Origin: Paenimyroides aestuarii
GTDB taxonomy: Bacteria; Bacteroidota; Bacteroidia; Flavobacteriales; Flavobacteriaceae
Direction of reading: 5' to 3'
NCBI RefSeq assembly: GCF_024628805.1
Contig: NZ_CP102382.1
Coordinates: forward strand, 930,001 to 994,000
DNA length: 64,000 bases
A program made the position numbers and the translations under genes. Position 1 is the stretch's first letter, and each line of letters begins with the position of its first letter. Positions 1 to 64,000 of the stretch are shown piece after piece. Under the pieces are notes generated by a model. That model searched no databases and had not been told where the DNA came from. It worked only from the letters and a program-made list of their open reading frames with translations.

Positions 1-353
1 GTCATTTCACCCTTATCGAGCATCTCTAAAAAAAAGTCAATAATTTCGGTAGTGTACACGTTTTTTCTGAATTGCGGTACACTTTTAAAATTGTTCTCTT
101 TTTTATAATTGATGGAAGTTGGCGGTGCATACAACACTAAATGCTGCGTGTAAATTCTAAAAAAGTCGTACGCTAATAATTTACTCCAAAGCAATAATCT
201 CTCTGTATCAATATTTTTGGATTGATACATTTTTTCCAGTTCTTCATCGGTTATTTTAAAAAATTTCAGAATACGGTCTGTCTCTATTTTTTGTTCATTT
301 ACCAATTGAAGAATAAGATGTCCTATATGAATATCTTTAAATTTGAATTCCAT
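1..353 (-). CDS. Transposase-associated HTH protein, partial (C-terminus off the left edge)
   Basis: Reading leftward from an ATG at 353 gives 117 open codons that run off the window. The product starts MEFKFKDIHIGHLILQ and contains LLLWSKLLAYDFFRIYTQHL, LYAPPTSINY, VPQFRKNVYTTEIIDFFLEM. This pattern resembles a small protein common in Chryseobacterium, Elizabethkingia and relatives that is usually annotated as a transposase or IS-linked helix-turn-helix protein. In that family the missing C-terminus carries a HTH that ends in a TTLYKW-like motif. It may therefore be the first gene of an insertion sequence lying mostly outside the window. The family assignment is from memory of sequence pattern; the role in transposition is inferred and no terminal inverted repeat is visible on this side. 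Confidence 0.6.
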   Translation of the reverse strand, partial: MEFKFKDIHIGHLILQLVNEQKIETDRILKFFKITDEELEKMYQSKNIDTERLLLWSKLLAYDFFRIYTQHLVLYAPPTSINYKKENNFKSVPQFRKNVYTTEIIDFFLEMLDKGEM

Positions 354-424
354 TAACTTTTGCCCAAGTGTTATGTTTTCTCTATTTTTTTTCTTCTTCT
401 TACTTATTTATCTACTGTTATATT

Positions 425-3022
425 TTACTTATTATGTGTATTTGGAAGCATCGGGTTTGTAATTGCTATACAATTTTTTATTTGTATGGATACTTCGTTG
501 GATATATTTTCACAATTCACATTATTTAGCACTTTTAAACGCACTTTTGTTCCATTTAAAGCATTGGAAGCATGGGTGATATTTAAGGTGTTGTTGCTTA
601 CCGAAACAACGCCACTAAAAGTAGCATTGGTTAATACATTCCAAACCGTAGGTGCAGATGCTGAAGCATATTCCCAAGTATAAGTAGTAGCATTGGCCAC
701 AGCAACCGTTATTTGTGTATCGTTATTTTCACAAATACTAATATTAGGAACATTTTGCGCTACCGTAGGTAACGCATTCACGGTAATCGTAAAAGACACT
801 TTAGGACCAACGCACAAAGTTCCTGAAACCGAAGTTCCTTCTGCAACCCAATAGGTATAAGTACCAACGGCAGACGGATTGGGTGTGCTTGCTAATGGTG
901 TGGTTGCAGTTGCTGAATCAAAATAATACAATTGGTAACTGTTGGTAATACCCGTTGATGATAATGCGTTTTGCAGAACTGGTGCTTTTCCTTGACAAGT
1001 GCTCACATTTTGAACGGTTGGCTGTGTTGTTACTAATTGTAGTGAGGTTTGTAATGATATATAACAATTAGGAGCCATACCTGGAACAACTGCGTAAAAC
1101 GTTCTTTTTGTGCCATCGGTATTCACTGGAAAATTGCCTGTTACAAGATTTGTAGTTTGATCATAACTAGTTGGAATCACCGTAAAAAACTTGGTTCCTA
1201 GTGGATATCTATTGGTGATATCAGTACGAGGAAATGCGTTTCCAGGCAACGAACAAAATGCTTTAAATTGAAGCATGCCGTTTTCAACAGGTGGTGGAGC
1301 ACAACTTTGTATAAATGCTTGACTCACATTTATGGTGGACACAAAATCATCATAATCAGCTCCTTCACAACTTCCTATCGAATAACTGCTTACTAGTCTC
1401 GAAGTGACTGTTGTTCCCGAGGTTGCTCCCACCCCAGAAACAGTTCCGTTAACGTGTATAGATAATCCGCATGGACCAACTGTTGACAAAAAAGCACAGT
1501 TTGATGTGGTTTTTAATTTATACTTCAAGGAACCTTGTAAAATGGCCATAGAAGTGTCTAACGGTAATGTACCCACATCCCATATCAATGTTCCGCCTGG
1601 ATAGTTTTGTGGTGTAGCCCCCACAGGAGCCCAAGCTGGCTTTTGCCAAGTGACTGTTGTATTGTTTGATATTTTTATAGTACTATCGGTTCCTGGTATT
1701 ATTGTAGCACTGTCGTAGTGCAAGTTAAAAGGAATCGGAATTTCTACTTTAAAATTATTAATAGCTTCGGTTCCTTTGTTGTACAATTTCACCTCAAAAT
1801 CTAAGTCCTGACCAGGATTTACAGTGGTGTTTGTCGGGGGTGTGTTTACTGCTGGTGCATTTTCAGCAACTACCTCTGGAACATAAGCATCCACGGCAAA
1901 AACAATACTATAAATTGCATAGGTATCTTGATTGGTTCCAAAACGAAAACGTGTAGATGTTTGATTGTTTGTGATGATGTTCTTAGAACTATTTGGCAAA
2001 TCAAACATCGCAATATCTAATCCGTAATTGTTGGTATAATTGGGTGTTCGGGTATTTTCGCCAGTATTTACAGATGAGTTAAAGAAATTATTTGGACTAT
2101 TGTCGCTATGGCTTAAACGCACCCAGTTACTGTTAGCAGCATTGCGAATATCAAATACATCGCCACTAATTCCTCTATCGCCTTCGCCTGCCATCATTCC
2201 CATTTTAACGTTGATGTTACCATTTTGAGCAGCACGGAATCCTGATACGGTTAATTCTCCATAATCTGTAACACCCGTATTAGCCTGAGCAATGTAGCTA
2301 AAACCATCAAACATCGTTATATCGCGCCATTTCATCTGCGCGTTTTCATAGATTACTACCATTCCCCAACCTCCATAATTACCAACAGCTCCACCATCAC
2401 CAACGGTAGTAGCAACATCAGCAACAGAATATGTTCCCCAAGCGTTTGTAAGATTTCGGACTTGTTGCGTAATATCCGCATAAGCGGTATAAATGCCATC
2501 TACATCAGAATCTCCAAAATGTATTCCATTGGCGGTAAGTTCGGTGTATGTTGTTTCACCCGGCAATTTCAATTTTACCTTATTCTTAACTAAACCATTG
2601 CCTAGTGTGAGATTTGAATTATTATTACCTCGCCCAGACCAATACAAACCTGCATAAACTATCTTAGAACAATTTTGAGAAAACCCCGAAGGGTGCGCCA
2701 GTACAGCCGATGATGAATTCAATATATTACTAGGATCTCCTGATAATTTATAAAACCTCATGTTGGAATTATTACTGTTATTTTCTTCTGGAGTTCCTGA
2801 ATTCCATAGTCTTCTGTCATATAAATTGGCGTTTCCAATCATTAAGAAGTCTCCGCGCAAGTTATATATTCCCCCTGCTGGTGCTCCATTTGGTGAATTT
2901 GGAGAAGTACGCAAACCAAAAGCTTGTTTGTTCTGCACTTGTGCCAATAGATTTTTGCCTTGAAATAGAAAAAGCAGCAAGGCAATGAGCTTTATGTATA
3001 GATAAATCTTTTTATGTGCCAT
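425..3022 (-). CDS. Secreted DUF11/Ig-like surface protein, 865 aa
   Basis: The protein has a signal peptide of about 27 residues (hydrophobic IKLIALLLFLFQG, then LLAQ). Residues about 40-385 form a domain rich in Gly, Asn and aromatic residues, with VYAGLYWSGRG and GGWGMVVIYENAQMKWRDITMFDGF, as seen in many flavobacterial surface proteins. A DUF11-like segment follows (NPGQDLDFEVKLYNKGTEAI, about 400-560), then tandem PKD/Ig-like segments with VSTCQGKAPVL and NISICENNDTQITVA. The C-terminus (KNCIAITNPMLPNTHNK) shows no CHU_C or type A sorting domain. That may be the natural end or a truncation, because an IS-like gene begins only 70 bp beyond. It is the last gene of a three-gene run with 2-bp spacings (3510, 3025, 425). 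A surface adhesin or matrix role is inferred from composition. Confidence 0.8.
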   Translation of the reverse strand: MAHKKIYLYIKLIALLLFLFQGKNLLAQVQNKQAFGLRTSPNSPNGAPAGGIYNLRGDFLMIGNANLYDRRLWNSGTPEENNSNNSNMRFYKLSGDPSNILNSSSAVLAHPSGFSQNCSKIVYAGLYWSGRGNNNSNLTLGNGLVKNKVKLKLPGETTYTELTANGIHFGDSDVDGIYTAYADITQQVRNLTNAWGTYSVADVATTVGDGGAVGNYGGWGMVVIYENAQMKWRDITMFDGFSYIAQANTGVTDYGELTVSGFRAAQNGNINVKMGMMAGEGDRGISGDVFDIRNAANSNWVRLSHSDNSPNNFFNSSVNTGENTRTPNYTNNYGLDIAMFDLPNSSKNIITNNQTSTRFRFGTNQDTYAIYSIVFAVDAYVPEVVAENAPAVNTPPTNTTVNPGQDLDFEVKLYNKGTEAINNFKVEIPIPFNLHYDSATIIPGTDSTIKISNNTTVTWQKPAWAPVGATPQNYPGGTLIWDVGTLPLDTSMAILQGSLKYKLKTTSNCAFLSTVGPCGLSIHVNGTVSGVGATSGTTVTSRLVSSYSIGSCEGADYDDFVSTINVSQAFIQSCAPPPVENGMLQFKAFCSLPGNAFPRTDITNRYPLGTKFFTVIPTSYDQTTNLVTGNFPVNTDGTKRTFYAVVPGMAPNCYISLQTSLQLVTTQPTVQNVSTCQGKAPVLQNALSSTGITNSYQLYYFDSATATTPLASTPNPSAVGTYTYWVAEGTSVSGTLCVGPKVSFTITVNALPTVAQNVPNISICENNDTQITVAVANATTYTWEYASASAPTVWNVLTNATFSGVVSVSNNTLNITHASNALNGTKVRLKVLNNVNCENISNEVSIQIKNCIAITNPMLPNTHNK

Positions 3023-3024
3023 TC

Positions 3025-3507
3025 CTACCTGTCTATATTTAATTTTTGAATAAGGATTTTACTTTTTAAACGACTCTCTTTTAATTGGTTACTTAGTTTT
3101 TCGGATACTTTTTTTAGAGATTGTTCGTCATATCCTTTTAAATTGATGTATTCTAAGTTTGCAAGAGATGCCACTTCTAAATCTATTTCATTGGAACTTT
3201 CTGCAGGAACATTGATGATTAACACCTTTAATTGCTGCAATTGTTCGTTTGTTAATCTTAATTTTTGAATTGCAATTACATCTTCCAATTCCATTACATC
3301 AATAGGTTCTTTACCATTTAAAATAGTTTCTATTTCACCTTGTTTGCTAACATATAAAAATGATTTTTCACCATGTAAACTTTTTCTTAAATATTCTTGA
3401 TTTTGCTTTGATTCAGCTTTAAATGCTTCTTCTAAAGTTTCTATTTGTGCGTGCACATTTAAACTGCTTACGAAACAAATAACTAGATATAAAATATACT
3501 TTTTCAT
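3025..3507 (-). CDS. Small secreted protein of unknown function, 160 aa
   Basis: The product has a clear signal peptide (MKKYILYLVICFVSSLNVHAQ). The mature part is charged and mostly helical in appearance. It contains two leucine-rich-like stretches, LRLTNEQLQQLKVLIINVPA and LEVASLANLEYINLKGYDEQ, which resemble a degenerate leucine-rich repeat with a strand-turn-helix rhythm. There is no catalytic motif and no sorting domain. It lies 2 bp downstream of the head-domain fibre gene (3510-4667) and 2 bp upstream of the 865-residue surface protein, so the three are almost certainly co-transcribed. A periplasmic or surface accessory role for its neighbours is plausible, but the sequence does not show it. 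Confidence 0.7.
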   Translation of the reverse strand: MKKYILYLVICFVSSLNVHAQIETLEEAFKAESKQNQEYLRKSLHGEKSFLYVSKQGEIETILNGKEPIDVMELEDVIAIQKLRLTNEQLQQLKVLIINVPAESSNEIDLEVASLANLEYINLKGYDEQSLKKVSEKLSNQLKESRLKSKILIQKLNIDR

Positions 3508-3509
3508 GA

Positions 3510-4667
3510 TTAATCTTCTTTAACAGCAAAAACAATATTTATAAAGCTGCCATTATTAATATTGGCAGAAGCACTCACCGTGTAAGTCATAAGTCCGGCT
3601 GCTGAGATGCTATTAATCGTAAAAACACCTGGTGTGGCATATGTTACATGATACCCCAATTCGCTAGCTGGTAAAACGGGAAGTGTAGCAGCACCTGTAC
3701 TACTCATCACTGGGTTACTAAATTGCGTGCTGTATATTTGATAAAGATTAATAGTTCCGGTTCGTGTGGTATTATTATAGGTAACACCTGTTTGACCAGC
3801 CAATTGACTCTCTGCTGTAGGCACTAATACCGATGGCATATAGAAAAATTTAGGCATTGCTGCTTTTAAAGCCTTTACTGTTCCATCTTGGTTTACAGCC
3901 ATTAAATGCTGTGTAATTCCAGTAGTAGCGTTTGTAGCTTGGGTTTTGTTTTTATCAAGCCCAGTAATTGCTAAATTACTACCTCCGGTTGCAATGGTAA
4001 AAGCATTTCCATTGTTTGAAATGGTAGTTGCCCGTGTTAAATTCCCTCCTAACTTTACTTTTCCATCATGTATTTCTACACCACTTTCTGCCATTCCACT
4101 TAAACTTGGGGTTACGGCTTCCCATTGGTTCAAAGAGCCATTATATGTTAAAACCTGTCCGTTTACACTTGGGGCGGTACTGCTAACTGCTGTTCCTTGA
4201 ATTTTCTCTACCCTTGTACTATTTGCTGCGCCTGTTACATCACCATTCAACGTTATTCCAGCTGTATTGGCACTTACTGTGTAAGTAGTTATATTTCCCG
4301 ACACATTAGGAACTACCGATATCCCCGTTCCTGGCGCCACTATTGCATTGTTATCAATCGCCGCTACGTCTTCTCCATTCAATAGTCGTTGCCATTTATT
4401 TTGATACCAATAATAATAACCAGGTGTAACGTCGCTAGTATTTGCTGTATTATAAACAAAAAGACTATTGATATTTCCTGGTGTAATAGAAGTGTTGTCG
4501 GTAGTGGAAGTAAGGTTTACTTGTGGAAATAAAACACCTTTACTATTCGATACTATTTCTAACTGAGAAGATGCATTAGGTGTTCTAGTTCCTATCCCTA
4601 CCTGACCTTGACTATACGCACCCAATGATGCCACAGAAAAAACTGTAGCTAATGCCATTTTTTTCAT
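3510..4667 (-). CDS. Fibre-like secreted protein with head domain, 385 aa
   Basis: A signal peptide (MKKMALATVFSVASLGAYSQ) is followed by the head domain shared by several proteins here: QVGIGTRTPNASSQLEI, SKGVLFPQVNLTSTTDNT, NSLFVYNTANTSDVTPGYYYWYQNKWQRLL (residues about 20-97). The middle (100-260) is Gly/Thr/Asn-rich low-complexity beta sequence resembling phage tail fibres (GISVVPNVSGNITTYTVSA, NGQVLTYNGSLNQWEAV). The C-terminal 120 residues look like a compact beta domain ending SINNGSFINIVFAVKED-like. There is no T9SS sorting domain. It is the first gene of the run 3510-3025-425, with a 440-bp gap before it that carries a possible promoter. It could be a fibre subunit; that role is inferred. 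Confidence 0.75.
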   Translation of the reverse strand: MKKMALATVFSVASLGAYSQGQVGIGTRTPNASSQLEIVSNSKGVLFPQVNLTSTTDNTSITPGNINSLFVYNTANTSDVTPGYYYWYQNKWQRLLNGEDVAAIDNNAIVAPGTGISVVPNVSGNITTYTVSANTAGITLNGDVTGAANSTRVEKIQGTAVSSTAPSVNGQVLTYNGSLNQWEAVTPSLSGMAESGVEIHDGKVKLGGNLTRATTISNNGNAFTIATGGSNLAITGLDKNKTQATNATTGITQHLMAVNQDGTVKALKAAMPKFFYMPSVLVPTAESQLAGQTGVTYNNTTRTGTINLYQIYSTQFSNPVMSSTGAATLPVLPASELGYHVTYATPGVFTINSISAAGLMTYTVSASANINNGSFINIVFAVKED

Positions 4668-4796
4668 AATCGTTCTTAATAATTATTTTTTTAACACACT
4701 CATTTTAAGTATGTTTTACTCTTTCCTAAATCTTCATTTCGAGCATAAAATTAATCATTATTGAACCTACATTATTCACTAACCTATTGAAAATAA

Positions 4797-4804
4797 CAAA
4801 TTTA
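4797..4804 (-). promoter_or_regulatory. Possible -7 element for the 3510-425 operon
   Basis: CAAATTTA on the plus strand reads TAAATTTG on the minus strand, a match to the Bacteroidota TAnnTTTG -7 element. It lies about 130 bp before the ATG at 4667. No good -33 TTTG is seen at the usual spacing, so the call is weak. Confidence 0.35.
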
Positions 4805-4856
4805 AGCTATACAAAAAACAACATATAACATATTTAAGCTATCAAAAACCAACATG
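4801..4856. repeat. Two direct repeats with 32-bp period in the intergenic gap
   Basis: TTTAAGCTAT followed by (a)CAAAAA(a/c)CAACAT occurs at 4801 and again at 4833. The copies are exactly three helical turns apart and sit next to the putative -7 element of the operon that starts at 4667. A 7-bp-arm palindrome, ATGTTAT/ATAACAT, lies close by at 4923-4939. Phased repeats like this can be binding sites for a regulator. The rest of the 4668-5027 gap is AT-rich and I see no gene in it. Confidence 0.45.
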
Positions 4857-5027
4857 AAAATTTGAAATTTTATAAAATATCTAATACTTTTTTGAAAAAC
4901 GCTTATTACACAGAGCAACAATATGTTATAAAATAACATTAAGGATAGTTAATTCTCCGATGAGTATTTTCTAATTAATTCTGATTCATAAATTCTCCGC
5001 TATTCAATTTCACCAAACTGATTTAAT

Positions 5028-5076
5028 CCCCCACAAAAAACCACCCCCAAACGGTATATTTTACCATTTGGGGGTG
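5028..5076 (-). terminator. Strong rho-independent terminator of module A
   Basis: CACCCCCAAA (5042-5051) pairs with TTTGGGGGTG (5067-5076), with an inner GGTA/TACC stem. On the minus strand the hairpin is followed by TTTTTTG. It ends the operon whose last gene is the PorE-like protein and lies inside the duplicated block. Confidence 0.85.
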
Positions 5077-5108
5077 TTTAATAAGCTTTAATCCTTTGTG
5101 TGGATGGT

Positions 5109-7070
5109 TTACATCTCCACGATAATAAACTCGGATCTACGGTTGGCTTGGTGTGCTTCTTCGCTACACTGCACTCCGTCGGCACATTCGTTGACTAATT
5201 GGCGCTCGCCATAGCCTTTCGATGTTAATCGTGACGAACTGATGCCTTGGTCAATCAACCATTCTCTAGTCGATTTTGCGCGGTTCTCAGACAATCTGTC
5301 GTTGTACTTGTGCGATGCACGGCTGTCGGTATGCGAACGGATGTCGATTTTCATCGTTGGATATTCTTCCAATACCGCCAATACTTTTGCCAGCTCTGCC
5401 GCTGCATCCGGACGGATGTTGTATTTGTCTAAATCAAAATAAATCGGATTCAGTTTTAATACTTTAAACAAGTCGTCGCCTACTTTTACAGGGGTTTTAG
5501 CTGGTTCCAAAACAATGGTGTGCTCGGTTACACCGCTTTCATTGGGCAAACGCACCACGTCTTCTTGGGTCGTATAGCCTTCTTTTTCCGCTTTTAAGCG
5601 GTAGGTTTCTCCACATTTGAATTCGTTGTTGAACACATAACCGCCGTTTTGATAGCGGTTGCTGCTTTCTAGTTCGCCGTACAAATTGTTGTACAACGTT
5701 ACGTTGGCATCGCTAATAATGTTGCGGGTTTTTGCATCGACTACTTTTAAAAGCAATTTTTGGATGCATTCTAGTTGCAACGGTTTGGTTTCATGGAAAC
5801 TGTAAATATCGTCGTTGCCGTTGCCGCCCTCACGGTTGCTTGAAAAGAAGCCTTGTTTGGTGTTTGGGTCGATATAATACGCAAAATCATCTGCATTTCC
5901 GTTGATTGGTGCTCCTACGTTGTGGATTTCCCCAGGTTGGCTGTTTCTGTCTAATTTTGTGGCATATACATCAAGTCCGCCTAGTCCTACTCTACCGTCG
6001 CTTGAAAAATACAATTCCCCACTTTCGGTTACAAACGGAAAGGTTTCTCTGCCTTCGGTGTTGATCCCCTCACCCATGTTTACAGGTCCGCCAAAAGCTC
6101 CTGAGGGATGAATTGCTACCTGCCACAAATCCGATTCGCCGAAGCCTCCCGGACGGTCGCTCGCAAAATACATTGTGGCTTCGTCTGGGCTTAAGGTGGG
6201 GTGTGCCGTGTTGTAGCCGTCCATATTGAACGGTAACTCGGTTATGTGCTCCCATTTGCCATCCACGTTTTCTGCACGGTAGATTTTAAGCTTCGTGTTT
6301 TTGTCGGCATCGTATTTACGGGTATGGTTGATGTAGTTGTTGCGTGTGAAATACATCGTGTTGCCGTCTTTGGTGATTACCGCTGTGGATTCGTTAAGTG
6401 GTGATTTTACCTTTCCTTTCAATCGGGTTACTTTATCATCTTTGCTTGCCGTTTCGGCTACGCTGTACAAGCTGGTAAAGGCATCGCCTGTCCAGGTGTG
6501 TTCGCGTTTGTGCAAGCTGCCCGTGTCGCGCGCGCTGGTAAAGTACAATTGGTTGTTGTGTACATAGCTTCCGTAATCGGAATAAGGCGTGTTGATCTCC
6601 AAGTTCTTGATTTGGTCGTAGCGACCTGAATTGGCTTGTATCTGCTTTTTAAGTTCGGCTTCGTTCTTGCGGATTTTAGAACGTTGCGTGTGGCTGCCGG
6701 CTTTGTTTACAAACTGGTCGTAATAGCGCTTTGATTCGCTTTCTTTGCCCACGTGTTGCAAGGTTTGGGCGTAGCGGTAATAGTACTCGCTGCCAATGTT
6801 TTCGCTGCCAAATTCTTTGAACAAGCGTTCGTAGTGCTTTTGGGCTTCGCCATAGCGTGCGTTAAAGTAGTAGGCGTTGCCTAACTTTTCTAGTACATCC
6901 TTCCCGGCATAGCCGCGGTTGGCTACTTTCTCGTAAATGCTGATTGCATCTACATAAGCCCATTGGTTGTAGTCTTTATCGGCTGTATTTAATCCCGCTT
7001 GTGCTTGTGCCCCCGTGTTCCCCAGCATAAAGGCGGTGAACAAAGCGGCTCTATATATCCCTTTTTTCAT
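5109..7070 (-). CDS. PorE-like TPR-PD40-CRD-OmpA protein, 653 aa (module A)
   Basis: The domain order matches the T9SS accessory protein PorE. There is a signal peptide (1-24), TPR-like helices (about 30-150, with GYAGKDVLEKLGNAYYFNAR), a PD40/WD40-like propeller (about 165-425, with repeated TMYFASDRPGGFGESDLW, LYFSSDGRVGLGGLDVY, GFFSSNREGGNGNDDIYSF), a carboxypeptidase-regulatory-like domain (about 435-530) and a C-terminal OmpA domain from 541. In the OmpA domain Asp582 (HTDSRAS) and Arg597 (SENRAKS) have the same 15-residue spacing as the two residues of E. coli OmpA that grip diaminopimelate. It should therefore bind peptidoglycan and tie an outer-membrane partner to the wall. It lies 12 bp after the PorP-like gene and before a strong terminator. 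The pairing with that barrel and its surface cargo is inferred from synteny seen three times here. Confidence 0.9.
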   Translation of the reverse strand: MKKGIYRAALFTAFMLGNTGAQAQAGLNTADKDYNQWAYVDAISIYEKVANRGYAGKDVLEKLGNAYYFNARYGEAQKHYERLFKEFGSENIGSEYYYRYAQTLQHVGKESESKRYYDQFVNKAGSHTQRSKIRKNEAELKKQIQANSGRYDQIKNLEINTPYSDYGSYVHNNQLYFTSARDTGSLHKREHTWTGDAFTSLYSVAETASKDDKVTRLKGKVKSPLNESTAVITKDGNTMYFTRNNYINHTRKYDADKNTKLKIYRAENVDGKWEHITELPFNMDGYNTAHPTLSPDEATMYFASDRPGGFGESDLWQVAIHPSGAFGGPVNMGEGINTEGRETFPFVTESGELYFSSDGRVGLGGLDVYATKLDRNSQPGEIHNVGAPINGNADDFAYYIDPNTKQGFFSSNREGGNGNDDIYSFHETKPLQLECIQKLLLKVVDAKTRNIISDANVTLYNNLYGELESSNRYQNGGYVFNNEFKCGETYRLKAEKEGYTTQEDVVRLPNESGVTEHTIVLEPAKTPVKVGDDLFKVLKLNPIYFDLDKYNIRPDAAAELAKVLAVLEEYPTMKIDIRSHTDSRASHKYNDRLSENRAKSTREWLIDQGISSSRLTSKGYGERQLVNECADGVQCSEEAHQANRRSEFIIVEM

Positions 7071-7082
7071 TTTTCTTTATTT

Positions 7083-8003
7083 TTAGAAGAAACGCGGCGA
7101 GTTCACGCGGCGGTATTTGTTAAACAATTCAAAGCGCATAAAAATCTCGTGTGAGCCGTTGTTGTAATTTCTCAAGGCTTTGATGTCGCTGTCGTAGCTA
7201 TAGCCTATAAACAATCCGTCGGTTACCTGGAAGCCTGCCAAGGCACTCCATGCGGCATCCCAGCGATAAGCGGCTCCTAAAGTAAACTTCTCGTTGATTA
7301 AGAAATTCCCTGTGATATCAGCTTGTAAAGGTGCGCCTTCTACTGCTTTTAACAAAAATGCCGGTTTAAACTTCAACATCGGGTTCAACTCAAATACGTG
7401 ACCTCCCATTAAATAATAGTGCATCTTTTGCTGCATCGTGCTTTGTACGTTGTCGTCGTAGCGCGTGGTTTCTAAAAAATGGGGTGCCGATAATCCTACA
7501 TACGTTTGTTCGTTATGCCAATAAACACCCGCTCCTATGTTTGGAGTGAATTGGTTGTTGATGTCTGTAAGGATCTGCGAATCGTTCGGGTTGTATTTGT
7601 TCAGCCTAGAATAAGCTACATTCAGCATATTGGCTGATCCTTTTAAGCCGAAGCTTAGCTTGCTGCCACGGTTGTTTAAATCTAAGGTGTACGAGAAATC
7701 TACACTTAACGTGTTTTCATCGGTCACCCCTAACCTGTCGTTTACAAAGCTTACTCCTAAACCTACTTTACTCTCGGCTATAGGGGTGTTTATGGAAAAC
7801 GAATTGGTCGTTGGTGCGCCTTCTAATCCTACCCATTGGCTGCGGTGCAAGCCAAAGATGCTCAAGGCGCCTCTGCTACCTGCATAAGCCGGGTTGATGT
7901 TGATCGTGTTGTACATGTAATTCGTGTACTGGGGGTCTTGTTGGGCGTTTGCCGAAATGCTTACCAAAGCTAACAAAGCCATTATCTTTTTTAATTGTTT
8001 CAT
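7083..8003 (-). CDS. PorP/SprF-family outer-membrane protein, 306 aa (module A)
   Basis: The signal peptide (MKQLKKIMALLALVSISANA) is followed by the family hallmark QQDPQYTNYMYNTININPAY and AGSRGALSIFGLHRSQWVGL. The rest alternates as amphipathic beta strands and ends in the family-typical EIFMRFELFNKYRRVNSPRFF, consistent with an outer-membrane beta-barrel. Members are known partners of T9SS substrates that carry type B (CHU_C) C-terminal domains, as SprF is for SprB in Flavobacterium johnsoniae. The gene sits 12 bp from both the CHU_C protein upstream and the PorE-like gene downstream. From the QQDPQ motif on it is nearly identical to 54621-55559, but the signal peptide differs. Confidence 0.92.
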   Translation of the reverse strand: MKQLKKIMALLALVSISANAQQDPQYTNYMYNTININPAYAGSRGALSIFGLHRSQWVGLEGAPTTNSFSINTPIAESKVGLGVSFVNDRLGVTDENTLSVDFSYTLDLNNRGSKLSFGLKGSANMLNVAYSRLNKYNPNDSQILTDINNQFTPNIGAGVYWHNEQTYVGLSAPHFLETTRYDDNVQSTMQQKMHYYLMGGHVFELNPMLKFKPAFLLKAVEGAPLQADITGNFLINEKFTLGAAYRWDAAWSALAGFQVTDGLFIGYSYDSDIKALRNYNNGSHEIFMRFELFNKYRRVNSPRFF

Positions 8004-8015
8004 TGCTTTTTAGTT

Positions 8016-9275
8016 TTAGTCGTTGTTTTCTAAGTGTAAATACCCTACTTTCTTAACCCATTGGCTTTCTCCATCGCGGTCGAATAAATATTCCACTACA
8101 TAATAGTAGGTTCCGCTTGGGAGTTTTTCGCCTTCGTTTACAATCGCATTGCCTTGTGCATAGCCACGGAACACGTTGCCGTTGCTGTCGTAGCTATGGG
8201 TTTCATATACTTTTCTTCCCCAACGGTTGTAAATGGTTACGTGGTTGTTTGGAAATTGGTTGATGTTGTCGATAATGAAGTAATCGTTCATGCCGTCGCC
8301 ATCGGGTGTTACCCCATTGTAGATTACTACTTCACCTGGGTTGATCAGTGCTTCTTTGATGGTGCCAAGGGTAAATATTCCAAAGCCATCTACATTTACA
8401 GGTGTGCTTACGGTTTGCTCGCCATAGTTTACCACACCGCCTTCATCTACCCACAATTTTTGGGTTTCGTCCCAACGTACCACGTGTAATAAATCAGGAT
8501 TTGCTGTTAACCATGCTGGGGTGGTGCGTGTATCCCATGAGAGGGTTACAACCACCGAATTATCGGTGTTTACGCTTTGGTTGATGATCCAATATTCTTG
8601 GTCGTCAATGGCTTTTATGACTCCGGTGCGGCTGGCATGCGGGTATTTGCTGTTGGAATTTTCCAATAGGTATTCGCCCGTGTAGATTTCTGCTTCTTGA
8701 ACGGGTGCTGATATGCCTGCAAAACGGTAATAACCTCCATCGCCAATAGGGTATTTAAACCCTTCGTTGCCCCGTTTGGTGACTTCGCCGTTTACGTGGC
8801 TGCGGTCGGAAGTATTGATGTGGTTCGCACCTTTTAAGAAGACAAATGCACCGCCATTGGCTTTATCCATCAACACCACTCCGTTTAAAAGATTTACGGT
8901 GCCGGCATTGGCAATGTCATTGGTTAAATGAAAACTGTGTTCTGCCCCGCTTTTGTTGAACAATACATCGTAAAAGCTACTGGGTGAGCTTCCTGAAATC
9001 TGTTGCATGCCCGGCATTAAGCCCTCAAATACCACATAGCCCGTGCGGCTGTTGGTTGTGTAACTGAACAAACCTTCGTTTTGGTAATCGCCGTAGAAAT
9101 AAAAATCGCCGTCGTTTAAAACATCGCCCGTTGATTCGTTCTTGAAATCAAAGTAGGTAGATACTTCCGTGCCCGGCTCTACTTTTAAAACGCCCTCGTT
9201 TACTGTTAATTCTGTTTGGGAGAAACTATTTATCCCTAAAAAAATAGACAGTGTGGTTATATATATTTTTTTCAT
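8016..9275 (-). CDS. CHU_C-domain surface protein, 419 aa; putative fibre anchor (module A)
   Basis: I choose the ATG at 9275 because it begins a proper signal peptide (MKKIYITTLSIFLGINSFSQ). An in-frame ATG at 9317 would add 14 unlikely residues. The middle (about 30-300) is beta-rich, with ILNDGDF-type blocks (GDVLNDGDFYFYGDYQNEGL) and FKYPIGDGGYYRFAGISAP. The last ~105 residues are a gliding-motility-associated/CHU_C type B domain: VVIYNGVTPDGDGMNDYF, VTIYNRWGRKVYETHSYDS, GTYYYVVEYLFDR. That domain should direct export through T9SS with a PorP/SprF partner, which is the very next gene. At 419 residues it is far smaller than SprB-like adhesins. I infer an anchor for the long head-domain proteins encoded upstream. 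The close paralogue is at 34327-35589. Confidence 0.85.
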   Translation of the reverse strand: MKKIYITTLSIFLGINSFSQTELTVNEGVLKVEPGTEVSTYFDFKNESTGDVLNDGDFYFYGDYQNEGLFSYTTNSRTGYVVFEGLMPGMQQISGSSPSSFYDVLFNKSGAEHSFHLTNDIANAGTVNLLNGVVLMDKANGGAFVFLKGANHINTSDRSHVNGEVTKRGNEGFKYPIGDGGYYRFAGISAPVQEAEIYTGEYLLENSNSKYPHASRTGVIKAIDDQEYWIINQSVNTDNSVVVTLSWDTRTTPAWLTANPDLLHVVRWDETQKLWVDEGGVVNYGEQTVSTPVNVDGFGIFTLGTIKEALINPGEVVIYNGVTPDGDGMNDYFIIDNINQFPNNHVTIYNRWGRKVYETHSYDSNGNVFRGYAQGNAIVNEGEKLPSGTYYYVVEYLFDRDGESQWVKKVGYLHLENND

Positions 9276-9343
9276 AAATTTTTCTTTATTGTAAATCTTT
9301 AAAAGATTGTTCAACAATTACTTCTATCAGGAAATCTTTTGAA

Positions 9344-9856
9344 TTATTTCCAATAATTCCAAACAGCTCCATCAAAAACAGCGACTGCGTTTCTCACCGT
9401 ATCATAACACATCATTCCAGGGTAAGGACTTTTAACTGTTAAATGCGGATTCATGACATGTGGCAAAACCAAAGCTTTATTAGCCGACTCTAGTACCAAA
9501 ACGCCATCAGCATCAGATTCTTTTGCGCCAATCACAGTTTTTTTACCGTTATCAACTGTTCCACTGTAAGGTACCAACGTAGTTGTATTTCCAGCCTCTG
9601 AAAGACTTACCCAAGCACCATTTTCAAACATTTTTACTTTTTTTTCAGTAAATCTGGCATCAAACAAAAAAGTTCCGTTTTCTGGTGTTGTAGGTAATGT
9701 TTCTACCGCTGGTAAAATAATCCCGTTTGTAGTTCCTTTTTTAAAATCTAACAATGCAGAGGCACTACTGGCTGTTTTTTCTTCGATGACCGTTTGTGCA
9801 TTTACATTGGAGTAGATACCTAAACTACTTATTGCTATTAAAAAATACTGTTTCAT
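9344..9856 (-). CDS. Small secreted head-domain protein, 170 aa
   Basis: After a signal peptide (MKQYFLIAISSLGIYSNVNA) the protein consists of two short head-domain-like units. The first is KGTTNGIILPAVETLPTTPE followed by GTFLFDARFTEKKVKMFENGAWVSL. The second is NKALVLPHVMNPHLTVKSPY followed by GMMCYDTVRNAVAVFDGAVWNYWK. These match the (K/N)G.(L/I)(L/I)P, G..vYd, v..Fdg..W pattern seen in the larger fibre-like proteins and at the C-terminus of the 1,628-residue protein directly upstream (11 bp gap). It could be a cap or adaptor subunit for those proteins; that is inference. Clear co-transcription with 9868-14754 and probably with the module A genes. Confidence 0.7.
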   Translation of the reverse strand: MKQYFLIAISSLGIYSNVNAQTVIEEKTASSASALLDFKKGTTNGIILPAVETLPTTPENGTFLFDARFTEKKVKMFENGAWVSLSEAGNTTTLVPYSGTVDNGKKTVIGAKESDADGVLVLESANKALVLPHVMNPHLTVKSPYPGMMCYDTVRNAVAVFDGAVWNYWK

Positions 9857-9867
9857 CTTAAAAAAAT

Positions 9868-12800
9868 TTAATTAGTTGGAAAACTACAATCTTTCTCAAT
9901 ACACTTCCAAATTGATCCATCGAACAATTTCACACAATTGTCTTGCAGATCATAAACAATCATCCCTTCAACAGGTGCCGTAATGGAATCAGTTGTGAGG
10001 TTTGGAGTGCCGTTTGTACCTCCTACATGGTTTACACGTGAAATAACAAAACCTTTACTTCTAGACTCTACTGCTATAAAACCATTAGGTACATTTCCTG
10101 GCCAGCCTGTTGTTCCACCATTAAATCCTAGAATATCAGAAATACCTGTTTTTGTAAAACTATCAGCTGGATTGGTATTAGGGTCTTCATAGCAACCTCC
10201 TGGTCCTGAAATAATAAATATTCCATCTTCAACTTCTCCACCAAAAACAGAACCGGTAGGCAAAGTAATATCCGAAGCGTTTCGTGCAATTCTTAATCGG
10301 AAATATGTACTTCCTGCAGAAATTCCAGAAATTCCTGTCCATGTAAGAGAAACACTTGTTGCTCCATTGGCAACTGTAACCGAAGTTGACTCAGCAGCTT
10401 CAAAAGTTCCATTTTTATTAAAGTCGATCCAACCTCTTAGCGTTGCTGCAAGTCCGGTAGTATTAGTAACCGGAATCGTTGCTGTGTATGCTGTAGCATT
10501 ACTGTATAATATTGGCCAAGTTACACTGTTTTCGTCATTGATATTGTTAGTGTCATCTCCATTGGCATTGGTATTTGGAAAACCATCATTCTCTAAATCT
10601 ATGTTAGAACCAATCATAAGAGATGCTGTGTTATTAGTTGCGTCATACTGAGACACTGTATGACGAGGTCCGTTTGATGCCAATAATGTTTTATAGGTAT
10701 CTGGTGCATCTCCAAAATCTGAAACAGCGAACGGGTTTAAAGGTGTAGCACAGCTTGCTAAATCTCCTTGAGCTCCTGCTGGTGTTATCGTACCAATCGA
10801 TGAAATACTAAAATCATTATTCATTCTAAACAATGTTGTCGCATTGGTAATAAACAATTCTCCTGCTGGACTGAATGAAATTCCATTTGGACCATTTCCT
10901 ATATCTTGTTTAGCTATTTGTTCTAATACCAAAGGTGTACTTCCCATATTGGTTGTAGGCACTGCACTCTTTATTCTGAAAACATAAGCAGTTGGCGCAA
11001 AAGCAGTCCCGGATAATATCCACAAGTCGCCATTACCGTCCATGGCAATATCTCCGCCCGTATAAGTAGCTAAAACAGTATTTAGTGATTGTCCGTTTTG
11101 ATCTACATAGTTACTTGTAATATCTGTCCAAGTGTTATTTGCGATATTATAATATTTCAAAACATTGCTTGACGTAATTCCATAATAACCTGTACCATCA
11201 TTGGTTACTGTTCCTCTGTAAATAAGTCCCGTAGTACTAGCCAAGTTTTGATAAGCTCCTGTAATAGGATCATAACTTACAAAAATATTACTTCCTGAAG
11301 GACCTCCGTTTTGGCTCAATACATAATAAAACTTTTTTGTCACATCACTGAACCCTAATGCATTTGCTCCATTGGGTGCTGCTGGAACCGATGTAGGATG
11401 TGGAGTCGTATTGATTACCGCTCCCAAAGCTCCGGTTGTGGTATCAAAAACCCTTATTTCACCTGTATTTGCACTTAGACTATATGTTTTATTGGTACAA
11501 TCATAGGGAGGTACAACGGTTATCGTAACTACATTGGAAATAGCCGTACAACCACCTGCACTGGTTACAACCGCACGATAGTATCTTGTGGCTGTTAATG
11601 CTCCTGGGCTGTAAGAAGCAGTTGTACCACCAGTTGCTACATTTGTAAATGTTACATTATCCGTTGACACTTGCCATTGAATGCTTCCTGTAGATCCCGC
11701 TAATGTTAAGGCGGTTGGGATAGATCCAGAAGCAATGGTTTGATTGGCTGTGGCTGTACCAGCAACTGCAGCAGGATTTACAGTCTGCGATTGATTAACT
11801 GTTTGTCCACTCGCTTGTGAATAGCCTGTAATTGCAGGTGTTGCTGTTGGCAACGCTGGCACACCACTCGAATTTACGGTGGTATTTAATCTATTTCCTG
11901 AAATATAACTTGCTCCTGCCTGAAAATTAGCGCCGCCTTCAATAACATCAGGACAACCATCACCATCTGAATCTAAATCTAAATAATTTGGGATACCATC
12001 CCCATCAGTGTCGCAAACAGTGAGTAAATCCTCAGATCCGTATGCTATGTTGAATACATTCGTTCCAAAATTTGCACTTCCTTCATTTACCCAATTTGGC
12101 GTAGCCGATGTAGGATTAGAAGAAGAATATACTCTGGTTCTATTCGCTAATGTTTCTGTAGCAGTACCTGAAGAAGAATAATACATAAAGTAATATACGC
12201 CATCATGAACCGCCATATCTACCAACGCATAGTTTCTGCCTCCATCAGCGAAAGTAAGTGCTAAACCAGTTAATGTTCCCATATTAGTCCAGCTATTTGT
12301 GACAGGATCGGTAGAAGAATACAATACCGGAGTACCTGAATTATTGAACCAATGATAAAAAACACCATTATCATACCCTAGGTTTTTTTGACCACCTCCC
12401 ACATTTGCATTTCCAAGATCGGTAAAGGTTCCTGTAGTAATATTATTGGTATAAAGTAGTCTCCCCGCACTGTTAATTACGTAAAACTTACCATCGTCAT
12501 AGGCTAAATTTGTTGTAGCGGTGATATTGTTTGCTACTGTATAAGGAACGCCACCATTTGTAGGACAACCAGTTCCTGCAGGGCAAACATATGTTGTTCC
12601 CACTCCATCTGTCTGCTTATATAACCACAGCCCATCCGTTGTATTAGATGCTGTACCATCAAATAAATGATAGAGTGGCTCGTTATTAATTGTTGGACAC
12701 TCATCTATATCTAAAATACCGTCGTTGTCATCATCTAAGTCACATGCATCTGCAATACCATCACTGTCAGAGTCAGGGTTGGCCGCAGAAGGAGTACAAG

Positions 12801-14754
12801 GATTTATAACTACCGTTATAGTTACTTGCGCTGTATCGCAAGGAGTTCCTGAAGTCTGGTTACAAATGGTGTAATTCATTGTATATGTTCCCGCAGCTAC
12901 TGTTGAGGCTACTGAAATAGTTCCATTTGCATTTAGTGTAAATCCTGCTGGCCAAGTTCCTGATGTTGCAATGGATACTTGTCCTGCTGAAATACCAATT
13001 ACTGCGGGATTTCCTGCATTGTTAATGTCATTTACAATAACACTTGCTGTTGCACTTCCAGGAGCAACATTGGTGTAGGTATCTTCCACAGCATTTACTA
13101 AATTACAAGTCTCCGATTGAAATGTTTCTGTGATTGTTCTCACGGGGCAAGTGCCTGCTGGTGTTTGGTAGGTAATTGTAGCAGTGCCTGCGCTTGTAAA
13201 CTTAACTTTATAACCTGTTGTGGCATTTCCTGTAATGGTTACTGGCCCTGTGCTCGCTGTAACTGTACCGCCAGTAGGTATAGCAACCAGATCAAATTCA
13301 ACATTTACACAAAATTTCCCGGTACTTCCTTTAATTTGAGGCTCTAAGGTAATATTTGGAACAGAAGAAGCACAAATTGGGACATAGGCTGTATTGAAAG
13401 TAAAGCTGGTTTCATCTGTATCAGTACCACCACCAGCACCCATAGATCCATCAATACGGTGTCCTACATATCCAAAATTGGTTTGGCATTGTTCGGTAAT
13501 CATAGTGGTGTGACCGCCTGTATGTACAGAAGTAACAATACTACTTACAGTTAATCCATTAGGAATACCCGGATTCACTGCACCATCCGATGTTCCTCTT
13601 CCAAGCATACTTCCGTCATTATATCCCCAATTGTATAATTGATTCGAATTATTGATCACATTGATACCGGCATATCTTCCGTCGTGTTCATTAGGGCTAA
13701 TCCATTTGATGTTGTTCATCACTGGTCCTGTAGATGATGTATATCTTGGCTGAATCCAAGTTCTTCTTTCGGATGTTGACCAATCACCTAATTGTCTGTA
13801 ATCATTAAATCCCATCGAGTACAAATTGCCATCAGTCATTAAAATATAATATGCAGACTCTTGTAATGTTGAAGAATTTGTACTTGGTGTTATACCTATC
13901 ATTTTAATGGTTCCTGATGGAATAGTCATTTGTGTTGCTCTAGATCTGGCAGCTGCAGCGGTATTGTTCCCTAAGTATGAAGTTTCACCCCAAGTCCAAA
14001 CGGTTCCATCGCTTTTTAGTGCCATAGCAGTACCACCAGCTACCCTTGCAACAATAACATTAGTTAAATTAGTAGTGCTCGTTTGTTGAACTCTATACCA
14101 AGTAGTTGCATTTCCTGCATTTCCATTTCCTCTCATTTCAGGATTTGCCGACATAACCCATACATCTCCACTACAAGTTACTAGACATAATGTTCCTATT
14201 TGTGTACTACCTCTTCTTATAGTCCCGGTAAGCATTTTTACATCAGTAGGAGAAACACCAGTTGGTAGCCCATCTGCTTTTCCATTAACACTTATCTTTT
14301 GAAATGTAGTACTTGTAGTAAATGACCCATCAATTATTCTACCTTCTGTACCCCAAACATATAAACCATTAGAGGCTAGTGCTACAAATGATTGATTATT
14401 TGAACCACCGGAAGCACCAGTAACTTTATACACTTTTGCATTACCAAGTGCAGGAAAATTGGTTCCATTAATTGTGATTGGACTTAATACATTGTCTGTT
14501 CCATTGTTCGCCATATTTTGTCCCCAAACTTTAAAAGTTCCATCGTACTGCCTTACAGCAGTACCGTGATAAGCAGAGGTATAGTTATCATATTCTATGG
14601 TTGCAGCATTGTTTGTAGAATTAACAAAGGCATTGTTGTAATCGGTGTTGCTACAGCCTTCTCCTGCCACAAAACCACATTGTGCAAAGGAACTATTGCC
14701 AAAGCAAACAATGGAAAGAAATACTAATAAATATGTGAAGTAGTTTTTTGTCAT
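9868..14754 (-). CDS. Giant secreted RCC1/TSP3/GEVED surface protein, 1,628 aa
   Basis: The signal peptide ends at NSSFAQ. Residues about 40-430 carry RCC1-type repeats (FKVWGQNMANNG, LYVWGTEGRIIDG, TVWTWGETSYLGNNT, LYSMGFNDYRQLGDW, LYNWGYNDGSMLGRGT), which should fold as a beta-propeller. Calcium-type thrombospondin-3 repeats follow in two places (DSDSDGIADACDLDDDNDG and DTDGDGIPNYLDLDSDGDGC). There is an Ig-like domain (IQWQVSTDNVTFTNVATGG), a second propeller-like region (about 1090-1350) and a GEVED domain (about 1380-1530, VSDFGDAPDTYKTL to GEVEDGIFI). The last ~70 residues are a head-type domain (SRSKGFVISRVN, PVEGMIVYDLQDNCVKLFDG). There is no CHU_C or Por-type sorting domain. Its head-type domain is at the C-terminus, opposite to the fibre proteins, so it may form a fibre tip or joint; this is inferred. 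Confidence 0.85.
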   Translation of the reverse strand: MTKNYFTYLLVFLSIVCFGNSSFAQCGFVAGEGCSNTDYNNAFVNSTNNAATIEYDNYTSAYHGTAVRQYDGTFKVWGQNMANNGTDNVLSPITINGTNFPALGNAKVYKVTGASGGSNNQSFVALASNGLYVWGTEGRIIDGSFTTSTTFQKISVNGKADGLPTGVSPTDVKMLTGTIRRGSTQIGTLCLVTCSGDVWVMSANPEMRGNGNAGNATTWYRVQQTSTTNLTNVIVARVAGGTAMALKSDGTVWTWGETSYLGNNTAAAARSRATQMTIPSGTIKMIGITPSTNSSTLQESAYYILMTDGNLYSMGFNDYRQLGDWSTSERRTWIQPRYTSSTGPVMNNIKWISPNEHDGRYAGINVINNSNQLYNWGYNDGSMLGRGTSDGAVNPGIPNGLTVSSIVTSVHTGGHTTMITEQCQTNFGYVGHRIDGSMGAGGGTDTDETSFTFNTAYVPICASSVPNITLEPQIKGSTGKFCVNVEFDLVAIPTGGTVTASTGPVTITGNATTGYKVKFTSAGTATITYQTPAGTCPVRTITETFQSETCNLVNAVEDTYTNVAPGSATASVIVNDINNAGNPAVIGISAGQVSIATSGTWPAGFTLNANGTISVASTVAAGTYTMNYTICNQTSGTPCDTAQVTITVVINPCTPSAANPDSDSDGIADACDLDDDNDGILDIDECPTINNEPLYHLFDGTASNTTDGLWLYKQTDGVGTTYVCPAGTGCPTNGGVPYTVANNITATTNLAYDDGKFYVINSAGRLLYTNNITTGTFTDLGNANVGGGQKNLGYDNGVFYHWFNNSGTPVLYSSTDPVTNSWTNMGTLTGLALTFADGGRNYALVDMAVHDGVYYFMYYSSSGTATETLANRTRVYSSSNPTSATPNWVNEGSANFGTNVFNIAYGSEDLLTVCDTDGDGIPNYLDLDSDGDGCPDVIEGGANFQAGASYISGNRLNTTVNSSGVPALPTATPAITGYSQASGQTVNQSQTVNPAAVAGTATANQTIASGSIPTALTLAGSTGSIQWQVSTDNVTFTNVATGGTTASYSPGALTATRYYRAVVTSAGGCTAISNVVTITVVPPYDCTNKTYSLSANTGEIRVFDTTTGALGAVINTTPHPTSVPAAPNGANALGFSDVTKKFYYVLSQNGGPSGSNIFVSYDPITGAYQNLASTTGLIYRGTVTNDGTGYYGITSSNVLKYYNIANNTWTDITSNYVDQNGQSLNTVLATYTGGDIAMDGNGDLWILSGTAFAPTAYVFRIKSAVPTTNMGSTPLVLEQIAKQDIGNGPNGISFSPAGELFITNATTLFRMNNDFSISSIGTITPAGAQGDLASCATPLNPFAVSDFGDAPDTYKTLLASNGPRHTVSQYDATNNTASLMIGSNIDLENDGFPNTNANGDDTNNINDENSVTWPILYSNATAYTATIPVTNTTGLAATLRGWIDFNKNGTFEAAESTSVTVANGATSVSLTWTGISGISAGSTYFRLRIARNASDITLPTGSVFGGEVEDGIFIISGPGGCYEDPNTNPADSFTKTGISDILGFNGGTTGWPGNVPNGFIAVESRSKGFVISRVNHVGGTNGTPNLTTDSITAPVEGMIVYDLQDNCVKLFDGSIWKCIEKDCSFPTN

Positions 14755-14784
14755 AACTAATTATTTAATGTGAGCAATTATAAA

Positions 14785-14821
14785 GTTGCAATACTTTATC
14801 CTATCGATAAAGTATTGCAAC
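14785..14821 (-). terminator. Perfect 16-bp hairpin terminator
   Basis: GTTGCAATACTTTATC (14785-14800) and GATAAAGTATTGCAAC (14806-14821) pair perfectly around the loop ctatc. It follows the stop of the fibre gene at 14828 on the minus strand, so that gene probably ends its own transcript before 14754 begins. Confidence 0.8.
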
Positions 14822-14827
14822 ACATAA

Positions 14828-17107
14828 TTAGTTTTTTTTGTTTAACAACAATTTTTCCAAACGTTGTAATCGTTCTTCTGTGTCTTGGGCTTGTTTTTTA
14901 AGCGCTTCGATTTCGGATTGCTGTTTTTCTATGGTATCTTGTTGTTCTATTGTGTGGATGTACAACTCTTCAATTTTCTCTAAGCTTTGAATGGTTAACT
15001 TGGTCATATCAAATGTATAGCCATTGTTAGCTTTGCCTAAATCAGCAATTGAAGTAACCCCTGGTAAGTGGTTATTTGCTTTGATAAAGTTTCTCACGTA
15101 GTCTAAAGATTTAAACTCGTAATTAGGGTTAATCTCAGATTTTCCACCAAAGTATTTCTCAAACACATAATCGGCATACACACTGTTTGTTGTCCAAACT
15201 TTACCAGTTGTAGAAATATCGCCTGCCACGTGCAATTTAGGCTGAATCGTTGCTCCTCCTACAGTAAAGGATGGTGCAGAAGTGGCACCGATAGCCAATT
15301 CCCCAGTTGGTGTTAAACGCATTTTTTCTGTAGATAAGGTATTAGCTACTTGATTTGTAGTAAATACAATAGGAGCTGGTACTGCTGTATAATGTGTTCC
15401 AATTGTTAATCTGGTAGCTCCTTCGCCTGCAAATATTTGAGCTGCATTATCGTCATAAGACTGCAAAGATAAGTTTGTTTGTCTACCATTCGTATTGGCA
15501 TCTGCTGACCTAATAATTATGCTTCCTTCATTTGACAAACCTTCTTGACTAAGACCTCCTGTGTCATATACCGACGTCTGTTGAATGGTGTTATTAAAAT
15601 TTAATGAGTGGCCATTGATTGCTACTGTCGTACCTCTATTTAACGTACCGCCTAATTCAATTGCTGTGCCGTTTTCGGTTAATCCATTCGCAGCTGTAAC
15701 CAGAGGTTCTAAATTAGCTGTTGATGACTCACCGTTAACGGTACTCGTTAAATTTTTTCCTGTCAAAGATAAATTGTTTGTTGTGGCAGGTATTAATGCA
15801 GAAGTGTTAACCGTTCGCAATACGCCCAAATTATCTGCAACTACAACTTTATCTGCTGTTTGTAAAGTATATGCATTAGTAATCTGTCTTACACGCACAT
15901 TACCCGTTACTACATCCAAACGGTTGGTTGAAGTTATAGTTGGTAACGCATTCACACCTGTAAAGTCTCCAAAGGCTAAATTACCGCTTTCTCCGTAAAT
16001 ATAGTTTTGGATGTTTAGCTGATTGTTACCTGTATTTTTTGCTTTGGTTTGCGAGCCTAAAAATAAACTGAAATCACCTGAGTTATATCTTTCTGTCGCT
16101 GCACCTAATAATCTATTTCCAGCTTCAGTACCAAAAAAGGTATTATAGCTACCTGTAGTTAAAGCGCCACCCGAAGCAACACCTAAACCAACGTTGTCAT
16201 CACCTGTTCCTAATGTATTTAATACAGTGCTACCAACACCAATATTCTTGTTACCAACAGCAGTAGGCAAAACGTCTGCCCCAAATGCCAAGTTTTGACT
16301 TTGAGTAGTTATAGCTCTTAAAGACATATTTCCCACAACATGATTATTGCTTCCAGTAGTTAAAGCACTTAAGTTACTTATACCCATTGAAATATTAGAC
16401 GACCCCGTTGTTACTGCGCTCATGTTTGAAGAACCTACTACCACGTTTGCATCTGCGGTAGTTGCTTGGGGTAAGTTTAAAGCACCTATTGCTAAATTGG
16501 TTCCTGATGTCGCGTTAGGTAAGTTAGCATATCCTATGGCTACGTTTCCTGCGCCAGTTATTTTTGCTAGTTGATCACCTCCACCTATGGCAATGTTGCC
16601 TGTAAATCCAAATGGGTGTGTACCTACCGATACGCTATTCATAGCACCTGGACCTATAGCTACATTGGCATTACCTGGAATAGTAGATCCATTACTCCCT
16701 ACACCAGCATCTTCAGAAATGTGGTTGGTACCAATCCGGCGAACATCTGCTGGGGCATCAATTAATCTTACCCATTTACCAGGTGCGGCTACGGTTGGTT
16801 TTTGCCAGTAATAGTAACCAGGTGTAACGTCGCCTGCTGTTGCTGTATTGTAAACCAATAAAGAGTTTGCCGTGTGTTGATCTGCTGCTGCTAACCCAGT
16901 GATTGGGCTAAAATTGTTGGTATTTGTTAATGCTACTCTAGGCGCCAAAAAACCTTTATTTGCACTTTCAACTTCTATCACTGCACTAGGATTTATAATC
17001 GTTGGATTATTTCCTATTTTTTGTTGCGTTACTTGTGCGAATCCTATTGTTGTAGTTCCAATACCAAATGCAATAAGAGCTGCTATATTTCTAGTTATTT
17101 TATTCAT
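14828..17107 (-). CDS. YadA-head-like fibre protein with coiled-coil tail, 759 aa
   Basis: After a signal peptide ending FAQ comes the head domain (residues about 26-115: IINPSAVIEVESANKGFLAP, NSLLVYNTATAGDVTPGYYYWQKP). Residues about 145-360 hold eleven left-handed-roll repeats of YadA/Hep_Hag type, each about 22 residues with an N-hydrophobic-x-hydrophobic-G core (NVAIGPGAMNSV, NIAIGGGDQLAK, NVAIGYANLPNA, NLAFGADVLPTA, NVGLGVASGGAL). The C-terminus resembles tail-fibre proteins that end near an endosialidase-chaperone region (FKSLDYVRNFIKANNHLPGV, FDMTKLTIQSLEKIEELYIH), followed by a coiled coil (about 705-757). It therefore looks like a trimeric fibre. No membrane anchor barrel is present, unlike true trimeric autotransporters, so anchoring must come from elsewhere. 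It has terminators on both sides. Confidence 0.85.
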   Translation of the reverse strand: MNKITRNIAALIAFGIGTTTIGFAQVTQQKIGNNPTIINPSAVIEVESANKGFLAPRVALTNTNNFSPITGLAAADQHTANSLLVYNTATAGDVTPGYYYWQKPTVAAPGKWVRLIDAPADVRRIGTNHISEDAGVGSNGSTIPGNANVAIGPGAMNSVSVGTHPFGFTGNIAIGGGDQLAKITGAGNVAIGYANLPNATSGTNLAIGALNLPQATTADANVVVGSSNMSAVTTGSSNISMGISNLSALTTGSNNHVVGNMSLRAITTQSQNLAFGADVLPTAVGNKNIGVGSTVLNTLGTGDDNVGLGVASGGALTTGSYNTFFGTEAGNRLLGAATERYNSGDFSLFLGSQTKAKNTGNNQLNIQNYIYGESGNLAFGDFTGVNALPTITSTNRLDVVTGNVRVRQITNAYTLQTADKVVVADNLGVLRTVNTSALIPATTNNLSLTGKNLTSTVNGESSTANLEPLVTAANGLTENGTAIELGGTLNRGTTVAINGHSLNFNNTIQQTSVYDTGGLSQEGLSNEGSIIIRSADANTNGRQTNLSLQSYDDNAAQIFAGEGATRLTIGTHYTAVPAPIVFTTNQVANTLSTEKMRLTPTGELAIGATSAPSFTVGGATIQPKLHVAGDISTTGKVWTTNSVYADYVFEKYFGGKSEINPNYEFKSLDYVRNFIKANNHLPGVTSIADLGKANNGYTFDMTKLTIQSLEKIEELYIHTIEQQDTIEKQQSEIEALKKQAQDTEERLQRLEKLLLNKKN

Positions 17108-17162
17108 AACTTTTATTTTTAATTTTAATAATAGTAGATGTTTTATTTATTTCAAAGTTTAA

Positions 17163-17189
17163 ATAAACAGAGGCCGAACCTCTGTTTAT
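17163..17189 (-). terminator. Hairpin terminator after the 78-residue-repeat gene
   Basis: ATAAACAGAGG (17163-17173) pairs with CCTCTGTTTAT (17179-17189) around ccgaa, 19 bp after the stop at 17208 on the minus strand. It separates the repeat protein gene from the fibre gene at 14828-17107. Confidence 0.75.
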
Positions 17190-17207
17190 CCATATTATTA
17201 GAATTGA

Positions 17208-20200
17208 TTAGTCTATTTTATACCAATTTGTTCCATTACTTTGAATACGCATAGTACCTTGTACGTTGAATTTATCAAATGTTACACCGTTAGCTAAAGT
17301 TACTTGTTCTGTTAACGTTATAATATTACCTGTTCCGTCCATTTTACGTAGAATAATTATTCTACCATTATTTTCACTAGCAGCTGGTAATGTTACTGTT
17401 AACGCTGCTGATGACGCATCGATTAATATTGTATCATCATCTGCTACTACTGTACTGCTAGTAGCAATGCTTCTTACGGTATTTGAAGGTTTATAATAAG
17501 CACCTCCATCTGACCCTACAGTTATTTGGTTATCATCATCTGCACTAACAACATTTGCTGTAGTCGCTGTTCCTCTTTCTGGAGTGTATGTGATAATACC
17601 TGTGTTTACATCTTGTGTCATTGCTGTTAAAGATTCTTCAGCTTCAATGATATTGATGATCTCACTATAAATATCGCCTTGGTTTTGGATGTTTGTTACC
17701 ACATCGCCTACTACATCTACTGTTAAGGTTTCCCCGTTGGCATTTGTAAAGGTGTAGGTTCCGTCTGTGTTTTTACCCATGGTTAAGGTGTTCGCATCAA
17801 AGGTCATTACCGTTCCGTCTACCGCTGTGTGCGTGAAGGTTCCGTCGCCGTTGTCTACAAATAGATCGCTCTCTTGTTCTAAGATATTGATGATCTCACT
17901 ATAGATAGCGCCTTGGTTTTGGATGTTTGTTACCACATCGCCTACTACATCTACTGTTAAGGTTTCCCCGTTGGCATTTGTAAAGGTGTAGGTTCCGTCT
18001 GTGTTTTTACCCATGGTTAAGGTGTTCGCATCAAAGGTCATTACCGTTCCGTCTACCGCTGTGTGCGTGAAGGTTCCGTCGCCGTTGTCTACAAATAGAT
18101 CGCTCTCTTGTTCTAAGATATTGATGATCTCACTATAGATAGCGCCTTGGTTTTGGATGTTCGTTACCACATCGCCTACTACATCTACTGTTAAGGTTTC
18201 CCCGTTGGCATTTGTAAAGGTGTAGGTTCCGTCTGTGTTTTTACCCATGGTTAAGGTGTTCGCATCAAAGGTCATTACCGTTCCGTCTACCGCTGTGTGC
18301 GTGAAGGTTCCGTCGCCGTTGTCTACAAATAGATCGCTCTCTTGTTCTAAGATGTTGATGATCTCACTATAAATAGCGCCTTGGTTTTGGATGTTTGTTA
18401 CCACATCGCCTACTACATCTACTGTTAAGGTTTCCCCGTTGGCATTTGTAAAGGTGTAGGTTCCGTCTGTGTTTTTACCCATGGTTAAGGTGTTCGCATC
18501 AAAGGTCATTACCGTTCCGTCTACCGCTGTGTGCGTGAAGGTTCCGTCGCCGTTGTCTACAAATAGATCGCTCTCTTGTTCTAAGATATTGATGATCTCA
18601 CTATAAATATCGCCTTGGTTTTGGATGTTTGTTACCACATCGCCTACTACATCTACTGTTAAGGTTTCCCCGTTGGCATTTGTAAAGGTGTAGGTTCCGT
18701 CTGTGTTTTTACCCATGGTTAAGGTGTTCGCATCAAAGGTCATTATCGTTCCGTCTACCGCTGTGTGCGTGAAGGTTCCGTCGCCGTTGTCTACAAATAG
18801 ATCGCTCTCTTGTTCTAAGATGTTGATGATCTCACTATAAATATCGCCTTGGTTTTGGATGTTTGTTACCACATCGCCTACTACATCTACTGTTAAGGTT
18901 TCCCCGTTGGCATTTGTAAAGGTGTAGGTTCCGTCTGTGTTTTTACCCATGGTTAAGGTGTTCGCATCAAAGGTCATTACCGTTCCGTCTACCGCTGTGT
19001 GCGTGAAGGTTCCGTCGCCGTTGTCTACAAATAGATCGCTCTCTTGTTCTAAGATGTTGATGATCTCACTATAAATATCGCCTTGGTTTTGGATGTTTGT
19101 TACCACATCGCCTACTACATCTACTGTTAAGGTTTCCCCGTTGGCATTTGTAAAGGTGTAGGTTCCGTCTGTGTTTTTACCCATGGTTAAGGTGTTCGCA
19201 TCAAAGGTCATTACCGTTCCGTCTACCGCTGTGTGCGTGAAGGTTCCGTCGCCGTTGTCTCTGAAAATATCGCTCTCTTGTTCTAAGATGTTGATGATCT
19301 CACTATAAATATCGCCTTGGTTTTGGATGTTTGTTACCACATCGCCTACTACATCTACTGTTAAGGTTTCCCCGTTGGCATTTGTAAAGGTGTAGGTTCC
19401 GTCTGTGTTTTTACCCATGGTTAAGGTGTTCGCATCAAAGGTCATTACCGTTCCGTCTACCGCTGTGTGCGTGAAGGTTCCGTCGCCGTTGTCTACAAAT
19501 AGATCGCTCTCTTGTTCTAAGATGTTGATGATCTCACTATAAATATCGCCTTGGTTTTGGATGTTTGTTACCACATCGCCTACTACATCTACTGTTAAGG
19601 TTTCCCCGTTGGCATTTGTAAAGGTGTAGGTTCCGTCTGTGTTTTTACCCATGGTTAAGGTGTTCGCATCAAAGGTCATTACCGTTCCGTCTACCGCTGT
19701 GTGCGTGAAGGTTCCGTCGCCGTTGTCTACAAATAGATCGCTCTCTTGTTCTAAGATGTTGATGATCTCACTATAAATATCGCCTTGGTTTTGGATGTTT
19801 GTTACCACATCGCCTACTACATCTACTGTTAAGGTTTCCCCGTTGGCATTTGTAAAGGTGTAGGTTCCGTCTGTGTTTTTACCCATGGTTAAGGTGTTCG
19901 CATCAAAGGTCATTACCGTTCCGTCTACCGCTGTGTGCGTGAAGGTTCCGTCGCCGTTGTCTACAAATAGATCGCTCTCTTGTTCTAAGATATTGATGAT
20001 CTCACTATAAATATCGCCTTGGTTTTGGATGTTCGTTACCACATCGCCTACTACATCTACTGTTAAGGTTTCCCCGTTGGCATTTGTAAAGGTGTAGGTT
20101 CCGTCGTTATTGTTAACCATATCCAAAGTGTTCGCATCAAAGGTCATTACCGTTCCGTCTACTGCTGTGTGCGTGAAGGTTCCGTCGCCGTTGTCTACAA

Positions 20201-23200
20201 ATAGATCGCTCTCTTGTTCTAAGATGTTGATGATCTCACTATAGATAGCGCCTTGGTTTTGGATGTTTGTTACCACATCGCCTACTACGTCTACTGTTAA
20301 GGTTTCCCCGTTGGCATTTGTAAAGGTGTAGGTTCCGTCTGTGTTTTTACCCATGGTTAAGGTGTTCGCATCAAAGGTCATTACCGTTCCGTCTACCGCT
20401 GTGTGCGTGAAGGTTCCGTCGCCGTTGTCTACAAATAGATCGCTCTCTTGTTCTAAGATGTTGATGATCTCACTATAAATATCGCCTTGGTTTTGGATGT
20501 TTGTTACCACATCGCCTACTACATCTACTGTTAAGGTTTCCCCGTTGGCATTTGTAAAGGTGTAGGTTCCGTCTGTGTTTTTACCCATGGTTAAGGTGTT
20601 CGCATCAAAGGTCATTACCGTTCCGTCTACCGCTGTGTGCGTGAAGGTTCCGTCGCCGTTGTCTACAAATAGATCGCTCTCTTGTTCTAAGATATTGATG
20701 ATCTCACTATAGATAGCGCCTTGGTTTTGGATGTTCGTTACCACATCGCCTACTACATCTACTGTTAAGGTTTCCCCGTTGGCATTTGTAAAGGTGTAGG
20801 TTCCGTCGTTATTGTTAACCATATCCAAAGTGTTCGCATCAAAGGTCATTACCGTTCCGTCTACTGCTGTGTGCGTGAAGGTTCCGTCGCCGTTGTCTAC
20901 AAATAGATCGCTCTCTTGTTCTAAGATGTTGATGATCTCACTATAGATAGCGCCTTGGTTTTGGATGTTTGTTACCACATCGCCTACTACGTCTACTGTT
21001 AAGGTTTCCCCGTTGGCATTTGTAAAGGTGTAGGTTCCGTCGTTATTGTTAACCATATCCAAAGTGTTCGCATCAAAGGTCATTACCGTTCCGTCTACTG
21101 CTGTGTGCGTGAAGGTTCCGTCGCCGTTGTCTCTGAAAATATCGCTCTCTTGTTCTAAGATGTTGATGATCTCACTATAAATATCGCCTTGGTTTTGGAT
21201 GTTTGTTACCACATCGCCTACTACGTCTACTGTTAAGGTTTCCCCGTTGGCATTTGTAAAGGTGTAGGTTCCGTCGTTATTGTTAACCATATCCAAAGTG
21301 TTCGCATCAAAGGTCATTACCGTTCCGTCTACTGCTGTGTGCGTGAAGGTTCCGTCGCCGTTGTCTACAAATAGATCGCTCTCTTGTTCTAAGATGTTGA
21401 TGATCTCACTATAGATAGCGCCTTGGTTTTGGATGTTTGTTACCACATCGCCTACTACGTCTACTGTTAAGGTTTCCCCGTTGGCATTTGTAAAGGTGTA
21501 GGTTCCGTCGTTATTGTTAACCATATCCAAAGTGTTCGCATCAAAGGTCATTACCGTTCCGTCTACTGCTGTGTGCGTGAAGGTTCCGTCGCCGTTGTCT
21601 CTGAAAATATCGCTCTCTTGTTCTAAGATGTTGATGATCTCACTATAAATATCGCCTTGGTTTTGGATGTTTGTTACCACATCGCCTACTACGTCTACTG
21701 TTAAGGTTTCCCCGTTGGCATTTGTAAAGGTGTAGGTTCCGTCTGTGTTTTTACCCATGGTTAAGGTGTTCGCATCAAAGGTCATTACCGTTCCGTCTAC
21801 CGCTGTGTGCGTGAAGGTTCCGTCGCCGTTGTCTACAAATAGATCGCTCTCTTGTTCTAAGATGTTGATGATCTCACTATAGATAGCGCCTTGGTTTTGG
21901 ATGTTTGTTACCACATCGCCTACTACGTCTACTGTTAAGGTTTCCCCGTTGGCATTTGTAAAGGTGTAGGTTCCGTCGTTATTGTTAACCATATCCAAAG
22001 TGTTCGCATCAAAGGTCATTACCGTTCCGTCTACTGCTGTGTGCGTGAAGGTTCCGTCGCCGTTGTCTCTGAAAATATCGCTCTCTTGTTCTAAGATGTT
22101 GATGATCTCACTATAAATATCGCCTTGGTTTTGGATGTTTGTTACCACATCGCCTACTACGTCTACTGTTAAGGTTTCCCCGTTGGCATTTGTAAAGGTG
22201 TAGGTTCCGTCGTTATTGTTAACCATATCCAAAGTGTTCGCATCAAAGGTCATTACCGTTCCGTCTACTGCTGTGTGCGTGAAGGTTCCGTCGCCGTTGT
22301 CTACAAATAGATCGCTCTCTTGTTCTAAGATGTTGATGATCTCACTATAGATAGCGCCTTGGTTTTGGATGTTTGTTACCACATCGCCTACTACGTCTAC
22401 TGTTAAGGTTTCCCCGTTGGCATTTGTAAAGGTGTAGGTTCCGTCGTTATTGTTAACCATATCCAAAGTGTTCGCATCAAAGGTCATTACCGTTCCGTCT
22501 ACTGCTGTGTGCGTGAAGGTTCCGTCGCCGTTGTCTCTGAAAATATCGCTCTCTTGTTCTAAGATGTTGATGATCTCACTATAAATATCGCCTTGGTTTT
22601 GGATGTTTGTTACCACATCGCCTACTACGTCTACTGTTAAGGTTTCCCCGTTGGCATTTGTAAAGGTGTAGGTTCCGTCTGTGTTTTTACCCATGGTTAA
22701 GGTGTTCGCATCAAAGGTCATTACCGTTCCGTCTACCGCTGTGTGCGTGAAGGTTCCGTCGCCGTTGTCTACAAATAGATCGCTCTCTTGTTCTAAGATG
22801 TTGATGATCTCACTATAGATAGCGCCTTGGTTTTGGATGTTTGTTACCACATCGCCTACTACGTCTACTGTTAAGGTTTCCCCGTTGGCATTTGTAAAGG
22901 TGTAGGTTCCGTCGTTATTGTTAACCATATCCAAAGTGTTCGCATCAAAGGTCATTACCGTTCCGTCTACTGCTGTGTGCGTGAAGGTTCCGTCGCCGTT
23001 GTCTCTGAAAATATCGCTCTCTTGTTCTAAGATGTTGATGATCTCACTATAAATATCGCCTTGGTTTTGGATGTTTGTTACCACATCGCCCACTACATCT
23101 ACTGTTAAGGTTTCCCCGTTGGCGTTAGTGAAGGTGTAGGTTCCGTCGTTATTGTTAACCATATCCAAAGTGTTCGCATCAAAGGTCATTACCGTTCCGT

Positions 23201-24020
23201 CTACCGCTGTGTGCGTGAAGGTTCCGTCGCCGTTGTCTACAAATAGATCGCTCTCTTGTTCTAAGATGTTGATGATCTCACTATAAATATCGCCTTGGTT
23301 TTGGATGTTTGTTACCACATCGCCTACTACATCTACTGTTAAGGTTTCCCCGTTGGCATTTGTAAAGGTGTAGGTTCCGTCTGTGTTTTTACCCATGGTT
23401 AAGGTGTTCGCATCAAAGGTCATTACCGTTCCGTCTACCGCTGTGTGCGTGAAGGTTCCGTCGCCGTTGTCTACAAATAGATCGCTCTCTTGTTCTAAGA
23501 TGTTGATGATCTCACTATAGATATCGCCTTGGTTTTGGATGTTTGTTACCACATCGCCTACTACGTCTACTGTTAAGGTTTCCCCGTTGGCATTTGTAAA
23601 GGTGTAGGTTCCGTCGTTATTGTTAACCATATCCAAAGTGTTCGCATCAAAGGTCATTACCGTTCCGTCTACTGCTGTGTGCGTGAAGGTTCCGTCGCCG
23701 TTGTCTCTGAAAATATCGCTCTCTTGTTCTAAGATGTTGATGATCTCACTATAAATATCGCCTTGGTTTTGGATGTTTGTTACCACATCGCCTACTACAT
23801 CTACTGTTAAGGTTTCCCCGTTGGCATTTGTAAAGGTGTAGGTTCCGTCGTTATTGTTAACCATATCCAAAGTGTTCGCATCAAAGGTCATTACCGTTCC
23901 GTCTACTGCTGTGTGCGTGAAGGTTCCGTCGCCGTTGTCTACAAATAGATCGCTCTCTTGTTCTAAGATGTTGATGATCTCACTATAGATAGCGCCTTGG
24001 TTTTGGATGTTTGTTACCAC
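17208..24020 (-). CDS. 29-unit repeat surface protein, downstream part (frame open to the C-terminus)
   Basis: This is the C-terminal 2,270 residues of one gene whose real start is at 25033. The apparent ATG at 24020 is only a Met inside a repeat (VVGDVVTNIQN with the TG of gtt/atg shared). It holds units 3-29 of a 78-residue repeat, each containing IYSEIINILEQESD, DNGDGTFTHTAVDGTVMTFD and NDGTYTFTNANGETLTVDVV. The C-terminal ~150 residues are unique (IIEAEESLTAMTQDVNTGII, VTLPAASENNGRIIILRKMD, FNVQGTMRIQSNGTNWYKID) and resemble phage tail-fibre ends. The acidic, Thr/Asn-rich units suggest a long beta-stacked shaft. If the missing base near 24079 is real, this part is not translated from the native start. 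Confidence 0.85.
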   Translation of the reverse strand: MVTNIQNQGAIYSEIINILEQESDLFVDNGDGTFTHTAVDGTVMTFDANTLDMVNNNDGTYTFTNANGETLTVDVVGDVVTNIQNQGDIYSEIINILEQESDIFRDNGDGTFTHTAVDGTVMTFDANTLDMVNNNDGTYTFTNANGETLTVDVVGDVVTNIQNQGDIYSEIINILEQESDLFVDNGDGTFTHTAVDGTVMTFDANTLTMGKNTDGTYTFTNANGETLTVDVVGDVVTNIQNQGDIYSEIINILEQESDLFVDNGDGTFTHTAVDGTVMTFDANTLDMVNNNDGTYTFTNANGETLTVDVVGDVVTNIQNQGDIYSEIINILEQESDIFRDNGDGTFTHTAVDGTVMTFDANTLDMVNNNDGTYTFTNANGETLTVDVVGDVVTNIQNQGAIYSEIINILEQESDLFVDNGDGTFTHTAVDGTVMTFDANTLTMGKNTDGTYTFTNANGETLTVDVVGDVVTNIQNQGDIYSEIINILEQESDIFRDNGDGTFTHTAVDGTVMTFDANTLDMVNNNDGTYTFTNANGETLTVDVVGDVVTNIQNQGAIYSEIINILEQESDLFVDNGDGTFTHTAVDGTVMTFDANTLDMVNNNDGTYTFTNANGETLTVDVVGDVVTNIQNQGDIYSEIINILEQESDIFRDNGDGTFTHTAVDGTVMTFDANTLDMVNNNDGTYTFTNANGETLTVDVVGDVVTNIQNQGAIYSEIINILEQESDLFVDNGDGTFTHTAVDGTVMTFDANTLTMGKNTDGTYTFTNANGETLTVDVVGDVVTNIQNQGDIYSEIINILEQESDIFRDNGDGTFTHTAVDGTVMTFDANTLDMVNNNDGTYTFTNANGETLTVDVVGDVVTNIQNQGAIYSEIINILEQESDLFVDNGDGTFTHTAVDGTVMTFDANTLDMVNNNDGTYTFTNANGETLTVDVVGDVVTNIQNQGDIYSEIINILEQESDIFRDNGDGTFTHTAVDGTVMTFDANTLDMVNNNDGTYTFTNANGETLTVDVVGDVVTNIQNQGAIYSEIINILEQESDLFVDNGDGTFTHTAVDGTVMTFDANTLDMVNNNDGTYTFTNANGETLTVDVVGDVVTNIQNQGAIYSEIINILEQESDLFVDNGDGTFTHTAVDGTVMTFDANTLTMGKNTDGTYTFTNANGETLTVDVVGDVVTNIQNQGDIYSEIINILEQESDLFVDNGDGTFTHTAVDGTVMTFDANTLTMGKNTDGTYTFTNANGETLTVDVVGDVVTNIQNQGAIYSEIINILEQESDLFVDNGDGTFTHTAVDGTVMTFDANTLDMVNNNDGTYTFTNANGETLTVDVVGDVVTNIQNQGDIYSEIINILEQESDLFVDNGDGTFTHTAVDGTVMTFDANTLTMGKNTDGTYTFTNANGETLTVDVVGDVVTNIQNQGDIYSEIINILEQESDLFVDNGDGTFTHTAVDGTVMTFDANTLTMGKNTDGTYTFTNANGETLTVDVVGDVVTNIQNQGDIYSEIINILEQESDLFVDNGDGTFTHTAVDGTVMTFDANTLTMGKNTDGTYTFTNANGETLTVDVVGDVVTNIQNQGDIYSEIINILEQESDIFRDNGDGTFTHTAVDGTVMTFDANTLTMGKNTDGTYTFTNANGETLTVDVVGDVVTNIQNQGDIYSEIINILEQESDLFVDNGDGTFTHTAVDGTVMTFDANTLTMGKNTDGTYTFTNANGETLTVDVVGDVVTNIQNQGDIYSEIINILEQESDLFVDNGDGTFTHTAVDGTIMTFDANTLTMGKNTDGTYTFTNANGETLTVDVVGDVVTNIQNQGDIYSEIINILEQESDLFVDNGDGTFTHTAVDGTVMTFDANTLTMGKNTDGTYTFTNANGETLTVDVVGDVVTNIQNQGAIYSEIINILEQESDLFVDNGDGTFTHTAVDGTVMTFDANTLTMGKNTDGTYTFTNANGETLTVDVVGDVVTNIQNQGAIYSEIINILEQESDLFVDNGDGTFTHTAVDGTVMTFDANTLTMGKNTDGTYTFTNANGETLTVDVVGDVVTNIQNQGAIYSEIINILEQESDLFVDNGDGTFTHTAVDGTVMTFDANTLTMGKNTDGTYTFTNANGETLTVDVVGDVVTNIQNQGDIYSEIINIIEAEESLTAMTQDVNTGIITYTPERGTATTANVVSADDDNQITVGSDGGAYYKPSNTVRSIATSSTVVADDDTILIDASSAALTVTLPAASENNGRIIILRKMDGTGNIITLTEQVTLANGVTFDKFNVQGTMRIQSNGTNWYKID

Positions 24021-24439
24021 ATCGCCTACTACGTCTACTGTTAAGGTTTCCCCGTTGGCATTTGTAAAGGTGTAGGTTCGTCGTTATTGTTAACCATATC
24101 CAAAGTGTTCGCATCAAAGGTCATTACCGTTCCGTCTACTGCTGTGTGCGTGAAGGTTCCGTCGCCGTTGTCTACAAATAGATCGCTCTCTTGTTCTAAG
24201 ATGTTGATGATCTCACTATAGATATCGCCTTGGTTTTGGATGTTTGTTACCACATCGCCTACTACATCTACTGTTAAGGTTTCCCCGTTGGCATTTGTAA
24301 AGGTGTAGGTTCCGTCGTTATTGTTAACCATATCCAAAGTGTTCGCATCAAAGGTCATTACCGTTCCGTCTACTGCTGTGTGCGTGAAGGTTCCGTCGCC
24401 GTTGTCTACAAATAGATCGCTCTCTTGTTCTAAGATGTT
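17653..24439. repeat. 29 tandem 234-bp repeats (78 codons), mosaic
   Basis: The marker ttgatgatctcacta recurs every 234 bp from 17653 to 24438, which gives exactly 29 periods once one missing base is restored. Three two-state sites vary among units: GDIY or GAIY, DLFV or DIFR, and LTMGKNT or LDMVNNN. Counting from the N-terminus, DIFR occurs in units 4, 7, 9, 11, 13, 15 and 23, always with GDIY. Units 8-15 form a four-unit (936-bp) higher-order repeat present twice. Synonymous markers (tacgtct/tacatct, accgct/actgct) also segregate by block. The pattern shows repeated unequal exchange or gene conversion. Confidence 0.97.
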
Positions 24440-25033
24440 GATGATCTCACTATAGATATCGCCTTGGTTTTGGATGTTTGTTACCACATTTCCAACTACA
24501 TCTATTAAAACAGCTCCTGGAGGCACACTTGTCCACGTAGAAACATCTGCTGAACCGCCATTTAAAATATATTCTTCAGAAAGGTAATATTGATTACCTT
24601 GATAAGTAACTATATTAGTTGGAATATTAATTGCTGACAGAGGAACAGTAACTGTATTCCCATCACTATCTGTAAGTACTAAATCTCCGTTTATAACAGT
24701 TAAGGTAGTGTTTGTTGTATTTTTATCTAATGCAATAACATCAGACTCATTTACAATACGCATCCATTTATCAATATACCAATAGTAATAACCTGGTTGT
24801 ATATCGTTTTCGTTATTGGTATTAAATACCAACAAACTATTCACATTACCATTTTGAATGGTAGTTGCATCTGTTGTTGAAGATAACGCTACCCTTGGTA
24901 TGAGAACCCCTTTTTTATCTGATGTTACATCTAATTGTGAAGAGGAATTTGGATTCAACGTTCCAATACCTACCTGACTATAAGCGTTGATACCAAATAA
25001 CAATAATGATACTGAAAGTAATTTTCTATTCAT
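24041..25033 (-). CDS. 29-unit repeat surface protein, N-terminal part, truncated by a 1-nt frameshift
   Basis: The true start is at 25033, with a signal peptide (MNRKLLSVSLLLFGINAYSQ) followed by the head domain (QVGIGTLNPNSSSQLDVTSD, KKGVLIPRVALSSTTDAT, SLLVFNTNNENDIQPGYYYW, DKWMRIVNE). A linker with NQYYLSEEYILNGG leads into repeat units 1 and 2. In unit 2 the sequence ggttcgtcg replaces the ggttccgtcg found in all other units, so one C is missing at about 24079. The frame then ends in NNDEPTPLQMPTGKP at 24041. Restoring the base makes 17208-25033 a single frame of 2,608 residues (7,827 nt, divisible by three). Either an assembly error in a long repeat or a real switch-off mutation could explain this. 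Confidence 0.85.
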   Translation of the reverse strand: MNRKLLSVSLLLFGINAYSQVGIGTLNPNSSSQLDVTSDKKGVLIPRVALSSTTDATTIQNGNVNSLLVFNTNNENDIQPGYYYWYIDKWMRIVNESDVIALDKNTTNTTLTVINGDLVLTDSDGNTVTVPLSAINIPTNIVTYQGNQYYLSEEYILNGGSADVSTWTSVPPGAVLIDVVGNVVTNIQNQGDIYSEIINILEQESDLFVDNGDGTFTHTAVDGTVMTFDANTLDMVNNNDGTYTFTNANGETLTVDVVGDVVTNIQNQGDIYSEIINILEQESDLFVDNGDGTFTHTAVDGTVMTFDANTLDMVNNNDEPTPLQMPTGKP

Positions 25034-25085
25034 AACATTAACTAATTATTTTCTAAAATTATTCTAATTATTTTCTAATCAAAGG

Positions 25086-25118
25086 CAAAGGTACTAATAA
25101 AATAAAATTAAATTCAAA
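25086..25118 (-). promoter_or_regulatory. Bacteroidota-type promoter of the repeat gene
   Basis: On the minus strand TTTG (complement of CAAA at 25115-25118) is followed after 21 nt by TACCTTTG (complement of CAAAGGTA at 25086-25093). This matches the TTTG / TAnnTTTG promoter. Transcription would begin about 50 nt before the ATG at 25033. Confidence 0.65.
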
Positions 25119-25129
25119 GTTTTTTTTGA

Positions 25130-25153
25130 TTTATAGCACAAATATGCTATAAA
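25130..25153. promoter_or_regulatory. Palindrome upstream of the repeat-gene promoter
   Basis: TTTATAGCA (25130-25138) and TGCTATAAA (25145-25153) form 9-bp arms with a 6-nt spacer. The site lies 12 bp beyond the -33 element, where an activator would bind. It is not followed by a T-run in the minus direction, so it is unlikely to be the terminator of the kinase gene at 25186. Confidence 0.4.
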
Positions 25154-25185
25154 CAATCCTAAAATAATAAATTTTAATTCGATTT

Positions 25186-25935
25186 TTACACCTTATTGAC
25201 ATAAATTTGCACTTCTAACTCCGCTCCCAATAAGGGTTTGTTCAGATTTAGTGTTCCTTTTATAGCCTTTACTCTTTTTTCTATTAATTTTAATCCGTAA
25301 CCATTTCTTAACATATGTGTTGGCAATCCAACACCATTATCTGTAATTAACAAATATATTTTTTGTGATTCTTGATACAAAGTTACTGATACACAGGTTG
25401 CCTTTGAATGTTTTATAATGTTTGTAAATGCTTCCTTTATAATAAGGAGTAATTCGTTTTGCTGATGTGTGTTTATGCTTTTAACAGCATCTTCTTCTAT
25501 TTCGATTGCTGTTTTGTATGCGTTTGATGTAAAAAATGTATCTGTTAACTTTAATAGTTCATTGGTAAATGTTAAATTGGCAACCGGTTTCTGCTCTAGC
25601 AATTCATGGCTTTTATTTCGAACGTTATGATACACCTCGGTTACCATTTTATTGACTTGTTCTAACTGCGCTGTATTATTTGTGTGTAGGGCTATATCGA
25701 TATTGTTTTTTATTGCTGCTAAAGTTCCTGCTAAATCATCGTGCAGATTTTGCGCCATAGCCGCACGCTCTGCTTTTACACGCTTTGCAAGTTGACTTTC
25801 GGCATGCGTTGCTAATCTCTTTTTTGCTTTTTTTAAATCAATGAGCTTCTTTTTTTGCTTAAAACAAAGTACTGTTAGCACACAACTTGTTAGCAAAAGC
25901 ACTCCTACTACACCTATAATAACCACCCACTGCAT
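25186..25935 (-). CDS. NarL/DegS-type sensor histidine kinase, 249 aa
   Basis: One N-terminal membrane helix (about residues 4-24) leads to a short coiled coil and a HisKA_3 box with His65 in NLHDDLAGTLAAIKNNID. The HATPase_c domain follows, with KEAFTNIIKHSKA (N box), ITDNGVGLP (G1) and NGYGLKLIEKRV (G2). There is no extracellular sensor domain, so it probably senses through the membrane helix or a partner protein. It lies 25 bp after the response regulator gene (25961-26599) and forms a two-component pair with it. Its position between the regulator and the 29-repeat gene suggests, but does not show, control of the surface-protein genes. Confidence 0.88.
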   Translation of the reverse strand: MQWVVIIGVVGVLLLTSCVLTVLCFKQKKKLIDLKKAKKRLATHAESQLAKRVKAERAAMAQNLHDDLAGTLAAIKNNIDIALHTNNTAQLEQVNKMVTEVYHNVRNKSHELLEQKPVANLTFTNELLKLTDTFFTSNAYKTAIEIEEDAVKSINTHQQNELLLIIKEAFTNIIKHSKATCVSVTLYQESQKIYLLITDNGVGLPTHMLRNGYGLKLIEKRVKAIKGTLNLNKPLLGAELEVQIYVNKV

Positions 25936-25960
25936 ACAACAAAAATTTATGGAACGGTTT

Positions 25961-26599
25961 TTAATCTAAAATTAAACCTGATTTACGCACATACGATAGC
26001 AATTCGGTAATGGAATTGGTGTTGGTTTTTTTCATCATTTTTCTGCGATGCGCCACCACTGTATGACGGCTTAAACAAAACTTTTCTGCTGTTGCATTTA
26101 CGGAATAGCCTTTAGCAAAAAATTCTAATATTTCTATTTCGCGCGAACTTAACAATACTTCTTGCACTTTGCTTGCTTCTTCTAAAATATTAGCAATGAT
26201 TGGACAGAAAAAAGATGTTCCTTTTTTTAAGGTATTTAAACAATCAATAACTACATCAAAACCTGCTATTTTTGATATAACCGCTTCTGGTCGTGCCGAA
26301 ATTATGGTACGAATGGCCACTATTTGCGTTACGCTACTTATAATAATTATTTTTACCTTTTTATTTACACGACGGATTTCATTAACGATTTCAATACCCA
26401 ATTGATCGCCCAAATAATAGTCTAAAAACAAATAAACTTCTTTGCGTGGATTCTTCAAAAAATAATCCATTCGCATTTTTGCATCGTTCAATACATGAAT
26501 TTCATCAAAAATCCCTACTTTTTCTAACAACAAAGTAAATGAATCGGTGAATAACGCATGATCATCTACTACAACTGCAACTTTTTCTATATTTTCCAT
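25961..26599 (-). CDS. NarL/FixJ-family response regulator, 212 aa
   Basis: The receiver domain has the acidic pair Asp12-Asp13 (VVVDDHALF), the phospho-acceptor Asp60 (LFLDYYLGDQLG), the Ser/Thr position (IIISSV) and Lys110 (ISKIAG). The C-terminal LuxR-type HTH reads LSSREIEILEFFAKGYSVNA then LSRHTVVAHRRKMMKKTNTN. A phosphorylated dimer should bind DNA and activate transcription. It is the first gene of a two-gene operon with the kinase at 25186-25935. A 507-bp non-coding stretch lies upstream, with a 20-bp palindrome at 26929-26948. Targets are unknown. Confidence 0.92.
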   Translation of the reverse strand: MENIEKVAVVVDDHALFTDSFTLLLEKVGIFDEIHVLNDAKMRMDYFLKNPRKEVYLFLDYYLGDQLGIEIVNEIRRVNKKVKIIIISSVTQIVAIRTIISARPEAVISKIAGFDVVIDCLNTLKKGTSFFCPIIANILEEASKVQEVLLSSREIEILEFFAKGYSVNATAEKFCLSRHTVVAHRRKMMKKTNTNSITELLSYVRKSGLILD

Positions 26600-27105
26600 C
26601 TTTTCACACTTTAAAATTGAACAATCGTTTCAACTTAAAAAATCGAAGTATGAATAAGTGTTTAATTATCAACTGTTCTTATAAACATTTAGGTACAAAA
26701 AACCTTTATCTGTACGTTAAAGCTGTTTACTTTTAATTAATCATTATCCATACATAAGTATTTTTTATGACAAGCTTTGTGAATGATTCCGTTGAAATTC
26801 GCAAAAGCTTCTGTAAAATGGATACAATTATATTGTTTAGTGTTTTTCTTATGTTTGTAACCATTCAATACTTTAAGCAAATGTAGGAAGAGTCTTTAAA
26901 AGTCTTTGTAGTACCATAAACGTGTTAGTTGTAGAACTTGTTCTACAAGTGAATCATATAAATAACTACTTTGCAGATAGCTTAAATATGGTATTCGCAT
27001 AAAATTATAGATGTATTTGCATTCTGGTAAGAAGGTAAGTATTGCTTAACAAATGTTTTTATGAAGACATGTTGGGCAGCTTTCTTTATATAATATGGTA
27101 GAAAA
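26600..27105. other. Non-coding gap between the response regulator and the sigma factor
   Basis: This 506-bp AT-rich stretch has no convincing gene on either strand. It holds a near-perfect 20-bp palindrome at 26929-26948 and an imperfect 12-bp hairpin at 26772-26810 (AAGCTTTGtGAA against TTCgCAAAaGCTT). The length is unusual for this gene-dense window and suggests a long leader or regulatory region for the response regulator gene. Confidence 0.5.
26929..26948. promoter_or_regulatory. Palindromic operator candidate
   Basis: TTGTAGAAC (26929-26937) and GTTCTACAA (26940-26948) are perfect 9-bp arms around tt. The shape suits a dimeric DNA-binding protein. It is 330 bp upstream of the response regulator start and 158 bp past the stop of the sigma-factor gene. 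The arms are not followed by a T-run on either strand. Confidence 0.45.
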
Positions 27106-27684
27106 TTATTTATGCAGATCTAAAACTTTTTGTTTTGCACGCGATAAACGCATTTTTACTGCACTTAGTTTCACATTTAAAATTTCTGAGATTTCTTTAA
27201 TTGACAAATCTTCTTGATACTTCATGATAAGGATCATTTTATCTGTAGGCGGAATGGTATTTAAAATTTGCTGCAATTGCGTATAAGAAATTTCAAAAAG
27301 ATCATATTGATTAAGCTCTTCATTGGTAGTATCTTCCTCGGTTTCTTCTACTAAATATTCATCGGAGAAATAAAATTTCTGCTTTTTGTTTTTATTGACA
27401 TAATTAACACAGGTATTAAAAGTGATCGCATACAACCAAGTAGAAAACTTTGATTTTCCCTTAAAATCAGTTAGTTTAAGAAATATCTTAATAAATATAT
27501 CATGTGTGAGATCTTTTGCTTCTTCTTCATTATCAACAAAAGCATAACATTTATTATATACAAATTGGGCATACCTATCGTATAAAATTCCAAAATAGGA
27601 ATAGTGATTAAATTTTGTTATCAATGCTACTATTTCTTGATCGGACAATGTTACTTTATTATCTATTCTTTTCTTCATCAACAC
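27106..27684 (-). CDS. ECF-type RNA polymerase sigma factor, 192 aa
   Basis: The region-2 signature is clear (about residues 24-95: YFGILYDRYAQFVYNKCYAF, EEEAKDLTHDIFIKIFLKL, FKGKSKFSTWLYAITFNTCV). Region 4 follows (about 140-190: LNTIPPTDKMILIMKYQEDL, SIKEISEILNVKLSAVKMRL). An alternative start two codons in (MKKRIDNK, 27678) is equally good. There is no adjacent anti-sigma gene or FecR-type partner. In Porphyromonas an ECF factor (SigP) with PorX/PorY controls T9SS genes. A similar role here is possible given the neighbours, but it is conjecture. Upstream is a 560-bp gap. Confidence 0.9.
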   Translation of the reverse strand: MLMKKRIDNKVTLSDQEIVALITKFNHYSYFGILYDRYAQFVYNKCYAFVDNEEEAKDLTHDIFIKIFLKLTDFKGKSKFSTWLYAITFNTCVNYVNKNKKQKFYFSDEYLVEETEEDTTNEELNQYDLFEISYTQLQQILNTIPPTDKMILIMKYQEDLSIKEISEILNVKLSAVKMRLSRAKQKVLDLHK

Positions 27685-28059
27685 ATATTAAGGGGTAAAT
27701 TTACTATTTTACAGATAACAACCAAATAATGTACAACTAAATAGTACATTCTAATAATTTTTTAATCTCCGTACCCTGTTTTATAAAAACCTTTTCAGAT
27801 ACTACACAACTTTTTCCATCATTTCCTTTTTATTGAATCAGCTTTTCATGTGTATTTTTTTCAAAGTACAACATTTTTAGTTTCTTGGATGAAAATTAAT
27901 AAATGATTAACTATGATTCAATGACAAATTTTTGCTCATTTTTCATTTCAAGCTAAAAAAACAACAATTTTAAGCTGTTGAAATTCAATGTTTTAAACAT
28001 CGCCATATGGCAACCAATAATTTTATTTGCTTTTTTTTTGAAAAAAAACCCATAAAAGT

Positions 28060-28089
28060 TTTGTGGTATTAAATTTATTCGTAAATTTG
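28060..28089 (+). promoter_or_regulatory. Bacteroidota-type promoter on the plus strand
   Basis: TTTG at 28060-28063 and TAAATTTG at 28082-28089 are separated by 18 nt, matching the TTTG / TAnnTTTG consensus. Transcription should start near 28094-28097 and run into the terminator at 28118-28155 about 25 nt later. Confidence 0.6.
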
Positions 28090-28094
28090 GATTT

Positions 28095-28155
28095 CATAAG
28101 TGTTTTTTTTGGTTATTAAGAGGTTGCTAGTGTTCGCACTACAACCTCTTTTTTT
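28095..28155 (+). ncRNA. Candidate ~60-nt small RNA or attenuated leader
   Basis: The predicted transcript from the promoter at 28060-28089 would be about 60 nt and ends at a very stable hairpin with a TTCG tetraloop and a T-run. There is no start codon with a useful frame inside it. It may be a stand-alone small RNA. It may also be an attenuated leader for the operon starting at 28245, which would need readthrough. Expression is inferred from the two flanking signals only. Confidence 0.4.
28118..28155 (+). terminator. Strong terminator with UUCG loop
   Basis: AAGAGGTTG (28118-28126), one bulged c, TAGTG (28128-28132), loop ttcg, CACTA (28137-28141) and CAACCTCTT (28142-28150) give 14 base pairs. 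The run continues as T to 28155. Confidence 0.85.
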
Positions 28156-28244
28156 ATTCACTCTGCCCCATATTGAAACGCTTGGAATGTTTGATAAATT
28201 GAATTAATTACAGAAATTTGTAATACAACAAAACAACATATACT

Positions 28245-28562
28245 ATGGAAATTAATTCAAATGCATCAAAAGTAATTACTTTAGAAGAAGCTATTGCTTT
28301 TACACATGCCTATCAAACCCTTTACCCTAAAGAAATTAAAGCTTATTTTGCCGGCAGCAACAAAATTGAGAGTATCCTAGCGCAAGAAAATTGCATAGGA
28401 ATCCGAATTTACAATGGCTACAACACCGCAGAAAGCACGCCTAACTTGGTGTTGGTTGGAGTGAATGTATTAGGAGAAGATATGACAAACGGGATTATTT
28501 TAGAAAATCTTGTGCCGTGTCCTCAACATTGTTCATCAACAAGTGTGTTACTTAAACCTTAA
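28245..28562 (+). CDS. Conserved-looking protein of unknown function, 105 aa
   Basis: This is a small soluble protein without signal peptide or membrane helix. The sequence begins MEINSNASKVITLEEAIAFT and includes KEIKAYFAGSNKIESILAQE, GIRIYNGYNTAESTPNLVLV and NVLGEDMTNGIILENLVPCP, with Cys residues in the last 15 residues (CPQHCSST). I do not recognise the family. It is followed after 3 bp by the seven-helix membrane protein and then by an overlapping kinase/response regulator pair, so these four genes form one operon. It might feed a signal into that system; this is inferred from position only. Confidence 0.65.
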   Translation: MEINSNASKVITLEEAIAFTHAYQTLYPKEIKAYFAGSNKIESILAQENCIGIRIYNGYNTAESTPNLVLVGVNVLGEDMTNGIILENLVPCPQHCSSTSVLLKP

Positions 28563-28565
28563 TTT

Positions 28566-29204
28566 GTGATTGCATTATTATACATCACACTTTTTAGTGG
28601 AATACTCCCAGCAACCGTTTTGATTATAAAAAAAACCAAAGGGACTTTTGTTTTTACAAATGCAATTGTTCCTTTTGCTGTTTTAACTGCTTTTGCCAGC
28701 TTATATGAATTTCTATTTTCACTTGTTTTAAAGATAGATACTACGTACTGGTTTCAGGCATACGCTTTGTTGGAAATGGGCTGTATTGTATATTTCTTTA
28801 CAAAAGTTTTCAAGGGGCGTTATAAAATACTATCACTTGTGATGCTTTTTTTATTTATAGGGTTTTACCTTATTTCTTTTAAAATAGCTCATGAGAATGG
28901 TAAACTTGTGGCAAATGCCTTAAACAAAACCATTGTGACTTTTTACACGGTTACTTTTACCCTGCTATGGTTAACACAGTTCATTAAAAGCGATAAAAAA
29001 ATTCCTTTAAAAACAAATCCTATTTTCTACTTTGTTTCTGGTTTTGTCATTTATTACTGCACTACCCTGCTTTTGTTTTTGGCAAGCAATTATCTATATA
29101 CTAATAATATTTTCTTTTACGAATATTGGGTAATTAACATTATTGCTACATTCGTATTACGAATTCTTTTAACGGTAGGAATATGCAAAATACAGCAGAA
29201 GTAG
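28566..29204 (+). CDS. Seven-helix membrane protein, 212 aa, likely kinase partner
   Basis: The frame starts with GTG at 28566, three bases after the preceding stop; no better ATG exists near the first membrane segment. Seven hydrophobic segments are visible at about residues 2-20, 28-50, 55-75, 80-102, 115-137, 147-170 and 182-205, with little between them. The gene overlaps the start of the histidine kinase at 29183 by 22 bp, which suggests translational coupling. Because that kinase has no sensor domain of its own, this protein is a good candidate for the sensing subunit. No known ligand-binding motif is seen, and it is not a recognisable transporter. Confidence 0.7.
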   Translation: MIALLYITLFSGILPATVLIIKKTKGTFVFTNAIVPFAVLTAFASLYEFLFSLVLKIDTTYWFQAYALLEMGCIVYFFTKVFKGRYKILSLVMLFLFIGFYLISFKIAHENGKLVANALNKTIVTFYTVTFTLLWLTQFIKSDKKIPLKTNPIFYFVSGFVIYYCTTLLLFLASNYLYTNNIFFYEYWVINIIATFVLRILLTVGICKIQQK

Positions 29205-29971
29205 AGCTTTTTTTATGGATTGGCACTTCGGTGATGGCTTTTCTAGCAATTGGCGTTATATTATTGGCTGTTCTACATCAGGCAAAAGTGGAACGTTTGA
29301 AGCGAAAAGAGTCTGAAAATTTATTGAAAGCATCTTTATTATCCGAAAAAAAGGAACGTCAACGTATTGCCTCGGATCTTCATGATGGTATTAGTGGGGA
29401 TTTAAGTGCTTTACAGAATTATATCAATCTGTTAAGAAAACAAGAGAAAGATTTGTCTAAAATAGATTTGTTTGATGACATTTTGGTTCTCATAAAACAG
29501 TCCACAATGAATCTTAAAAATATAAGTTACAGCCTTATGCCTCCTACGATTGAAAGTCATGGGATTGTTACTACTTTGCAAAACCATTTTGAACGAATGG
29601 GGAAATTGCATAATATTACGTTTACAGAAGCCTATACTATTGATTCCCGCAACATACCCTCGGCGGTGAGTTATGAATTATACCGGATCATTCAGGAATT
29701 GACCAACAATGCTGTGAAACACGGAAAAGCAAATAACATTGATGTACAGATGTTTTTAAAAAACGAGGAAGTGTATGTTGTAATGAATGATAACGGCAGC
29801 CCTTTTGATTTTTACAGTCATGTAAAGCATTCTAAAGGAATGGGGCTTAAAAATATTCTTTTACGCGTACAGCAGATAAACGCAGAGCTAGAATGCACGC
29901 CTAAACAGATGGGCAACACTACTCAAATAAAATTTAAAACAAATAACTATGTTGAAGATAGCTATAACTGA
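29183..29971 (+). CDS. NarL-type sensor histidine kinase, 262 aa
   Basis: One membrane helix (about residues 10-31) precedes a HisKA_3 box with His67 in RIASDLHDGISGDLSALQNY. The HATPase_c domain has QELTNNAVKHGKANNI, MNDNGSPFDF and KGMGLKNILLRVQQIN. It overlaps the membrane-protein gene upstream by 22 bp and the response-regulator gene downstream by 23 bp, so stoichiometric expression is likely. It should autophosphorylate on His67 and pass the phosphate to Asp54 of the next protein. The signal is unknown. It is similar in size and type to the kinase at 25186-25935, but it is read in the opposite direction. Confidence 0.9.
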   Translation: MQNTAEVELFLWIGTSVMAFLAIGVILLAVLHQAKVERLKRKESENLLKASLLSEKKERQRIASDLHDGISGDLSALQNYINLLRKQEKDLSKIDLFDDILVLIKQSTMNLKNISYSLMPPTIESHGIVTTLQNHFERMGKLHNITFTEAYTIDSRNIPSAVSYELYRIIQELTNNAVKHGKANNIDVQMFLKNEEVYVVMNDNGSPFDFYSHVKHSKGMGLKNILLRVQQINAELECTPKQMGNTTQIKFKTNNYVEDSYN

Positions 29972-30602
29972 TGACCATACTTTATTTAGAAAAAGTTTGG
30001 CAATGCTTATAAACAGTTTTGAGGGGATGCAAGTTGTTTTTGATGCAGCAAACGGCATAGAGTTATTAGATACCATCAAAAATCATGAGGTTGATATTCT
30101 ATTGTTAGATTTACAAATGCCTAAAATGGATGGTTTTGAAACTTGTAAAATTTTAAAAGCACAATATCCTTCGATAAAAATTATGATATTAAGCCATTTA
30201 AATCACGAAACAGCAATTGAACGGGTTTTAGATTTAGGAATAGCAGGATATTTTACAAAAAATATTTCATCTTTAGAACTTGAAGATGCCCTGTGGGATT
30301 TAACTCACGATGGATTTTATTTTGAAAACAACTTACGTTTGGTAATCAATAAATTATTAGCCCACGATCGAAAACAGAAACCAAACCATACGGATCAACT
30401 TTTTAGTGATAGAGAAATTGAAATTATAAAATGGACCGCCGAAGGACTTAAAGCGAAGGAAATTGCCGATAGATTATATATAAGCCCAAAAACCGTGAAT
30501 AGCCACAAGCAAAATATTCAGAATAAATATAGTTTTGACAGTATGATGAGTGCGATACTTTATTGCATTAAAAATAAAATCATCACAATCAACACCTTAT
30601 AG
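29949..30602 (+). CDS. NarL/FixJ-family response regulator, 217 aa
   Basis: The receiver domain shows Asp8-Asp9 (ITDDHTLF), acceptor Asp54 (LLLDLQMPKMDG), the Ser position (MILSHL) and Lys104 (YFTKNIS). The C-terminal HTH is of LuxR type (FSDREIEIIKWTAEGLKAKE, IADRLYISPKTVNSHKQNIQ). The gene overlaps the kinase by 23 bp and ends the four-gene operon 28245-30602. The SHLNHE segment after the receiver Ser is typical of many flavobacterial members. Target genes are unknown; module B starts about 800 bp further on and in the opposite orientation. Confidence 0.92.
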   Translation: MLKIAITDDHTLFRKSLAMLINSFEGMQVVFDAANGIELLDTIKNHEVDILLLDLQMPKMDGFETCKILKAQYPSIKIMILSHLNHETAIERVLDLGIAGYFTKNISSLELEDALWDLTHDGFYFENNLRLVINKLLAHDRKQKPNHTDQLFSDREIEIIKWTAEGLKAKEIADRLYISPKTVNSHKQNIQNKYSFDSMMSAILYCIKNKIITINTL

Positions 30603-30777
30603 CACTTTATGGCTTTAAGAACTTTTATAGAGTACCTAAAAACAAAACTTACAATTGAATAAAAATAGGTATTTTACCTATTGCTGTAACTAGTTCTTCT
30701 TTATAATTTAGCACGTATGAAATGTCAGCAAAAAAAACTAAAATTCGTATAAAGAAAAACACCAATGATTTTAAAGG

Positions 30778-30804
30778 GCTGTCAATTTATTTGACAGCTT
30801 TTTT
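30778..30804 (+). terminator. Rho-independent terminator
   Basis: GCTGTCAA (30778-30785) pairs with TTGACAGC (30791-30798) around tttat and is followed by six T. It ends the kinase/regulator operon, or acts as an attenuator for the gene that starts 19 bp later at 30823. Confidence 0.8.
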
Positions 30805-30822
30805 ATTTTAAAAAAATATACT

Positions 30823-31263
30823 ATGAAGCCAATACCTCACACGCGCTATGAATTTATTGGGAATCACTTAAATTTTTTTTATAATAAAACACAAGAAAGC
30901 ATTAAAGGTTCGATTCCCTCTACTAAAAGTTATACGGTAGATTTACAGCTACTGATAAAAAAATTTGACGCCCATACCCTTCATAAAATAAGATTAATTG
31001 GAATAATAAGCAATTCAAAAAAAAGAAATACGCAATTAATTGCTTTAAAAAACCAGTTGGAACAACTATTCACAACCTTACAGTTCATACAGCTATCATA
31101 CCTGCAATTTGCCGAAAACAGATTTCCTAAAAAAAATACGCCATTACACTTTCAATATTCTTCCCAAGAAAAACAAAACCACAGTCTTGAGAATTATCTT
31201 CTACTAGTTGTTAATTGCTATTACGCCGAACTTCTTTCAAAAAAGCTATCAAATCTATCATAA
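30823..31263 (+). CDS. Hypothetical protein, 146 aa
   Basis: The product is a basic, largely helical soluble protein with no signal peptide. It contains TRYEFIGNHLNFFYNKTQES, VDLQLLIKKFDAHTLHKIRL, KNQLEQLFTTLQFIQLSYLQ and NYLLLVVNCYYAELLSKKLS. I do not recognise a family and see no nucleic-acid-binding motif. It lies alone between two terminators (30778-30804 and 31262-31291), so it appears to be transcribed separately. The 218 bp upstream holds a small in-frame peptide (MKCQQKKLKFV, 30717-30752) just before the terminator, which is probably chance. Confidence 0.6.
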   Translation: MKPIPHTRYEFIGNHLNFFYNKTQESIKGSIPSTKSYTVDLQLLIKKFDAHTLHKIRLIGIISNSKKRNTQLIALKNQLEQLFTTLQFIQLSYLQFAENRFPKKNTPLHFQYSSQEKQNHSLENYLLLVVNCYYAELLSKKLSNLS

Positions 31264-31291
31264 AAAAAGCCCTTTATTCAGGACTTTTTTT
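31262..31291. terminator. Bidirectional terminator between convergent genes
   Basis: AAAAAAAG, a mismatch and CCT (31262-31273) pair with AGG, a mismatch and CTTTTTTT (31280-31291). The A-run and T-run make it usable for the gene at 30823 on the plus strand and for module B on the minus strand. Confidence 0.65.
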
Positions 31292-31415
31292 ACTTTTTAT
31301 TTTATGATTTTGCTTCATCAGTGCTATTTTTTTCATCACTTTTTTTTTAATGCACGGAGGAAGATCTTTTTGCGAATAAAGATTTACTTTTTTTAAATGA
31401 TTCATAAACAGTTTG

Positions 31416-33383
31416 TTATAATTCTAAAACAATAAACTCTGATCTCCGGTTTTCTTCGTGTTCCGTATCTGAACATTTTGCACCATTGATACATGTATTT
31501 ATTAACTGCGTTTCGCCGAAGCCTTTGTAGGTGATTCTTGTTACATCTATTCCTTGCGCAACAATCCATTCTGCTGTTGATTTTGCTCTGCGTTGAGATA
31601 ATTTCAAATTGTAATCATCGGACCCGCGACTATCTGTGTGTGAACGTATATCAATTTTCATACGCGGATAATCTTTCAACACCTCAACCACTTTGGCTAA
31701 TTCTAAAGCAGCATCAGGTCTGATATGGTCTTTATCATAATCGAAATAAATAGGATTCAGTTTCAACACCTTAAACAAGTCGTCGTTCTTTTTAACTTCC
31801 ACTTTTTTCTGTTCCAATGCAATTGTTCGTTCACTTACTCCAGATTCAGAATCTAAAATCACCGTTTCTTCTTTTGTAATGTATCCTTCTTTGGAAATTT
31901 TTACATGATATGTTGCACCGCATTCATATTCAGTATTAAAACGGTAGCCATTGTTGACGTATTTGTTTGCTGTTCCTAACTCTTTATAAAGTTTATCGTA
32001 AAGGGTGAGCGATGCATCGGTAACAATATTGTTTGTTTTAGCGTCTAAAACTGTAACAAGCAGTTCCTGAGCACAACCTAACTTTAATGCTCTGGTTTCA
32101 ACAAAACTATAGATATCATCGCCGCCATGACCGCCCGTTCTGTTTGATGAGAAAAAACCTTTTTTGGTTTTGTAATCGATATAATAAGCAAAATCATCGG
32201 TATTAGAGTTTATGGGTTCTCCAATGTTCTGCACTTCGTAAAAACCACCATCTTCTTTAACTTTTACTGCATATACATCCAAACCACCCAATCCAATTCT
32301 ACCGTCGCTTGAAAAATACAATTCATCATTGCTGTTTATGTAAGGAAATGTTTCTCTTGCTTCTGTATTAATTGCCGGACCAAGATTTTGAGGCACACCA
32401 TATCCATTGCCATTGATGGTTACTTTCCACAAATCAGAATTTCCGAAACCACCTGGGCGATCGCTGGCAAAATAAAGTATGCTTTCATCCTTATTCAAGG
32501 TTGGGTGTGCTGTATTGAAATCATTTCCATTAAAAGGCAGTTCTTGAATATTGTTCCACCTACCGTTTTGCAATTCTGCTCGATAAATTTTCAATTTTGT
32601 ATTTTTCTCGGCATCATAACCCCGAATACCTTCCAACATATTATTTCTAGTAAAATACATTGTTTGCCCATCTGCTGTTAAAACTGCCGACGATTCATTG
32701 AACTTACTTTTAATGTCGCCTTTTAATTTTTTAATTTTCGATTTTTTGCTGATGGTATCATTCGGTAACTGATAGTCATACAAATTGGTAAATGCACCAC
32801 CTGTCCATGTATGGATTTTTTTTGAAAAACTGCCGGTATCGCGTGCACTTGTAAAGTAAAGTTTTTCATGGTGTACATAGCTGCCAAAATCGGCGAATTG
32901 GGTATTTATAGGTAGGTTTTCTATATTGCGATAACGTCCTGAGTTTTCTAGAATCTGTTTTTTAAGTTCTTTTTCATTCTTGCGAACTAGCGCAATCTGT
33001 GACTGAGATCCTGTTTTAGCTGCAAATTGATCGTAATAATGCTTGGCCTCGCCATTTTTTCCTACATGCTGTAATGTTTGTGCATATCGGTAGTATACTT
33101 CAGAAGCTATGTCTTCCGATTCAAATTCCGTGAATAAACGCTCGTAAAACGGTTGTGCTTCGGCATATTTTGCATTGAAGTAGTATGTGTTGGCTAACTT
33201 TTCTAAGATATCCTGAGTTACATATCCTTTTTTTACGATTTTTCCGTAAATATGCATAGCGTCTGCGTAAGCCCAGTTTTCATACTCTTTGTTAGATTGC
33301 TTTAACCCTGCTTGTGCTTTTGCTGTGGTATTCCCTAAAAAAAACAATGATGCTAGGGCCAATAGTGATAATCCTTTTTTCAT
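31416..33383 (-). CDS. PorE-like TPR-PD40-CRD-OmpA protein, 655 aa (module B)
   Basis: It has the same layout as the module A protein: signal peptide to AKAQ (about 24), TPR-like helices (GYVTQDILEKLANTYYFNAK), PD40 propeller (ILYFASDRPGGFGNSDLW, LYFSSDGRIGLGGLDVYAVK, GFFSSNRTGGHGGDDIYSF), regulatory-like beta domain and OmpA domain from 543. Asp584 and Arg599 keep the peptidoglycan-binding pair. It differs from modules A and C at many positions throughout, and its codons look more AT-rich in the compared stretches. It is therefore an older or separately acquired paralogue. It lies 11 bp after the PorP-like gene and is the last gene of module B. Confidence 0.9.
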   Translation of the reverse strand: MKKGLSLLALASLFFLGNTTAKAQAGLKQSNKEYENWAYADAMHIYGKIVKKGYVTQDILEKLANTYYFNAKYAEAQPFYERLFTEFESEDIASEVYYRYAQTLQHVGKNGEAKHYYDQFAAKTGSQSQIALVRKNEKELKKQILENSGRYRNIENLPINTQFADFGSYVHHEKLYFTSARDTGSFSKKIHTWTGGAFTNLYDYQLPNDTISKKSKIKKLKGDIKSKFNESSAVLTADGQTMYFTRNNMLEGIRGYDAEKNTKLKIYRAELQNGRWNNIQELPFNGNDFNTAHPTLNKDESILYFASDRPGGFGNSDLWKVTINGNGYGVPQNLGPAINTEARETFPYINSNDELYFSSDGRIGLGGLDVYAVKVKEDGGFYEVQNIGEPINSNTDDFAYYIDYKTKKGFFSSNRTGGHGGDDIYSFVETRALKLGCAQELLVTVLDAKTNNIVTDASLTLYDKLYKELGTANKYVNNGYRFNTEYECGATYHVKISKEGYITKEETVILDSESGVSERTIALEQKKVEVKKNDDLFKVLKLNPIYFDYDKDHIRPDAALELAKVVEVLKDYPRMKIDIRSHTDSRGSDDYNLKLSQRRAKSTAEWIVAQGIDVTRITYKGFGETQLINTCINGAKCSDTEHEENRRSEFIVLEL

Positions 33384-33394
33384 GTGTGTAGATT

Positions 33395-34315
33395 TTAGAA
33401 GAAACGCGACGTGTTGATACGGCGATACTTGTTAAACAATTCAAATCTTAAGAAAACCTCATGCGATCCGTTGTTGTAATTCGCTAACTTAGTAGTTTCA
33501 CCATCATAGCTGTAACCTATAAACAAACCGTCGGTAGCTTGAAAACCTACCAAGCCGCTCCAAGCCGCATCCCAACGATAGGCTCCACCAATTGTAAATT
33601 TGTTACTAATTAAGAAATTGGCTGTGATATCTGCTTGTAAGGGTGCTCCGTTTGTTGCTTTAACCAAAAATGCCGGTTTAAGTTTAAGCATGGGATTCAA
33701 CTCAAAAACGTGTCCGCCAATGAAATAGTACGTCATTTTGGTCCGCATCGTACTTTGCATATTATCATCATAACGAGTTGTTTCTAAAAAATTGGGTACA
33801 GAAAGCCCTAAATAGCTTTTTTCATTATGCCAATAAACGCCGGCACCTATATTCGGTGTAAATTGTCCGCTGATATCGTTTTGAAAATTAGGGTCGTTCG
33901 GATTGTATGTCAATAACTTGGAATAAGCTACATTGAGCATATTACCTGATCCTTTAATACCGAATGAAAATTTACTACCGCGGCTGTTTAAATCAATCGT
34001 ATATGATAAATCTACACTTACCGTATTTTCGTCCATAATTCCTAATCCATCATTAATAAAACCTATTCCTAACCCCAACTTACTATCTCCTAAGGGCGTA
34101 TTTACAGAGAAGGCGTTTGTTTTTGGTGCACCTTCTAAACCCACCCATTGTGTGCGGTGCAAACCAAAAATACTTAACGAACCACGGCTGCCGGCATAAG
34201 CAGGATTAATGTTTACCGTGTTATACATATATTGCGTAAATTGTGGATCTTGTTGTGCGTTGGCAGAGAAGCTTACTAAAGCTAACAAAGCCCCTATGAT
34301 TTTTAATCTCTTCAT
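33395..34315 (-). CDS. PorP/SprF-family outer-membrane protein, 306 aa (module B)
   Basis: The signal peptide (MKRLKIIGALLALVSFSANA) resembles that of module A rather than that of module C. The hallmark QQDPQFTQYMYNTVNINPAY and AGSRGSLSIFGLHRTQWVGL follows, and the protein ends EVFLRFELFNKYRRINTSRFF. It should form a beta-barrel that works with the T9SS to present the CHU_C protein encoded 11 bp upstream (34327-35589). Its length equals that of the module A barrel, and the two align over their whole length without large gaps by eye. Confidence 0.92.
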   Translation of the reverse strand: MKRLKIIGALLALVSFSANAQQDPQFTQYMYNTVNINPAYAGSRGSLSIFGLHRTQWVGLEGAPKTNAFSVNTPLGDSKLGLGIGFINDGLGIMDENTVSVDLSYTIDLNSRGSKFSFGIKGSGNMLNVAYSKLLTYNPNDPNFQNDISGQFTPNIGAGVYWHNEKSYLGLSVPNFLETTRYDDNMQSTMRTKMTYYFIGGHVFELNPMLKLKPAFLVKATNGAPLQADITANFLISNKFTIGGAYRWDAAWSGLVGFQATDGLFIGYSYDGETTKLANYNNGSHEVFLRFELFNKYRRINTSRFF

Positions 34316-34326
34316 TGCTTTTTAGT

Positions 34327-35589
34327 TTAGTTTTGATTTTCGAGGTGAATATATCCCACTTTCTTAATCCATTGATTTTCTCCATTGCGATTGTACAAGT
34401 ATTCCACCACATAATAATAGGTTCCGATAGGTAGTTTTTCCCCACCGCCCACAATTCCATTGCCTTCGGCGATGCCAACAAATACATTGTTTTTACTGTT
34501 ATAGTTTTTGGTTTCGTACACTTTACGCCCCCAACGATTGTAAAGAATGACTTGATTATCCGGAAAATGCTCGATATTATCAATGATTAAATAATCGTTG
34601 ATTCCGTCACCGTCAGGAGAAACACCATTATAAACAACTACATCTCCTGGGTTTAAGAACTTCTCTTTGATTTTTCCCAGTGTAAATATTCCGAAGCCAT
34701 CTACCTGAACGGGAGTGGTCACTGTTTTTGCAGTTTTATCAACAATTCCGCCTTCATCTACCCAAAGGTTTTGAGCTGCATCCCAACGAACTATATGCAA
34801 GTCTTGTGTTCCGTGAAATTCTGCTGGCGTGGTTTGATCGTGCCATGAAAGCGTAACCATTACCGAACCTGTTGTTCCTGAAGATGGATTGATTGTCCAA
34901 TATTCTTGATTGTTTACAGCAGAAATAATTCCTGTTCGGTCTTTGTGAGGATATGTTTGATTGGTGTTCTCTATAAAATACTCGCTCATATAGCTATGAT
35001 CTTCATTTGTAGGAGCTGAAATTCCTGCCAAACGATAGAATCCCGATTTACCAATGGGAAAAGTAAAGGCATTGTTACCTTGCTTTTCTACCATTCCTTC
35101 GGCATAACTTCGGTCGCTAGCATTCATTTGCGAAGCTCCATTGCCAAATAATAGTTGCCCACCAACAGTTTTGTTGATACGAACAATGCCTTCTATAAAG
35201 TTCCCTACCCCATCAATAATCATATCGCTGTTCAAATTAAATGAATACGGTGTGGAGGCATTATTAAAAAGCACATCAAAATGTTTTGATGGTTGCGAAC
35301 CACTTATTGTTTGTTGCTGACTGCCTTGAAAAACTGTGTAACCTGTATTTTGGTTTGTTGAGTGGGTAAACAAGCCGTCGTTATTATAATTCTTATAGAA
35401 CTGAAATTCCCCGTCGTTAAAAATTATTCCCGATGTTTTATTTTCAAAATCAAACTGTGTAGAAATTACCGTATTGGGCAACACATACAATTCGCCGTGA
35501 TTTACCATGATATTCTCTGAAGACTGCGCATATATTGCAGAACTAATGGGAATAAAAAGCAAACCTATATTTATAAAAGTTTTTTTCAT
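34327..35589 (-). CDS. CHU_C-domain surface protein, 420 aa; putative fibre anchor (module B)
   Basis: A signal peptide (MKKTFINIGLLFIPISSAIY, then AQ) leads to a beta-rich region parallel to the module A protein (FENKTSGIIFNDGEFQFYKN, FTFPIGKSGFYRLAGISAPT). The final ~105 residues are a type B gliding/CHU_C domain (VVVYNGVSPDGDGINDYL, VILYNRWGRKVYETKNYNSK, GTYYYVVEYLYNRNG). It is the same length as the 8016-9275 product. In both modules the gene order is head-domain fibre genes, this gene, barrel, PorE-like. Export by T9SS is well supported by the domain; anchoring of the fibre proteins is inferred. Confidence 0.87.
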   Translation of the reverse strand: MKKTFINIGLLFIPISSAIYAQSSENIMVNHGELYVLPNTVISTQFDFENKTSGIIFNDGEFQFYKNYNNDGLFTHSTNQNTGYTVFQGSQQQTISGSQPSKHFDVLFNNASTPYSFNLNSDMIIDGVGNFIEGIVRINKTVGGQLLFGNGASQMNASDRSYAEGMVEKQGNNAFTFPIGKSGFYRLAGISAPTNEDHSYMSEYFIENTNQTYPHKDRTGIISAVNNQEYWTINPSSGTTGSVMVTLSWHDQTTPAEFHGTQDLHIVRWDAAQNLWVDEGGIVDKTAKTVTTPVQVDGFGIFTLGKIKEKFLNPGDVVVYNGVSPDGDGINDYLIIDNIEHFPDNQVILYNRWGRKVYETKNYNSKNNVFVGIAEGNGIVGGGEKLPIGTYYYVVEYLYNRNGENQWIKKVGYIHLENQN

Positions 35590-35675
35590 AGTTTATGATT
35601 TTAGGTTAAATCCATAAAACATATTATTGTTTAGTAAGCTTTATCACCGCTTTTTAAACGATGAAAAATCACAAA

Positions 35676-36710
35676 CTATAAGTCAGATATTTTGTAAATA
35701 TGAATAGAAACTTTACCATCTGTTAAAAGACCTAAATCTAATACAGAACCTTGCGCACCAAATGAAATTAAATCTCCTGCTGTTAATGTGTGTAGCGTAT
35801 TTATAGAGGTAGAGGTCACAGGAACAGAAGCTAAGGTAATTCCTAAAATAGAAACCCGCACGGCGTCAACCATCTTTTGTTCCAAAAGCGTATTATTTTT
35901 TAAAACAGCAAGATTTCTTCCTCCAAGAAGTCCTAAATCAACTCCGCCTTCCAATTGCACTTCAAAATTGATAGCGTATATTCCCGTTGAAGGCACAGTA
36001 TAATTTCCATTACTAAACAGTGCAGAATTTCCCAACTTTGTATCACTTGTTTGCAAGTTGATTTTAGACCAATTAGTTCCTCCTATGGTTAGACCTAATA
36101 AACTCCAAGCTCCGTCGTTTTCAGCTCGGTAAACGGTCGTATTTCTTGTTTTGGCAAAATCGCTTGCGTTTGCTGTTTTTAGAATGCCTGTTGCGTCTTG
36201 TAAAAGAACTTTATCGCTAGGTAATTGTGCAGCAGTTGTTGCTGGCAAACCCGTAACTTTCAACTTTCCTGTAATACCGGTAGCTGTAGTGGCAATGGTT
36301 AAATCATTGTTTGGAGTAGTGGTAATTGTTGTTGATGTTGCTAAACTACCACCTAAAGCAATATTATTGCCAGTTTTGGTTAAACCATTATTTGCTGTTA
36401 TTACTGCGGGAATATCCGTACTATTTGCAATTCTGCTCCATTTGCTACCGTCGTTATAATATTGACCTGGAACCACATCATTTATTGTGGCGGTATTATA
36501 AACAGTCATACCTTGAACATGTGCCGATAGTGGTGCAAAAGAGGTTGTGGATGTTAATGCAACGCGGGGTAGCAAAACACCTTTGTTAGTTGCCTCTACT
36601 TCTAACATGGCATTGGGGTTTGGTGTGCCATCTGTTCCTCCAATTTTTACTTGCGCCGATGCTAAAGCGCTAAATAACACAGCTGATAAAAAGATAATTT
36701 TATTATTCAT
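35676..36710 (-). CDS. Head-domain protein with C1q-like C-terminus, 344 aa
   Basis: The signal peptide ends ALASA. The head domain occupies about residues 20-100 (QVKIGGTDGTPNPNAMLEVE, NKGVLLPRVALTSTTSFAPL, GMTVYNTATINDVVPGQYYN, GSKWSRIANS). A tail-fibre-like linker (LTKTGNNIALGGSLATSTTI) leads to about 150 C-terminal residues that look like a C1q/TNF jelly roll: NYTVPSTGIYAINFEVQLEG, NNTLLEQKM, TLHTLTAGDLISFGAQGS and the final GKVSIHIYKI. C1q-like domains are usually trimeric and sit at fibre tips. It is encoded 86 bp upstream of the module B anchor gene and after a terminator, so it may start the module B operon. Confidence 0.78.
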   Translation of the reverse strand: MNNKIIFLSAVLFSALASAQVKIGGTDGTPNPNAMLEVEATNKGVLLPRVALTSTTSFAPLSAHVQGMTVYNTATINDVVPGQYYNDGSKWSRIANSTDIPAVITANNGLTKTGNNIALGGSLATSTTITTTPNNDLTIATTATGITGKLKVTGLPATTAAQLPSDKVLLQDATGILKTANASDFAKTRNTTVYRAENDGAWSLLGLTIGGTNWSKINLQTSDTKLGNSALFSNGNYTVPSTGIYAINFEVQLEGGVDLGLLGGRNLAVLKNNTLLEQKMVDAVRVSILGITLASVPVTSTSINTLHTLTAGDLISFGAQGSVLDLGLLTDGKVSIHIYKISDL

Positions 36711-36728
36711 AGTTCATTTAGTTTAGAA

Positions 36729-36759
36729 AAACCATCTGCTTTGAAAAAACAGATGGTTT
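36729..36759 (-). terminator. Hairpin terminator after the 664-residue fibre gene
   Basis: AAACCATCTG (36729-36738) pairs with CAGATGGTTT (36750-36759). It lies between the stop at 36771 and the next start at 36710 on the minus strand. Confidence 0.75.
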
Positions 36760-36770
36760 GATTTAAAAAA

Positions 36771-38765
36771 TTATTGGGCAGAGAATTCTACAACTGCTTT
36801 TACGTTTAAGTTTGAGGTACTCAAAACATTATACATATTACCTGTTCCAATTTTAAATGATAAATTGTTTCCAGTTAAAGCAATATCAGTTGTAGAAGTA
36901 TTTATTAGGCTGTTATCAGTGTTCAGCAATTTAATGCTAACTATTTTTCCAATGGTTGTTCCTGCGGCTGGTATAATCGTAATTGTGGATACATTCGCTG
37001 TATTTCCAGTAACAGTAGCAGCATAGACTCCTGTGTAAATTTTACCACCATCAATCCATGTATCGCCCGTATTTACAACAGTTGATTCATTATAAACATC
37101 CCCTAATTGATTTTTAATTTCTTGTTTTTGAACTGCTGTAGCATTGGTAATTGCATTTACAATTGTTTGGGCTATATCAACCAATTCCTTCACCCCCGTA
37201 GTATTGTTTATAGTATAAAATGAAAATGCAGGAATTGTCAATTGACCTGCGGGAGTTCCTGCTGCAATCTCTGTTCTTGTAAAATAAACGTTTCCACCTT
37301 CATTTAATAAGTTGTTTACAATATCTTCAATTGCATTTTGCACATCTGTATTATTCTCAATTGACCATTCTACATCAGCGGTCACATCCATATAATTTTT
37401 AATGGTTGCATTCTCTGTTAGGTATTCATAAACCACCTTTTGAGCTGCCTTTGGATCTGCAGTAACCTGCACATATGCTGAATTATTAGTACTTTTTGCA
37501 AGCGTTGTTAGGCTTTCATTAGCTTTTACAATATCGGAGAAAGCTGTTGCTGGAACTGCCTGAGGTGTACCCGAAGCATCGATGATATTAAACATGATAT
37601 TTCCTCCTGTGATTGATGCTGTAACGATTCCTTCTGGCAGATCGGTATTGTCAATCATTTCTTGAATATATTGCACTAATGTTGTGGATGTGGAGCCACT
37701 AAAGCTGGTGGATGCGTTAATAATGGTATCTAAATTTTGTACAACAGCTGTTGGTATATTGATTGTAACATCTACACCCGCTTCATTCTTGTAGGTATAA
37801 GTAGCATTAGCACCGGCAGTTAAGGTAGTAATTGTTTCATTTGATTTTACGATTGTACTAAAAGCTGTATTGGGAACAGTTACCCAAGTGGTTCCGTTCC
37901 ATTGTTCAAAAGAGGCTTGATTTGGTGTAACACTTGTATCGATTACAATTCGGGTTTCACCAGTTTTTGTAACATTTTCAGATATATACTCGATATATTC
38001 TTCAACAGTAGAATAATTTGTTCCACCACCACCAACAGTGCTATTTATAAATTCATTAAAGTTGTTTACCACACCACCAATAACATCAATTTGATAAACA
38101 CCAGTTTCGGTTCCAGTTACGGGGTCGGCAGTTCCCGTATAACTTTCAGAAACGTAGTACTGTTTATTGTTTATTGTAACAATTTTTGTTTTAGATTCAT
38201 TTCCTTTAATTATAGCAATAATGTCGGTGGTAATATCTTTTTTGGTATAATTTGTTCCATCAAAGTAAACATATTCAATAGTAGGATTTGTTCCAGGAGT
38301 AAAAACCATGCCTCCTCCGAACGTATCACCTGTTACAGCAGGATCAACCAAATTATTTGCCGGAAAAGCTACTTTTAAAAGATTGATAATTTTATTCAGA
38401 TCGGCTTGCACATCAGTAATATTTGAAATAGCTTCGTCTAACTGTGATTGGTTAACTATTCGTTCCCAATGTGCAGTTGTAGTACCATTTTGAATGGTCC
38501 AATAATAAAACCCGGGCGAAACAGCAGTACTACCCGTACCCGAATTGGCTGTATTATAAACCAAAAGACTTTCGATTTCGGTTCCTGTGACTCCACTAAA
38601 AGAATCGGTTTCCGTTAATGAAACTCTCGGTATTAAAACTCCTTTATCTGAAGATTTAATCTCTAACATGGTGGATGAAGCAGGTTCAGAAGTTCCTATA
38701 CCTACTTGAGCATTTGCGAAATAAGCAGACCCACATAAGGCCGCCAACATAGTAATTTTTCTCAT
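36771..38765 (-). CDS. Head-domain fibre protein with degenerate repeats, 664 aa
   Basis: After a signal peptide (to FANA) comes the head domain (QVGIGTSEPASSTMLEIKSS, DKGVLIPRVSLTETDSFSGV, SLLVYNTANSG, SPGFYYWTI). The shaft region holds degenerate copies of the unit found perfectly repeated in the 2,608-residue protein. One segment (ATYTYKNEAGVDVTINIPTA then VVQNLDTIINAS) parallels GTYTFTNANGETLTVDVVGD and VVTNIQNQG. NKQYYVSESYTGTADP parallels NQYYLSEEYILNGG. The last 100 residues are a beta-rich cap (STDIALTGNNLSFKIGTGN, LNVKAVVEFSAQ). No sorting domain is present. It is the first gene of locus B, so both loci begin with a member of this family. Confidence 0.8.
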   Translation of the reverse strand: MRKITMLAALCGSAYFANAQVGIGTSEPASSTMLEIKSSDKGVLIPRVSLTETDSFSGVTGTEIESLLVYNTANSGTGSTAVSPGFYYWTIQNGTTTAHWERIVNQSQLDEAISNITDVQADLNKIINLLKVAFPANNLVDPAVTGDTFGGGMVFTPGTNPTIEYVYFDGTNYTKKDITTDIIAIIKGNESKTKIVTINNKQYYVSESYTGTADPVTGTETGVYQIDVIGGVVNNFNEFINSTVGGGGTNYSTVEEYIEYISENVTKTGETRIVIDTSVTPNQASFEQWNGTTWVTVPNTAFSTIVKSNETITTLTAGANATYTYKNEAGVDVTINIPTAVVQNLDTIINASTSFSGSTSTTLVQYIQEMIDNTDLPEGIVTASITGGNIMFNIIDASGTPQAVPATAFSDIVKANESLTTLAKSTNNSAYVQVTADPKAAQKVVYEYLTENATIKNYMDVTADVEWSIENNTDVQNAIEDIVNNLLNEGGNVYFTRTEIAAGTPAGQLTIPAFSFYTINNTTGVKELVDIAQTIVNAITNATAVQKQEIKNQLGDVYNESTVVNTGDTWIDGGKIYTGVYAATVTGNTANVSTITIIPAAGTTIGKIVSIKLLNTDNSLINTSTTDIALTGNNLSFKIGTGNMYNVLSTSNLNVKAVVEFSAQ

Positions 38766-38984
38766 AGTTAATAAAATTTCAATTAGTTGTTCTTTTTATA
38801 TAATTTTCTCGTATATATCTTTTTTAAAGAGGTAAAATGTGACTTTTCTAAAAAAAACGGTCTAATAATTGAGCTTTAAAACATAAAAAGCTTAGACTAC
38901 ATAATAAAAACAAGAACTTTTGATTCGTATTTTTTGTAAATATATGAATTAATAATTCTTATTTGAAACATTTTTAACATAAAA

Positions 38985-39001
38985 AGGAACTATTTGTTCC
39001 T
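38985..39001. promoter_or_regulatory. Operator candidate in front of the XRE gene
   Basis: AGGAAC (38985-38990) and GTTCCT (38996-39001) are 6-bp inverted arms around tattt, ending 16 bp before the ATG at 39018. Such sites are typical for autoregulation by small XRE proteins. Confidence 0.4.
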
Positions 39002-39017
39002 GAAACACTATTTTATA

Positions 39018-39344
39018 ATGAAGGAAGCAAATGAACGATTGAGACAACTTCGTAAACAAAAACAATACACTCAGGAAGATTTAGCAAAAAAATTGGGTAT
39101 TTCTTTAAGAGCCTATTCTAAGATTGAAAGTGGGGAAACACAATTAACTTTAGAACGCTTAAATGAAATTTTAGATATTTTAGGAGTTACAGCACTTGAG
39201 TTTTTTAGCAATGAATCAGCGCAAAATAAAAGTTTACCAGCAACGGGCAATGCATCAATACCGCTTATTCAGCATTACCAAGAAACAATCTCAATGCTTA
39301 AAGAACATATCGAAACTTTGAAAAATTTAATCGAAAAAAAATAG
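39018..39344 (+). CDS. XRE-family helix-turn-helix regulator, 108 aa
   Basis: I choose the ATG at 39018; an in-frame TTG at 38994 would start inside the inverted repeat. The HTH covers residues about 6-61: ANERLRQLRKQKQYTQEDLA, KKLGISLRAYSKIESGETQL, TLERLNEILDILGVTALEFF. The C-terminal third is a short coiled coil (QHYQETISMLKEHIETLKNL) that could mediate dimer formation. It is transcribed divergently from the fibre locus B, whose first gene starts at 38765, so it could regulate that locus from the shared 250-bp gap. That is inference from position. Confidence 0.88.
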   Translation: MKEANERLRQLRKQKQYTQEDLAKKLGISLRAYSKIESGETQLTLERLNEILDILGVTALEFFSNESAQNKSLPATGNASIPLIQHYQETISMLKEHIETLKNLIEKK

Positions 39345-39395
39345 CAAACGAAAAACCGTTTGCCATTGAGAAATTAAAACCTTTTGTAGTTATTT

Positions 39396-39839
39396 TTAGG
39401 TGCGAACCATTTGCACATGCGGAATATTGTCTTCTAAATACACTTCAGAAGAAGTCACAAAACCATGCTGGTTGTAAAACTTTTGCAAATGGGCTTGGGC
39501 AGAAATGGTTATATGACCGGTTTTATACAAATCAAAAACAGTTTGCACTGCAGTTTTCATTAGTAAATGCCCGATATTTTTTGCCCGATACGATGCATGT
39601 ACCACCACACGCCCAATGCTACTGCTTTTGTATTTTACACCAGGAGCAATTACGCGCGCATAAGCCACCAGCACCTCATCATTGTTCCAAATTAATACAT
39701 GTGTAGCTGCTTGATCGCAACCATCGGTATCCAAATAGGCACAATTTTGTTCTACCACAAAAACTTGGTTTCGCAAATCTAAAATGTGGTACAACTCGGT
39801 AGCAGAAAGTTCTTGGAACGATTTAATTTCCGTTTTCAT
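39396..39839 (-). CDS. elaA: ElaA-type GNAT N-acetyltransferase, 147 aa
   Basis: The length and motifs fit the ElaA family: FQELSATELYHILDLRNQVF, VVEQNCAYLDTDGCDQAATH, SSIGRVVVHASYRAKNIGHL and a C-terminal AHLQKFYNQHGFVTSSEVYL. The IGRVVV...YRAKNIGHLLM stretch is the acetyl-CoA-binding motif A. It should transfer an acetyl group to an unidentified amine substrate in the cytoplasm. The start overlaps the end of the DUF4837 lipoprotein gene by 17 bp, so the two are probably co-transcribed. ElaA's physiological substrate is not established. Confidence 0.88.
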   Translation of the reverse strand: MKTEIKSFQELSATELYHILDLRNQVFVVEQNCAYLDTDGCDQAATHVLIWNNDEVLVAYARVIAPGVKYKSSSIGRVVVHASYRAKNIGHLLMKTAVQTVFDLYKTGHITISAQAHLQKFYNQHGFVTSSEVYLEDNIPHVQMVRT

Positions 39840-40821
39840 TAAAATTTATGGTTTTTATAATTGCTTCTACTTCTAAAATTTGATCTCGTTTGTTTTTTAA
39901 AGGATTATTAACGTATCCTTCTACAAACAAATAGCGTTGGTAATATTCATCGCGAATGGCATACGAAATAAAAGGTCCTTTGAGGTAGTCGTTTACCGTT
40001 TCCCAACTGCCCACAATTCTGTAAGCGGGCATTTGCAACATATTTTCTTTTGAAACAAATTGATATTCTTTTGTGTTTGTAGTGATATAAGCAGTATCTT
40101 TTGCGGTTTTAATAAATTTCTTTCCAATAAAATTGCGTGCTTGCAAAAGATGTTCTTCAACAGAACCTTTGTTGTTTTCAATTTCGGCTATGGGAAATTC
40201 ATACAATACTAAATTCACACTACCCGAAGATAAATCTTTTTGATACCACAAAAACGGAAATTCGCTTTTTACTTGCAAATGATAATCATCCGGAATTTTT
40301 AAGGTGCATCCAAAAAACTCTTTCAATTCTCTTAATTCTTTGGTAGAAGTGCGTACCACTTCGTGCGTTTCTTCATTTAATTCAGATGCCTTAAAAACCG
40401 AAATAACAGAATCGGCTCGTTTTTTAAACATCGCCAATAAATCGCTTTTTGTTTTTGCTCTTAAAAAAAAGAAGTTTTGCGGTGTGGCGTGCACGCTTTT
40501 CTGCAACAAAAATTCATGTTGGGTATGTATCGAAAAAAGCACAATGTTTCGTGCTGTTTTGGCTCTTGTAGTAAAAATACTTGGATCTAATTGCACCAAA
40601 TCAAAAATGGGTTCTGTGGTGGTGCTTTCTGCTGTGGTTTGCGCAAGATGTGCACGTATGCTATCGCCCAAACTGCCCACCCACAAGCTGTCGTCAATTA
40701 CCAAAACCACTTCGTTGCGATTTCCAAACGAGGGCTTTAAGCTGGCTGTTGGCGTTTGTTCTTTTTTACTGCAACCAAAAAGCAATCCGAAAAATAGTAT
40801 CAAACAGAAAAAATACTTCAT
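39823..40821 (-). CDS. DUF4837-family lipoprotein, 332 aa
   Basis: The N-terminus is a lipoprotein signal (MKYFFCLILFFGLLFGCSKK) with lipobox Cys17. The body has features of the Bacteroidota DUF4837 family: EVVLVIDDSLWVGSLGDSIR, IFDLVQLDPSIFTTRAKTAR, VVRTSTKELRELKEFFGCTL, IPDDYHLQVK, FLWYQKD and a C-terminal PFISYAIRDEYYQRYLFVEG. Members are widespread single-copy envelope proteins of unknown function. The family call is from memory of the pattern. The gene is transcribed divergently from the metal-efflux regulator at 40973 and overlaps elaA at its end. Confidence 0.8.
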   Translation of the reverse strand: MKYFFCLILFFGLLFGCSKKEQTPTASLKPSFGNRNEVVLVIDDSLWVGSLGDSIRAHLAQTTAESTTTEPIFDLVQLDPSIFTTRAKTARNIVLFSIHTQHEFLLQKSVHATPQNFFFLRAKTKSDLLAMFKKRADSVISVFKASELNEETHEVVRTSTKELRELKEFFGCTLKIPDDYHLQVKSEFPFLWYQKDLSSGSVNLVLYEFPIAEIENNKGSVEEHLLQARNFIGKKFIKTAKDTAYITTNTKEYQFVSKENMLQMPAYRIVGSWETVNDYLKGPFISYAIRDEYYQRYLFVEGYVNNPLKNKRDQILEVEAIIKTINFNENGN

Positions 40822-40948
40822 AACGTCAGATCTTCATTTTTGTAAATTTACACAAACACGCGGAAATTTCACTTCAGAATAGAATTAATTACAAATTAAA
40901 AACACGTTAGAATAAAACCTACCATATTTTATTTTTACATTTATAGCA

Positions 40949-40956
40949 TACATTTG
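40949..40956 (+). promoter_or_regulatory. -7 element of the efflux two-component operon
   Basis: TACATTTG matches TAnnTTTG and lies 17 bp before the ATG at 40973, which gives a very short leader. The -33 region is weak (attttat). Confidence 0.45.
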
Positions 40957-40972
40957 ATAAATTTTTCTTGAA

Positions 40973-41650
40973 ATGCAAGTTTTAGTAGTTGAAGATGATA
41001 AAAGAATAAGCGACTTTTTAATAAAAGGATTGGAAGAAAACGGTTATGTGGTAACGCTTTGCAAAAATGCCGAAGAAGTGTTGAACCATTTCATAAACAT
41101 TGAATTTGCATTGATTATTTGCGATGTGATGCTTCCTGGAATGGATGGTATTCAATTGGTGCAAACACTGCGCTATAAGAATAACAACACCCCTATTTTA
41201 ATGCTTAGTGCTTTAAACACTGTGCAAGATAAAGTTTCGGCATTAGACTTTGGTGCAGATGATTACCTCACCAAACCTTTTCATTTTGATGAATTGCTTT
41301 CGCGTATCAAAGCACTTACAAGACGCAATCCGGCACTTACAAAAGAGAAAGTAGAAAACAACAAAGAATACGGAGCATTGCTAATTGATCTTGATCAGTA
41401 CAAGGTTTTTGTAAACGGAATAGAAGCAGAACTTTCACCGCGCGAGTTTAAACTATTGAACTACCTAATTGCCAACGAAGGTAAGGCCGTAACACGTGTA
41501 CAAATTTTAAATGCCGTTTGGGGCATCACTTTTAACAATCACACCAATGTGGTTGACGTGTATATATCGTACCTGCGCAATAAAATAGAGAAAGAAGACA
41601 ACAAATATATTCAAACCGTAAAAGGAGTTGGATATATGTTTAAAAGCTGA
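40973..41650 (+). CDS. OmpR-family response regulator, 225 aa
   Basis: The receiver domain has the acidic pair Glu7/Asp8-Asp9 (VVEDDKRI), phospho-acceptor Asp51 (IICDVMLPGMDG), the Ser position (LMLSAL) and Lys101 (DYLTKPFHF). The winged-helix output domain follows (LSPREFKLLNYLIANEGKAV, NVVDVYISYLRNKIEKEDNK, VKGVGYMFKS). It is 3 bp upstream of the kinase gene and in the same direction as the efflux genes. In CusRS/CzcRS-type systems such a pair induces the pump in response to metal. Regulation of 43077-48522 by this pair is therefore likely, but inferred. Confidence 0.93.
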   Translation: MQVLVVEDDKRISDFLIKGLEENGYVVTLCKNAEEVLNHFINIEFALIICDVMLPGMDGIQLVQTLRYKNNNTPILMLSALNTVQDKVSALDFGADDYLTKPFHFDELLSRIKALTRRNPALTKEKVENNKEYGALLIDLDQYKVFVNGIEAELSPREFKLLNYLIANEGKAVTRVQILNAVWGITFNNHTNVVDVYISYLRNKIEKEDNKYIQTVKGVGYMFKS

Positions 41651-41653
41651 TAC

Positions 41654-42991
41654 ATGAAATTAAAACACCGCCTTGCCTTGTATTCTATTGTGATCTTTAG
41701 TGTCATTATCCTTATTGTTTCTGCAGTGGTCTATTTTTCTTTTTATACCCAAATGGAAAAAAAGGAAATACAATCGCTTGAAAACAAAACCCTTCTATCT
41801 GCTTTATACTATTTAGAACAAGATGAACTGCCTACTTTTGAACACGAAAACGTGAAAAGCATGTTGCTGAAAAGCATCTCCCGGAAAAACATCATCATCT
41901 ATGATTCTATAAATAAAAAATTCAACGGTGAAATGCGGTTCGATAAAAACATCACCAATGATTTTATTGAAATGGTTCGAACAAACAACAACCATTCATT
42001 TACGGACGAACACTTTTTTTATAACGGTATTTTTTACCATGACAATCAAGGCGATTTTGTGGTGATTACCCGCGAACCAAAAGATGAATTTAACGAGCAA
42101 ATGCTTTCCTTGTTGCATATTTTGGCAATTGTATCGGTAATTGGGCTTGCTTTTATTTATTTCTTTTCTCTTTTTTTAGGACATATTGCTTATGAACCTA
42201 TTCTAAAAATTATTTCACAAATTAAAGAGCGCGACACCCGCAATTTTAATCAACCGCTTGAATTGAAGAAAACATACGCCGAAATTGATGATTTAATGGA
42301 AACTTATAATCATTTTATCCATAAAATTTCGCAAACATTCACGATTCAAAAAAACTTTATCGATTATGTTTCGCACGAACTTCGAACACCAATAACTGCC
42401 TTATTGGGAACTTTGGAAGTTGCTCACAACAAAAAACGCACCCTAGAAGAACACGAACAAATTATTAATCAATTAAAACAATATACCAACGATTTACAAG
42501 AAACATTAGACCAAATGATGCTGCTTTCGGGTGTGAAAACCAGTTTTGAGTTTAAATCGGTGCGTATTGATGAAATTGTTTGGCAAGTAATTGAAAACGC
42601 TGTTTTGTATCACAATGCACAAATTGATGTTGATTTACAAGTAACCAACGAAGCGTTGCTCACGCTGCAAGGAAACGAACAAATGCTTGAAGTTGCCCTA
42701 AACAACTTGGTGGGCAATGCTATAAAATATTCAGGCAACAAACTGGTTAACATTCGTTTTTACGAAAAAAACAACCGCTTAATTTTGGCAATTATTGATC
42801 AAGGAATCGGTATTCCTGCAAGCGATTTAAAACAAATTAAACAGAACTTTTACCGCGGCAACAATACCGGCGAATTTCAAGGCAAAGGTATTGGGCTTTC
42901 TATGGCAGATATTATTTTGCAAATGCACAATGCCACGCTTACTTTGAGCGCAAATCACCCAGTGGGAACTATTGTTGAATTAGCCTTTTAA
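41654..42991 (+). CDS. Two-helix sensor histidine kinase, 445 aa
   Basis: Membrane helices lie at about residues 9-31 and 153-176 and enclose a periplasmic sensor of about 120 residues. A HAMP-like linker follows (AYEPILKIISQIKERDTRNF). The HisKA box has His241 (FIDYVSHELRTPITALLGTL), and HATPase_c motifs are NNLVGNAIKYSG, IIDQGIGIP and GKGIGLSMADIIL. The periplasmic part (HENVKSMLLKSISRKNIIIY, NNNHSFTDEHFFYNGIFYHD) has several His, Asp and Glu residues that could bind metal, but no known metal-site signature. It is paired with the regulator at 40973 and precedes the efflux genes. Confidence 0.92.
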   Translation: MKLKHRLALYSIVIFSVIILIVSAVVYFSFYTQMEKKEIQSLENKTLLSALYYLEQDELPTFEHENVKSMLLKSISRKNIIIYDSINKKFNGEMRFDKNITNDFIEMVRTNNNHSFTDEHFFYNGIFYHDNQGDFVVITREPKDEFNEQMLSLLHILAIVSVIGLAFIYFFSLFLGHIAYEPILKIISQIKERDTRNFNQPLELKKTYAEIDDLMETYNHFIHKISQTFTIQKNFIDYVSHELRTPITALLGTLEVAHNKKRTLEEHEQIINQLKQYTNDLQETLDQMMLLSGVKTSFEFKSVRIDEIVWQVIENAVLYHNAQIDVDLQVTNEALLTLQGNEQMLEVALNNLVGNAIKYSGNKLVNIRFYEKNNRLILAIIDQGIGIPASDLKQIKQNFYRGNNTGEFQGKGIGLSMADIILQMHNATLTLSANHPVGTIVELAF

Positions 42992-43046
42992 AAACCAATT
43001 CTAATCTACTTTTAATTTTAACTAAAACCCTTTTTAATGTTCCAAC

Positions 43047-43071
43047 GATACTTTTGCTTTCTAAAAGTATC
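43047..43071. promoter_or_regulatory. Promoter -7 element inside an inverted repeat, before the efflux genes
   Basis: GATACTTTT (43047-43055) and AAAAGTATC (43063-43071) are perfect 9-bp arms with a 7-nt spacer. TACTTTTG (43049-43056) within the left arm matches TAnnTTTG. The GTG start follows at 43077. A bound regulator would cover the promoter. The -33 region is poor. Confidence 0.5.
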
Positions 43072-43076
43072 ATACA

Positions 43077-44327
43077 GTGAACAGAATTTATTTAACCATC
43101 CTTTTTATAGGGTTCACGTCTTTAGTTAAGGCGCAAACCTATCAATTAACTGATTTAGAAAGTCAGTTTTTACAGAAAAACTATGTATTAATAGCAAGCA
43201 AGTACAATATAGAACGCGCCGAAGCCGAAATTGTTCAAGAAAAACTATGGCCAAATCCCAACCTTACTGTTTCTGAAGTGAATCTTTGGAAAACCTATCA
43301 AATCGAAGAGCAACCGCCCATATTTGGAACATACGGTATCAACCAACAAGTTACAGTAGAATTGGAACAACTTATCGAAACGGCCGGAAAACGCAAAAAG
43401 CGTGTGGCTTTAAAACAGTTAGAAAAAAACAATGCCGTTTTTGAATTTGAAGAGTTAATGCGTTCTCTAAAGAAAGAATTGCGCCAAACTTATTATACGC
43501 TGCATAAAGTACAAACCGAAGAACTGCTTTTAAAAAATATGGTTGCGTTGTTTCAGCAAATGAGTGACCAATACGAACGCCAAACCGAACTAAAAAACGT
43601 TCCTAAAGCTGAATATTTCCGTATGCAAACCGAATTAATTGCTTTGCAAAAAGAACAAGTAGCATTAGAAAATGAAAAAACAGAAAATATTCATAAACTA
43701 AGAGTGCTTACACAGAATAGCACGCTTGAAATAAATCAAATAAGTTTTCCAAAACAGGCATTTTCACCTAAAAATCTGCCGATAGACTTGCAACAAGCTG
43801 CAATGCAGAACAATATAGAGCTGAAACAACAACAAAACGAAACCCAAATGGCACGCCAACAATTGCTTTTGGAACAAGCAAAACGCATACCCGACCTAAA
43901 TATTCAAATTGGATATGACCGCGGCGGGAACATTATGCGCGATTTTATGGGCGTAGGTGTAAGTGTTGATTTACCCATTTTTAACAAAAACAAAGGCGCT
44001 ATTAAAGCAGCCAAACACACGATAGATCAACAAGAAAAACAGCAACAAGCATTAGAAACAGCATTAGATCAATCTGTGCAACAACTGCAAAGCCAATTAA
44101 GCATTATCAATCAATCATTACAAAAATGGTCGGGTATGCAAACAAAAGAGCACGAACAAATGATTGAGAATTATAAAAAACACCTACAAACCAAACAAAT
44201 TACACTTTTAGAGTTTTTAGATTTTACGCAAGCATACCGCGAAGCACAACAAGCTTATAACGAATTAGTAGAAAATTACCAGCACACCCTAGAAGAACTA
44301 AATTATTTAACAGGAAAAGAATTATAA
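43077..44327 (+). CDS. TolC-family outer-membrane efflux protein, 416 aa
   Basis: The frame opens with GTG at 43077, followed by a signal peptide (NRIYLTILFIGFTSLVKAQ). The body has the long helical repeats of TolC/CusC/CzcC channels: IASKYNIERAEAEIVQEKLW, PNPNLTVSEVNLW, LEQLIETAGKRKKRVALKQL, RIPDLNIQIGYDRGG and GVGVSVDLPIFNKNKGAIKA. Length and motifs fit a CzcC-type channel. It should form the outer-membrane exit duct for the adaptor and RND pump encoded 4 bp and about 1.1 kb downstream. It has its own promoter candidate separate from the two-component genes. Confidence 0.9.
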   Translation: MNRIYLTILFIGFTSLVKAQTYQLTDLESQFLQKNYVLIASKYNIERAEAEIVQEKLWPNPNLTVSEVNLWKTYQIEEQPPIFGTYGINQQVTVELEQLIETAGKRKKRVALKQLEKNNAVFEFEELMRSLKKELRQTYYTLHKVQTEELLLKNMVALFQQMSDQYERQTELKNVPKAEYFRMQTELIALQKEQVALENEKTENIHKLRVLTQNSTLEINQISFPKQAFSPKNLPIDLQQAAMQNNIELKQQQNETQMARQQLLLEQAKRIPDLNIQIGYDRGGNIMRDFMGVGVSVDLPIFNKNKGAIKAAKHTIDQQEKQQQALETALDQSVQQLQSQLSIINQSLQKWSGMQTKEHEQMIENYKKHLQTKQITLLEFLDFTQAYREAQQAYNELVENYQHTLEELNYLTGKEL

Positions 44328-44331
44328 TATT

Positions 44332-45426
44332 ATGAAAAAATACAGCTTATTACTCCTTTTTTGGGGCGTTTTGTTTACGGCTTGTAAAAAAGAAAACGAT
44401 ACTCTAGAAACCACTACAGAGAAAAAAGCATTTTGTTTAAGCAACGAATTGCACGCCAACACCCAAACCACGGCAATTAGCAAACAACCCATTCAAGAAC
44501 AATTGACCTTATCGGGCAAAATAGAATACAACGAAAACGATTTGGTTGCCTTTAAAAGTTTGCTGCAAGGAATTGTTGAAAAAGTGCATTTTGAATTGGG
44601 CGACTATGTAAAACAAGGTCAAGTTTTAGGAGTAGTACGATCGAACGAAATCCAAGATTTAATGCAGGAAAAACGTGCACACGAGAACCAAATAGCCCTT
44701 TTACAAAAGCAATTGCAAAGCAAAAAAGAATTATTAAACGACGGTATGGCATCGCAACCCGAAGTTTCTGAAATTGAATACGCATTAAAAGCAGAGCAGA
44801 TCGAAGCTGAGAAAATCAATGCTTCTTTAAAAATGTTTCGCGGGACAGGCAATGGTTTTTTTCAAATTTTGGCGCCTAAAAACGGATACATCGTTCAAAA
44901 AAATATGAGTTCGGGTATGGCAATCACTGCAGATGACCAAGAGCCGCTTTTCTCTATATCAAACCTAAAAGAAGTGTGGGTAATGGTGAATATCTATGCC
45001 AACAATTTAAAATATATTCATAAAAACGACCCTGTAAAGGTTCGAACGGTTGCCTATCCTGATAAAATCTATTCGGGAAGAATTGATAAAATTTACAATG
45101 TATTCGATGCTAATGAGCATGTTTTAAAAGCACGGGTAATACTTGAAAACCAAGAATTGAACTTAATGCCTGGTTTGAGTGCCGATATTATTATCGATAA
45201 AAAAAACACCCAAGGCGAAGCTTTTGCCGTGCCAAATAAAGCAATTGTATTTAGCAATAACAAAGAGTATGTGGTGGTTTACAAAAACAAATGTTCGTTA
45301 GCTGCAAAGCAAATCAATAGAATCGCTAGCAATGAAGAATACACCTTCGTTCGTGAAACATTTGCTGCCGATGAAAAAATTGTAAACACCAACGCTTTAA
45401 TCATTTTTGAAGAATTAAACCAATAA
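44332..45426 (+). CDS. RND efflux periplasmic adaptor lipoprotein, 364 aa
   Basis: The signal LLLLFWGVLFTACKK has a lipobox Cys18, so the adaptor is lipid-anchored. A beta-barrel/lipoyl core is visible (LTLSGKIEYNENDLVAFKSL, GIVEKVHFELGDYVKQGQVL), then a helical hairpin (about 100-150) and the second lipoyl half (ILAPKNGYIVQKNMSSGMAI). The membrane-proximal part follows (VKVRTVAYPDKIYSGRIDKI, LMPGLSADIIID). This is a CusB/CzcB-like membrane fusion protein. It has no methionine-rich or His-rich N-terminal metal site, so the metal cannot be named. It lies 4 bp after the TolC gene and 3 bp before the pump. Confidence 0.9.
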   Translation: MKKYSLLLLFWGVLFTACKKENDTLETTTEKKAFCLSNELHANTQTTAISKQPIQEQLTLSGKIEYNENDLVAFKSLLQGIVEKVHFELGDYVKQGQVLGVVRSNEIQDLMQEKRAHENQIALLQKQLQSKKELLNDGMASQPEVSEIEYALKAEQIEAEKINASLKMFRGTGNGFFQILAPKNGYIVQKNMSSGMAITADDQEPLFSISNLKEVWVMVNIYANNLKYIHKNDPVKVRTVAYPDKIYSGRIDKIYNVFDANEHVLKARVILENQELNLMPGLSADIIIDKKNTQGEAFAVPNKAIVFSNNKEYVVVYKNKCSLAAKQINRIASNEEYTFVRETFAADEKIVNTNALIIFEELNQ

Positions 45427-45429
45427 GTT

Positions 45430-48400
45430 ATGCAGAAATTTGTACAGAACATCGTAACCTTTTCCTTGAAAAACACCACTTTTGTGCTTTTTGGGGTACT
45501 GGCTTTGCTTTTTGGAGGAATCTTCGCACTGAAACAAACGCCCATTGAGGCGTTTCCTGATGTAACCAACACCAGAGCCCGAATCATCACCCAATGGCCA
45601 GGCCGCAGTGCCGAGGAAATGGAAAAACTTGTTACGCTTCCCGTTTCAAAGGTAATGAACAGTATTCCGCATAAATCAAACATTCGCTCTATTTCGCTTT
45701 TTGGACTTTCGGTGGTTACCGTGCAGTTTGAAGACGGTGTAGATGACTTTTATGCACAGCAATATGTATCAAACAAACTGGCAGGCGTGGATTTGCCCGA
45801 TGGTGCCGATGCTGAAATTGAACCACCTTCAGGAGCCACAGGTGAAATATTTCGCTATATCATAAAAAGCAACCTTCCGCTGAAAGAAGTAACTGCTATT
45901 CAAGATTGGGTTATTGAACGCGAACTGCTTTCTGTTCCCGGCGTTGCAGACGTGGTGAGTTTTGGTGGGGAAAAAAAATCGTTTGAAGTAAAAATAAATC
46001 CTACGGAGTTGAAGAATTTCGATTTGTCGCCGTTAGATGTTTACGAAGCCGTTTCCAAATCAAACATAAATGTAGGTGGAGATGTGATTGAACAAGGAAA
46101 TCAAGCGTATGTGGTTCGTGGTGTGGGTTTGTTGGATAAAATTGAGGATATAGAAAATATCACCATAAAACTCAATGGATCTACCCCCATTCTTATAAAA
46201 AATGTGGCAGATGTGTTGGTATCACACAAACCACGCTTAGGACAAGTAGGATACAATGAGCAAGATGATGTGGTGCAAGGTATTGTGATTATGCTTCGTG
46301 GCGAAAATCCATCAAAAGTGATAGAAGATCTTAGAGCCAAAATTACTGAATTAAACGAACGCACCTTACCAGACGATGTAACAATCGAAACCGTGGTAGA
46401 TCGTACCAAATTGGTTGATAATACCGTGAAAACCGTATCAAAAAACTTGGTTGAAGGTGTGCTTTTGGTATCGTTAATCGTTTTTGTGTTTCTTTACAAC
46501 TGGAAATCTACTGTAATTGTAGCATCGGTTATTCCGCTTTCGTTTTTGTTTGCTATCATTATGCTCAAGATACAAGGCTTGCCCGCCAACTTGATCTCTA
46601 TGGGTTCGCTCGATTTTGGTTTGTTGCTCGAAGGAACGCTCGTAATTGTTGAAACCGTATTCGTTGCCCTCGCCACGCTGTCGCACAAAGTGGGCCCTGA
46701 ACGTTTCGCAAAAATGAGCAAAATGGGCGTTATTAAGAAAAGTGCTGGTAGTGTAGCATCTTATATCTTTTTTGCATTAATCATTTTAATTGTGGCATTG
46801 TTACCTATCTTTTCATTCCAAAAGGTAGAGGGAAAAATGTTCTCTCCGTTGGCGTTTACATTGGGTTATGCTTTGTTGGGTTCATTAATTTTGAGTTTAA
46901 CCTACGTGCCGGCAATGTGCAAACTATTATTCACTAAAAACATAGAAGAAAAAGAGAATTTCATTACCCGTTTTTTTCAAAAAACAGTTTTTGGTTTATA
47001 CAGTACCGCTTTTAAATATAAAAAAGCCACTTTAGGAATTTTCTTGGCAATTTTAGGCGTTTGTGTGTTCAAATTCATGAACTATGGTTCTGAATTTTTA
47101 CCGAAATTAAACGAAGGTGCAATCTATATTCGTGCAACCCTTCCGAATAGTGTGAATTTGAAAGAATCGACCCGCATCACCAAAGAAATGAAACAATTGA
47201 TGCAGAAAGATTGTGAGGAAATTGATTTTATTCTAACACAAACCGGGCGACCGAACGATGGTACCGATCCCACCGGATTTTTCAACATTGAATTTAATAT
47301 TCAGCTAAAAGACGCAGCCGATTGGACCCGAAAGGTTTCCAAAGAAGACATTATTCAGGAGCTTCGAACCAAATTAAACCGATATCCAGGGATTACCTTT
47401 GGATTTAGTCAACCCATTCAAGACAATGTGGAAGAATATGTTGCCGGCGTGAAAAGTGCGCTAGTCATAAAGATTTTTGGGGATGATTTATACGATCTGG
47501 AAAAATATGCTAATAAAGTGGCAGCGTCTATTGCAAAAGTGCGCGGTATCACTGACATCAACGTTTATAAAAACATTGGTTTACCGGAATTGCGCATTCA
47601 ACTGCACGATTCCAAAATGGCTCGATACGGCATTCAAACCGCCGATGTTCAGGCTGTAGTTGAAATGACCATTGGCGGACAAGCTGCTACCCAGTTTTAC
47701 GAAGGCGACCGCAAGTTTGATGTAATTTTACGTTTTCAGGAAGCTTATAGAGATTCTCCTGAAAAAATTGCAAACATTTTAATACCAACAAGCAACGGAC
47801 ACAACGTTCCTTTACAAGAAATTGCTACGATTGGTTACAAGACTGGCCCAGCATTTATTTATCGCGAAGGAAACAGCCGCTATATTGGTGTAGGATTTAG
47901 CATTGAAGGACGAGATTTAGGCAGCACTATTGCCGAAGCCAAAAAAGTAGTTGCGAAAGAAGTGAAACTTCCGAAAGAAAATTATACCGAATGGGCGGGT
48001 GAATTTGAAAGTAAAGAACGTGCAACAAAGCAGTTAGCATTGGTTGTTCCGGTTTCGCTGGTGTTGATTTTATTATTGCTGTACACCAATTTTGGCAACA
48101 TTAAAGACACCGCAATAGCATCGTTAACATTACCTTTTGCTTTTATTGGTGGATTTATCTCACTTTGGTTTACAGGAACAGTTTTTGGTATTTCGGCAGG
48201 TATTGGTTTTATTATTCTGTTTGGTGTTGCAACGATCGACGGTATTGTTTTGATAGGCGTTATAAGCGAAAATTTAAAACAGAGAATGAAACTAAAAGAA
48301 GCCATTGCAAGCGGAGTGAAAAGCAGAATACGCCCAGTAGTAATGATTGCTTTAATGGGATCGATGGGATTATTACCCGCAGCATTATCAACCGGAATGG

Positions 48401-48522
48401 GATCTGAAATACAAAAACCATTGGCAATTATGATTGTAGGCGGATTGATTGTGTGTTTAATTTTATCCTTTTCCATACTTCCAATAGTTTTTTATTACGC
48501 ATATAGAAAACAAAAAGAATAA
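45430..48522 (+). CDS. CzcA/CusA-like heavy-metal RND efflux pump, 1,030 aa
   Basis: This is a twelve-helix RND permease with two large periplasmic loops. Family marks include IEAFPDVTNTRARIITQWPG, SAEEMEKLVTLPVSKVMNSI, GEIFRYII, and a C-terminal RMKLKEAIASGVKSRIRPVV with MIALMGSMGLLPAA. The proton-relay helix reads MGSLDFGLLLEGTLVIVE. Asp395 and Glu408 are kept, but position 401 is Glu where CzcA has Asp (DFGxxxDG). The metal substrate cannot be read from the sequence. The pump is likely to be powered by the proton gradient and to work with the adaptor and channel just upstream; a structured intergenic region with a terminator follows it. Confidence 0.93.
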   Translation: MQKFVQNIVTFSLKNTTFVLFGVLALLFGGIFALKQTPIEAFPDVTNTRARIITQWPGRSAEEMEKLVTLPVSKVMNSIPHKSNIRSISLFGLSVVTVQFEDGVDDFYAQQYVSNKLAGVDLPDGADAEIEPPSGATGEIFRYIIKSNLPLKEVTAIQDWVIERELLSVPGVADVVSFGGEKKSFEVKINPTELKNFDLSPLDVYEAVSKSNINVGGDVIEQGNQAYVVRGVGLLDKIEDIENITIKLNGSTPILIKNVADVLVSHKPRLGQVGYNEQDDVVQGIVIMLRGENPSKVIEDLRAKITELNERTLPDDVTIETVVDRTKLVDNTVKTVSKNLVEGVLLVSLIVFVFLYNWKSTVIVASVIPLSFLFAIIMLKIQGLPANLISMGSLDFGLLLEGTLVIVETVFVALATLSHKVGPERFAKMSKMGVIKKSAGSVASYIFFALIILIVALLPIFSFQKVEGKMFSPLAFTLGYALLGSLILSLTYVPAMCKLLFTKNIEEKENFITRFFQKTVFGLYSTAFKYKKATLGIFLAILGVCVFKFMNYGSEFLPKLNEGAIYIRATLPNSVNLKESTRITKEMKQLMQKDCEEIDFILTQTGRPNDGTDPTGFFNIEFNIQLKDAADWTRKVSKEDIIQELRTKLNRYPGITFGFSQPIQDNVEEYVAGVKSALVIKIFGDDLYDLEKYANKVAASIAKVRGITDINVYKNIGLPELRIQLHDSKMARYGIQTADVQAVVEMTIGGQAATQFYEGDRKFDVILRFQEAYRDSPEKIANILIPTSNGHNVPLQEIATIGYKTGPAFIYREGNSRYIGVGFSIEGRDLGSTIAEAKKVVAKEVKLPKENYTEWAGEFESKERATKQLALVVPVSLVLILLLLYTNFGNIKDTAIASLTLPFAFIGGFISLWFTGTVFGISAGIGFIILFGVATIDGIVLIGVISENLKQRMKLKEAIASGVKSRIRPVVMIALMGSMGLLPAALSTGMGSEIQKPLAIMIVGGLIVCLILSFSILPIVFYYAYRKQKE

Positions 48523-48560
48523 AAAACTTTAAAATAATATACAGATAACTTACACATAAC

Positions 48561-48679
48561 CGTTCGTTTACCCTACTGCAGTAATTTAGCAGCATCATTC
48601 AAAATAGTTAATTATTCATTAACGAACGAGTGTTTTTTATCTATTAAAGCAAGTTGCAACATGGCAACTTGCTTTTTTT
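48561..48679 (+). terminator. Structured intergenic RNA ending in a terminator
   Basis: CGTTCGTT (48561-48568) can pair with AACGAACG (48621-48628). GCAAGTTGC (48649-48657) then pairs with GCAACTTGC (48664-48672), followed by seven T. The second hairpin is a good terminator for the efflux operon. The first arm pair could belong to a longer 3' structure or small RNA; no promoter is clear. Confidence 0.7.
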
Positions 48680-48742
48680 GTTTCACATAATATTTTATTG
48701 ACAGATAAATAGTGTTATTTTTACTTTTTAAATAGCGATCTA

Positions 48743-50227
48743 ATGAAAAAAGCAATTCTATTATTTCTCTTAATTAACTTTACATACGGCTATGGTCAAT
48801 TATCCTACAAAAGAACATGGGGAAGCATGATACCGCTCTTTGATAAGCCTGAAAGACCTTTCTCTGCAGTTAGAAAAATTTTAAGCATCCCTTTTGTATC
48901 AGAAGTAAATCCAAACAATGGAAACTTATACGTTGTAAGTGAAAATTTTGATGAAGTAATAGCATACGATCGCGAAAGTTCAAAATCAAAGTTAATATAT
49001 AAAATCCCAGGCTCGGAAAAAGGAACAGTTATCACACAAATAAAGTTTGATTCTAAAAACAACTTAATAATTACGGGTAGAACTTTGGCTAAAGATTTAG
49101 CTTCTGAAAACGCATTTAATTCAGAAGTAAAAGCAACTGTTTATAGTGGCTATTCTTTTATCACTAAGGTTCATCCTGATGGTTCGCAAGCGTGGTTTAC
49201 CTATTTTTATGATATTCCGCAAAATGCAAGGCCTTTAGCTATTGATAAGAATGATGATATTTATATCGTAAATAAGCGATCTAAAAAAGACACTTTATCT
49301 CTTTCATTTTTTCAAGATACTGCTGACGTTAAATCTTCTATGCAATATCAAGATGTTATTACCAAGCTTAATACTAATGGAGAACATGTATGGAGTACCT
49401 TTTATGCAAAAGATGATTCAAGAATAAATGCAATAATCCCATCAGAAAAAGGATTATATATTTATGGAATGCATTTAGCACAAACATCAGGGAGTACCTA
49501 TTTTGGAACAGCAGGAAGTTATCAACCTGTTACCAATAGTGAGATATATACGACTGCAAGTGTGTTTTTATCGAAATTTAGCTTTGATGGAAAACGCTTA
49601 TGGAGCACCTATTTTGGAAATGAAAAATCATTTGTACCCTATCCACTAACAAACATAAACAAAAACCCAAGCAATATAACAGTTATTAATGATGAGGTGT
49701 ATTTTATGACTTTACATTACACAGACAAGATTTCTGTTACTAAAAATTTAATAACAGCTAACACGTTGTTTAATAAGCCCATATCCAATAACGAAAATCA
49801 TACGCTCTCAAAATTCAATGGTAATGGCGAACAAGTATGGTCTACTTTTATTCCTGCATCTGGCGATTTGTACAAAACATTCGATAATGATGCATTAGTA
49901 ATAAGCTCTGTTTTAGACCAAAAAAGTCAAATTTTTGAAACCACCAAAAAAGCATATCAACCTAAAAATGCTGGAATGCGCGACGTTTATACTTATATGC
50001 TTTCGCTTGATGGTAAAAAACTATTATACGGCTCTTACTATGGATATGAAGCAGATGACAGCGGTTTCAGTATTCCTACAATAAACGGATTTTTCACAAT
50101 TGGTCATTCTAGCATGAACACAAGAGAAAAATCTTTATTTGCAGACATAAATGCGGAATTAGATAAATTTACATTAAACAACCAAGGTGTTTATATAGGA
50201 AACTTTTTAGCCTATTTCTCGCTATAA
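48743..50227 (+). CDS. Secreted SBBP/beta-propeller-like protein, 494 aa
   Basis: A signal peptide (MKKAILLFLLINFTYGYG) is followed by about six propeller-like repeats of the SBBP type. Each combines FlxKx-xxDGxxxWxTYF with a surface loop: YSFITKVHPDGSQAWFTYFY, DVITKLNTNGEHVWSTFYAK, VFLSKFSFDGKRLWSTYFGN, HTLSKFNGNGEQVWSTFIPA and YTYMLSLDGKKLLYGSYYGY. An ordinary type A or B sorting domain is absent; the protein ends NNQGVYIGNFLAYFSL. It is probably periplasmic or surface-exposed. No enzymatic motif is visible. It stands alone, between the efflux terminator and a small membrane protein gene. Confidence 0.78.
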   Translation: MKKAILLFLLINFTYGYGQLSYKRTWGSMIPLFDKPERPFSAVRKILSIPFVSEVNPNNGNLYVVSENFDEVIAYDRESSKSKLIYKIPGSEKGTVITQIKFDSKNNLIITGRTLAKDLASENAFNSEVKATVYSGYSFITKVHPDGSQAWFTYFYDIPQNARPLAIDKNDDIYIVNKRSKKDTLSLSFFQDTADVKSSMQYQDVITKLNTNGEHVWSTFYAKDDSRINAIIPSEKGLYIYGMHLAQTSGSTYFGTAGSYQPVTNSEIYTTASVFLSKFSFDGKRLWSTYFGNEKSFVPYPLTNINKNPSNITVINDEVYFMTLHYTDKISVTKNLITANTLFNKPISNNENHTLSKFNGNGEQVWSTFIPASGDLYKTFDNDALVISSVLDQKSQIFETTKKAYQPKNAGMRDVYTYMLSLDGKKLLYGSYYGYEADDSGFSIPTINGFFTIGHSSMNTREKSLFADINAELDKFTLNNQGVYIGNFLAYFSL

Positions 50228-50283
50228 ATTAATAAGCCTTTTCTTTTTGCGAGAAATCCATACTTTTGCGAAAATTTTTTAAA

Positions 50284-50631
50284 ATGATAGGCTTCTTAAT
50301 ATTATTAATTTTTGCTTTTATACTTGATTACTTTATGTATACAAGATTAAAGCCGTTAACAGTTTTTTCTAAAAAGAATGAAATTTTGCTATCTATACTC
50401 GGAGTGAGTTTATTAGTTTTAGGTTTAATGCTTGAAACATTTGAATTAAATGATATTTTTATGATATTATTTTTGTGTATAGGTATGGTAATTACTAGAT
50501 TTTTTGATGCAATGAATTTAAGTAAAGAACGTAATCAACTAATTCTTTTTAAGTATTTATTAGAGGTAATGCTTGTATTCTGTATTATTACTCAGTTCGC
50601 TTATATATGGAATAAAATGTTTAACATATAA
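50284..50631 (+). CDS. Small four-helix membrane protein, 115 aa
   Basis: I start at the ATG at 50284; an upstream in-frame TTG at 50266 is less likely. Four hydrophobic segments are visible (about residues 1-18, 30-48, 53-70 and 87-107), with short charged loops (TRLKPLTVFSKKNEI, NLSKERNQLIL). I recognise no family. It follows the propeller-like gene by 56 bp and could be co-transcribed with it. No terminator is clear after it; the next gene is convergent. Confidence 0.6.
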   Translation: MIGFLILLIFAFILDYFMYTRLKPLTVFSKKNEILLSILGVSLLVLGLMLETFELNDIFMILFLCIGMVITRFFDAMNLSKERNQLILFKYLLEVMLVFCIITQFAYIWNKMFNI

Positions 50632-50699
50632 TAAAAAAACTTTTGTCTTAATTGATAAAGGTTTTTTAAAATAAACAATATATTAACTCTAGTCCTAGT

Positions 50700-51185
50700 C
50701 TACATCTGAAAAGCATCTCTTGGAGAACCATCTGCCACATAAATAACGCCGCAATACACAAAACCATATTTTTTTAAGAAATTTTGCATCGGTAGGTTAT
50801 TGTTGTTGGTGTCAACTCGAATGTTGTTAATCTGCGCAAAGCAATAATCAAAACAAGCTTTGGCAACTCCTTTAGCCACTCCGTTTGGTGCCAATCTGTG
50901 AATCACCCCATAAGGTTCATTATTCAGCCATTTTCCGTTGTCGATAACGTTGTAAGTCGGCTCCGGATTATCGCCCTTTAAAAAAGAAAAATAACCCACC
51001 ATTTTGGTGTCGTTTACACAAATGTATCCTATATTTTGGTTGATATCATTCAGAATAACTGCCGCTGACGGATATCCATTGATCCATTGGGTATGGTTTC
51101 CGTTGGCGCGCATATTGTTTCGGGCATCATCAATCACTTGCATAATGCTGCTTAAATCTTTGGGTTGTGCAAGTTGTATGGTCAT
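50700..51185 (-). CDS. GNAT-family N-acetyltransferase, 161 aa
   Basis: The fold pattern is that of GNAT enzymes: IQLAQPKDLSSIMQVIDDAR at the N-terminus, INGYPSAAVILNDINQNIGY, VNDTKMVGYFSF (strand 4), VIHRLAPNGVAKGVAKACFD (acetyl-CoA-binding motif A) and NNLPMQNFLKKYGFVYCGVI near the end. It should acetylate a small molecule or protein amine. The substrate is unknown. It is monocistronic, with a bidirectional terminator on the other side of its start, and it is convergent with 50284-50631. Confidence 0.85.
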   Translation of the reverse strand: MTIQLAQPKDLSSIMQVIDDARNNMRANGNHTQWINGYPSAAVILNDINQNIGYICVNDTKMVGYFSFLKGDNPEPTYNVIDNGKWLNNEPYGVIHRLAPNGVAKGVAKACFDYCFAQINNIRVDTNNNNLPMQNFLKKYGFVYCGVIYVADGSPRDAFQM

Positions 51186-51242
51186 TTTCTATATGTATGT
51201 GTTGTGGTAAAGCTATGAAAAATTGTGAGTTGATGTTTAAAA

Positions 51243-51278
51243 AAAAAAAAATCAGGTTTAAAACCTGATTTTTTTTGT
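51243..51278 (-). terminator. Terminator of pgk
   Basis: An A-run and TCAGGTTT (to 51259) pair with AAACCTGA (51261-51268) and a T-run. On the minus strand the hairpin follows the stop of pgk at 51290 by about 12 bp and is followed by T residues. Confidence 0.75.
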
Positions 51279-51289
51279 TAAAGAGGAGA

Positions 51290-52480
51290 TTATCCTTGTA
51301 TAGCCGCAATTCCGGGGAGGGTTTGTCCTTCAAGCATTTCCAACATAGCGCCACCTCCGGTTGAAACATAACTCATTTTTTCTTCTAAACCAAATTGTTT
51401 TACTGCTGCCACAGAATCGCCACCACCTACTAATGAAAATGTTCCTGCTTGGGTGGCATCTGCAATAAAATTACCTAATGTAATGGTGCCTGGCGCAAAC
51501 TTTTCCATTTCGAAAACACCTAGTGGTCCATTCCATAAAATAATTTTAGAATCCATAATAACCTTGTTAAATTGCTCTAAGGTTTTTGGTCCAACATCTA
51601 AACCTTGCCAGCCCTCTGGAATATTGTTTGCGTCAACAATTTGTGTGTGAGCATCATTTGAAAATGCGTCTGCTGCAACCACATCAACAGGAATGTGAAT
51701 TTGAACATTTTTAGCTTTTGCTTTTTCCAAAATTTCTAATGCAAGTTGCATTTTATCGTCTTCAACAATAGAATTTCCAACCATCCCTCCTTTTGCTTTA
51801 ATAAAAGTAAACATCATACCACCTCCAATAATCATGTGATCCACTTTGTCTAAAATGTTTTCGATAATAGTGATTTTTGAAGATACTTTTGATCCTCCCA
51901 AAACAGCAGTCACAGGTTTATCATTTGAATTTAAAACTTTATCAATACTTTCAATTTCCTTTGCCAATAAAAAACCAAAACATTTATCGTTAGGGAAAAA
52001 TTGTGCAACAATAGTTGTGGAGGCGTGCGCGCGATGTGCGGTTCCAAAAGCATCGTTCACGTACACATCACCCAAATGGGCTAATTGTTTTGCAAAATCT
52101 TCATCTCCAGCCTCCTCTTCTTTATAAAAACGCAGATTTTCTAATAAAATAATAGCTCCCGGCTGTGCATTTGCAACTACTTTTTCTACTTCACTTCCCA
52201 CCGAATCGTTTACAAAAGTTACTTTTCTGCCTAAAACTTCTTCTATTTTTGAAACGATATGTTTTAAAGAAAATTTATCTTCCGGACCATTTTTCGGACG
52301 ACCTAAATGCGACATTAAAACCGCCACACCTCCATCGTTCACTATTTTTTCGATAGTGGGTTTTGCAGCTACAATACGATTGTCATCGGTTACCTGAAAC
52401 TGATCGTTTAACGGCACATTGAAATCTACACGAACAATGGCTTTTTTATTATTAAAATCGAAATCGTTAATTGTTTTCAT
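51290..52480 (-). CDS. pgk: Phosphoglycerate kinase
   Basis: The 396-residue product is full length for this glycolytic enzyme, which moves a phosphate between 1,3-bisphosphoglycerate and ADP to give 3-phosphoglycerate and ATP in the cytoplasm. The marks are [100 protein letters not shown] and the nucleotide loop [14 protein letters not shown] with [14 protein letters not shown]. It is a core gene in a region of accessory surface genes. Its promoter-proximal side abuts the duplicated block (52566 on). Confidence 0.98.
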
Positions 52481-52508
52481 TTATTTTAAGTTGAATTGTT
52501 TTAAGTGA

Positions 52509-52516
52509 CAAATATA
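52509..52516 (-). promoter_or_regulatory. -7 element of pgk
   Basis: CAAATATA reads TATATTTG on the minus strand and matches TAnnTTTG. It lies 29 bp before the pgk ATG at 52480. No clear -33 TTTG is visible. Confidence 0.5.
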
Positions 52517-52565
52517 CAATTTTGTGAATTGATTTTATTTTGATTTATTAAGGAAGATTATCCTC

Positions 52566-52614
52566 CCCCCACAAAAAACCACCCCCAAACGGTATATTTT
52601 ACCATTTGGGGGTG
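52566..52614 (-). terminator. Strong rho-independent terminator of module C (copy of 5028-5076)
   Basis: The sequence matches the module A terminator: CACCCCCAAA (52580-52589) pairs with TTTGGGGGTG (52605-52614), followed on the minus strand by TTTTTTG. It is part of the duplicated block. Confidence 0.85.
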
Positions 52615-52646
52615 TTTAATAAGTTTTAATCCTTTGTGTGGGTGGT

Positions 52647-54608
52647 TTACATCTCCACGATAATAAACTCGGATCTACGGTTGGCTTGGTGTGCTTCTTC
52701 GCTACACTTCACTCCGTCGGCACATTCGTTGACTAATTGGCGCTCGCCATAGCCTTTCGATGTTAATCGTGACGAACTGATACCTTGGTCAATCAACCAT
52801 TCTCTGGTCGATTTTGCGCGGTTCTCAGACAATCTGTCGTTGTACTTGTGCGATGCACGGCTGTCGGTATGCGAACGAATGTCGATTTTCATCGTTGGAT
52901 ATTCTTCCAATACCGCCAATACTTTTGCCAGCTCTGCCGCTGCATCCGGACGGATGTTGTATTTGTCTAAATCAAAATAAATCGGATTCAGTTTTAATAC
53001 TTTAAACAAGTCGTCGCCTACTTTTACAGGGGTTTTCGCTGGTTCCAAAACAATGGTGTGCTCGGTTACACCGCTTTCATTGGGCAAACGCACCACGTCT
53101 TCTTGGGTCGTATAGCCTTCTTTTTCCGCTTTTAAGCGGTAGGTTTCCCCACATTTGAATTCGTTGTTGAACACATAACCGCCGTTTTGGTAGCGGTTGC
53201 TGCTTTCTAATTCGCCGTACAAATTGTTGTACAACGTTACGTTGGCATCGCTAATGATGTTGCGGGTTTTTGCATCTACTACTTTTAAAAGCAATTTTTG
53301 GATGCATTCTAGTTGCAACGGTTTGATTTCATGGAAACTGTAAATATCGTCGTTGCCGTTGCCGCCTTCACGGTTGCTTGAAAAGAAGCCTTGTTTGGTG
53401 TTTGGGTCGATATAATACGCAAAATCATCGGCATTTCCGTTGATTGGTGCTCCTACGTTGTGGATTTCCCCGGGTTGGCTGTTTCTGTCTAATTTTGTGG
53501 CATATACATCAAGTCCGCCTAGTCCTACTCTACCGTCGCTTGAAAAATACAATTCCCCACTTTCGGTTACAAACGGAAAGGTTTCTCTGCCTTCGGTGTT
53601 GATCCCCTCACCCATGTTTACAGGTCCGCCAAAAGCTCCTGAGGGATGAATTGCTACCTGCCACAAATCCGATTCGCCGAAGCCTCCCGGACGGTCGCTC
53701 GCAAAATACATTGTGGCTTCGTCTTGGCTTAAGGTGGGGTGTGCCGTGTTGTAGCCGTCCATATTGAACGGTAACTCGGTTATGTGCTCCCATTTGCCCT
53801 CCACGTTTTCTGCACGGTAGATTTTAAGCTTCGTGTTTTTGTCGGCATCGTATTTACGGGTACGGTTGATGTAGTTGTTGCGTGTGAAATACATCGTCTT
53901 GCCGTCTTTGGTGATTACCGCTGTGGATTCGTTAAGTGGTGATTTTACCTTTCCTTTCAATCGGGTTACTTTATCATCTTTGCTTGCCGTTTCGGCTACG
54001 CTGTACAAGCTGGTAAAGGCATCGCCTGTCCAGGTGTGTTCGCGTTTGTGCAAGCTGCCCGTGTCGCGCGCGCTGGTAAAGTACAATTGGTTGTTGTGTA
54101 CATAGCTTCCGTAATCGGAATAAGGCGTGTTGATCTCCAAGTTCTTGATCTGGTCGTAGCGACCTGAATTGGCTTGTATCTGCTTTTTAAGCGCGGCTTC
54201 GTTCTGGCGGATTTTAGAACGCTGCGTGTGGCTGCCGGCTTTGCTTACAAACTGGTCGTAGTAGCGCTTTGATTCGCTTTCTTTGCCCACGTGTTGCAAG
54301 GTTTGGGCGTAGCGGTAATAGTACTCGCTGCCAATGTTTTCGCTGCCAAATTCTTTGAACAAGCGTTCGTAGTGCTTTTGGGCTTCGCCATAGCGTGCGT
54401 TAAAGTAGTAGGCGTTGCCTAACTTTTCTAGTACATCCTTCCCGGCATAGCCGCGGTTGGCTACTTTCTCGTAAATGCTGATTGCATCTACATAAGCCCA
54501 TTGGTTGTAGTCTTTATCGGCTGTATTTAATCCCGCTTGTGCTTGTGCCCCCGTGTTCCCCAGCATAAAGGCGGTGAACAAAGCGGCTCTATATATCCCT
54601 TTTTTCAT
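52647..54608 (-). CDS. PorE-like TPR-PD40-CRD-OmpA protein, 653 aa (module C)
   Basis: It is nearly identical to the module A protein (5109-7070). The nine differences I see are N to S, K to Q and E to A near residue 120-140 (VSKAGSHTQRSKIRQNEAAL here), N to K and H to R in KDGKTMYFTRNNYINRTRKY, D to E in AENVEGKW, P to Q in TLSQDEATMYF, T to I in SFHEIKPL, and Q to K in DGVKCSEE. Domains and the peptidoglycan-binding Asp582/Arg597 are unchanged. It should tie the module C barrel and its giant adhesin to the cell wall. No reading-frame damage is present, which contrasts with the broken adhesin upstream. Confidence 0.9.
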   Translation of the reverse strand: MKKGIYRAALFTAFMLGNTGAQAQAGLNTADKDYNQWAYVDAISIYEKVANRGYAGKDVLEKLGNAYYFNARYGEAQKHYERLFKEFGSENIGSEYYYRYAQTLQHVGKESESKRYYDQFVSKAGSHTQRSKIRQNEAALKKQIQANSGRYDQIKNLEINTPYSDYGSYVHNNQLYFTSARDTGSLHKREHTWTGDAFTSLYSVAETASKDDKVTRLKGKVKSPLNESTAVITKDGKTMYFTRNNYINRTRKYDADKNTKLKIYRAENVEGKWEHITELPFNMDGYNTAHPTLSQDEATMYFASDRPGGFGESDLWQVAIHPSGAFGGPVNMGEGINTEGRETFPFVTESGELYFSSDGRVGLGGLDVYATKLDRNSQPGEIHNVGAPINGNADDFAYYIDPNTKQGFFSSNREGGNGNDDIYSFHEIKPLQLECIQKLLLKVVDAKTRNIISDANVTLYNNLYGELESSNRYQNGGYVFNNEFKCGETYRLKAEKEGYTTQEDVVRLPNESGVTEHTIVLEPAKTPVKVGDDLFKVLKLNPIYFDLDKYNIRPDAAAELAKVLAVLEEYPTMKIDIRSHTDSRASHKYNDRLSENRAKSTREWLIDQGISSSRLTSKGYGERQLVNECADGVKCSEEAHQANRRSEFIIVEM

Positions 54609-54620
54609 TTTTCTTTATTT

Positions 54621-55559
54621 TTAGAAGAAACGCGGCGAGTTCACGCGGCGGTATTTGTTAAACAATTCAAAGCGCATAAAAATCTCGTGTGAGCCGTTGT
54701 TGTAATTTCTCAAGGCTTTGATGTCGCTGTCGTAGCTATAGCCTATAAATAATCCGTCGGTTACCTGGAAGCCTGCCAAGGCACTCCATGCGGCATCCCA
54801 GCGATAAGCAGCTCCTAAAGTAAACTTCTCGTTGATTAAGAAATTCCCTGTGATATCAGCCTGTAAAGGTGCGCCTTCTACTGCTTTTAACAAAAATGCC
54901 GGTTTAAACTTCAACATCGGGTTCAACTCAAATACGTGACCTCCCATTAAATAATAGTGCATCTTTTGCTGCATCGTGCTTTGTACGTTGTCGTCGTAGC
55001 GCGTGGTTTCTAAAAAATGGGGTACCGATAATCCTACATACGTTTGTTCGTTATGCCAATAAACACCCGCTCCTATGTTTGGAGTGAATTGGTTGTTGAT
55101 GTCTGTAAGGATCTGCGGATCGTTCGGGTTGTATTTGTTCAGCCTAGAATAAGCTACATTCAGCATATTGGCTGATCCTTTTAAGCCGAAGCTTAGCTTG
55201 CTGCCGCGGTTGTTTAAATCTAAGGTGTACGAGAAATCTACACTTAACGTGTTTTCATCGGTCACCCCTAACCTGTCGTTTACAAAGCTTACTCCCAAAC
55301 CTACTTTACTCTCGGCTATAGGGGTGTTTATGGAAAACGAATTGGTCGTTGGTGCGCCTTCTAATCCTACCCATTGGCTGCGGTGCAAACCAAAGATGCT
55401 CAAGGCGCCTCTGCTACCTGCATAAGCCGGGTTGATGTTGATCGTGTTGTACATGTAATTCGTGTACTGGGGGTCTTGTTGGGAATGTGCTTTTGCACAT
55501 CCCAACAATAATACTCCCAACAATAATCTGTTTATGTTTTTTGAAATATTCATATCCAT
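54621..55559 (-). CDS. PorP/SprF-family outer-membrane protein, 312 aa (module C)
   Basis: From QQDPQYTNYMYNTININPAY onward it equals the module A protein except for two residues (P for S in NPNDPQILTD and V for A in GLSVPHFLE). The N-terminus is unrelated: MDMNISKNINRLLLGVLLLG then CAKAHS. This still gives a cleavable signal peptide. A start three codons in (MNISK) is also possible. The gene begins 3 bp after the end of the CHU_C-bearing adhesin. In F. johnsoniae the analogous SprF is needed to secrete SprB, and the same relation is expected here. Confidence 0.92.
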   Translation of the reverse strand: MDMNISKNINRLLLGVLLLGCAKAHSQQDPQYTNYMYNTININPAYAGSRGALSIFGLHRSQWVGLEGAPTTNSFSINTPIAESKVGLGVSFVNDRLGVTDENTLSVDFSYTLDLNNRGSKLSFGLKGSANMLNVAYSRLNKYNPNDPQILTDINNQFTPNIGAGVYWHNEQTYVGLSVPHFLETTRYDDNVQSTMQQKMHYYLMGGHVFELNPMLKFKPAFLLKAVEGAPLQADITGNFLINEKFTLGAAYRWDAAWSALAGFQVTDGLFIGYSYDSDIKALRNYNNGSHEIFMRFELFNKYRRVNSPRFF

Positions 55560-55562
55560 TTA

Positions 55563-55817
55563 TTATTCGTTATTCTCCAAATGTAAGTAGCCGGCTTGTT
55601 CGGTTGGATATTGGATTCCATTGCCTAAATCAAACGTGTACTTAACTACGTAATAATATGTTCCTGATGGTAATTTTGATTGCTTACTAACTGTGGCTCT
55701 TCCTTCGGAATATCCTTTAAAGGTGTTGCCTTGTGAGTTGTAATCTCTTGTGTGGTGTATACCCAAATACAACAATAACAACGGTTGTATACTTCTACAA
55801 CGTTGCCCGGGTAACAA
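55563..55817 (-). pseudogene. C-terminal end of the giant HYR adhesin (frameshifted fragment)
   Basis: This frame carries the end of the type B CHU_C domain: HTRDYNSQGNTFKGYSEG, LPSGTYYYVVKYTFDL and the final GYLHLENNE, which matches the last residues of the two smaller CHU_C proteins (GYLHLENND, GYIHLENQN). The preceding part of the same domain lies in another frame (55646-57526) and breaks off after EVYNR, where an NRWG motif is expected. About 29 nt lie between the Arg codon of NR and the Thr codon of TRDYN, where family members have 21-24. The apparent ATG at 55817 is not a real start. If the indel is a sequence error, the protein is intact. Confidence 0.75.
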
Positions 55818-57526
55818 TTGATTCCTTTCAAAATTAACTCATCATTCATGCCGTCACCGTTTGGAGTTACTGCATTAAATATTTCTACTGGACACGATAA
55901 ATGAATTGTTTGCGTATAACTGGTCTCATTTCCACATGCGTCTGTTGCAACCCATGTTCTTAAAATGTCATACTTCGCTTCACAATCGCCTTCTATCTTC
56001 TCATCGTATGAGCGAACACTTGCTGCTCCACAATTGTCAACGGCTGTTAAGATTTCTGCCGGTTCAAAGTCTTCGCATCGCATGAATACTTCTCTATTTG
56101 GCATAGGGCCTACAAATTCAGGAGCGGTGGTGTCTTCCACTGTTATCACTTGGGTGTGTGTAGTGGTGTTGCCGCACTGATCTGTTGCTGTCCATGTTCT
56201 TTCTAATGTATAACTATTTGGACATGAACCTTCTGTACGCTCTTCGTTAAAGCTTACTGTTGCTGTACCACAGTTGTCAACGGCTGTGAGTTCTGCTACC
56301 GCTGGTAACGAATCGCTGCATTCCAAGGTGATATCCATTGGTAAAACTTCTACAAATTCCGGACCGGTGCTGTCTTCTACCGTGATGGTTTGTACCAAAT
56401 CGGTTTGGTTGCCTGCACAATCTGTTAACGTATAGGTTCTGGTGATGATATAGGCATTGCCTAAACATCCACTGCCTCCATTATCTGTGTCGGATACCGT
56501 TACGGTAACACTTCCGTTGCAGTTGTCGGCCTCATCTAAGATAGCTGCTGCATCTGCCGCTGGTATAGCACTCATACATTCTAATGTTAAATCGGATGGT
56601 GCAGTTCCTGTTGGCGCAACCGTATCTTCAATGGTGTAGGTGTACACCCAATCGTGGCTGTTGCCTTGGCAATCAGTAAACGTGTAGGTATAAGTTACAT
56701 CGCCTTCACAACTTGGAAGAGCTGAAACTACCGGGGCACTTGCCGTTAATACATTCCCGCAATTATCGGTTACCGTTGGTACAGCAGGTGCTACAATCTC
56801 TGAAGCACATGCTACCGTTGATGATCCGTTTGCAGGTAAGGTGAAGTCTTCTGCTTCAATGATATAGGTATATACCCACGTTTGTGTATGGTTGGCACAA
56901 TCTTTATATTCATAATTGAAAGTTCTTGTGCCTTCACATCCGTCGTAGGTTCCTCCTTCGAAACTGAAAACCGGTGTTAATACATTGCCACAGTTATCGG
57001 TTACCGTTGGTAATACCGGTGCCACTGCTGCGCTTATACATGATACCGTTTCTGAACCATTGGCAGGTAGCGTGAAATCTTCTCTTTCAATGGTGAAGGT
57101 ATGCGTCCAAGGGTGCGTATTTCCTTCACAATCTGTAAACGTGTAGGTATAAGTTATAGCGCCTTCACACGCTGGTTCTTGTGAAATTACTGGGGCACTT
57201 GGTGTTAATACGTTTCCGCAATTGTCTGTTACCGTTGGCACTGTTGGTGCCGTAATAGCAGATGCACATGCTACTGTTGATGCAGTATTAGCTGGTACGG
57301 AGAAATCTTCTCTTTCAATGGTGAACGTATGCGTCCAATCGTGCGTAGTTCCTTCACAATCTGTAAACGTGTAGGTATAAGTTATAGCGCCTTCACACGT
57401 TGGTTCTTGTGAAATTACAGGTGCACTTGGTGCTAATACATTGCCACAGTTGTCGGTTACCGTTGGAACTGTTGGTGCTGCTACATCGGACGGACATGCT
57501 ACCGTTGATGAGCCGTTGGCTGGCAT
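55646..57526 (-). CDS. Giant HYR adhesin, middle part in shifted frame (HYR array and start of CHU_C)
   Basis: The 626-residue frame is part of the same adhesin as 57662-63997. The apparent start (MPANGSSTVACPSDV) lies inside a repeat; the frame is open further back to about 57650. It has five ~80-residue units of the form LPANGSSTVAC..., VPTVTDNCGNVL, ITYTYTFTDCEGNTHDW, IERED, then four classical HYR units (TAPTGTAPSDLTLECMSAIP, DNCNGSVTVTVSDTDNGGSG, TLERTWTATDQCGNTTTHTQ). It enters the CHU_C domain (IFNAVTPNGDGMNDELIL, NCYPGNVVEVYNR) and then loses the frame near 55790. On its own it would not be secreted, since it has no signal peptide. Confidence 0.8.
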   Translation of the reverse strand: MPANGSSTVACPSDVAAPTVPTVTDNCGNVLAPSAPVISQEPTCEGAITYTYTFTDCEGTTHDWTHTFTIEREDFSVPANTASTVACASAITAPTVPTVTDNCGNVLTPSAPVISQEPACEGAITYTYTFTDCEGNTHPWTHTFTIEREDFTLPANGSETVSCISAAVAPVLPTVTDNCGNVLTPVFSFEGGTYDGCEGTRTFNYEYKDCANHTQTWVYTYIIEAEDFTLPANGSSTVACASEIVAPAVPTVTDNCGNVLTASAPVVSALPSCEGDVTYTYTFTDCQGNSHDWVYTYTIEDTVAPTGTAPSDLTLECMSAIPAADAAAILDEADNCNGSVTVTVSDTDNGGSGCLGNAYIITRTYTLTDCAGNQTDLVQTITVEDSTGPEFVEVLPMDITLECSDSLPAVAELTAVDNCGTATVSFNEERTEGSCPNSYTLERTWTATDQCGNTTTHTQVITVEDTTAPEFVGPMPNREVFMRCEDFEPAEILTAVDNCGAASVRSYDEKIEGDCEAKYDILRTWVATDACGNETSYTQTIHLSCPVEIFNAVTPNGDGMNDELILKGINCYPGNVVEVYNRCYCCIWVYTTQEITTHKATPLKDIPKEEPQLVSNQNYHQEHIIT

Positions 57527-57639
57527 AGTAACTACCGGGGCACTTATTGTATAGGTATGTGTCCATGTATATGGTGTTCCTGTACAATCTGTATAGGTAT
57601 AGGTGTATGCTTTTGTGCCTGCACATGCAGGGTCTGCAT

Positions 57640-57845
57640 CTGTATTTGTTTAATACGCCCGTTATGCTCTGCCGCAGTTGTCAACTACTGTTGGAGCAGT
57701 TGGAGCTACCGCATCAGCCACACAAGCTACCGTTGATGATCGTTGGCTGGTAAAATTACCGTTGGTGCCGAAATGGTATAGGTGTATTCCCAAGTGTATG
57801 GCGTTCCGGTACAATCTACATAGGTATAGGTATATACCTTGAGTG
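57640..57845 (-). other. Cluster of small compensating indels in the adhesin gene
   Basis: Compared with neighbouring HYR units I infer one extra G near 57838 (ACT CAA GGT for ACT CAA GTA), one missing C near 57741 (gatcgttgg for gatccgttgg, which restores the frame), one missing base near 57667, and about two missing or one extra base near 57650. The last two together restore the frame for 57526. The protein text on both sides (CTGTPYTWEYTYTISAP type) is otherwise intact. Confidence 0.7.
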
Positions 57846-60800
57846 CCTGCACATGATGGTGTTGCCGATACATTGGTTAAAAATCCTATTAGGAATCTTC
57901 CACAGTTGTCGGTTACCATTGGGGCTACTGGTACTACTTGTGCTTCGGATGCACATGATACCGTAGATGACCCATTTGCAGGTAGAGTCACTACCGGTGC
58001 ACTTATCGTGTATTCGTAGGTCCAAATATGCGAGTAGCCTTCACAATCCTGGTATTGGTAGTTGTAAGTACGCGTTCCAGAACATCCGTCGTATGTACCC
58101 CCTATAAAGGAACTTACCGGCGTTAATACATTTCCGCAGTTATCAGTTACCGTTGGTAAGCTGGTTGGTGCTACTGCTGCTGATATACATGCTACCGTGG
58201 ATGAGCCGTTTGCCGGTACACTGAAGTCTTTACGCTCTACTATATACGTGTGAACCCAATCGTGGCTGTTGCCTTCACAATCTGTGTAGGTATAGGTATA
58301 ACTGATTATTCCTTCACATATCGGTGTGGGTAACTCGGTTACTACCGCAGCACTTGGTGTTAATACATTGCCGCAGTTGTCCCTTACTACAGGTAATACC
58401 GGTGCTACCGCGTCTGCAGGACATGCTACCGCTGACATTCCATTGGCTGGCATCGTGAAATCTGCACGCTCAATGGTGTAGGTGTAAACCCAATCGTGGC
58501 TGTTCCCTTGACAATCGGTGTAAGTGTAGGTGTAGCTTATATCTCCTTCACATGAAGGTGCCGCTGATATTACCGGAGCACTTGGTGTCAATACGTTGCC
58601 ACAACTGTCTGTTACCTCAGGTAATGCAGGTGCTACTGCTTCTGATATACATGCTACTGTTGACGATTCGTTTGATGGTAAAGTGAAATCTTCTACAGTT
58701 ACAAAAATATTTTGTGTATAGCTTTGCGTGTTTCCACAGCTATCTGTTAATGTCCATATTCTTTCTAATGTATAGTCTTCAGGACATGTACCGTCAATTC
58801 TATTTTCTTCAAAATCTGCTTCTACTAATGGGTTGAATAGATACAAGAAAAAGGTACTTCCGTTTGTTACGCCTTCACTTTCTATCTCAAATTCCGTAAT
58901 ATCAGTTCCTGAAAATATTTGATAAATCGAGTTTAAATTTGTTGTCCCTTTGTTCTCTATTTCATAACCGGTTGTTGTTGGTTTTACATAAAAATCAGGG
59001 TGTGGATAATCGGTACTATATGTGCTATCGAAAAATAGATTCGCATTTGGATCATTTGACTTAAAGTTCACTTTTTCTCCGACTACCATTTGAACGTTAC
59101 CTTCTGTAGAAGCTAATTGTGGACTCGATAAATTTATTCTGTACCCTGAATTTACAAATCTAATACCTTTGTTTGGCGTAGTGATTACGCTACTTGGCAA
59201 AGATGGATCTAATACATAGGTTTCTAAACTAAATGTAACGCCAGCAAAATATGTTTGATCTAAATCGCTTGGATTGTCAATATAATCTAACACTGGTAAG
59301 TCTTGAAAAACAACGCCGTACGGTGACCCGGTATTCGTGTTGTATCCTGCCATTGCATCTCCTAAGTTGATAAACTTAGCTAAAGGATTGCTTAAAAATC
59401 CTGCATCTGTGGTAAATACACAACTTTCTGTACCTGTTAATGTAACTGCTGCCGGTATGCTGTCTTCACAACTAAGTGTTAGATCTTGAGGAAGAGTTTC
59501 ATTAAAAGTTGGTCCTTGGTTGTCTTCTACTGTAATTGTGCGTGGCGCAGATTCTGTTGTGTTGCCACAAGCATCTACTGCTATATAGGTACGTTCTATT
59601 ACATAATTACCCGGACAATTTCTTGCTGTTTCTATATCGCGAATGAATACTTCTACATCAGTATCGCAATTATCGGATGCAGTAACAACCAAATCATTTG
59701 GTATCTCACTCGCGCAAGAAACTGTTAATGGAGTGGTTGGTGGAACCACATCAAATGTTGGTGCAGTGGTGTCTTGAATGGTGATGGTTTGCGAAACTGA
59801 ATCACTGTTACCACAGGCATCTGTTAATGTCCATATTCTTTCTAATGTATAGTCTTCAGGACATGTACCGTCAATTCTATTTTCTTCAAAATCTGCTTCT
59901 ACTAATGGGTTGAATAGATACAAGAAAAAGGTACTTCCGTTTGTTACGCCTTCACTTTCTATCTCGAACTCTGTAATGTCTGTTCCTGAAAATATTTGAT
60001 AAATCGAGTTTAAATTGGTTGCCCCTCTATTTTCAATTTCATAACCGGTTGTTGTTGGTTTTACATAAAAATCAGGGTGTGGATAATCGGTACTATATGT
60101 GCTATCGAAAAATAGATTCGCATTTGGATCATTTGACTTAAAGTTCACTTTTTCTCCGGCTACCATTTGAACGTTACCTTCTGTAGAAGCTAATTGTGGG
60201 CTAGACAAAGTAATTCTATAACCCGCATTGTAAAATCTGATACCGTTGCCTGCGGTGGTAATAACACTGCTTGGTAAAGACGGATCTAATACATAGGTTT
60301 CTAAACTAAATGTAACTCCTGCAAAATAGGTTTGGTCTAATGCACTTGGGGTATCTATATAATTTAATACCGGTAAGTTTTGGAAAACAACGCCGTACGG
60401 TGACCCGGTATTCGTGTTGTAGCCTGCCATTGCATCTCCTAAGTTGATAAACTTAGCTAAAGGATTGCTTAAAAATCCTGCATCTGTGGTAAATACACAA
60501 CTTTCTGTACCTGTTAATGTAACTGCTGCCGGTATGCTGTCTTCACAACTAAGTGTTAGATCTTGAGGAAGAGTTTCATTAAAAGTTGGTCCTTGGTTGT
60601 CTTCTACGGTAATTGTGCGTGGCGCAGATTCTGTTGTGTTGCCACAAGCATCTACTGCTATATAGGTACGTTCTATTACATAATTACCCGGACAATTTCT
60701 TGCTGTTTCTATATCGCGAATGAATACTTCTACATCAGTATCGCAATTATCGGATGCAGTAACAACCAAATCATTTGGTATCTCACTCGCGCAAGAAACT

Positions 60801-63800
60801 GTTAATGGAGTGGTTGGTGGAGCCACATCAAATGTTGGTGCGGTGGTGTCTTGTACATTATATGTTTGTGTACAGTCAACCGTGTTTAATACTGTATCTT
60901 CTCCTGCATCACGTACACCATTGTTATTGGTGTCTTCATACTCCGTAACGGTATAAGTACGTGTAACTGTTTGCGGACAAGTACCTGTATCTGCACTATT
61001 GGTTGCTGTAATTTCGATTACGCCACAAGGTATATCTCCGATAACACCATCTGCATTACCTAAAGCTTCAAATTCGGCTTCGGTGTAGCTAGTTTGTGTA
61101 GGAACATCAGCATAGCATTGTGCGTTTTGAGCAGCGAAGGTTGGGCAAGTAACTTCAAATACACAACAAACTGGTGAAGCACCTGCAACAACTAAAGCAT
61201 CACATACACCACTATCTGCAATAGAAATGTTGTAATCTGTTCCTGCTGTGATGGCATCTGATGTCCATGTATAGGTTCCGTTTCCGTTATCAACCCATGT
61301 ACCAGGTGCTCCGGTTCCGGTTGCTGTGAAAGGTGCTGTGCCACTTACGGTTGCTGAAACAGTATAGCTTAATCCATCTGCTGCACAAGTTGTTGTTTGT
61401 AGTGCATCTAAAGTGATATCAGGTGTTACCGTTACTGTAACATCCTCAGAAGCTTGGAAAGGATTTGTACAACCCAATGAACCAGAAAGTTCATAATTAA
61501 CCGTATAAGTAGTAGTAACGGTAGGGCTTACTGTAACTAAATTTCCTGTTCCGATTAAAGTTGCGCCTTCATACCACTCAATATCAAACGTACTGCTTGG
61601 CAAACTAATGCTCAAAGTAGTTTGATTATCGCTTACACAAACTGTAGCCGGATTAGACGATGGCGATGGGAATACCGTATTGCCATTTGCTAAATTTACT
61701 GTTTGTTCGGTAAAACCACAATCTGTAAATACACGAACAACGTATGTACCAGCTGCAAGATTTTGGAAAGCATGTGCTGTTTCTGTTAAGTCTGTGGTAT
61801 TGTATGTTTGTAAGGGTGCATCGGTATCAGGATTTGCTGTACTATTCCACAAACTATAGGTAATAGAACCTATTGGTGTACCACTTGTTTGAATTGCGAT
61901 GATGCCTGTATTGCTGTTCGAAGGATCACAAAACAAATTGGTGGTAGAAAATGTTAATGCTGGTAGTGGGTCTATTACCAAATCTTCTGAAATTAATAAA
62001 TAAGGCGTACTTCCGTTATTAAACGTATTATTTGGTATGCCTGCTAAATCATGATTCTGATAAATAGAAGCAGATCTTATATAATACTCTACCCTATATG
62101 TACCAGGAGAAATATTTGTAAACGTACCGCTTTCTCTTTCCGCACTAGAAGTACCGCTTTGTGCCACAATAGTATTCGTAGCAGCATTTCTTAATCTGGT
62201 GTTTGCTAGGAAACCGAAATCACCTGTTCTGTTTCTACCTAAATCATAGTTTACATTAAACGATCCGCAAGATACAGGTTCGGCTTCAAATACAGGATCA
62301 TATAAAATGGGATCTGTTAAATTGATTGTACGAACCACCGAATAATTACAACTAACATCGGTAATGGTTACTTCATATTCACCTAAAGGCAAATTAATAA
62401 ACGAAGGCCTAACAAACCCCAAGTTGTAATTATGAGTTAAGGTATAAGGAAAATTAATGGTTACCCCATCTCGCTCATCTCCGTAATTATAAGGATCGGT
62501 ATTTGGATAGGTATAAGAGGTCATCCCATCTACCCGATTAATCGTAAAACTTAGTTCATTAAAGATATTGTCAAAACCTACATAGCTTGAACCTCTATTT
62601 ATCCCAAAACCTGCTGTACCTTCTAAAATAGAAATCCTAGGGACTAAAGTAGCTTGATCCAGCGGGTTTATAGCTGCTGGTTCATTAAAAATAAAATCTC
62701 GTGTAATTGTTCTGCAAGAATTCACTTGTTCTAGACGGTAACTTTCACCATTAATGAAATTATATGGTAAAGGGAAAGAGGTTGTATTGGGAAACTCTCG
62801 ACCTGCATCTGAATTATGAGTATTAAAATTCTGATTAGGATTTATTTGAACCCAATTACCACTACCCAAAGGTTGCTCGTGATAAATATTATAAGTTACG
62901 GGATAACTTGATTGATAAGCCCAACCTACTCCACCGGTATTTCTTTCATTAACCACTATATAATTTACTGTTCCACACACTTCAGAGCTATAAGTTGAAC
63001 GCTGATCTAGATATAAAAAATCTGTATTTATTGCTGGCGTAGTGTAGCTTTGTGTACGGGTGTTACAGCCGTCATTTGCTTCAAAAACTACGGTTGTATT
63101 GGGTGGAATATTTTCGAAATAAACTACTGAATTATTGTTAAATTCAGGAAGTTGACCGCTAATTGCATTATAGGTGTTACCTCCATAAGAAATGGTTAAA
63201 GAACCATTAGGTCCCAAAATTCTACTTCTGTTTTCGTTATCACCCAAAAATCTTCCATCTACAGTAACAACTCTAATATACCATCCAGAACAATCTGCAT
63301 TTTGCACAAGCATAAAACCAGCTGGCCCAGTATAAGGACCGCTTGGCAAAGTAGTCCCTGTATAAGGGTCGATGGTAAAACCAGAACCGATACCTGCAGA
63401 ACAGCCCGCCACGTTTTCGGTGATGGTTAATACATAGTTGCCCGAAGGTAAATTATCAAAGGTATAGGTTTGAGCTGTAATGGGTCCAGAAGTTAAGCCT
63501 AATGATTGAATTTCGTAGGTATAAGTACCCGTTGTAGGGCGGTTTACACTTGCTGTCACCGAACCATCGGGTCCATAGAACTGATCGGTTGCCCGGCAGG
63601 TTTCGCCAAGTATTTCATCGAAAGATACGGTAAAAGGCACGTAGCTAGAACCCACCGTTACGGTTTGTGGTCCCACGGTAACACCATTTTGTATTAACCG
63701 AATATCATAACTACCAGGTGCTAAATTACTAAAAGTAGCTGTACCTGTAGTTGATAATACTTGAAAGTCTAAGTCGGTCGTTCCGCCCGCTACTCTAATG

Positions 63801-63997
63801 GTTGCGGAAACGGCGTTCCCACCACTGCAGGTAGCTGCACCAGGAATGGCAATTTGTACTTGTCCATCTTGTGTACAAATACCATTTACGGGTGTTGCGG
63901 TAAAACTATTGATGTTACATTGCGCAATACCAATAGTACTTATAAAGGCTGTGAAGCATAAAGCAAACAGCCATTTTGTTAGATAAACATTTTTCAT
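57662..63997 (-). CDS. SprB-like giant HYR adhesin, N-terminal part, 2,111 aa
   Basis: The start at 63997 gives a signal peptide ending GIAQ. Residues about 27-820 contain repeated SprB-type beta units with the core NLxPGxYxVxIxD (NLAPGSYDIRLIQNG, NLPSGNYVLTITENVAGC, NLPLGEYEVTITDVSC, NLAAGTYVVRVFTDCG). Ig-like segments follow, then HYR units (LTVSCASEIPNDLVVTASDN, ERTYIAVDACGNTTESAPRT) and a tandem 359-residue repeat. Near the end the frame leaves and re-enters the HYR pattern: HYR text is lost after CAGTQ, regained at SSTVACVADAV and stops at DNCGRA. With the two downstream frames the intact product would have about 2,810 residues. It is the module C cargo expected to be exported by T9SS through its CHU_C domain and the PorP-like barrel. 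Confidence 0.85.
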   Translation of the reverse strand: MKNVYLTKWLFALCFTAFISTIGIAQCNINSFTATPVNGICTQDGQVQIAIPGAATCSGGNAVSATIRVAGGTTDLDFQVLSTTGTATFSNLAPGSYDIRLIQNGVTVGPQTVTVGSSYVPFTVSFDEILGETCRATDQFYGPDGSVTASVNRPTTGTYTYEIQSLGLTSGPITAQTYTFDNLPSGNYVLTITENVAGCSAGIGSGFTIDPYTGTTLPSGPYTGPAGFMLVQNADCSGWYIRVVTVDGRFLGDNENRSRILGPNGSLTISYGGNTYNAISGQLPEFNNNSVVYFENIPPNTTVVFEANDGCNTRTQSYTTPAINTDFLYLDQRSTYSSEVCGTVNYIVVNERNTGGVGWAYQSSYPVTYNIYHEQPLGSGNWVQINPNQNFNTHNSDAGREFPNTTSFPLPYNFINGESYRLEQVNSCRTITRDFIFNEPAAINPLDQATLVPRISILEGTAGFGINRGSSYVGFDNIFNELSFTINRVDGMTSYTYPNTDPYNYGDERDGVTINFPYTLTHNYNLGFVRPSFINLPLGEYEVTITDVSCNYSVVRTINLTDPILYDPVFEAEPVSCGSFNVNYDLGRNRTGDFGFLANTRLRNAATNTIVAQSGTSSAERESGTFTNISPGTYRVEYYIRSASIYQNHDLAGIPNNTFNNGSTPYLLISEDLVIDPLPALTFSTTNLFCDPSNSNTGIIAIQTSGTPIGSITYSLWNSTANPDTDAPLQTYNTTDLTETAHAFQNLAAGTYVVRVFTDCGFTEQTVNLANGNTVFPSPSSNPATVCVSDNQTTLSISLPSSTFDIEWYEGATLIGTGNLVTVSPTVTTTYTVNYELSGSLGCTNPFQASEDVTVTVTPDITLDALQTTTCAADGLSYTVSATVSGTAPFTATGTGAPGTWVDNGNGTYTWTSDAITAGTDYNISIADSGVCDALVVAGASPVCCVFEVTCPTFAAQNAQCYADVPTQTSYTEAEFEALGNADGVIGDIPCGVIEITATNSADTGTCPQTVTRTYTVTEYEDTNNNGVRDAGEDTVLNTVDCTQTYNVQDTTAPTFDVAPPTTPLTVSCASEIPNDLVVTASDNCDTDVEVFIRDIETARNCPGNYVIERTYIAVDACGNTTESAPRTITVEDNQGPTFNETLPQDLTLSCEDSIPAAVTLTGTESCVFTTDAGFLSNPLAKFINLGDAMAGYNTNTGSPYGVVFQNLPVLNYIDTPSALDQTYFAGVTFSLETYVLDPSLPSSVITTAGNGIRFYNAGYRITLSSPQLASTEGNVQMVAGEKVNFKSNDPNANLFFDSTYSTDYPHPDFYVKPTTTGYEIENRGATNLNSIYQIFSGTDITEFEIESEGVTNGSTFFLYLFNPLVEADFEENRIDGTCPEDYTLERIWTLTDACGNSDSVSQTITIQDTTAPTFDVVPPTTPLTVSCASEIPNDLVVTASDNCDTDVEVFIRDIETARNCPGNYVIERTYIAVDACGNTTESAPRTITVEDNQGPTFNETLPQDLTLSCEDSIPAAVTLTGTESCVFTTDAGFLSNPLAKFINLGDAMAGYNTNTGSPYGVVFQDLPVLDYIDNPSDLDQTYFAGVTFSLETYVLDPSLPSSVITTPNKGIRFVNSGYRINLSSPQLASTEGNVQMVVGEKVNFKSNDPNANLFFDSTYSTDYPHPDFYVKPTTTGYEIENKGTTNLNSIYQIFSGTDITEFEIESEGVTNGSTFFLYLFNPLVEADFEENRIDGTCPEDYTLERIWTLTDSCGNTQSYTQNIFVTVEDFTLPSNESSTVACISEAVAPALPEVTDSCGNVLTPSAPVISAAPSCEGDISYTYTYTDCQGNSHDWVYTYTIERADFTMPANGMSAVACPADAVAPVLPVVRDNCGNVLTPSAAVVTELPTPICEGIISYTYTYTDCEGNSHDWVHTYIVERKDFSVPANGSSTVACISAAVAPTSLPTVTDNCGNVLTPVSSFIGGTYDGCSGTRTYNYQYQDCEGYSHIWTYEYTISAPVVTLPANGSSTVSCASEAQVVPVAPMVTDNCGRFLIGFLTNVSATPSCAGTQGIYLYLCRLYRNAIHLGIHLYHFGTNGNFTSQRSSTVACVADAVAPTAPTVVDNCGRA
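58744..60854. repeat. Two tandem 1,077-bp repeats in the adhesin (359 codons)
   Basis: The segments 58744-59777 and 59821-60854 match at a constant offset of 1,077 bp. Each encodes two HYR-type units, the second split by an inserted ~230-residue domain (TDAGFLSNPLAKFINLGDAM to GSTFFLYLFNPLVEADFEEN). Differences are few and clustered (for example NKGIRFVNSGYRIN against GNGIRFYNAGYRIT). The low divergence suggests recent duplication or conversion. Confidence 0.93.
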
Positions 63998-64000
63998 AAG

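Follow-up and report, generated by a model that had tools for sequence, protein, structure and literature searches.

Head-domain fibre genes and small CHU_C genes form recurring cassettes in Paenimyroides aestuarii and its relatives

Two cassettes and their proteins

The window, by which we mean the whole 64,000-nt stretch of DNA analysed (Paenimyroides aestuarii, contig NZ_CP102382.1, positions 930,001-994,000 of the forward strand, assembly GCF_024628805.1; genome size 2.96 Mb), contains two cassettes, each encoding proteins with a common head domain, a CHU_C protein of about 420 residues, a PorP protein and a PorE-like protein (Table 1). Both cassettes have the order given by the preliminary description, from head genes through the small CHU_C gene and the PorP/SprF gene to the PorE-like gene, the last three being identified by Pfam matches. 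Beyond the window, at G000:C1:880-889 kb, there is a third cassette.

The earlier annotation of 24041-25033 was right about its N-terminal head but not about its being a whole gene: It forms a single gene of about 2,600 codons with 17208-24020, counted across a frame break that sits within a tandem array of some 29 units of 234 bp (TRF: 29.3 copies, 96% match, 17649-24504). Because a hairpin (5076-5042) follows the PorE-like gene, the fibre gene 3510-4667 probably belongs to a second, separate unit (4667-3510, 3507-3025, 3022-425) that has no anchor of its own. ORFs of 161-184 aa occupy the position corresponding to 3025-3507 in at least four loci (L020, L051, L055, L068).

Table 1. Features of the window (all on the minus strand)
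Feature	Coordinates	Strand	Properties
CTD-less protein, 865 aa	425..3022	-	C-terminal TNPM tail, fits motif
160-aa protein	3025..3507	-	between fibre and TNPM-tail gene
Fibre, 385 aa	3510..4667	-	N-terminal head (118 bits); fibre C-terminal domain (FCD)
Terminator-like hairpin	5042..5076	-	15 pairs, T tail; 3' of PorE-like gene; 1 found, shuffle mean 0.2
PorE-like protein	5109..7070	-	TPR (weak), PD40, OmpA E 4e-18
PorP/SprF barrel	7083..8003	-	PF11751 E 4e-90
Small CHU_C adaptor (candidate)	8016..9317	-	433 aa as listed, 419 from internal ATG; PF13585 E 4e-25
Double-head protein, 170 aa	9344..9856	-	two head matches
Large CTD-less protein, 1,628 aa	9868..14754	-	RCC1, GEVED; TSP3 under cut-off; C-terminal (half-)head
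Fibre, 759 aa	14828..17107	-	N-terminal head (87 bits); YadA-type beta-roll-like repeats and C-terminal coiled coil (both by eye)
Giant fibre gene, remainder	17208..24020	-	78-residue repeat stalk; C-terminal part
Giant fibre gene, 5' part	24041..25033	-	signal peptide, N-terminal head (129 bits), first repeats; continues in 17208-24020, other frame
PorE-like protein	31416..33383	-	OmpA E 2e-17, PD40
PorP/SprF barrel	33395..34315	-	PF11751 E 2e-87
Small CHU_C adaptor (candidate), 420 aa	34327..35589	-	beta-helix, ZU5/GAIN-like sandwich, type B CTD; PF13585 E 2e-22
Fibre, 344 aa	35676..36710	-	N-terminal head (114 bits); weak C1q/BclA-like C-terminus
Fibre, 664 aa	36771..38765	-	N-terminal head (114 bits)

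Five window proteins begin with a head of about 90 residues, and two others have it doubled or at the C-terminus. When a profile made from four of the N-terminal heads was used to search for the fifth, every held-out head was regained at E 9.7e-22 or better, which upholds the claim that the five ORFs share it (3510-4667, E 2.7e-33; 14828-17107, 1.8e-22; 24041-25033, 2.7e-31; 35676-36710, 9.7e-22; 36771-38765, 2.6e-27). The sole extra window ORF among the matches listed was 9344-9856, found once (E 8e-4); its kinship with the head stands, but what had been taken for a shortened form is two tandem heads (40 and 27 bits), and a double-head gene also lies beside the CHU_C gene in four other loci (L019, L037, L043, L076). 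A model made from the C-terminal heads of four relatives recovered the head proposed for the C-terminus of 9868-14754 at E 7.1e-23, and its alignment to the N-terminal heads spans 40 columns (hhalign probability 92%). PF26696 is the head's accession in the precomputed Pfam column, for 36771-38765 and for all 120 rows listed; the Pfam library scanned over the window proteins gave no match to it. Such varied placement, N-terminal, C-terminal or doubled, suits a docking module and not a fixed export signal.

Besides the head, the FCD is a further conserved end of fibres: In 3510-4667 (alignment A4) its pLDDT is mostly 75-96, and the fibre monomer model is poor overall (pLDDT 60). Stalks and tips include collagen, YadA head, tail collar and weak C1q-like types, all of them modules that trimerise elsewhere. 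YadA head or collagen occurs in head or cassette proteins of relatives; in the window, YadA-like repeats are recognised in 14828-17107 by eye only, and this protein gives tail-spike and virion matches in PHROG (best E 1e-9). The BclA_C match of 35676-36710 (E 5e-5) falls under the model cut-off. Large CTD-less proteins have a conserved end of another kind, the TNPM tail. A wide pattern for it matches 29 of 136 upstream ORFs of at least 400 aa and, among 235 others, just one (425-3022 of the window, which has no Pfam or NCBIfam match); under a stricter pattern the counts are 11 of 171 and 0 of 798. For this and the other tail motifs, the loci that served for counting had also served to define the motif.

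As the preliminary description held, the fibres have neither a sorting domain nor an outer-membrane barrel by Pfam, with no match to CHU_C, Por_Secre_tail or the C-terminal YadA anchor barrel among the window head proteins. NCBIfam sorting-domain and anchor models likewise found nothing in the 6/8 window head and partner proteins scanned, nor did its sorting-domain models in seven fibre or partner proteins of relatives, and none of 211 head ORFs (near-copies counted) has a CHU_C domain.

The small CHU_C proteins have the features of T9SS type B substrates, namely a type B CTD with a neighbouring PorP/SprF gene and a neighbouring PorE-type gene (OmpA and PD40 pass their cut-offs; the TPR match is weak). 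TIGR04131 scores 38.0 bits on 8016-9317 (cut-off 35), and the beta-helix and sandwich of 34327-35589 come from fold matches of a model with pLDDT 86.7. Since 5109-7070 reaches 318 bits with the NCBIfam model T9SS_PorE, whose cut-off is 600, we call it PorE-like and not PorE. A role of the CHU_C protein as a static anchor is plausible because a PorE-PorP-PG1035 complex has been published for Porphyromonas gingivalis (PMC9143113), and because Fjoh_3952 of Flavobacterium johnsoniae, with PorP and PorE-like neighbours, is described in the accessible text as static (PMC12618676).

Recurrence of the cassette

The P. aestuarii genome has eight strong heads and three small CHU_C genes, and every one of these heads is less than 10 kb from a small CHU_C gene, the head at 954,707 being about 15 kb from the CHU_C gene of its own cassette and nearer to that of cassette 2. 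Heads are present at 3/3 small-CHU_C loci of this genome as against 0/4 of its other PorP loci (within 16 kb). Of 63 small-CHU_C loci from relatives, a partial match (L067) being excluded, 47 have heads, 56 PorP and 54 PorE-like genes. One scan for relatives covered 80 of the 539 found, and outside the window PorP and PorE-like genes were sought with profiles built from only three window proteins each, so that distant members may be missed. Ten of the 16 head-less loci have fibre or partner tails. Heads, small CHU_C, PorP and PorE-like genes thus make up a recurring and mostly co-directional cassette, as had been proposed.

At 16 control loci, where the CHU_C domain belongs to another protein (often a large adhesin), PorP (16/16) and PorE-like genes (15/16) are retained and heads are absent (0/16), a contrast that is overstated, as in these controls much of the flank upstream is often taken up by the CTD protein itself. 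Across 199 genomes of the family, among the matches listed, 18 have a small CHU_C gene, 52 have heads and 15 have both (Fisher p = 1.4e-7). Sixteen further family genomes, with one small-CHU_C locus each, have a head nearby in eight cases (on the opposite strand in L133) and fibre, TNPM or RHGK tails in four more; the other four (L134, L136, L137, L138) have no recognised partner, and two of these also lack PorP and PorE. No recognised partner was found beside the anchor of L021, and the CHU_C gene of L029 has neither partner nor PorP or PorE within 10 kb on either side; conversely, L023, L026, L066 and L070 have fibres, with no PorP or PorE found. The tree of 74 rows excludes near-copies or cut loci (L026, L042, L078, L126, L128, L130, L132), and 15 of its rows have no partner type.

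Anchors that are 98.9% identical over 4.1 kb adjoin differing fibre sets, whose sole DNA match is a 236-bp stretch of the head (69%). Two Algibacter loci (L055, L056) encode identical CHU_C proteins with different partners.

A proposed split adhesin and its alternatives

We lean, by slightly more than an even judgement, towards a split adhesin in which the small CHU_C protein would be a T9SS-exported, wall-tied adaptor, with CTD-less and probably trimeric fibres docking on it. By analogy with published work on relatives, the CHU_C protein would leave through the type IX system by its type B CTD, its cognate PorP would hold it and the PorE-like protein would tie it statically to the wall, making it the base rather than the adhesin. 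The reaching, presumably adhesive parts would be separate, CTD-less, Sec-exported proteins: fibres, probably trimers, with the conserved head at the cell and exchangeable stalks and tips, and large proteins whose C-terminus is a head or a TNPM tail. Docking would be the task of the heads and of the TNPM tails, and the fibres would cross the outer membrane either jointly with the CHU_C protein or along a separate path; a loose lipobox pattern fits 5/71 strong heads, and surface lipoprotein export may apply to those five. Since docking would be generic, fibre sets could be swapped on near-identical anchors and might be served in trans. The cassettes suggest a surface fibre of exchangeable parts on a common base, because they pair a small wall-anchored protein with separate fibres without the customary tag for outer-membrane export. 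Tentatively, and with less confidence, this might extend to a Bacteroidota-wide rule, by which CTD-less trimeric fibres would be passengers of a dedicated small type B adaptor, or be captured by it outside, via a portable head or a C-terminal TNPM tail of about 10 residues.

A possible explanation that dispenses with contact makes the small CHU_C protein a static adhesin in its own right and the fibres separate adhesins, exported and held by a route of their own; the shared cassettes would then reflect expression for the same task. Heads occur without small CHU_C in 37 of the 52 head-bearing family genomes (among the matches listed), and PorP, PorE-like and CHU_C genes are absent from all 20 orphan head loci inspected (chosen by hand among the strongest heads listed for genomes that lack small CHU_C, some on short contigs being passed over), as well as from five others (L097-L101). 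The xlx-214 locus (L139) has a fibre set and no anchor in its 18 kb, and half of the 16 further small-CHU_C loci have no head. Being widespread without anchors, the head must have at least one other use. Heads scattered without CHU_C or PorP had been named as evidence against the proposal, and on this point the outcome is divided: None of the orphan loci inspected has an anchor, yet cassettes recur. Against independence, heads are linked to small CHU_C and not to PorP or PorE in general, and the C-terminal head, the double head and the TNPM tail, all of them conserved ends of a dedicated kind, lie near the CHU_C gene. Furthermore, cassette and orphan heads cluster apart on a tree built without the heads of L139 (18 changes, where shuffling gives a mean of 53; strong branches force only 3), so that a specialised docking form may exist. 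We regard independence as unlikely, if a serious contender.

If the head were simply a trimer-forming cap or folding nucleus, docking would fall to the FCD, the stalk or the TNPM protein. Heads do occur on many unrelated fibres, and AF2 confidence in the head is fair only around residues 70-100. However, tandem heads in a protein of about 180 residues, and a half-head ending one of 1,628 aa, are unlike a pure N-terminal cap, which makes this reading rather improbable.

The fibres could instead be periplasmic or wall-facing, with only the CHU_C protein outside. Their Sec signals, the want of a recognised sorting domain and a residue/Q site before the head (simple pattern, 71/71 strong heads of scanned loci) would agree with this. 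Collagen, tail-collar, YadA-head and weak C1q-like modules are nevertheless extracellular fibre types, and the product of a repeat-stalk gene as long as that of the window would be hard to fit in the periplasm; we consider this very improbable. Least credible of all is a decayed prophage or set of phage-like tail fibres, which tail-collar and tail-spike matches and head relatives on eight IMG/VR contigs (39-44% identity) would favour, and against which stand the signal peptides, the operons shared with T9SS genes and the fact that no virion genes were noticed by eye in the loci inspected.

Relation to known systems

Type IX substrates are identified through their C-terminal domain. If the split adhesin is real, surface proteome prediction based on CTDs overlooks a class of long adhesive fibres; if the wider rule is real, the type IX repertoire is larger than the set of CTD proteins. 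By exchanging the fibre sets carried on near-identical anchors, a cell would be able to alter adhesion while leaving the export machinery unchanged. None of the open papers that were searched describes the split form, CTD-less fibres with a small CHU_C base.

Trimeric autotransporters are the YadA class, or type Vc. Some head or cassette proteins share their YadA-head repeats, but the window proteins showed no YadA anchor barrel. Collar, tail-spike and beta-helix likenesses point to phage tail fibres and tailspikes; unlike phage fibres, which have virion neighbours and no signal peptide, the proteins described here are predicted Sec-exported cell proteins in T9SS cassettes. The adaptor CTD matches the C-terminus of GhpA, the grappling hook of Aureispira (PDB 9flp; E 1.8e-5), which is a single chain of 5,898 residues with its own CTD, whereas our cassettes encode base and fibre as distinct proteins.

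The base itself is already known, as PG1035-PorP-PorE: A type B CTD, PorP/SprF and a PorE-like OmpA protein are common to our cassettes, to PG1035 of P. gingivalis and to Fjoh_3950-3952 of F. johnsoniae (PMC9143113, PMC12618676). Fjoh_3950-3952 are encoded together, and static, wall-tied anchoring has been proposed for them (PMC12618676); PG1035 is likewise small, at about 50 kDa (PMC9143113). In the accessible text of both accounts the CTD protein is taken as an adhesin or cap, and CTD-less fibre partners are not mentioned. By description, the fibres are like the mosaic adhesive trimer (MAT) fibres of Bdellovibrio, which are trimeric, with an invariant (predicted) N-terminal domain at the cell and variable tips (PMC10769870). 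Bdellovibrio belongs to another phylum, and the accessible text states that the surface element binding the N-terminus awaits identification (PMC10769870); in our cassettes, the small CHU_C protein is a concrete, genetically linked candidate for the holder of such a MAT-like N-terminus.

Head domains in the neighbourhood of small CHU_C genes

The preliminary description reported a head pattern recurring among fibre proteins of the window, and leave-one-out profiles bear this out, recovering every head with E below 1e-20. The genome is a single contig of 2.96 Mb (the window being G000:C1:930001-994000), and a whole-genome search with the head profile at E 0.01 gave 11 matches. Each of the eight that exceed 90 bits has a small CHU_C gene no more than 10 kb away, whereas the remaining three, all weak, are at least 49 kb from one. 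The three small CHU_C genes with 17 kb on either side account for 3.4% of the genome. Of the seven PorP genes, strong heads within 16 kb are confined to the three that adjoin small CHU_C genes. At 1.85 Mb (L014:3428-5758), remote from any small CHU_C gene, three small tandem proteins have ends that are C1q-like by eye, and two of them give weak head matches.

Layout of the cassettes in gene order (window coordinates unless stated)
Feature	Position	Strand	Products
Cassette 1	25033 to 5109	minus	four fibre/partner products (giant repeat fibre, 759-aa fibre, 1,628-aa protein, double-head protein), small CHU_C, PorP, PorE-like
Separate unit	4667 to 425		385-aa fibre, 160-aa protein, 865-aa protein with terminal TNPM tail
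Cassette 2	38765 to 31416	minus	two fibres, small CHU_C, PorP, PorE-like
Cassette 3	880-889 kb of genome		CHU_C, PorP, PorE-like, three fibres

The 1,628-aa protein carries its head C-terminally, and a strong terminator-like hairpin after the PorE-like gene closes cassette 1. The separate unit beyond this hairpin lacks an anchor of its own and is followed, outside the window, by genes that by eye are IS transposase-like. Between cassettes 1 and 2 (25186-30602) are two histidine kinase/LuxR pairs and one ECF sigma factor; LuxR or AraC-type regulators also border cassettes in L012, L018 and L031.

A search with the small CHU_C protein gave 633 relatives at E 1e-3, and the 120 matches listed are mostly about 420 aa long; the closest named ones in that list come from Flavobacterium sp. 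CBA20B-1, Paenimyroides and Myroides. Loci in named genomes were collected with a profile of 18 relatives, the best 80 of 539 being taken. Among the 63 with a whole small CHU_C, PorP is present in 56, a PorE-like gene in 54 and a head in 47. A fibre or partner tail is visible in 10 of the 16 headless loci, their heads being missing mostly because the contig or the stretch covered ends there; for one (L036), the head lay just beyond and was recovered as L141. The 16 loci that match by the CTD alone, in other proteins, have PorP beside them in every case and a PorE-like gene in 15 but no head (0/16 vs. 47/63; Fisher p 2.8e-8), although in several the CTD protein itself occupies the upstream flank. 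In a family survey of 199 genomes, 18 contained small CHU_C, 52 heads (E 1e-20 or better) and 15 both (p 1.4e-7). Single loci from 16 of those 18 genomes, several of these genomes being fragmented and some of the loci beginning at a contig end, had a head nearby in 8, a fibre, TNPM or RHGK tail in 4, and nothing recognised in 4. A variant adaptor (L127:12999-15002), beside two head genes, has what by eye are TSP3-like repeats between its N-domain and CTD.

Heads without anchors

Twenty head loci of 11 to 20 kb, each from a different genome that lacks small CHU_C, contained no PorP, PorE-like or CHU_C gene, and neither did five other orphan head loci. Many head proteins at orphan loci have 250-500 residues, and several are arranged in tandem. 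The proposed association of heads with CHU_C, PorP and PorE-like neighbours thus holds as a linkage but not as a rule, and the head, not exclusive to anchor cassettes, is a module with a broader distribution in the order. In a tree of 164 heads, the division between cassette and orphan requires 18 changes, as against 53 when shuffled, and strong branches force just 3 of the 18. Cassette heads thus form a set of their own mostly, though not strictly, a separation that near-copies inflate. Distant head relatives (39-44% identity) occur on eight IMG/VR contigs (L142-L149).

Anchor copies and the fibres beside them

Window positions 5109-9246 are 98.9% identical in DNA to cassette 3 over 4.1 kb, and the surroundings of cassettes 1 and 3 otherwise match in DNA only over 236 bp of head sequence (69%); cassette 2 is only 68% identical. 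In cassette 1, the PorE-like gene together with most of PorP (5028-7945) is 98.8% identical to 52566-55483, which adjoins a large HYR adhesin unrelated to the fibre cassettes; such identity suggests that gene conversion or copying took place recently. Two Algibacter loci (L055 and L056) encode identical CHU_C proteins with different partners. Five of the eight heads of strain xlx-214 lie within two cassettes and three in a fibre set (L139) whose 18 kb lack an anchor and which adjoins suf-like genes resembling those beside cassette 3; an anchor locus of the same strain (L021) lacks recognised fibres. The simplest reading is that the anchor is portable and serves fibres that can be exchanged, whether in cis or in trans.

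Fibres of many cassettes end in a domain of about 110 residues (FCD), the last residues of which resemble MNIVFVVK, and large CTD-less proteins near a CHU_C gene terminate in (T/S/V)NPM(I/L)..K.K or a variant. Of 136 ORFs that lie upstream and have 400 aa or more, 29 end in this tail, vs. 1 of 235 others (window 425-3022), counted in the very loci from which the motif was derived; it was also seen by eye in two further xlx-214 loci, another locus of that strain having served in its definition. In an alternative set, a large protein ending in half a head precedes a double-head protein (window, L019, L037, L043, L076). Partner kinds cluster in the CHU_C tree. In L054, L061 and L064, the large CTD-less proteins immediately upstream of small CHU_C share a tail, RHGKxF...EQPM.

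Positions 17208-25033 constitute one fibre gene, the reading frame of which is broken within a tandem array of 29 units; phase variation, decay or misassembly of the repeat could account for the break. By eye, a fibre fragment from Oceanihabitans (L062:3-1850) contains the 78-residue stalk repeat of this giant fibre near-unchanged. The HYR adhesin at 55646-57526 has a CHU_C domain divided between two reading frames, so this type B protein (region 55566-57649) also looks frame-broken.

Proposed docking and export

Small CHU_C, the exported protein, would act as a base rather than an adhesin, and fibres would dock on it through their heads or tails. Since the CTD is the signal that targets substrates to the type IX translocon, as stated in the available text of PMC10994853, CTD-less fibres would either be carried through the outer membrane by the adaptor or take a separate route, perhaps that of orphan head proteins. 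Fibre export is the weak point of the docking proposal, and the open literature searched yielded no precedent for adaptor-borne export. Residues 165-308 of the 34327-35589 product are modelled with a fold like the GAIN/FIIND/ZU5 group, which includes self-cleaving members.

For known systems, the accessible portions of PMC9143113 and PMC12618676 describe overproduced type B CTD fusions whose secretion requires a cognate PorP-like partner. In the former, PG1035 has PorP and PorE as surface binding partners; in the latter, Fjoh_3952, from a unit with a PorE-like gene, forms static foci.
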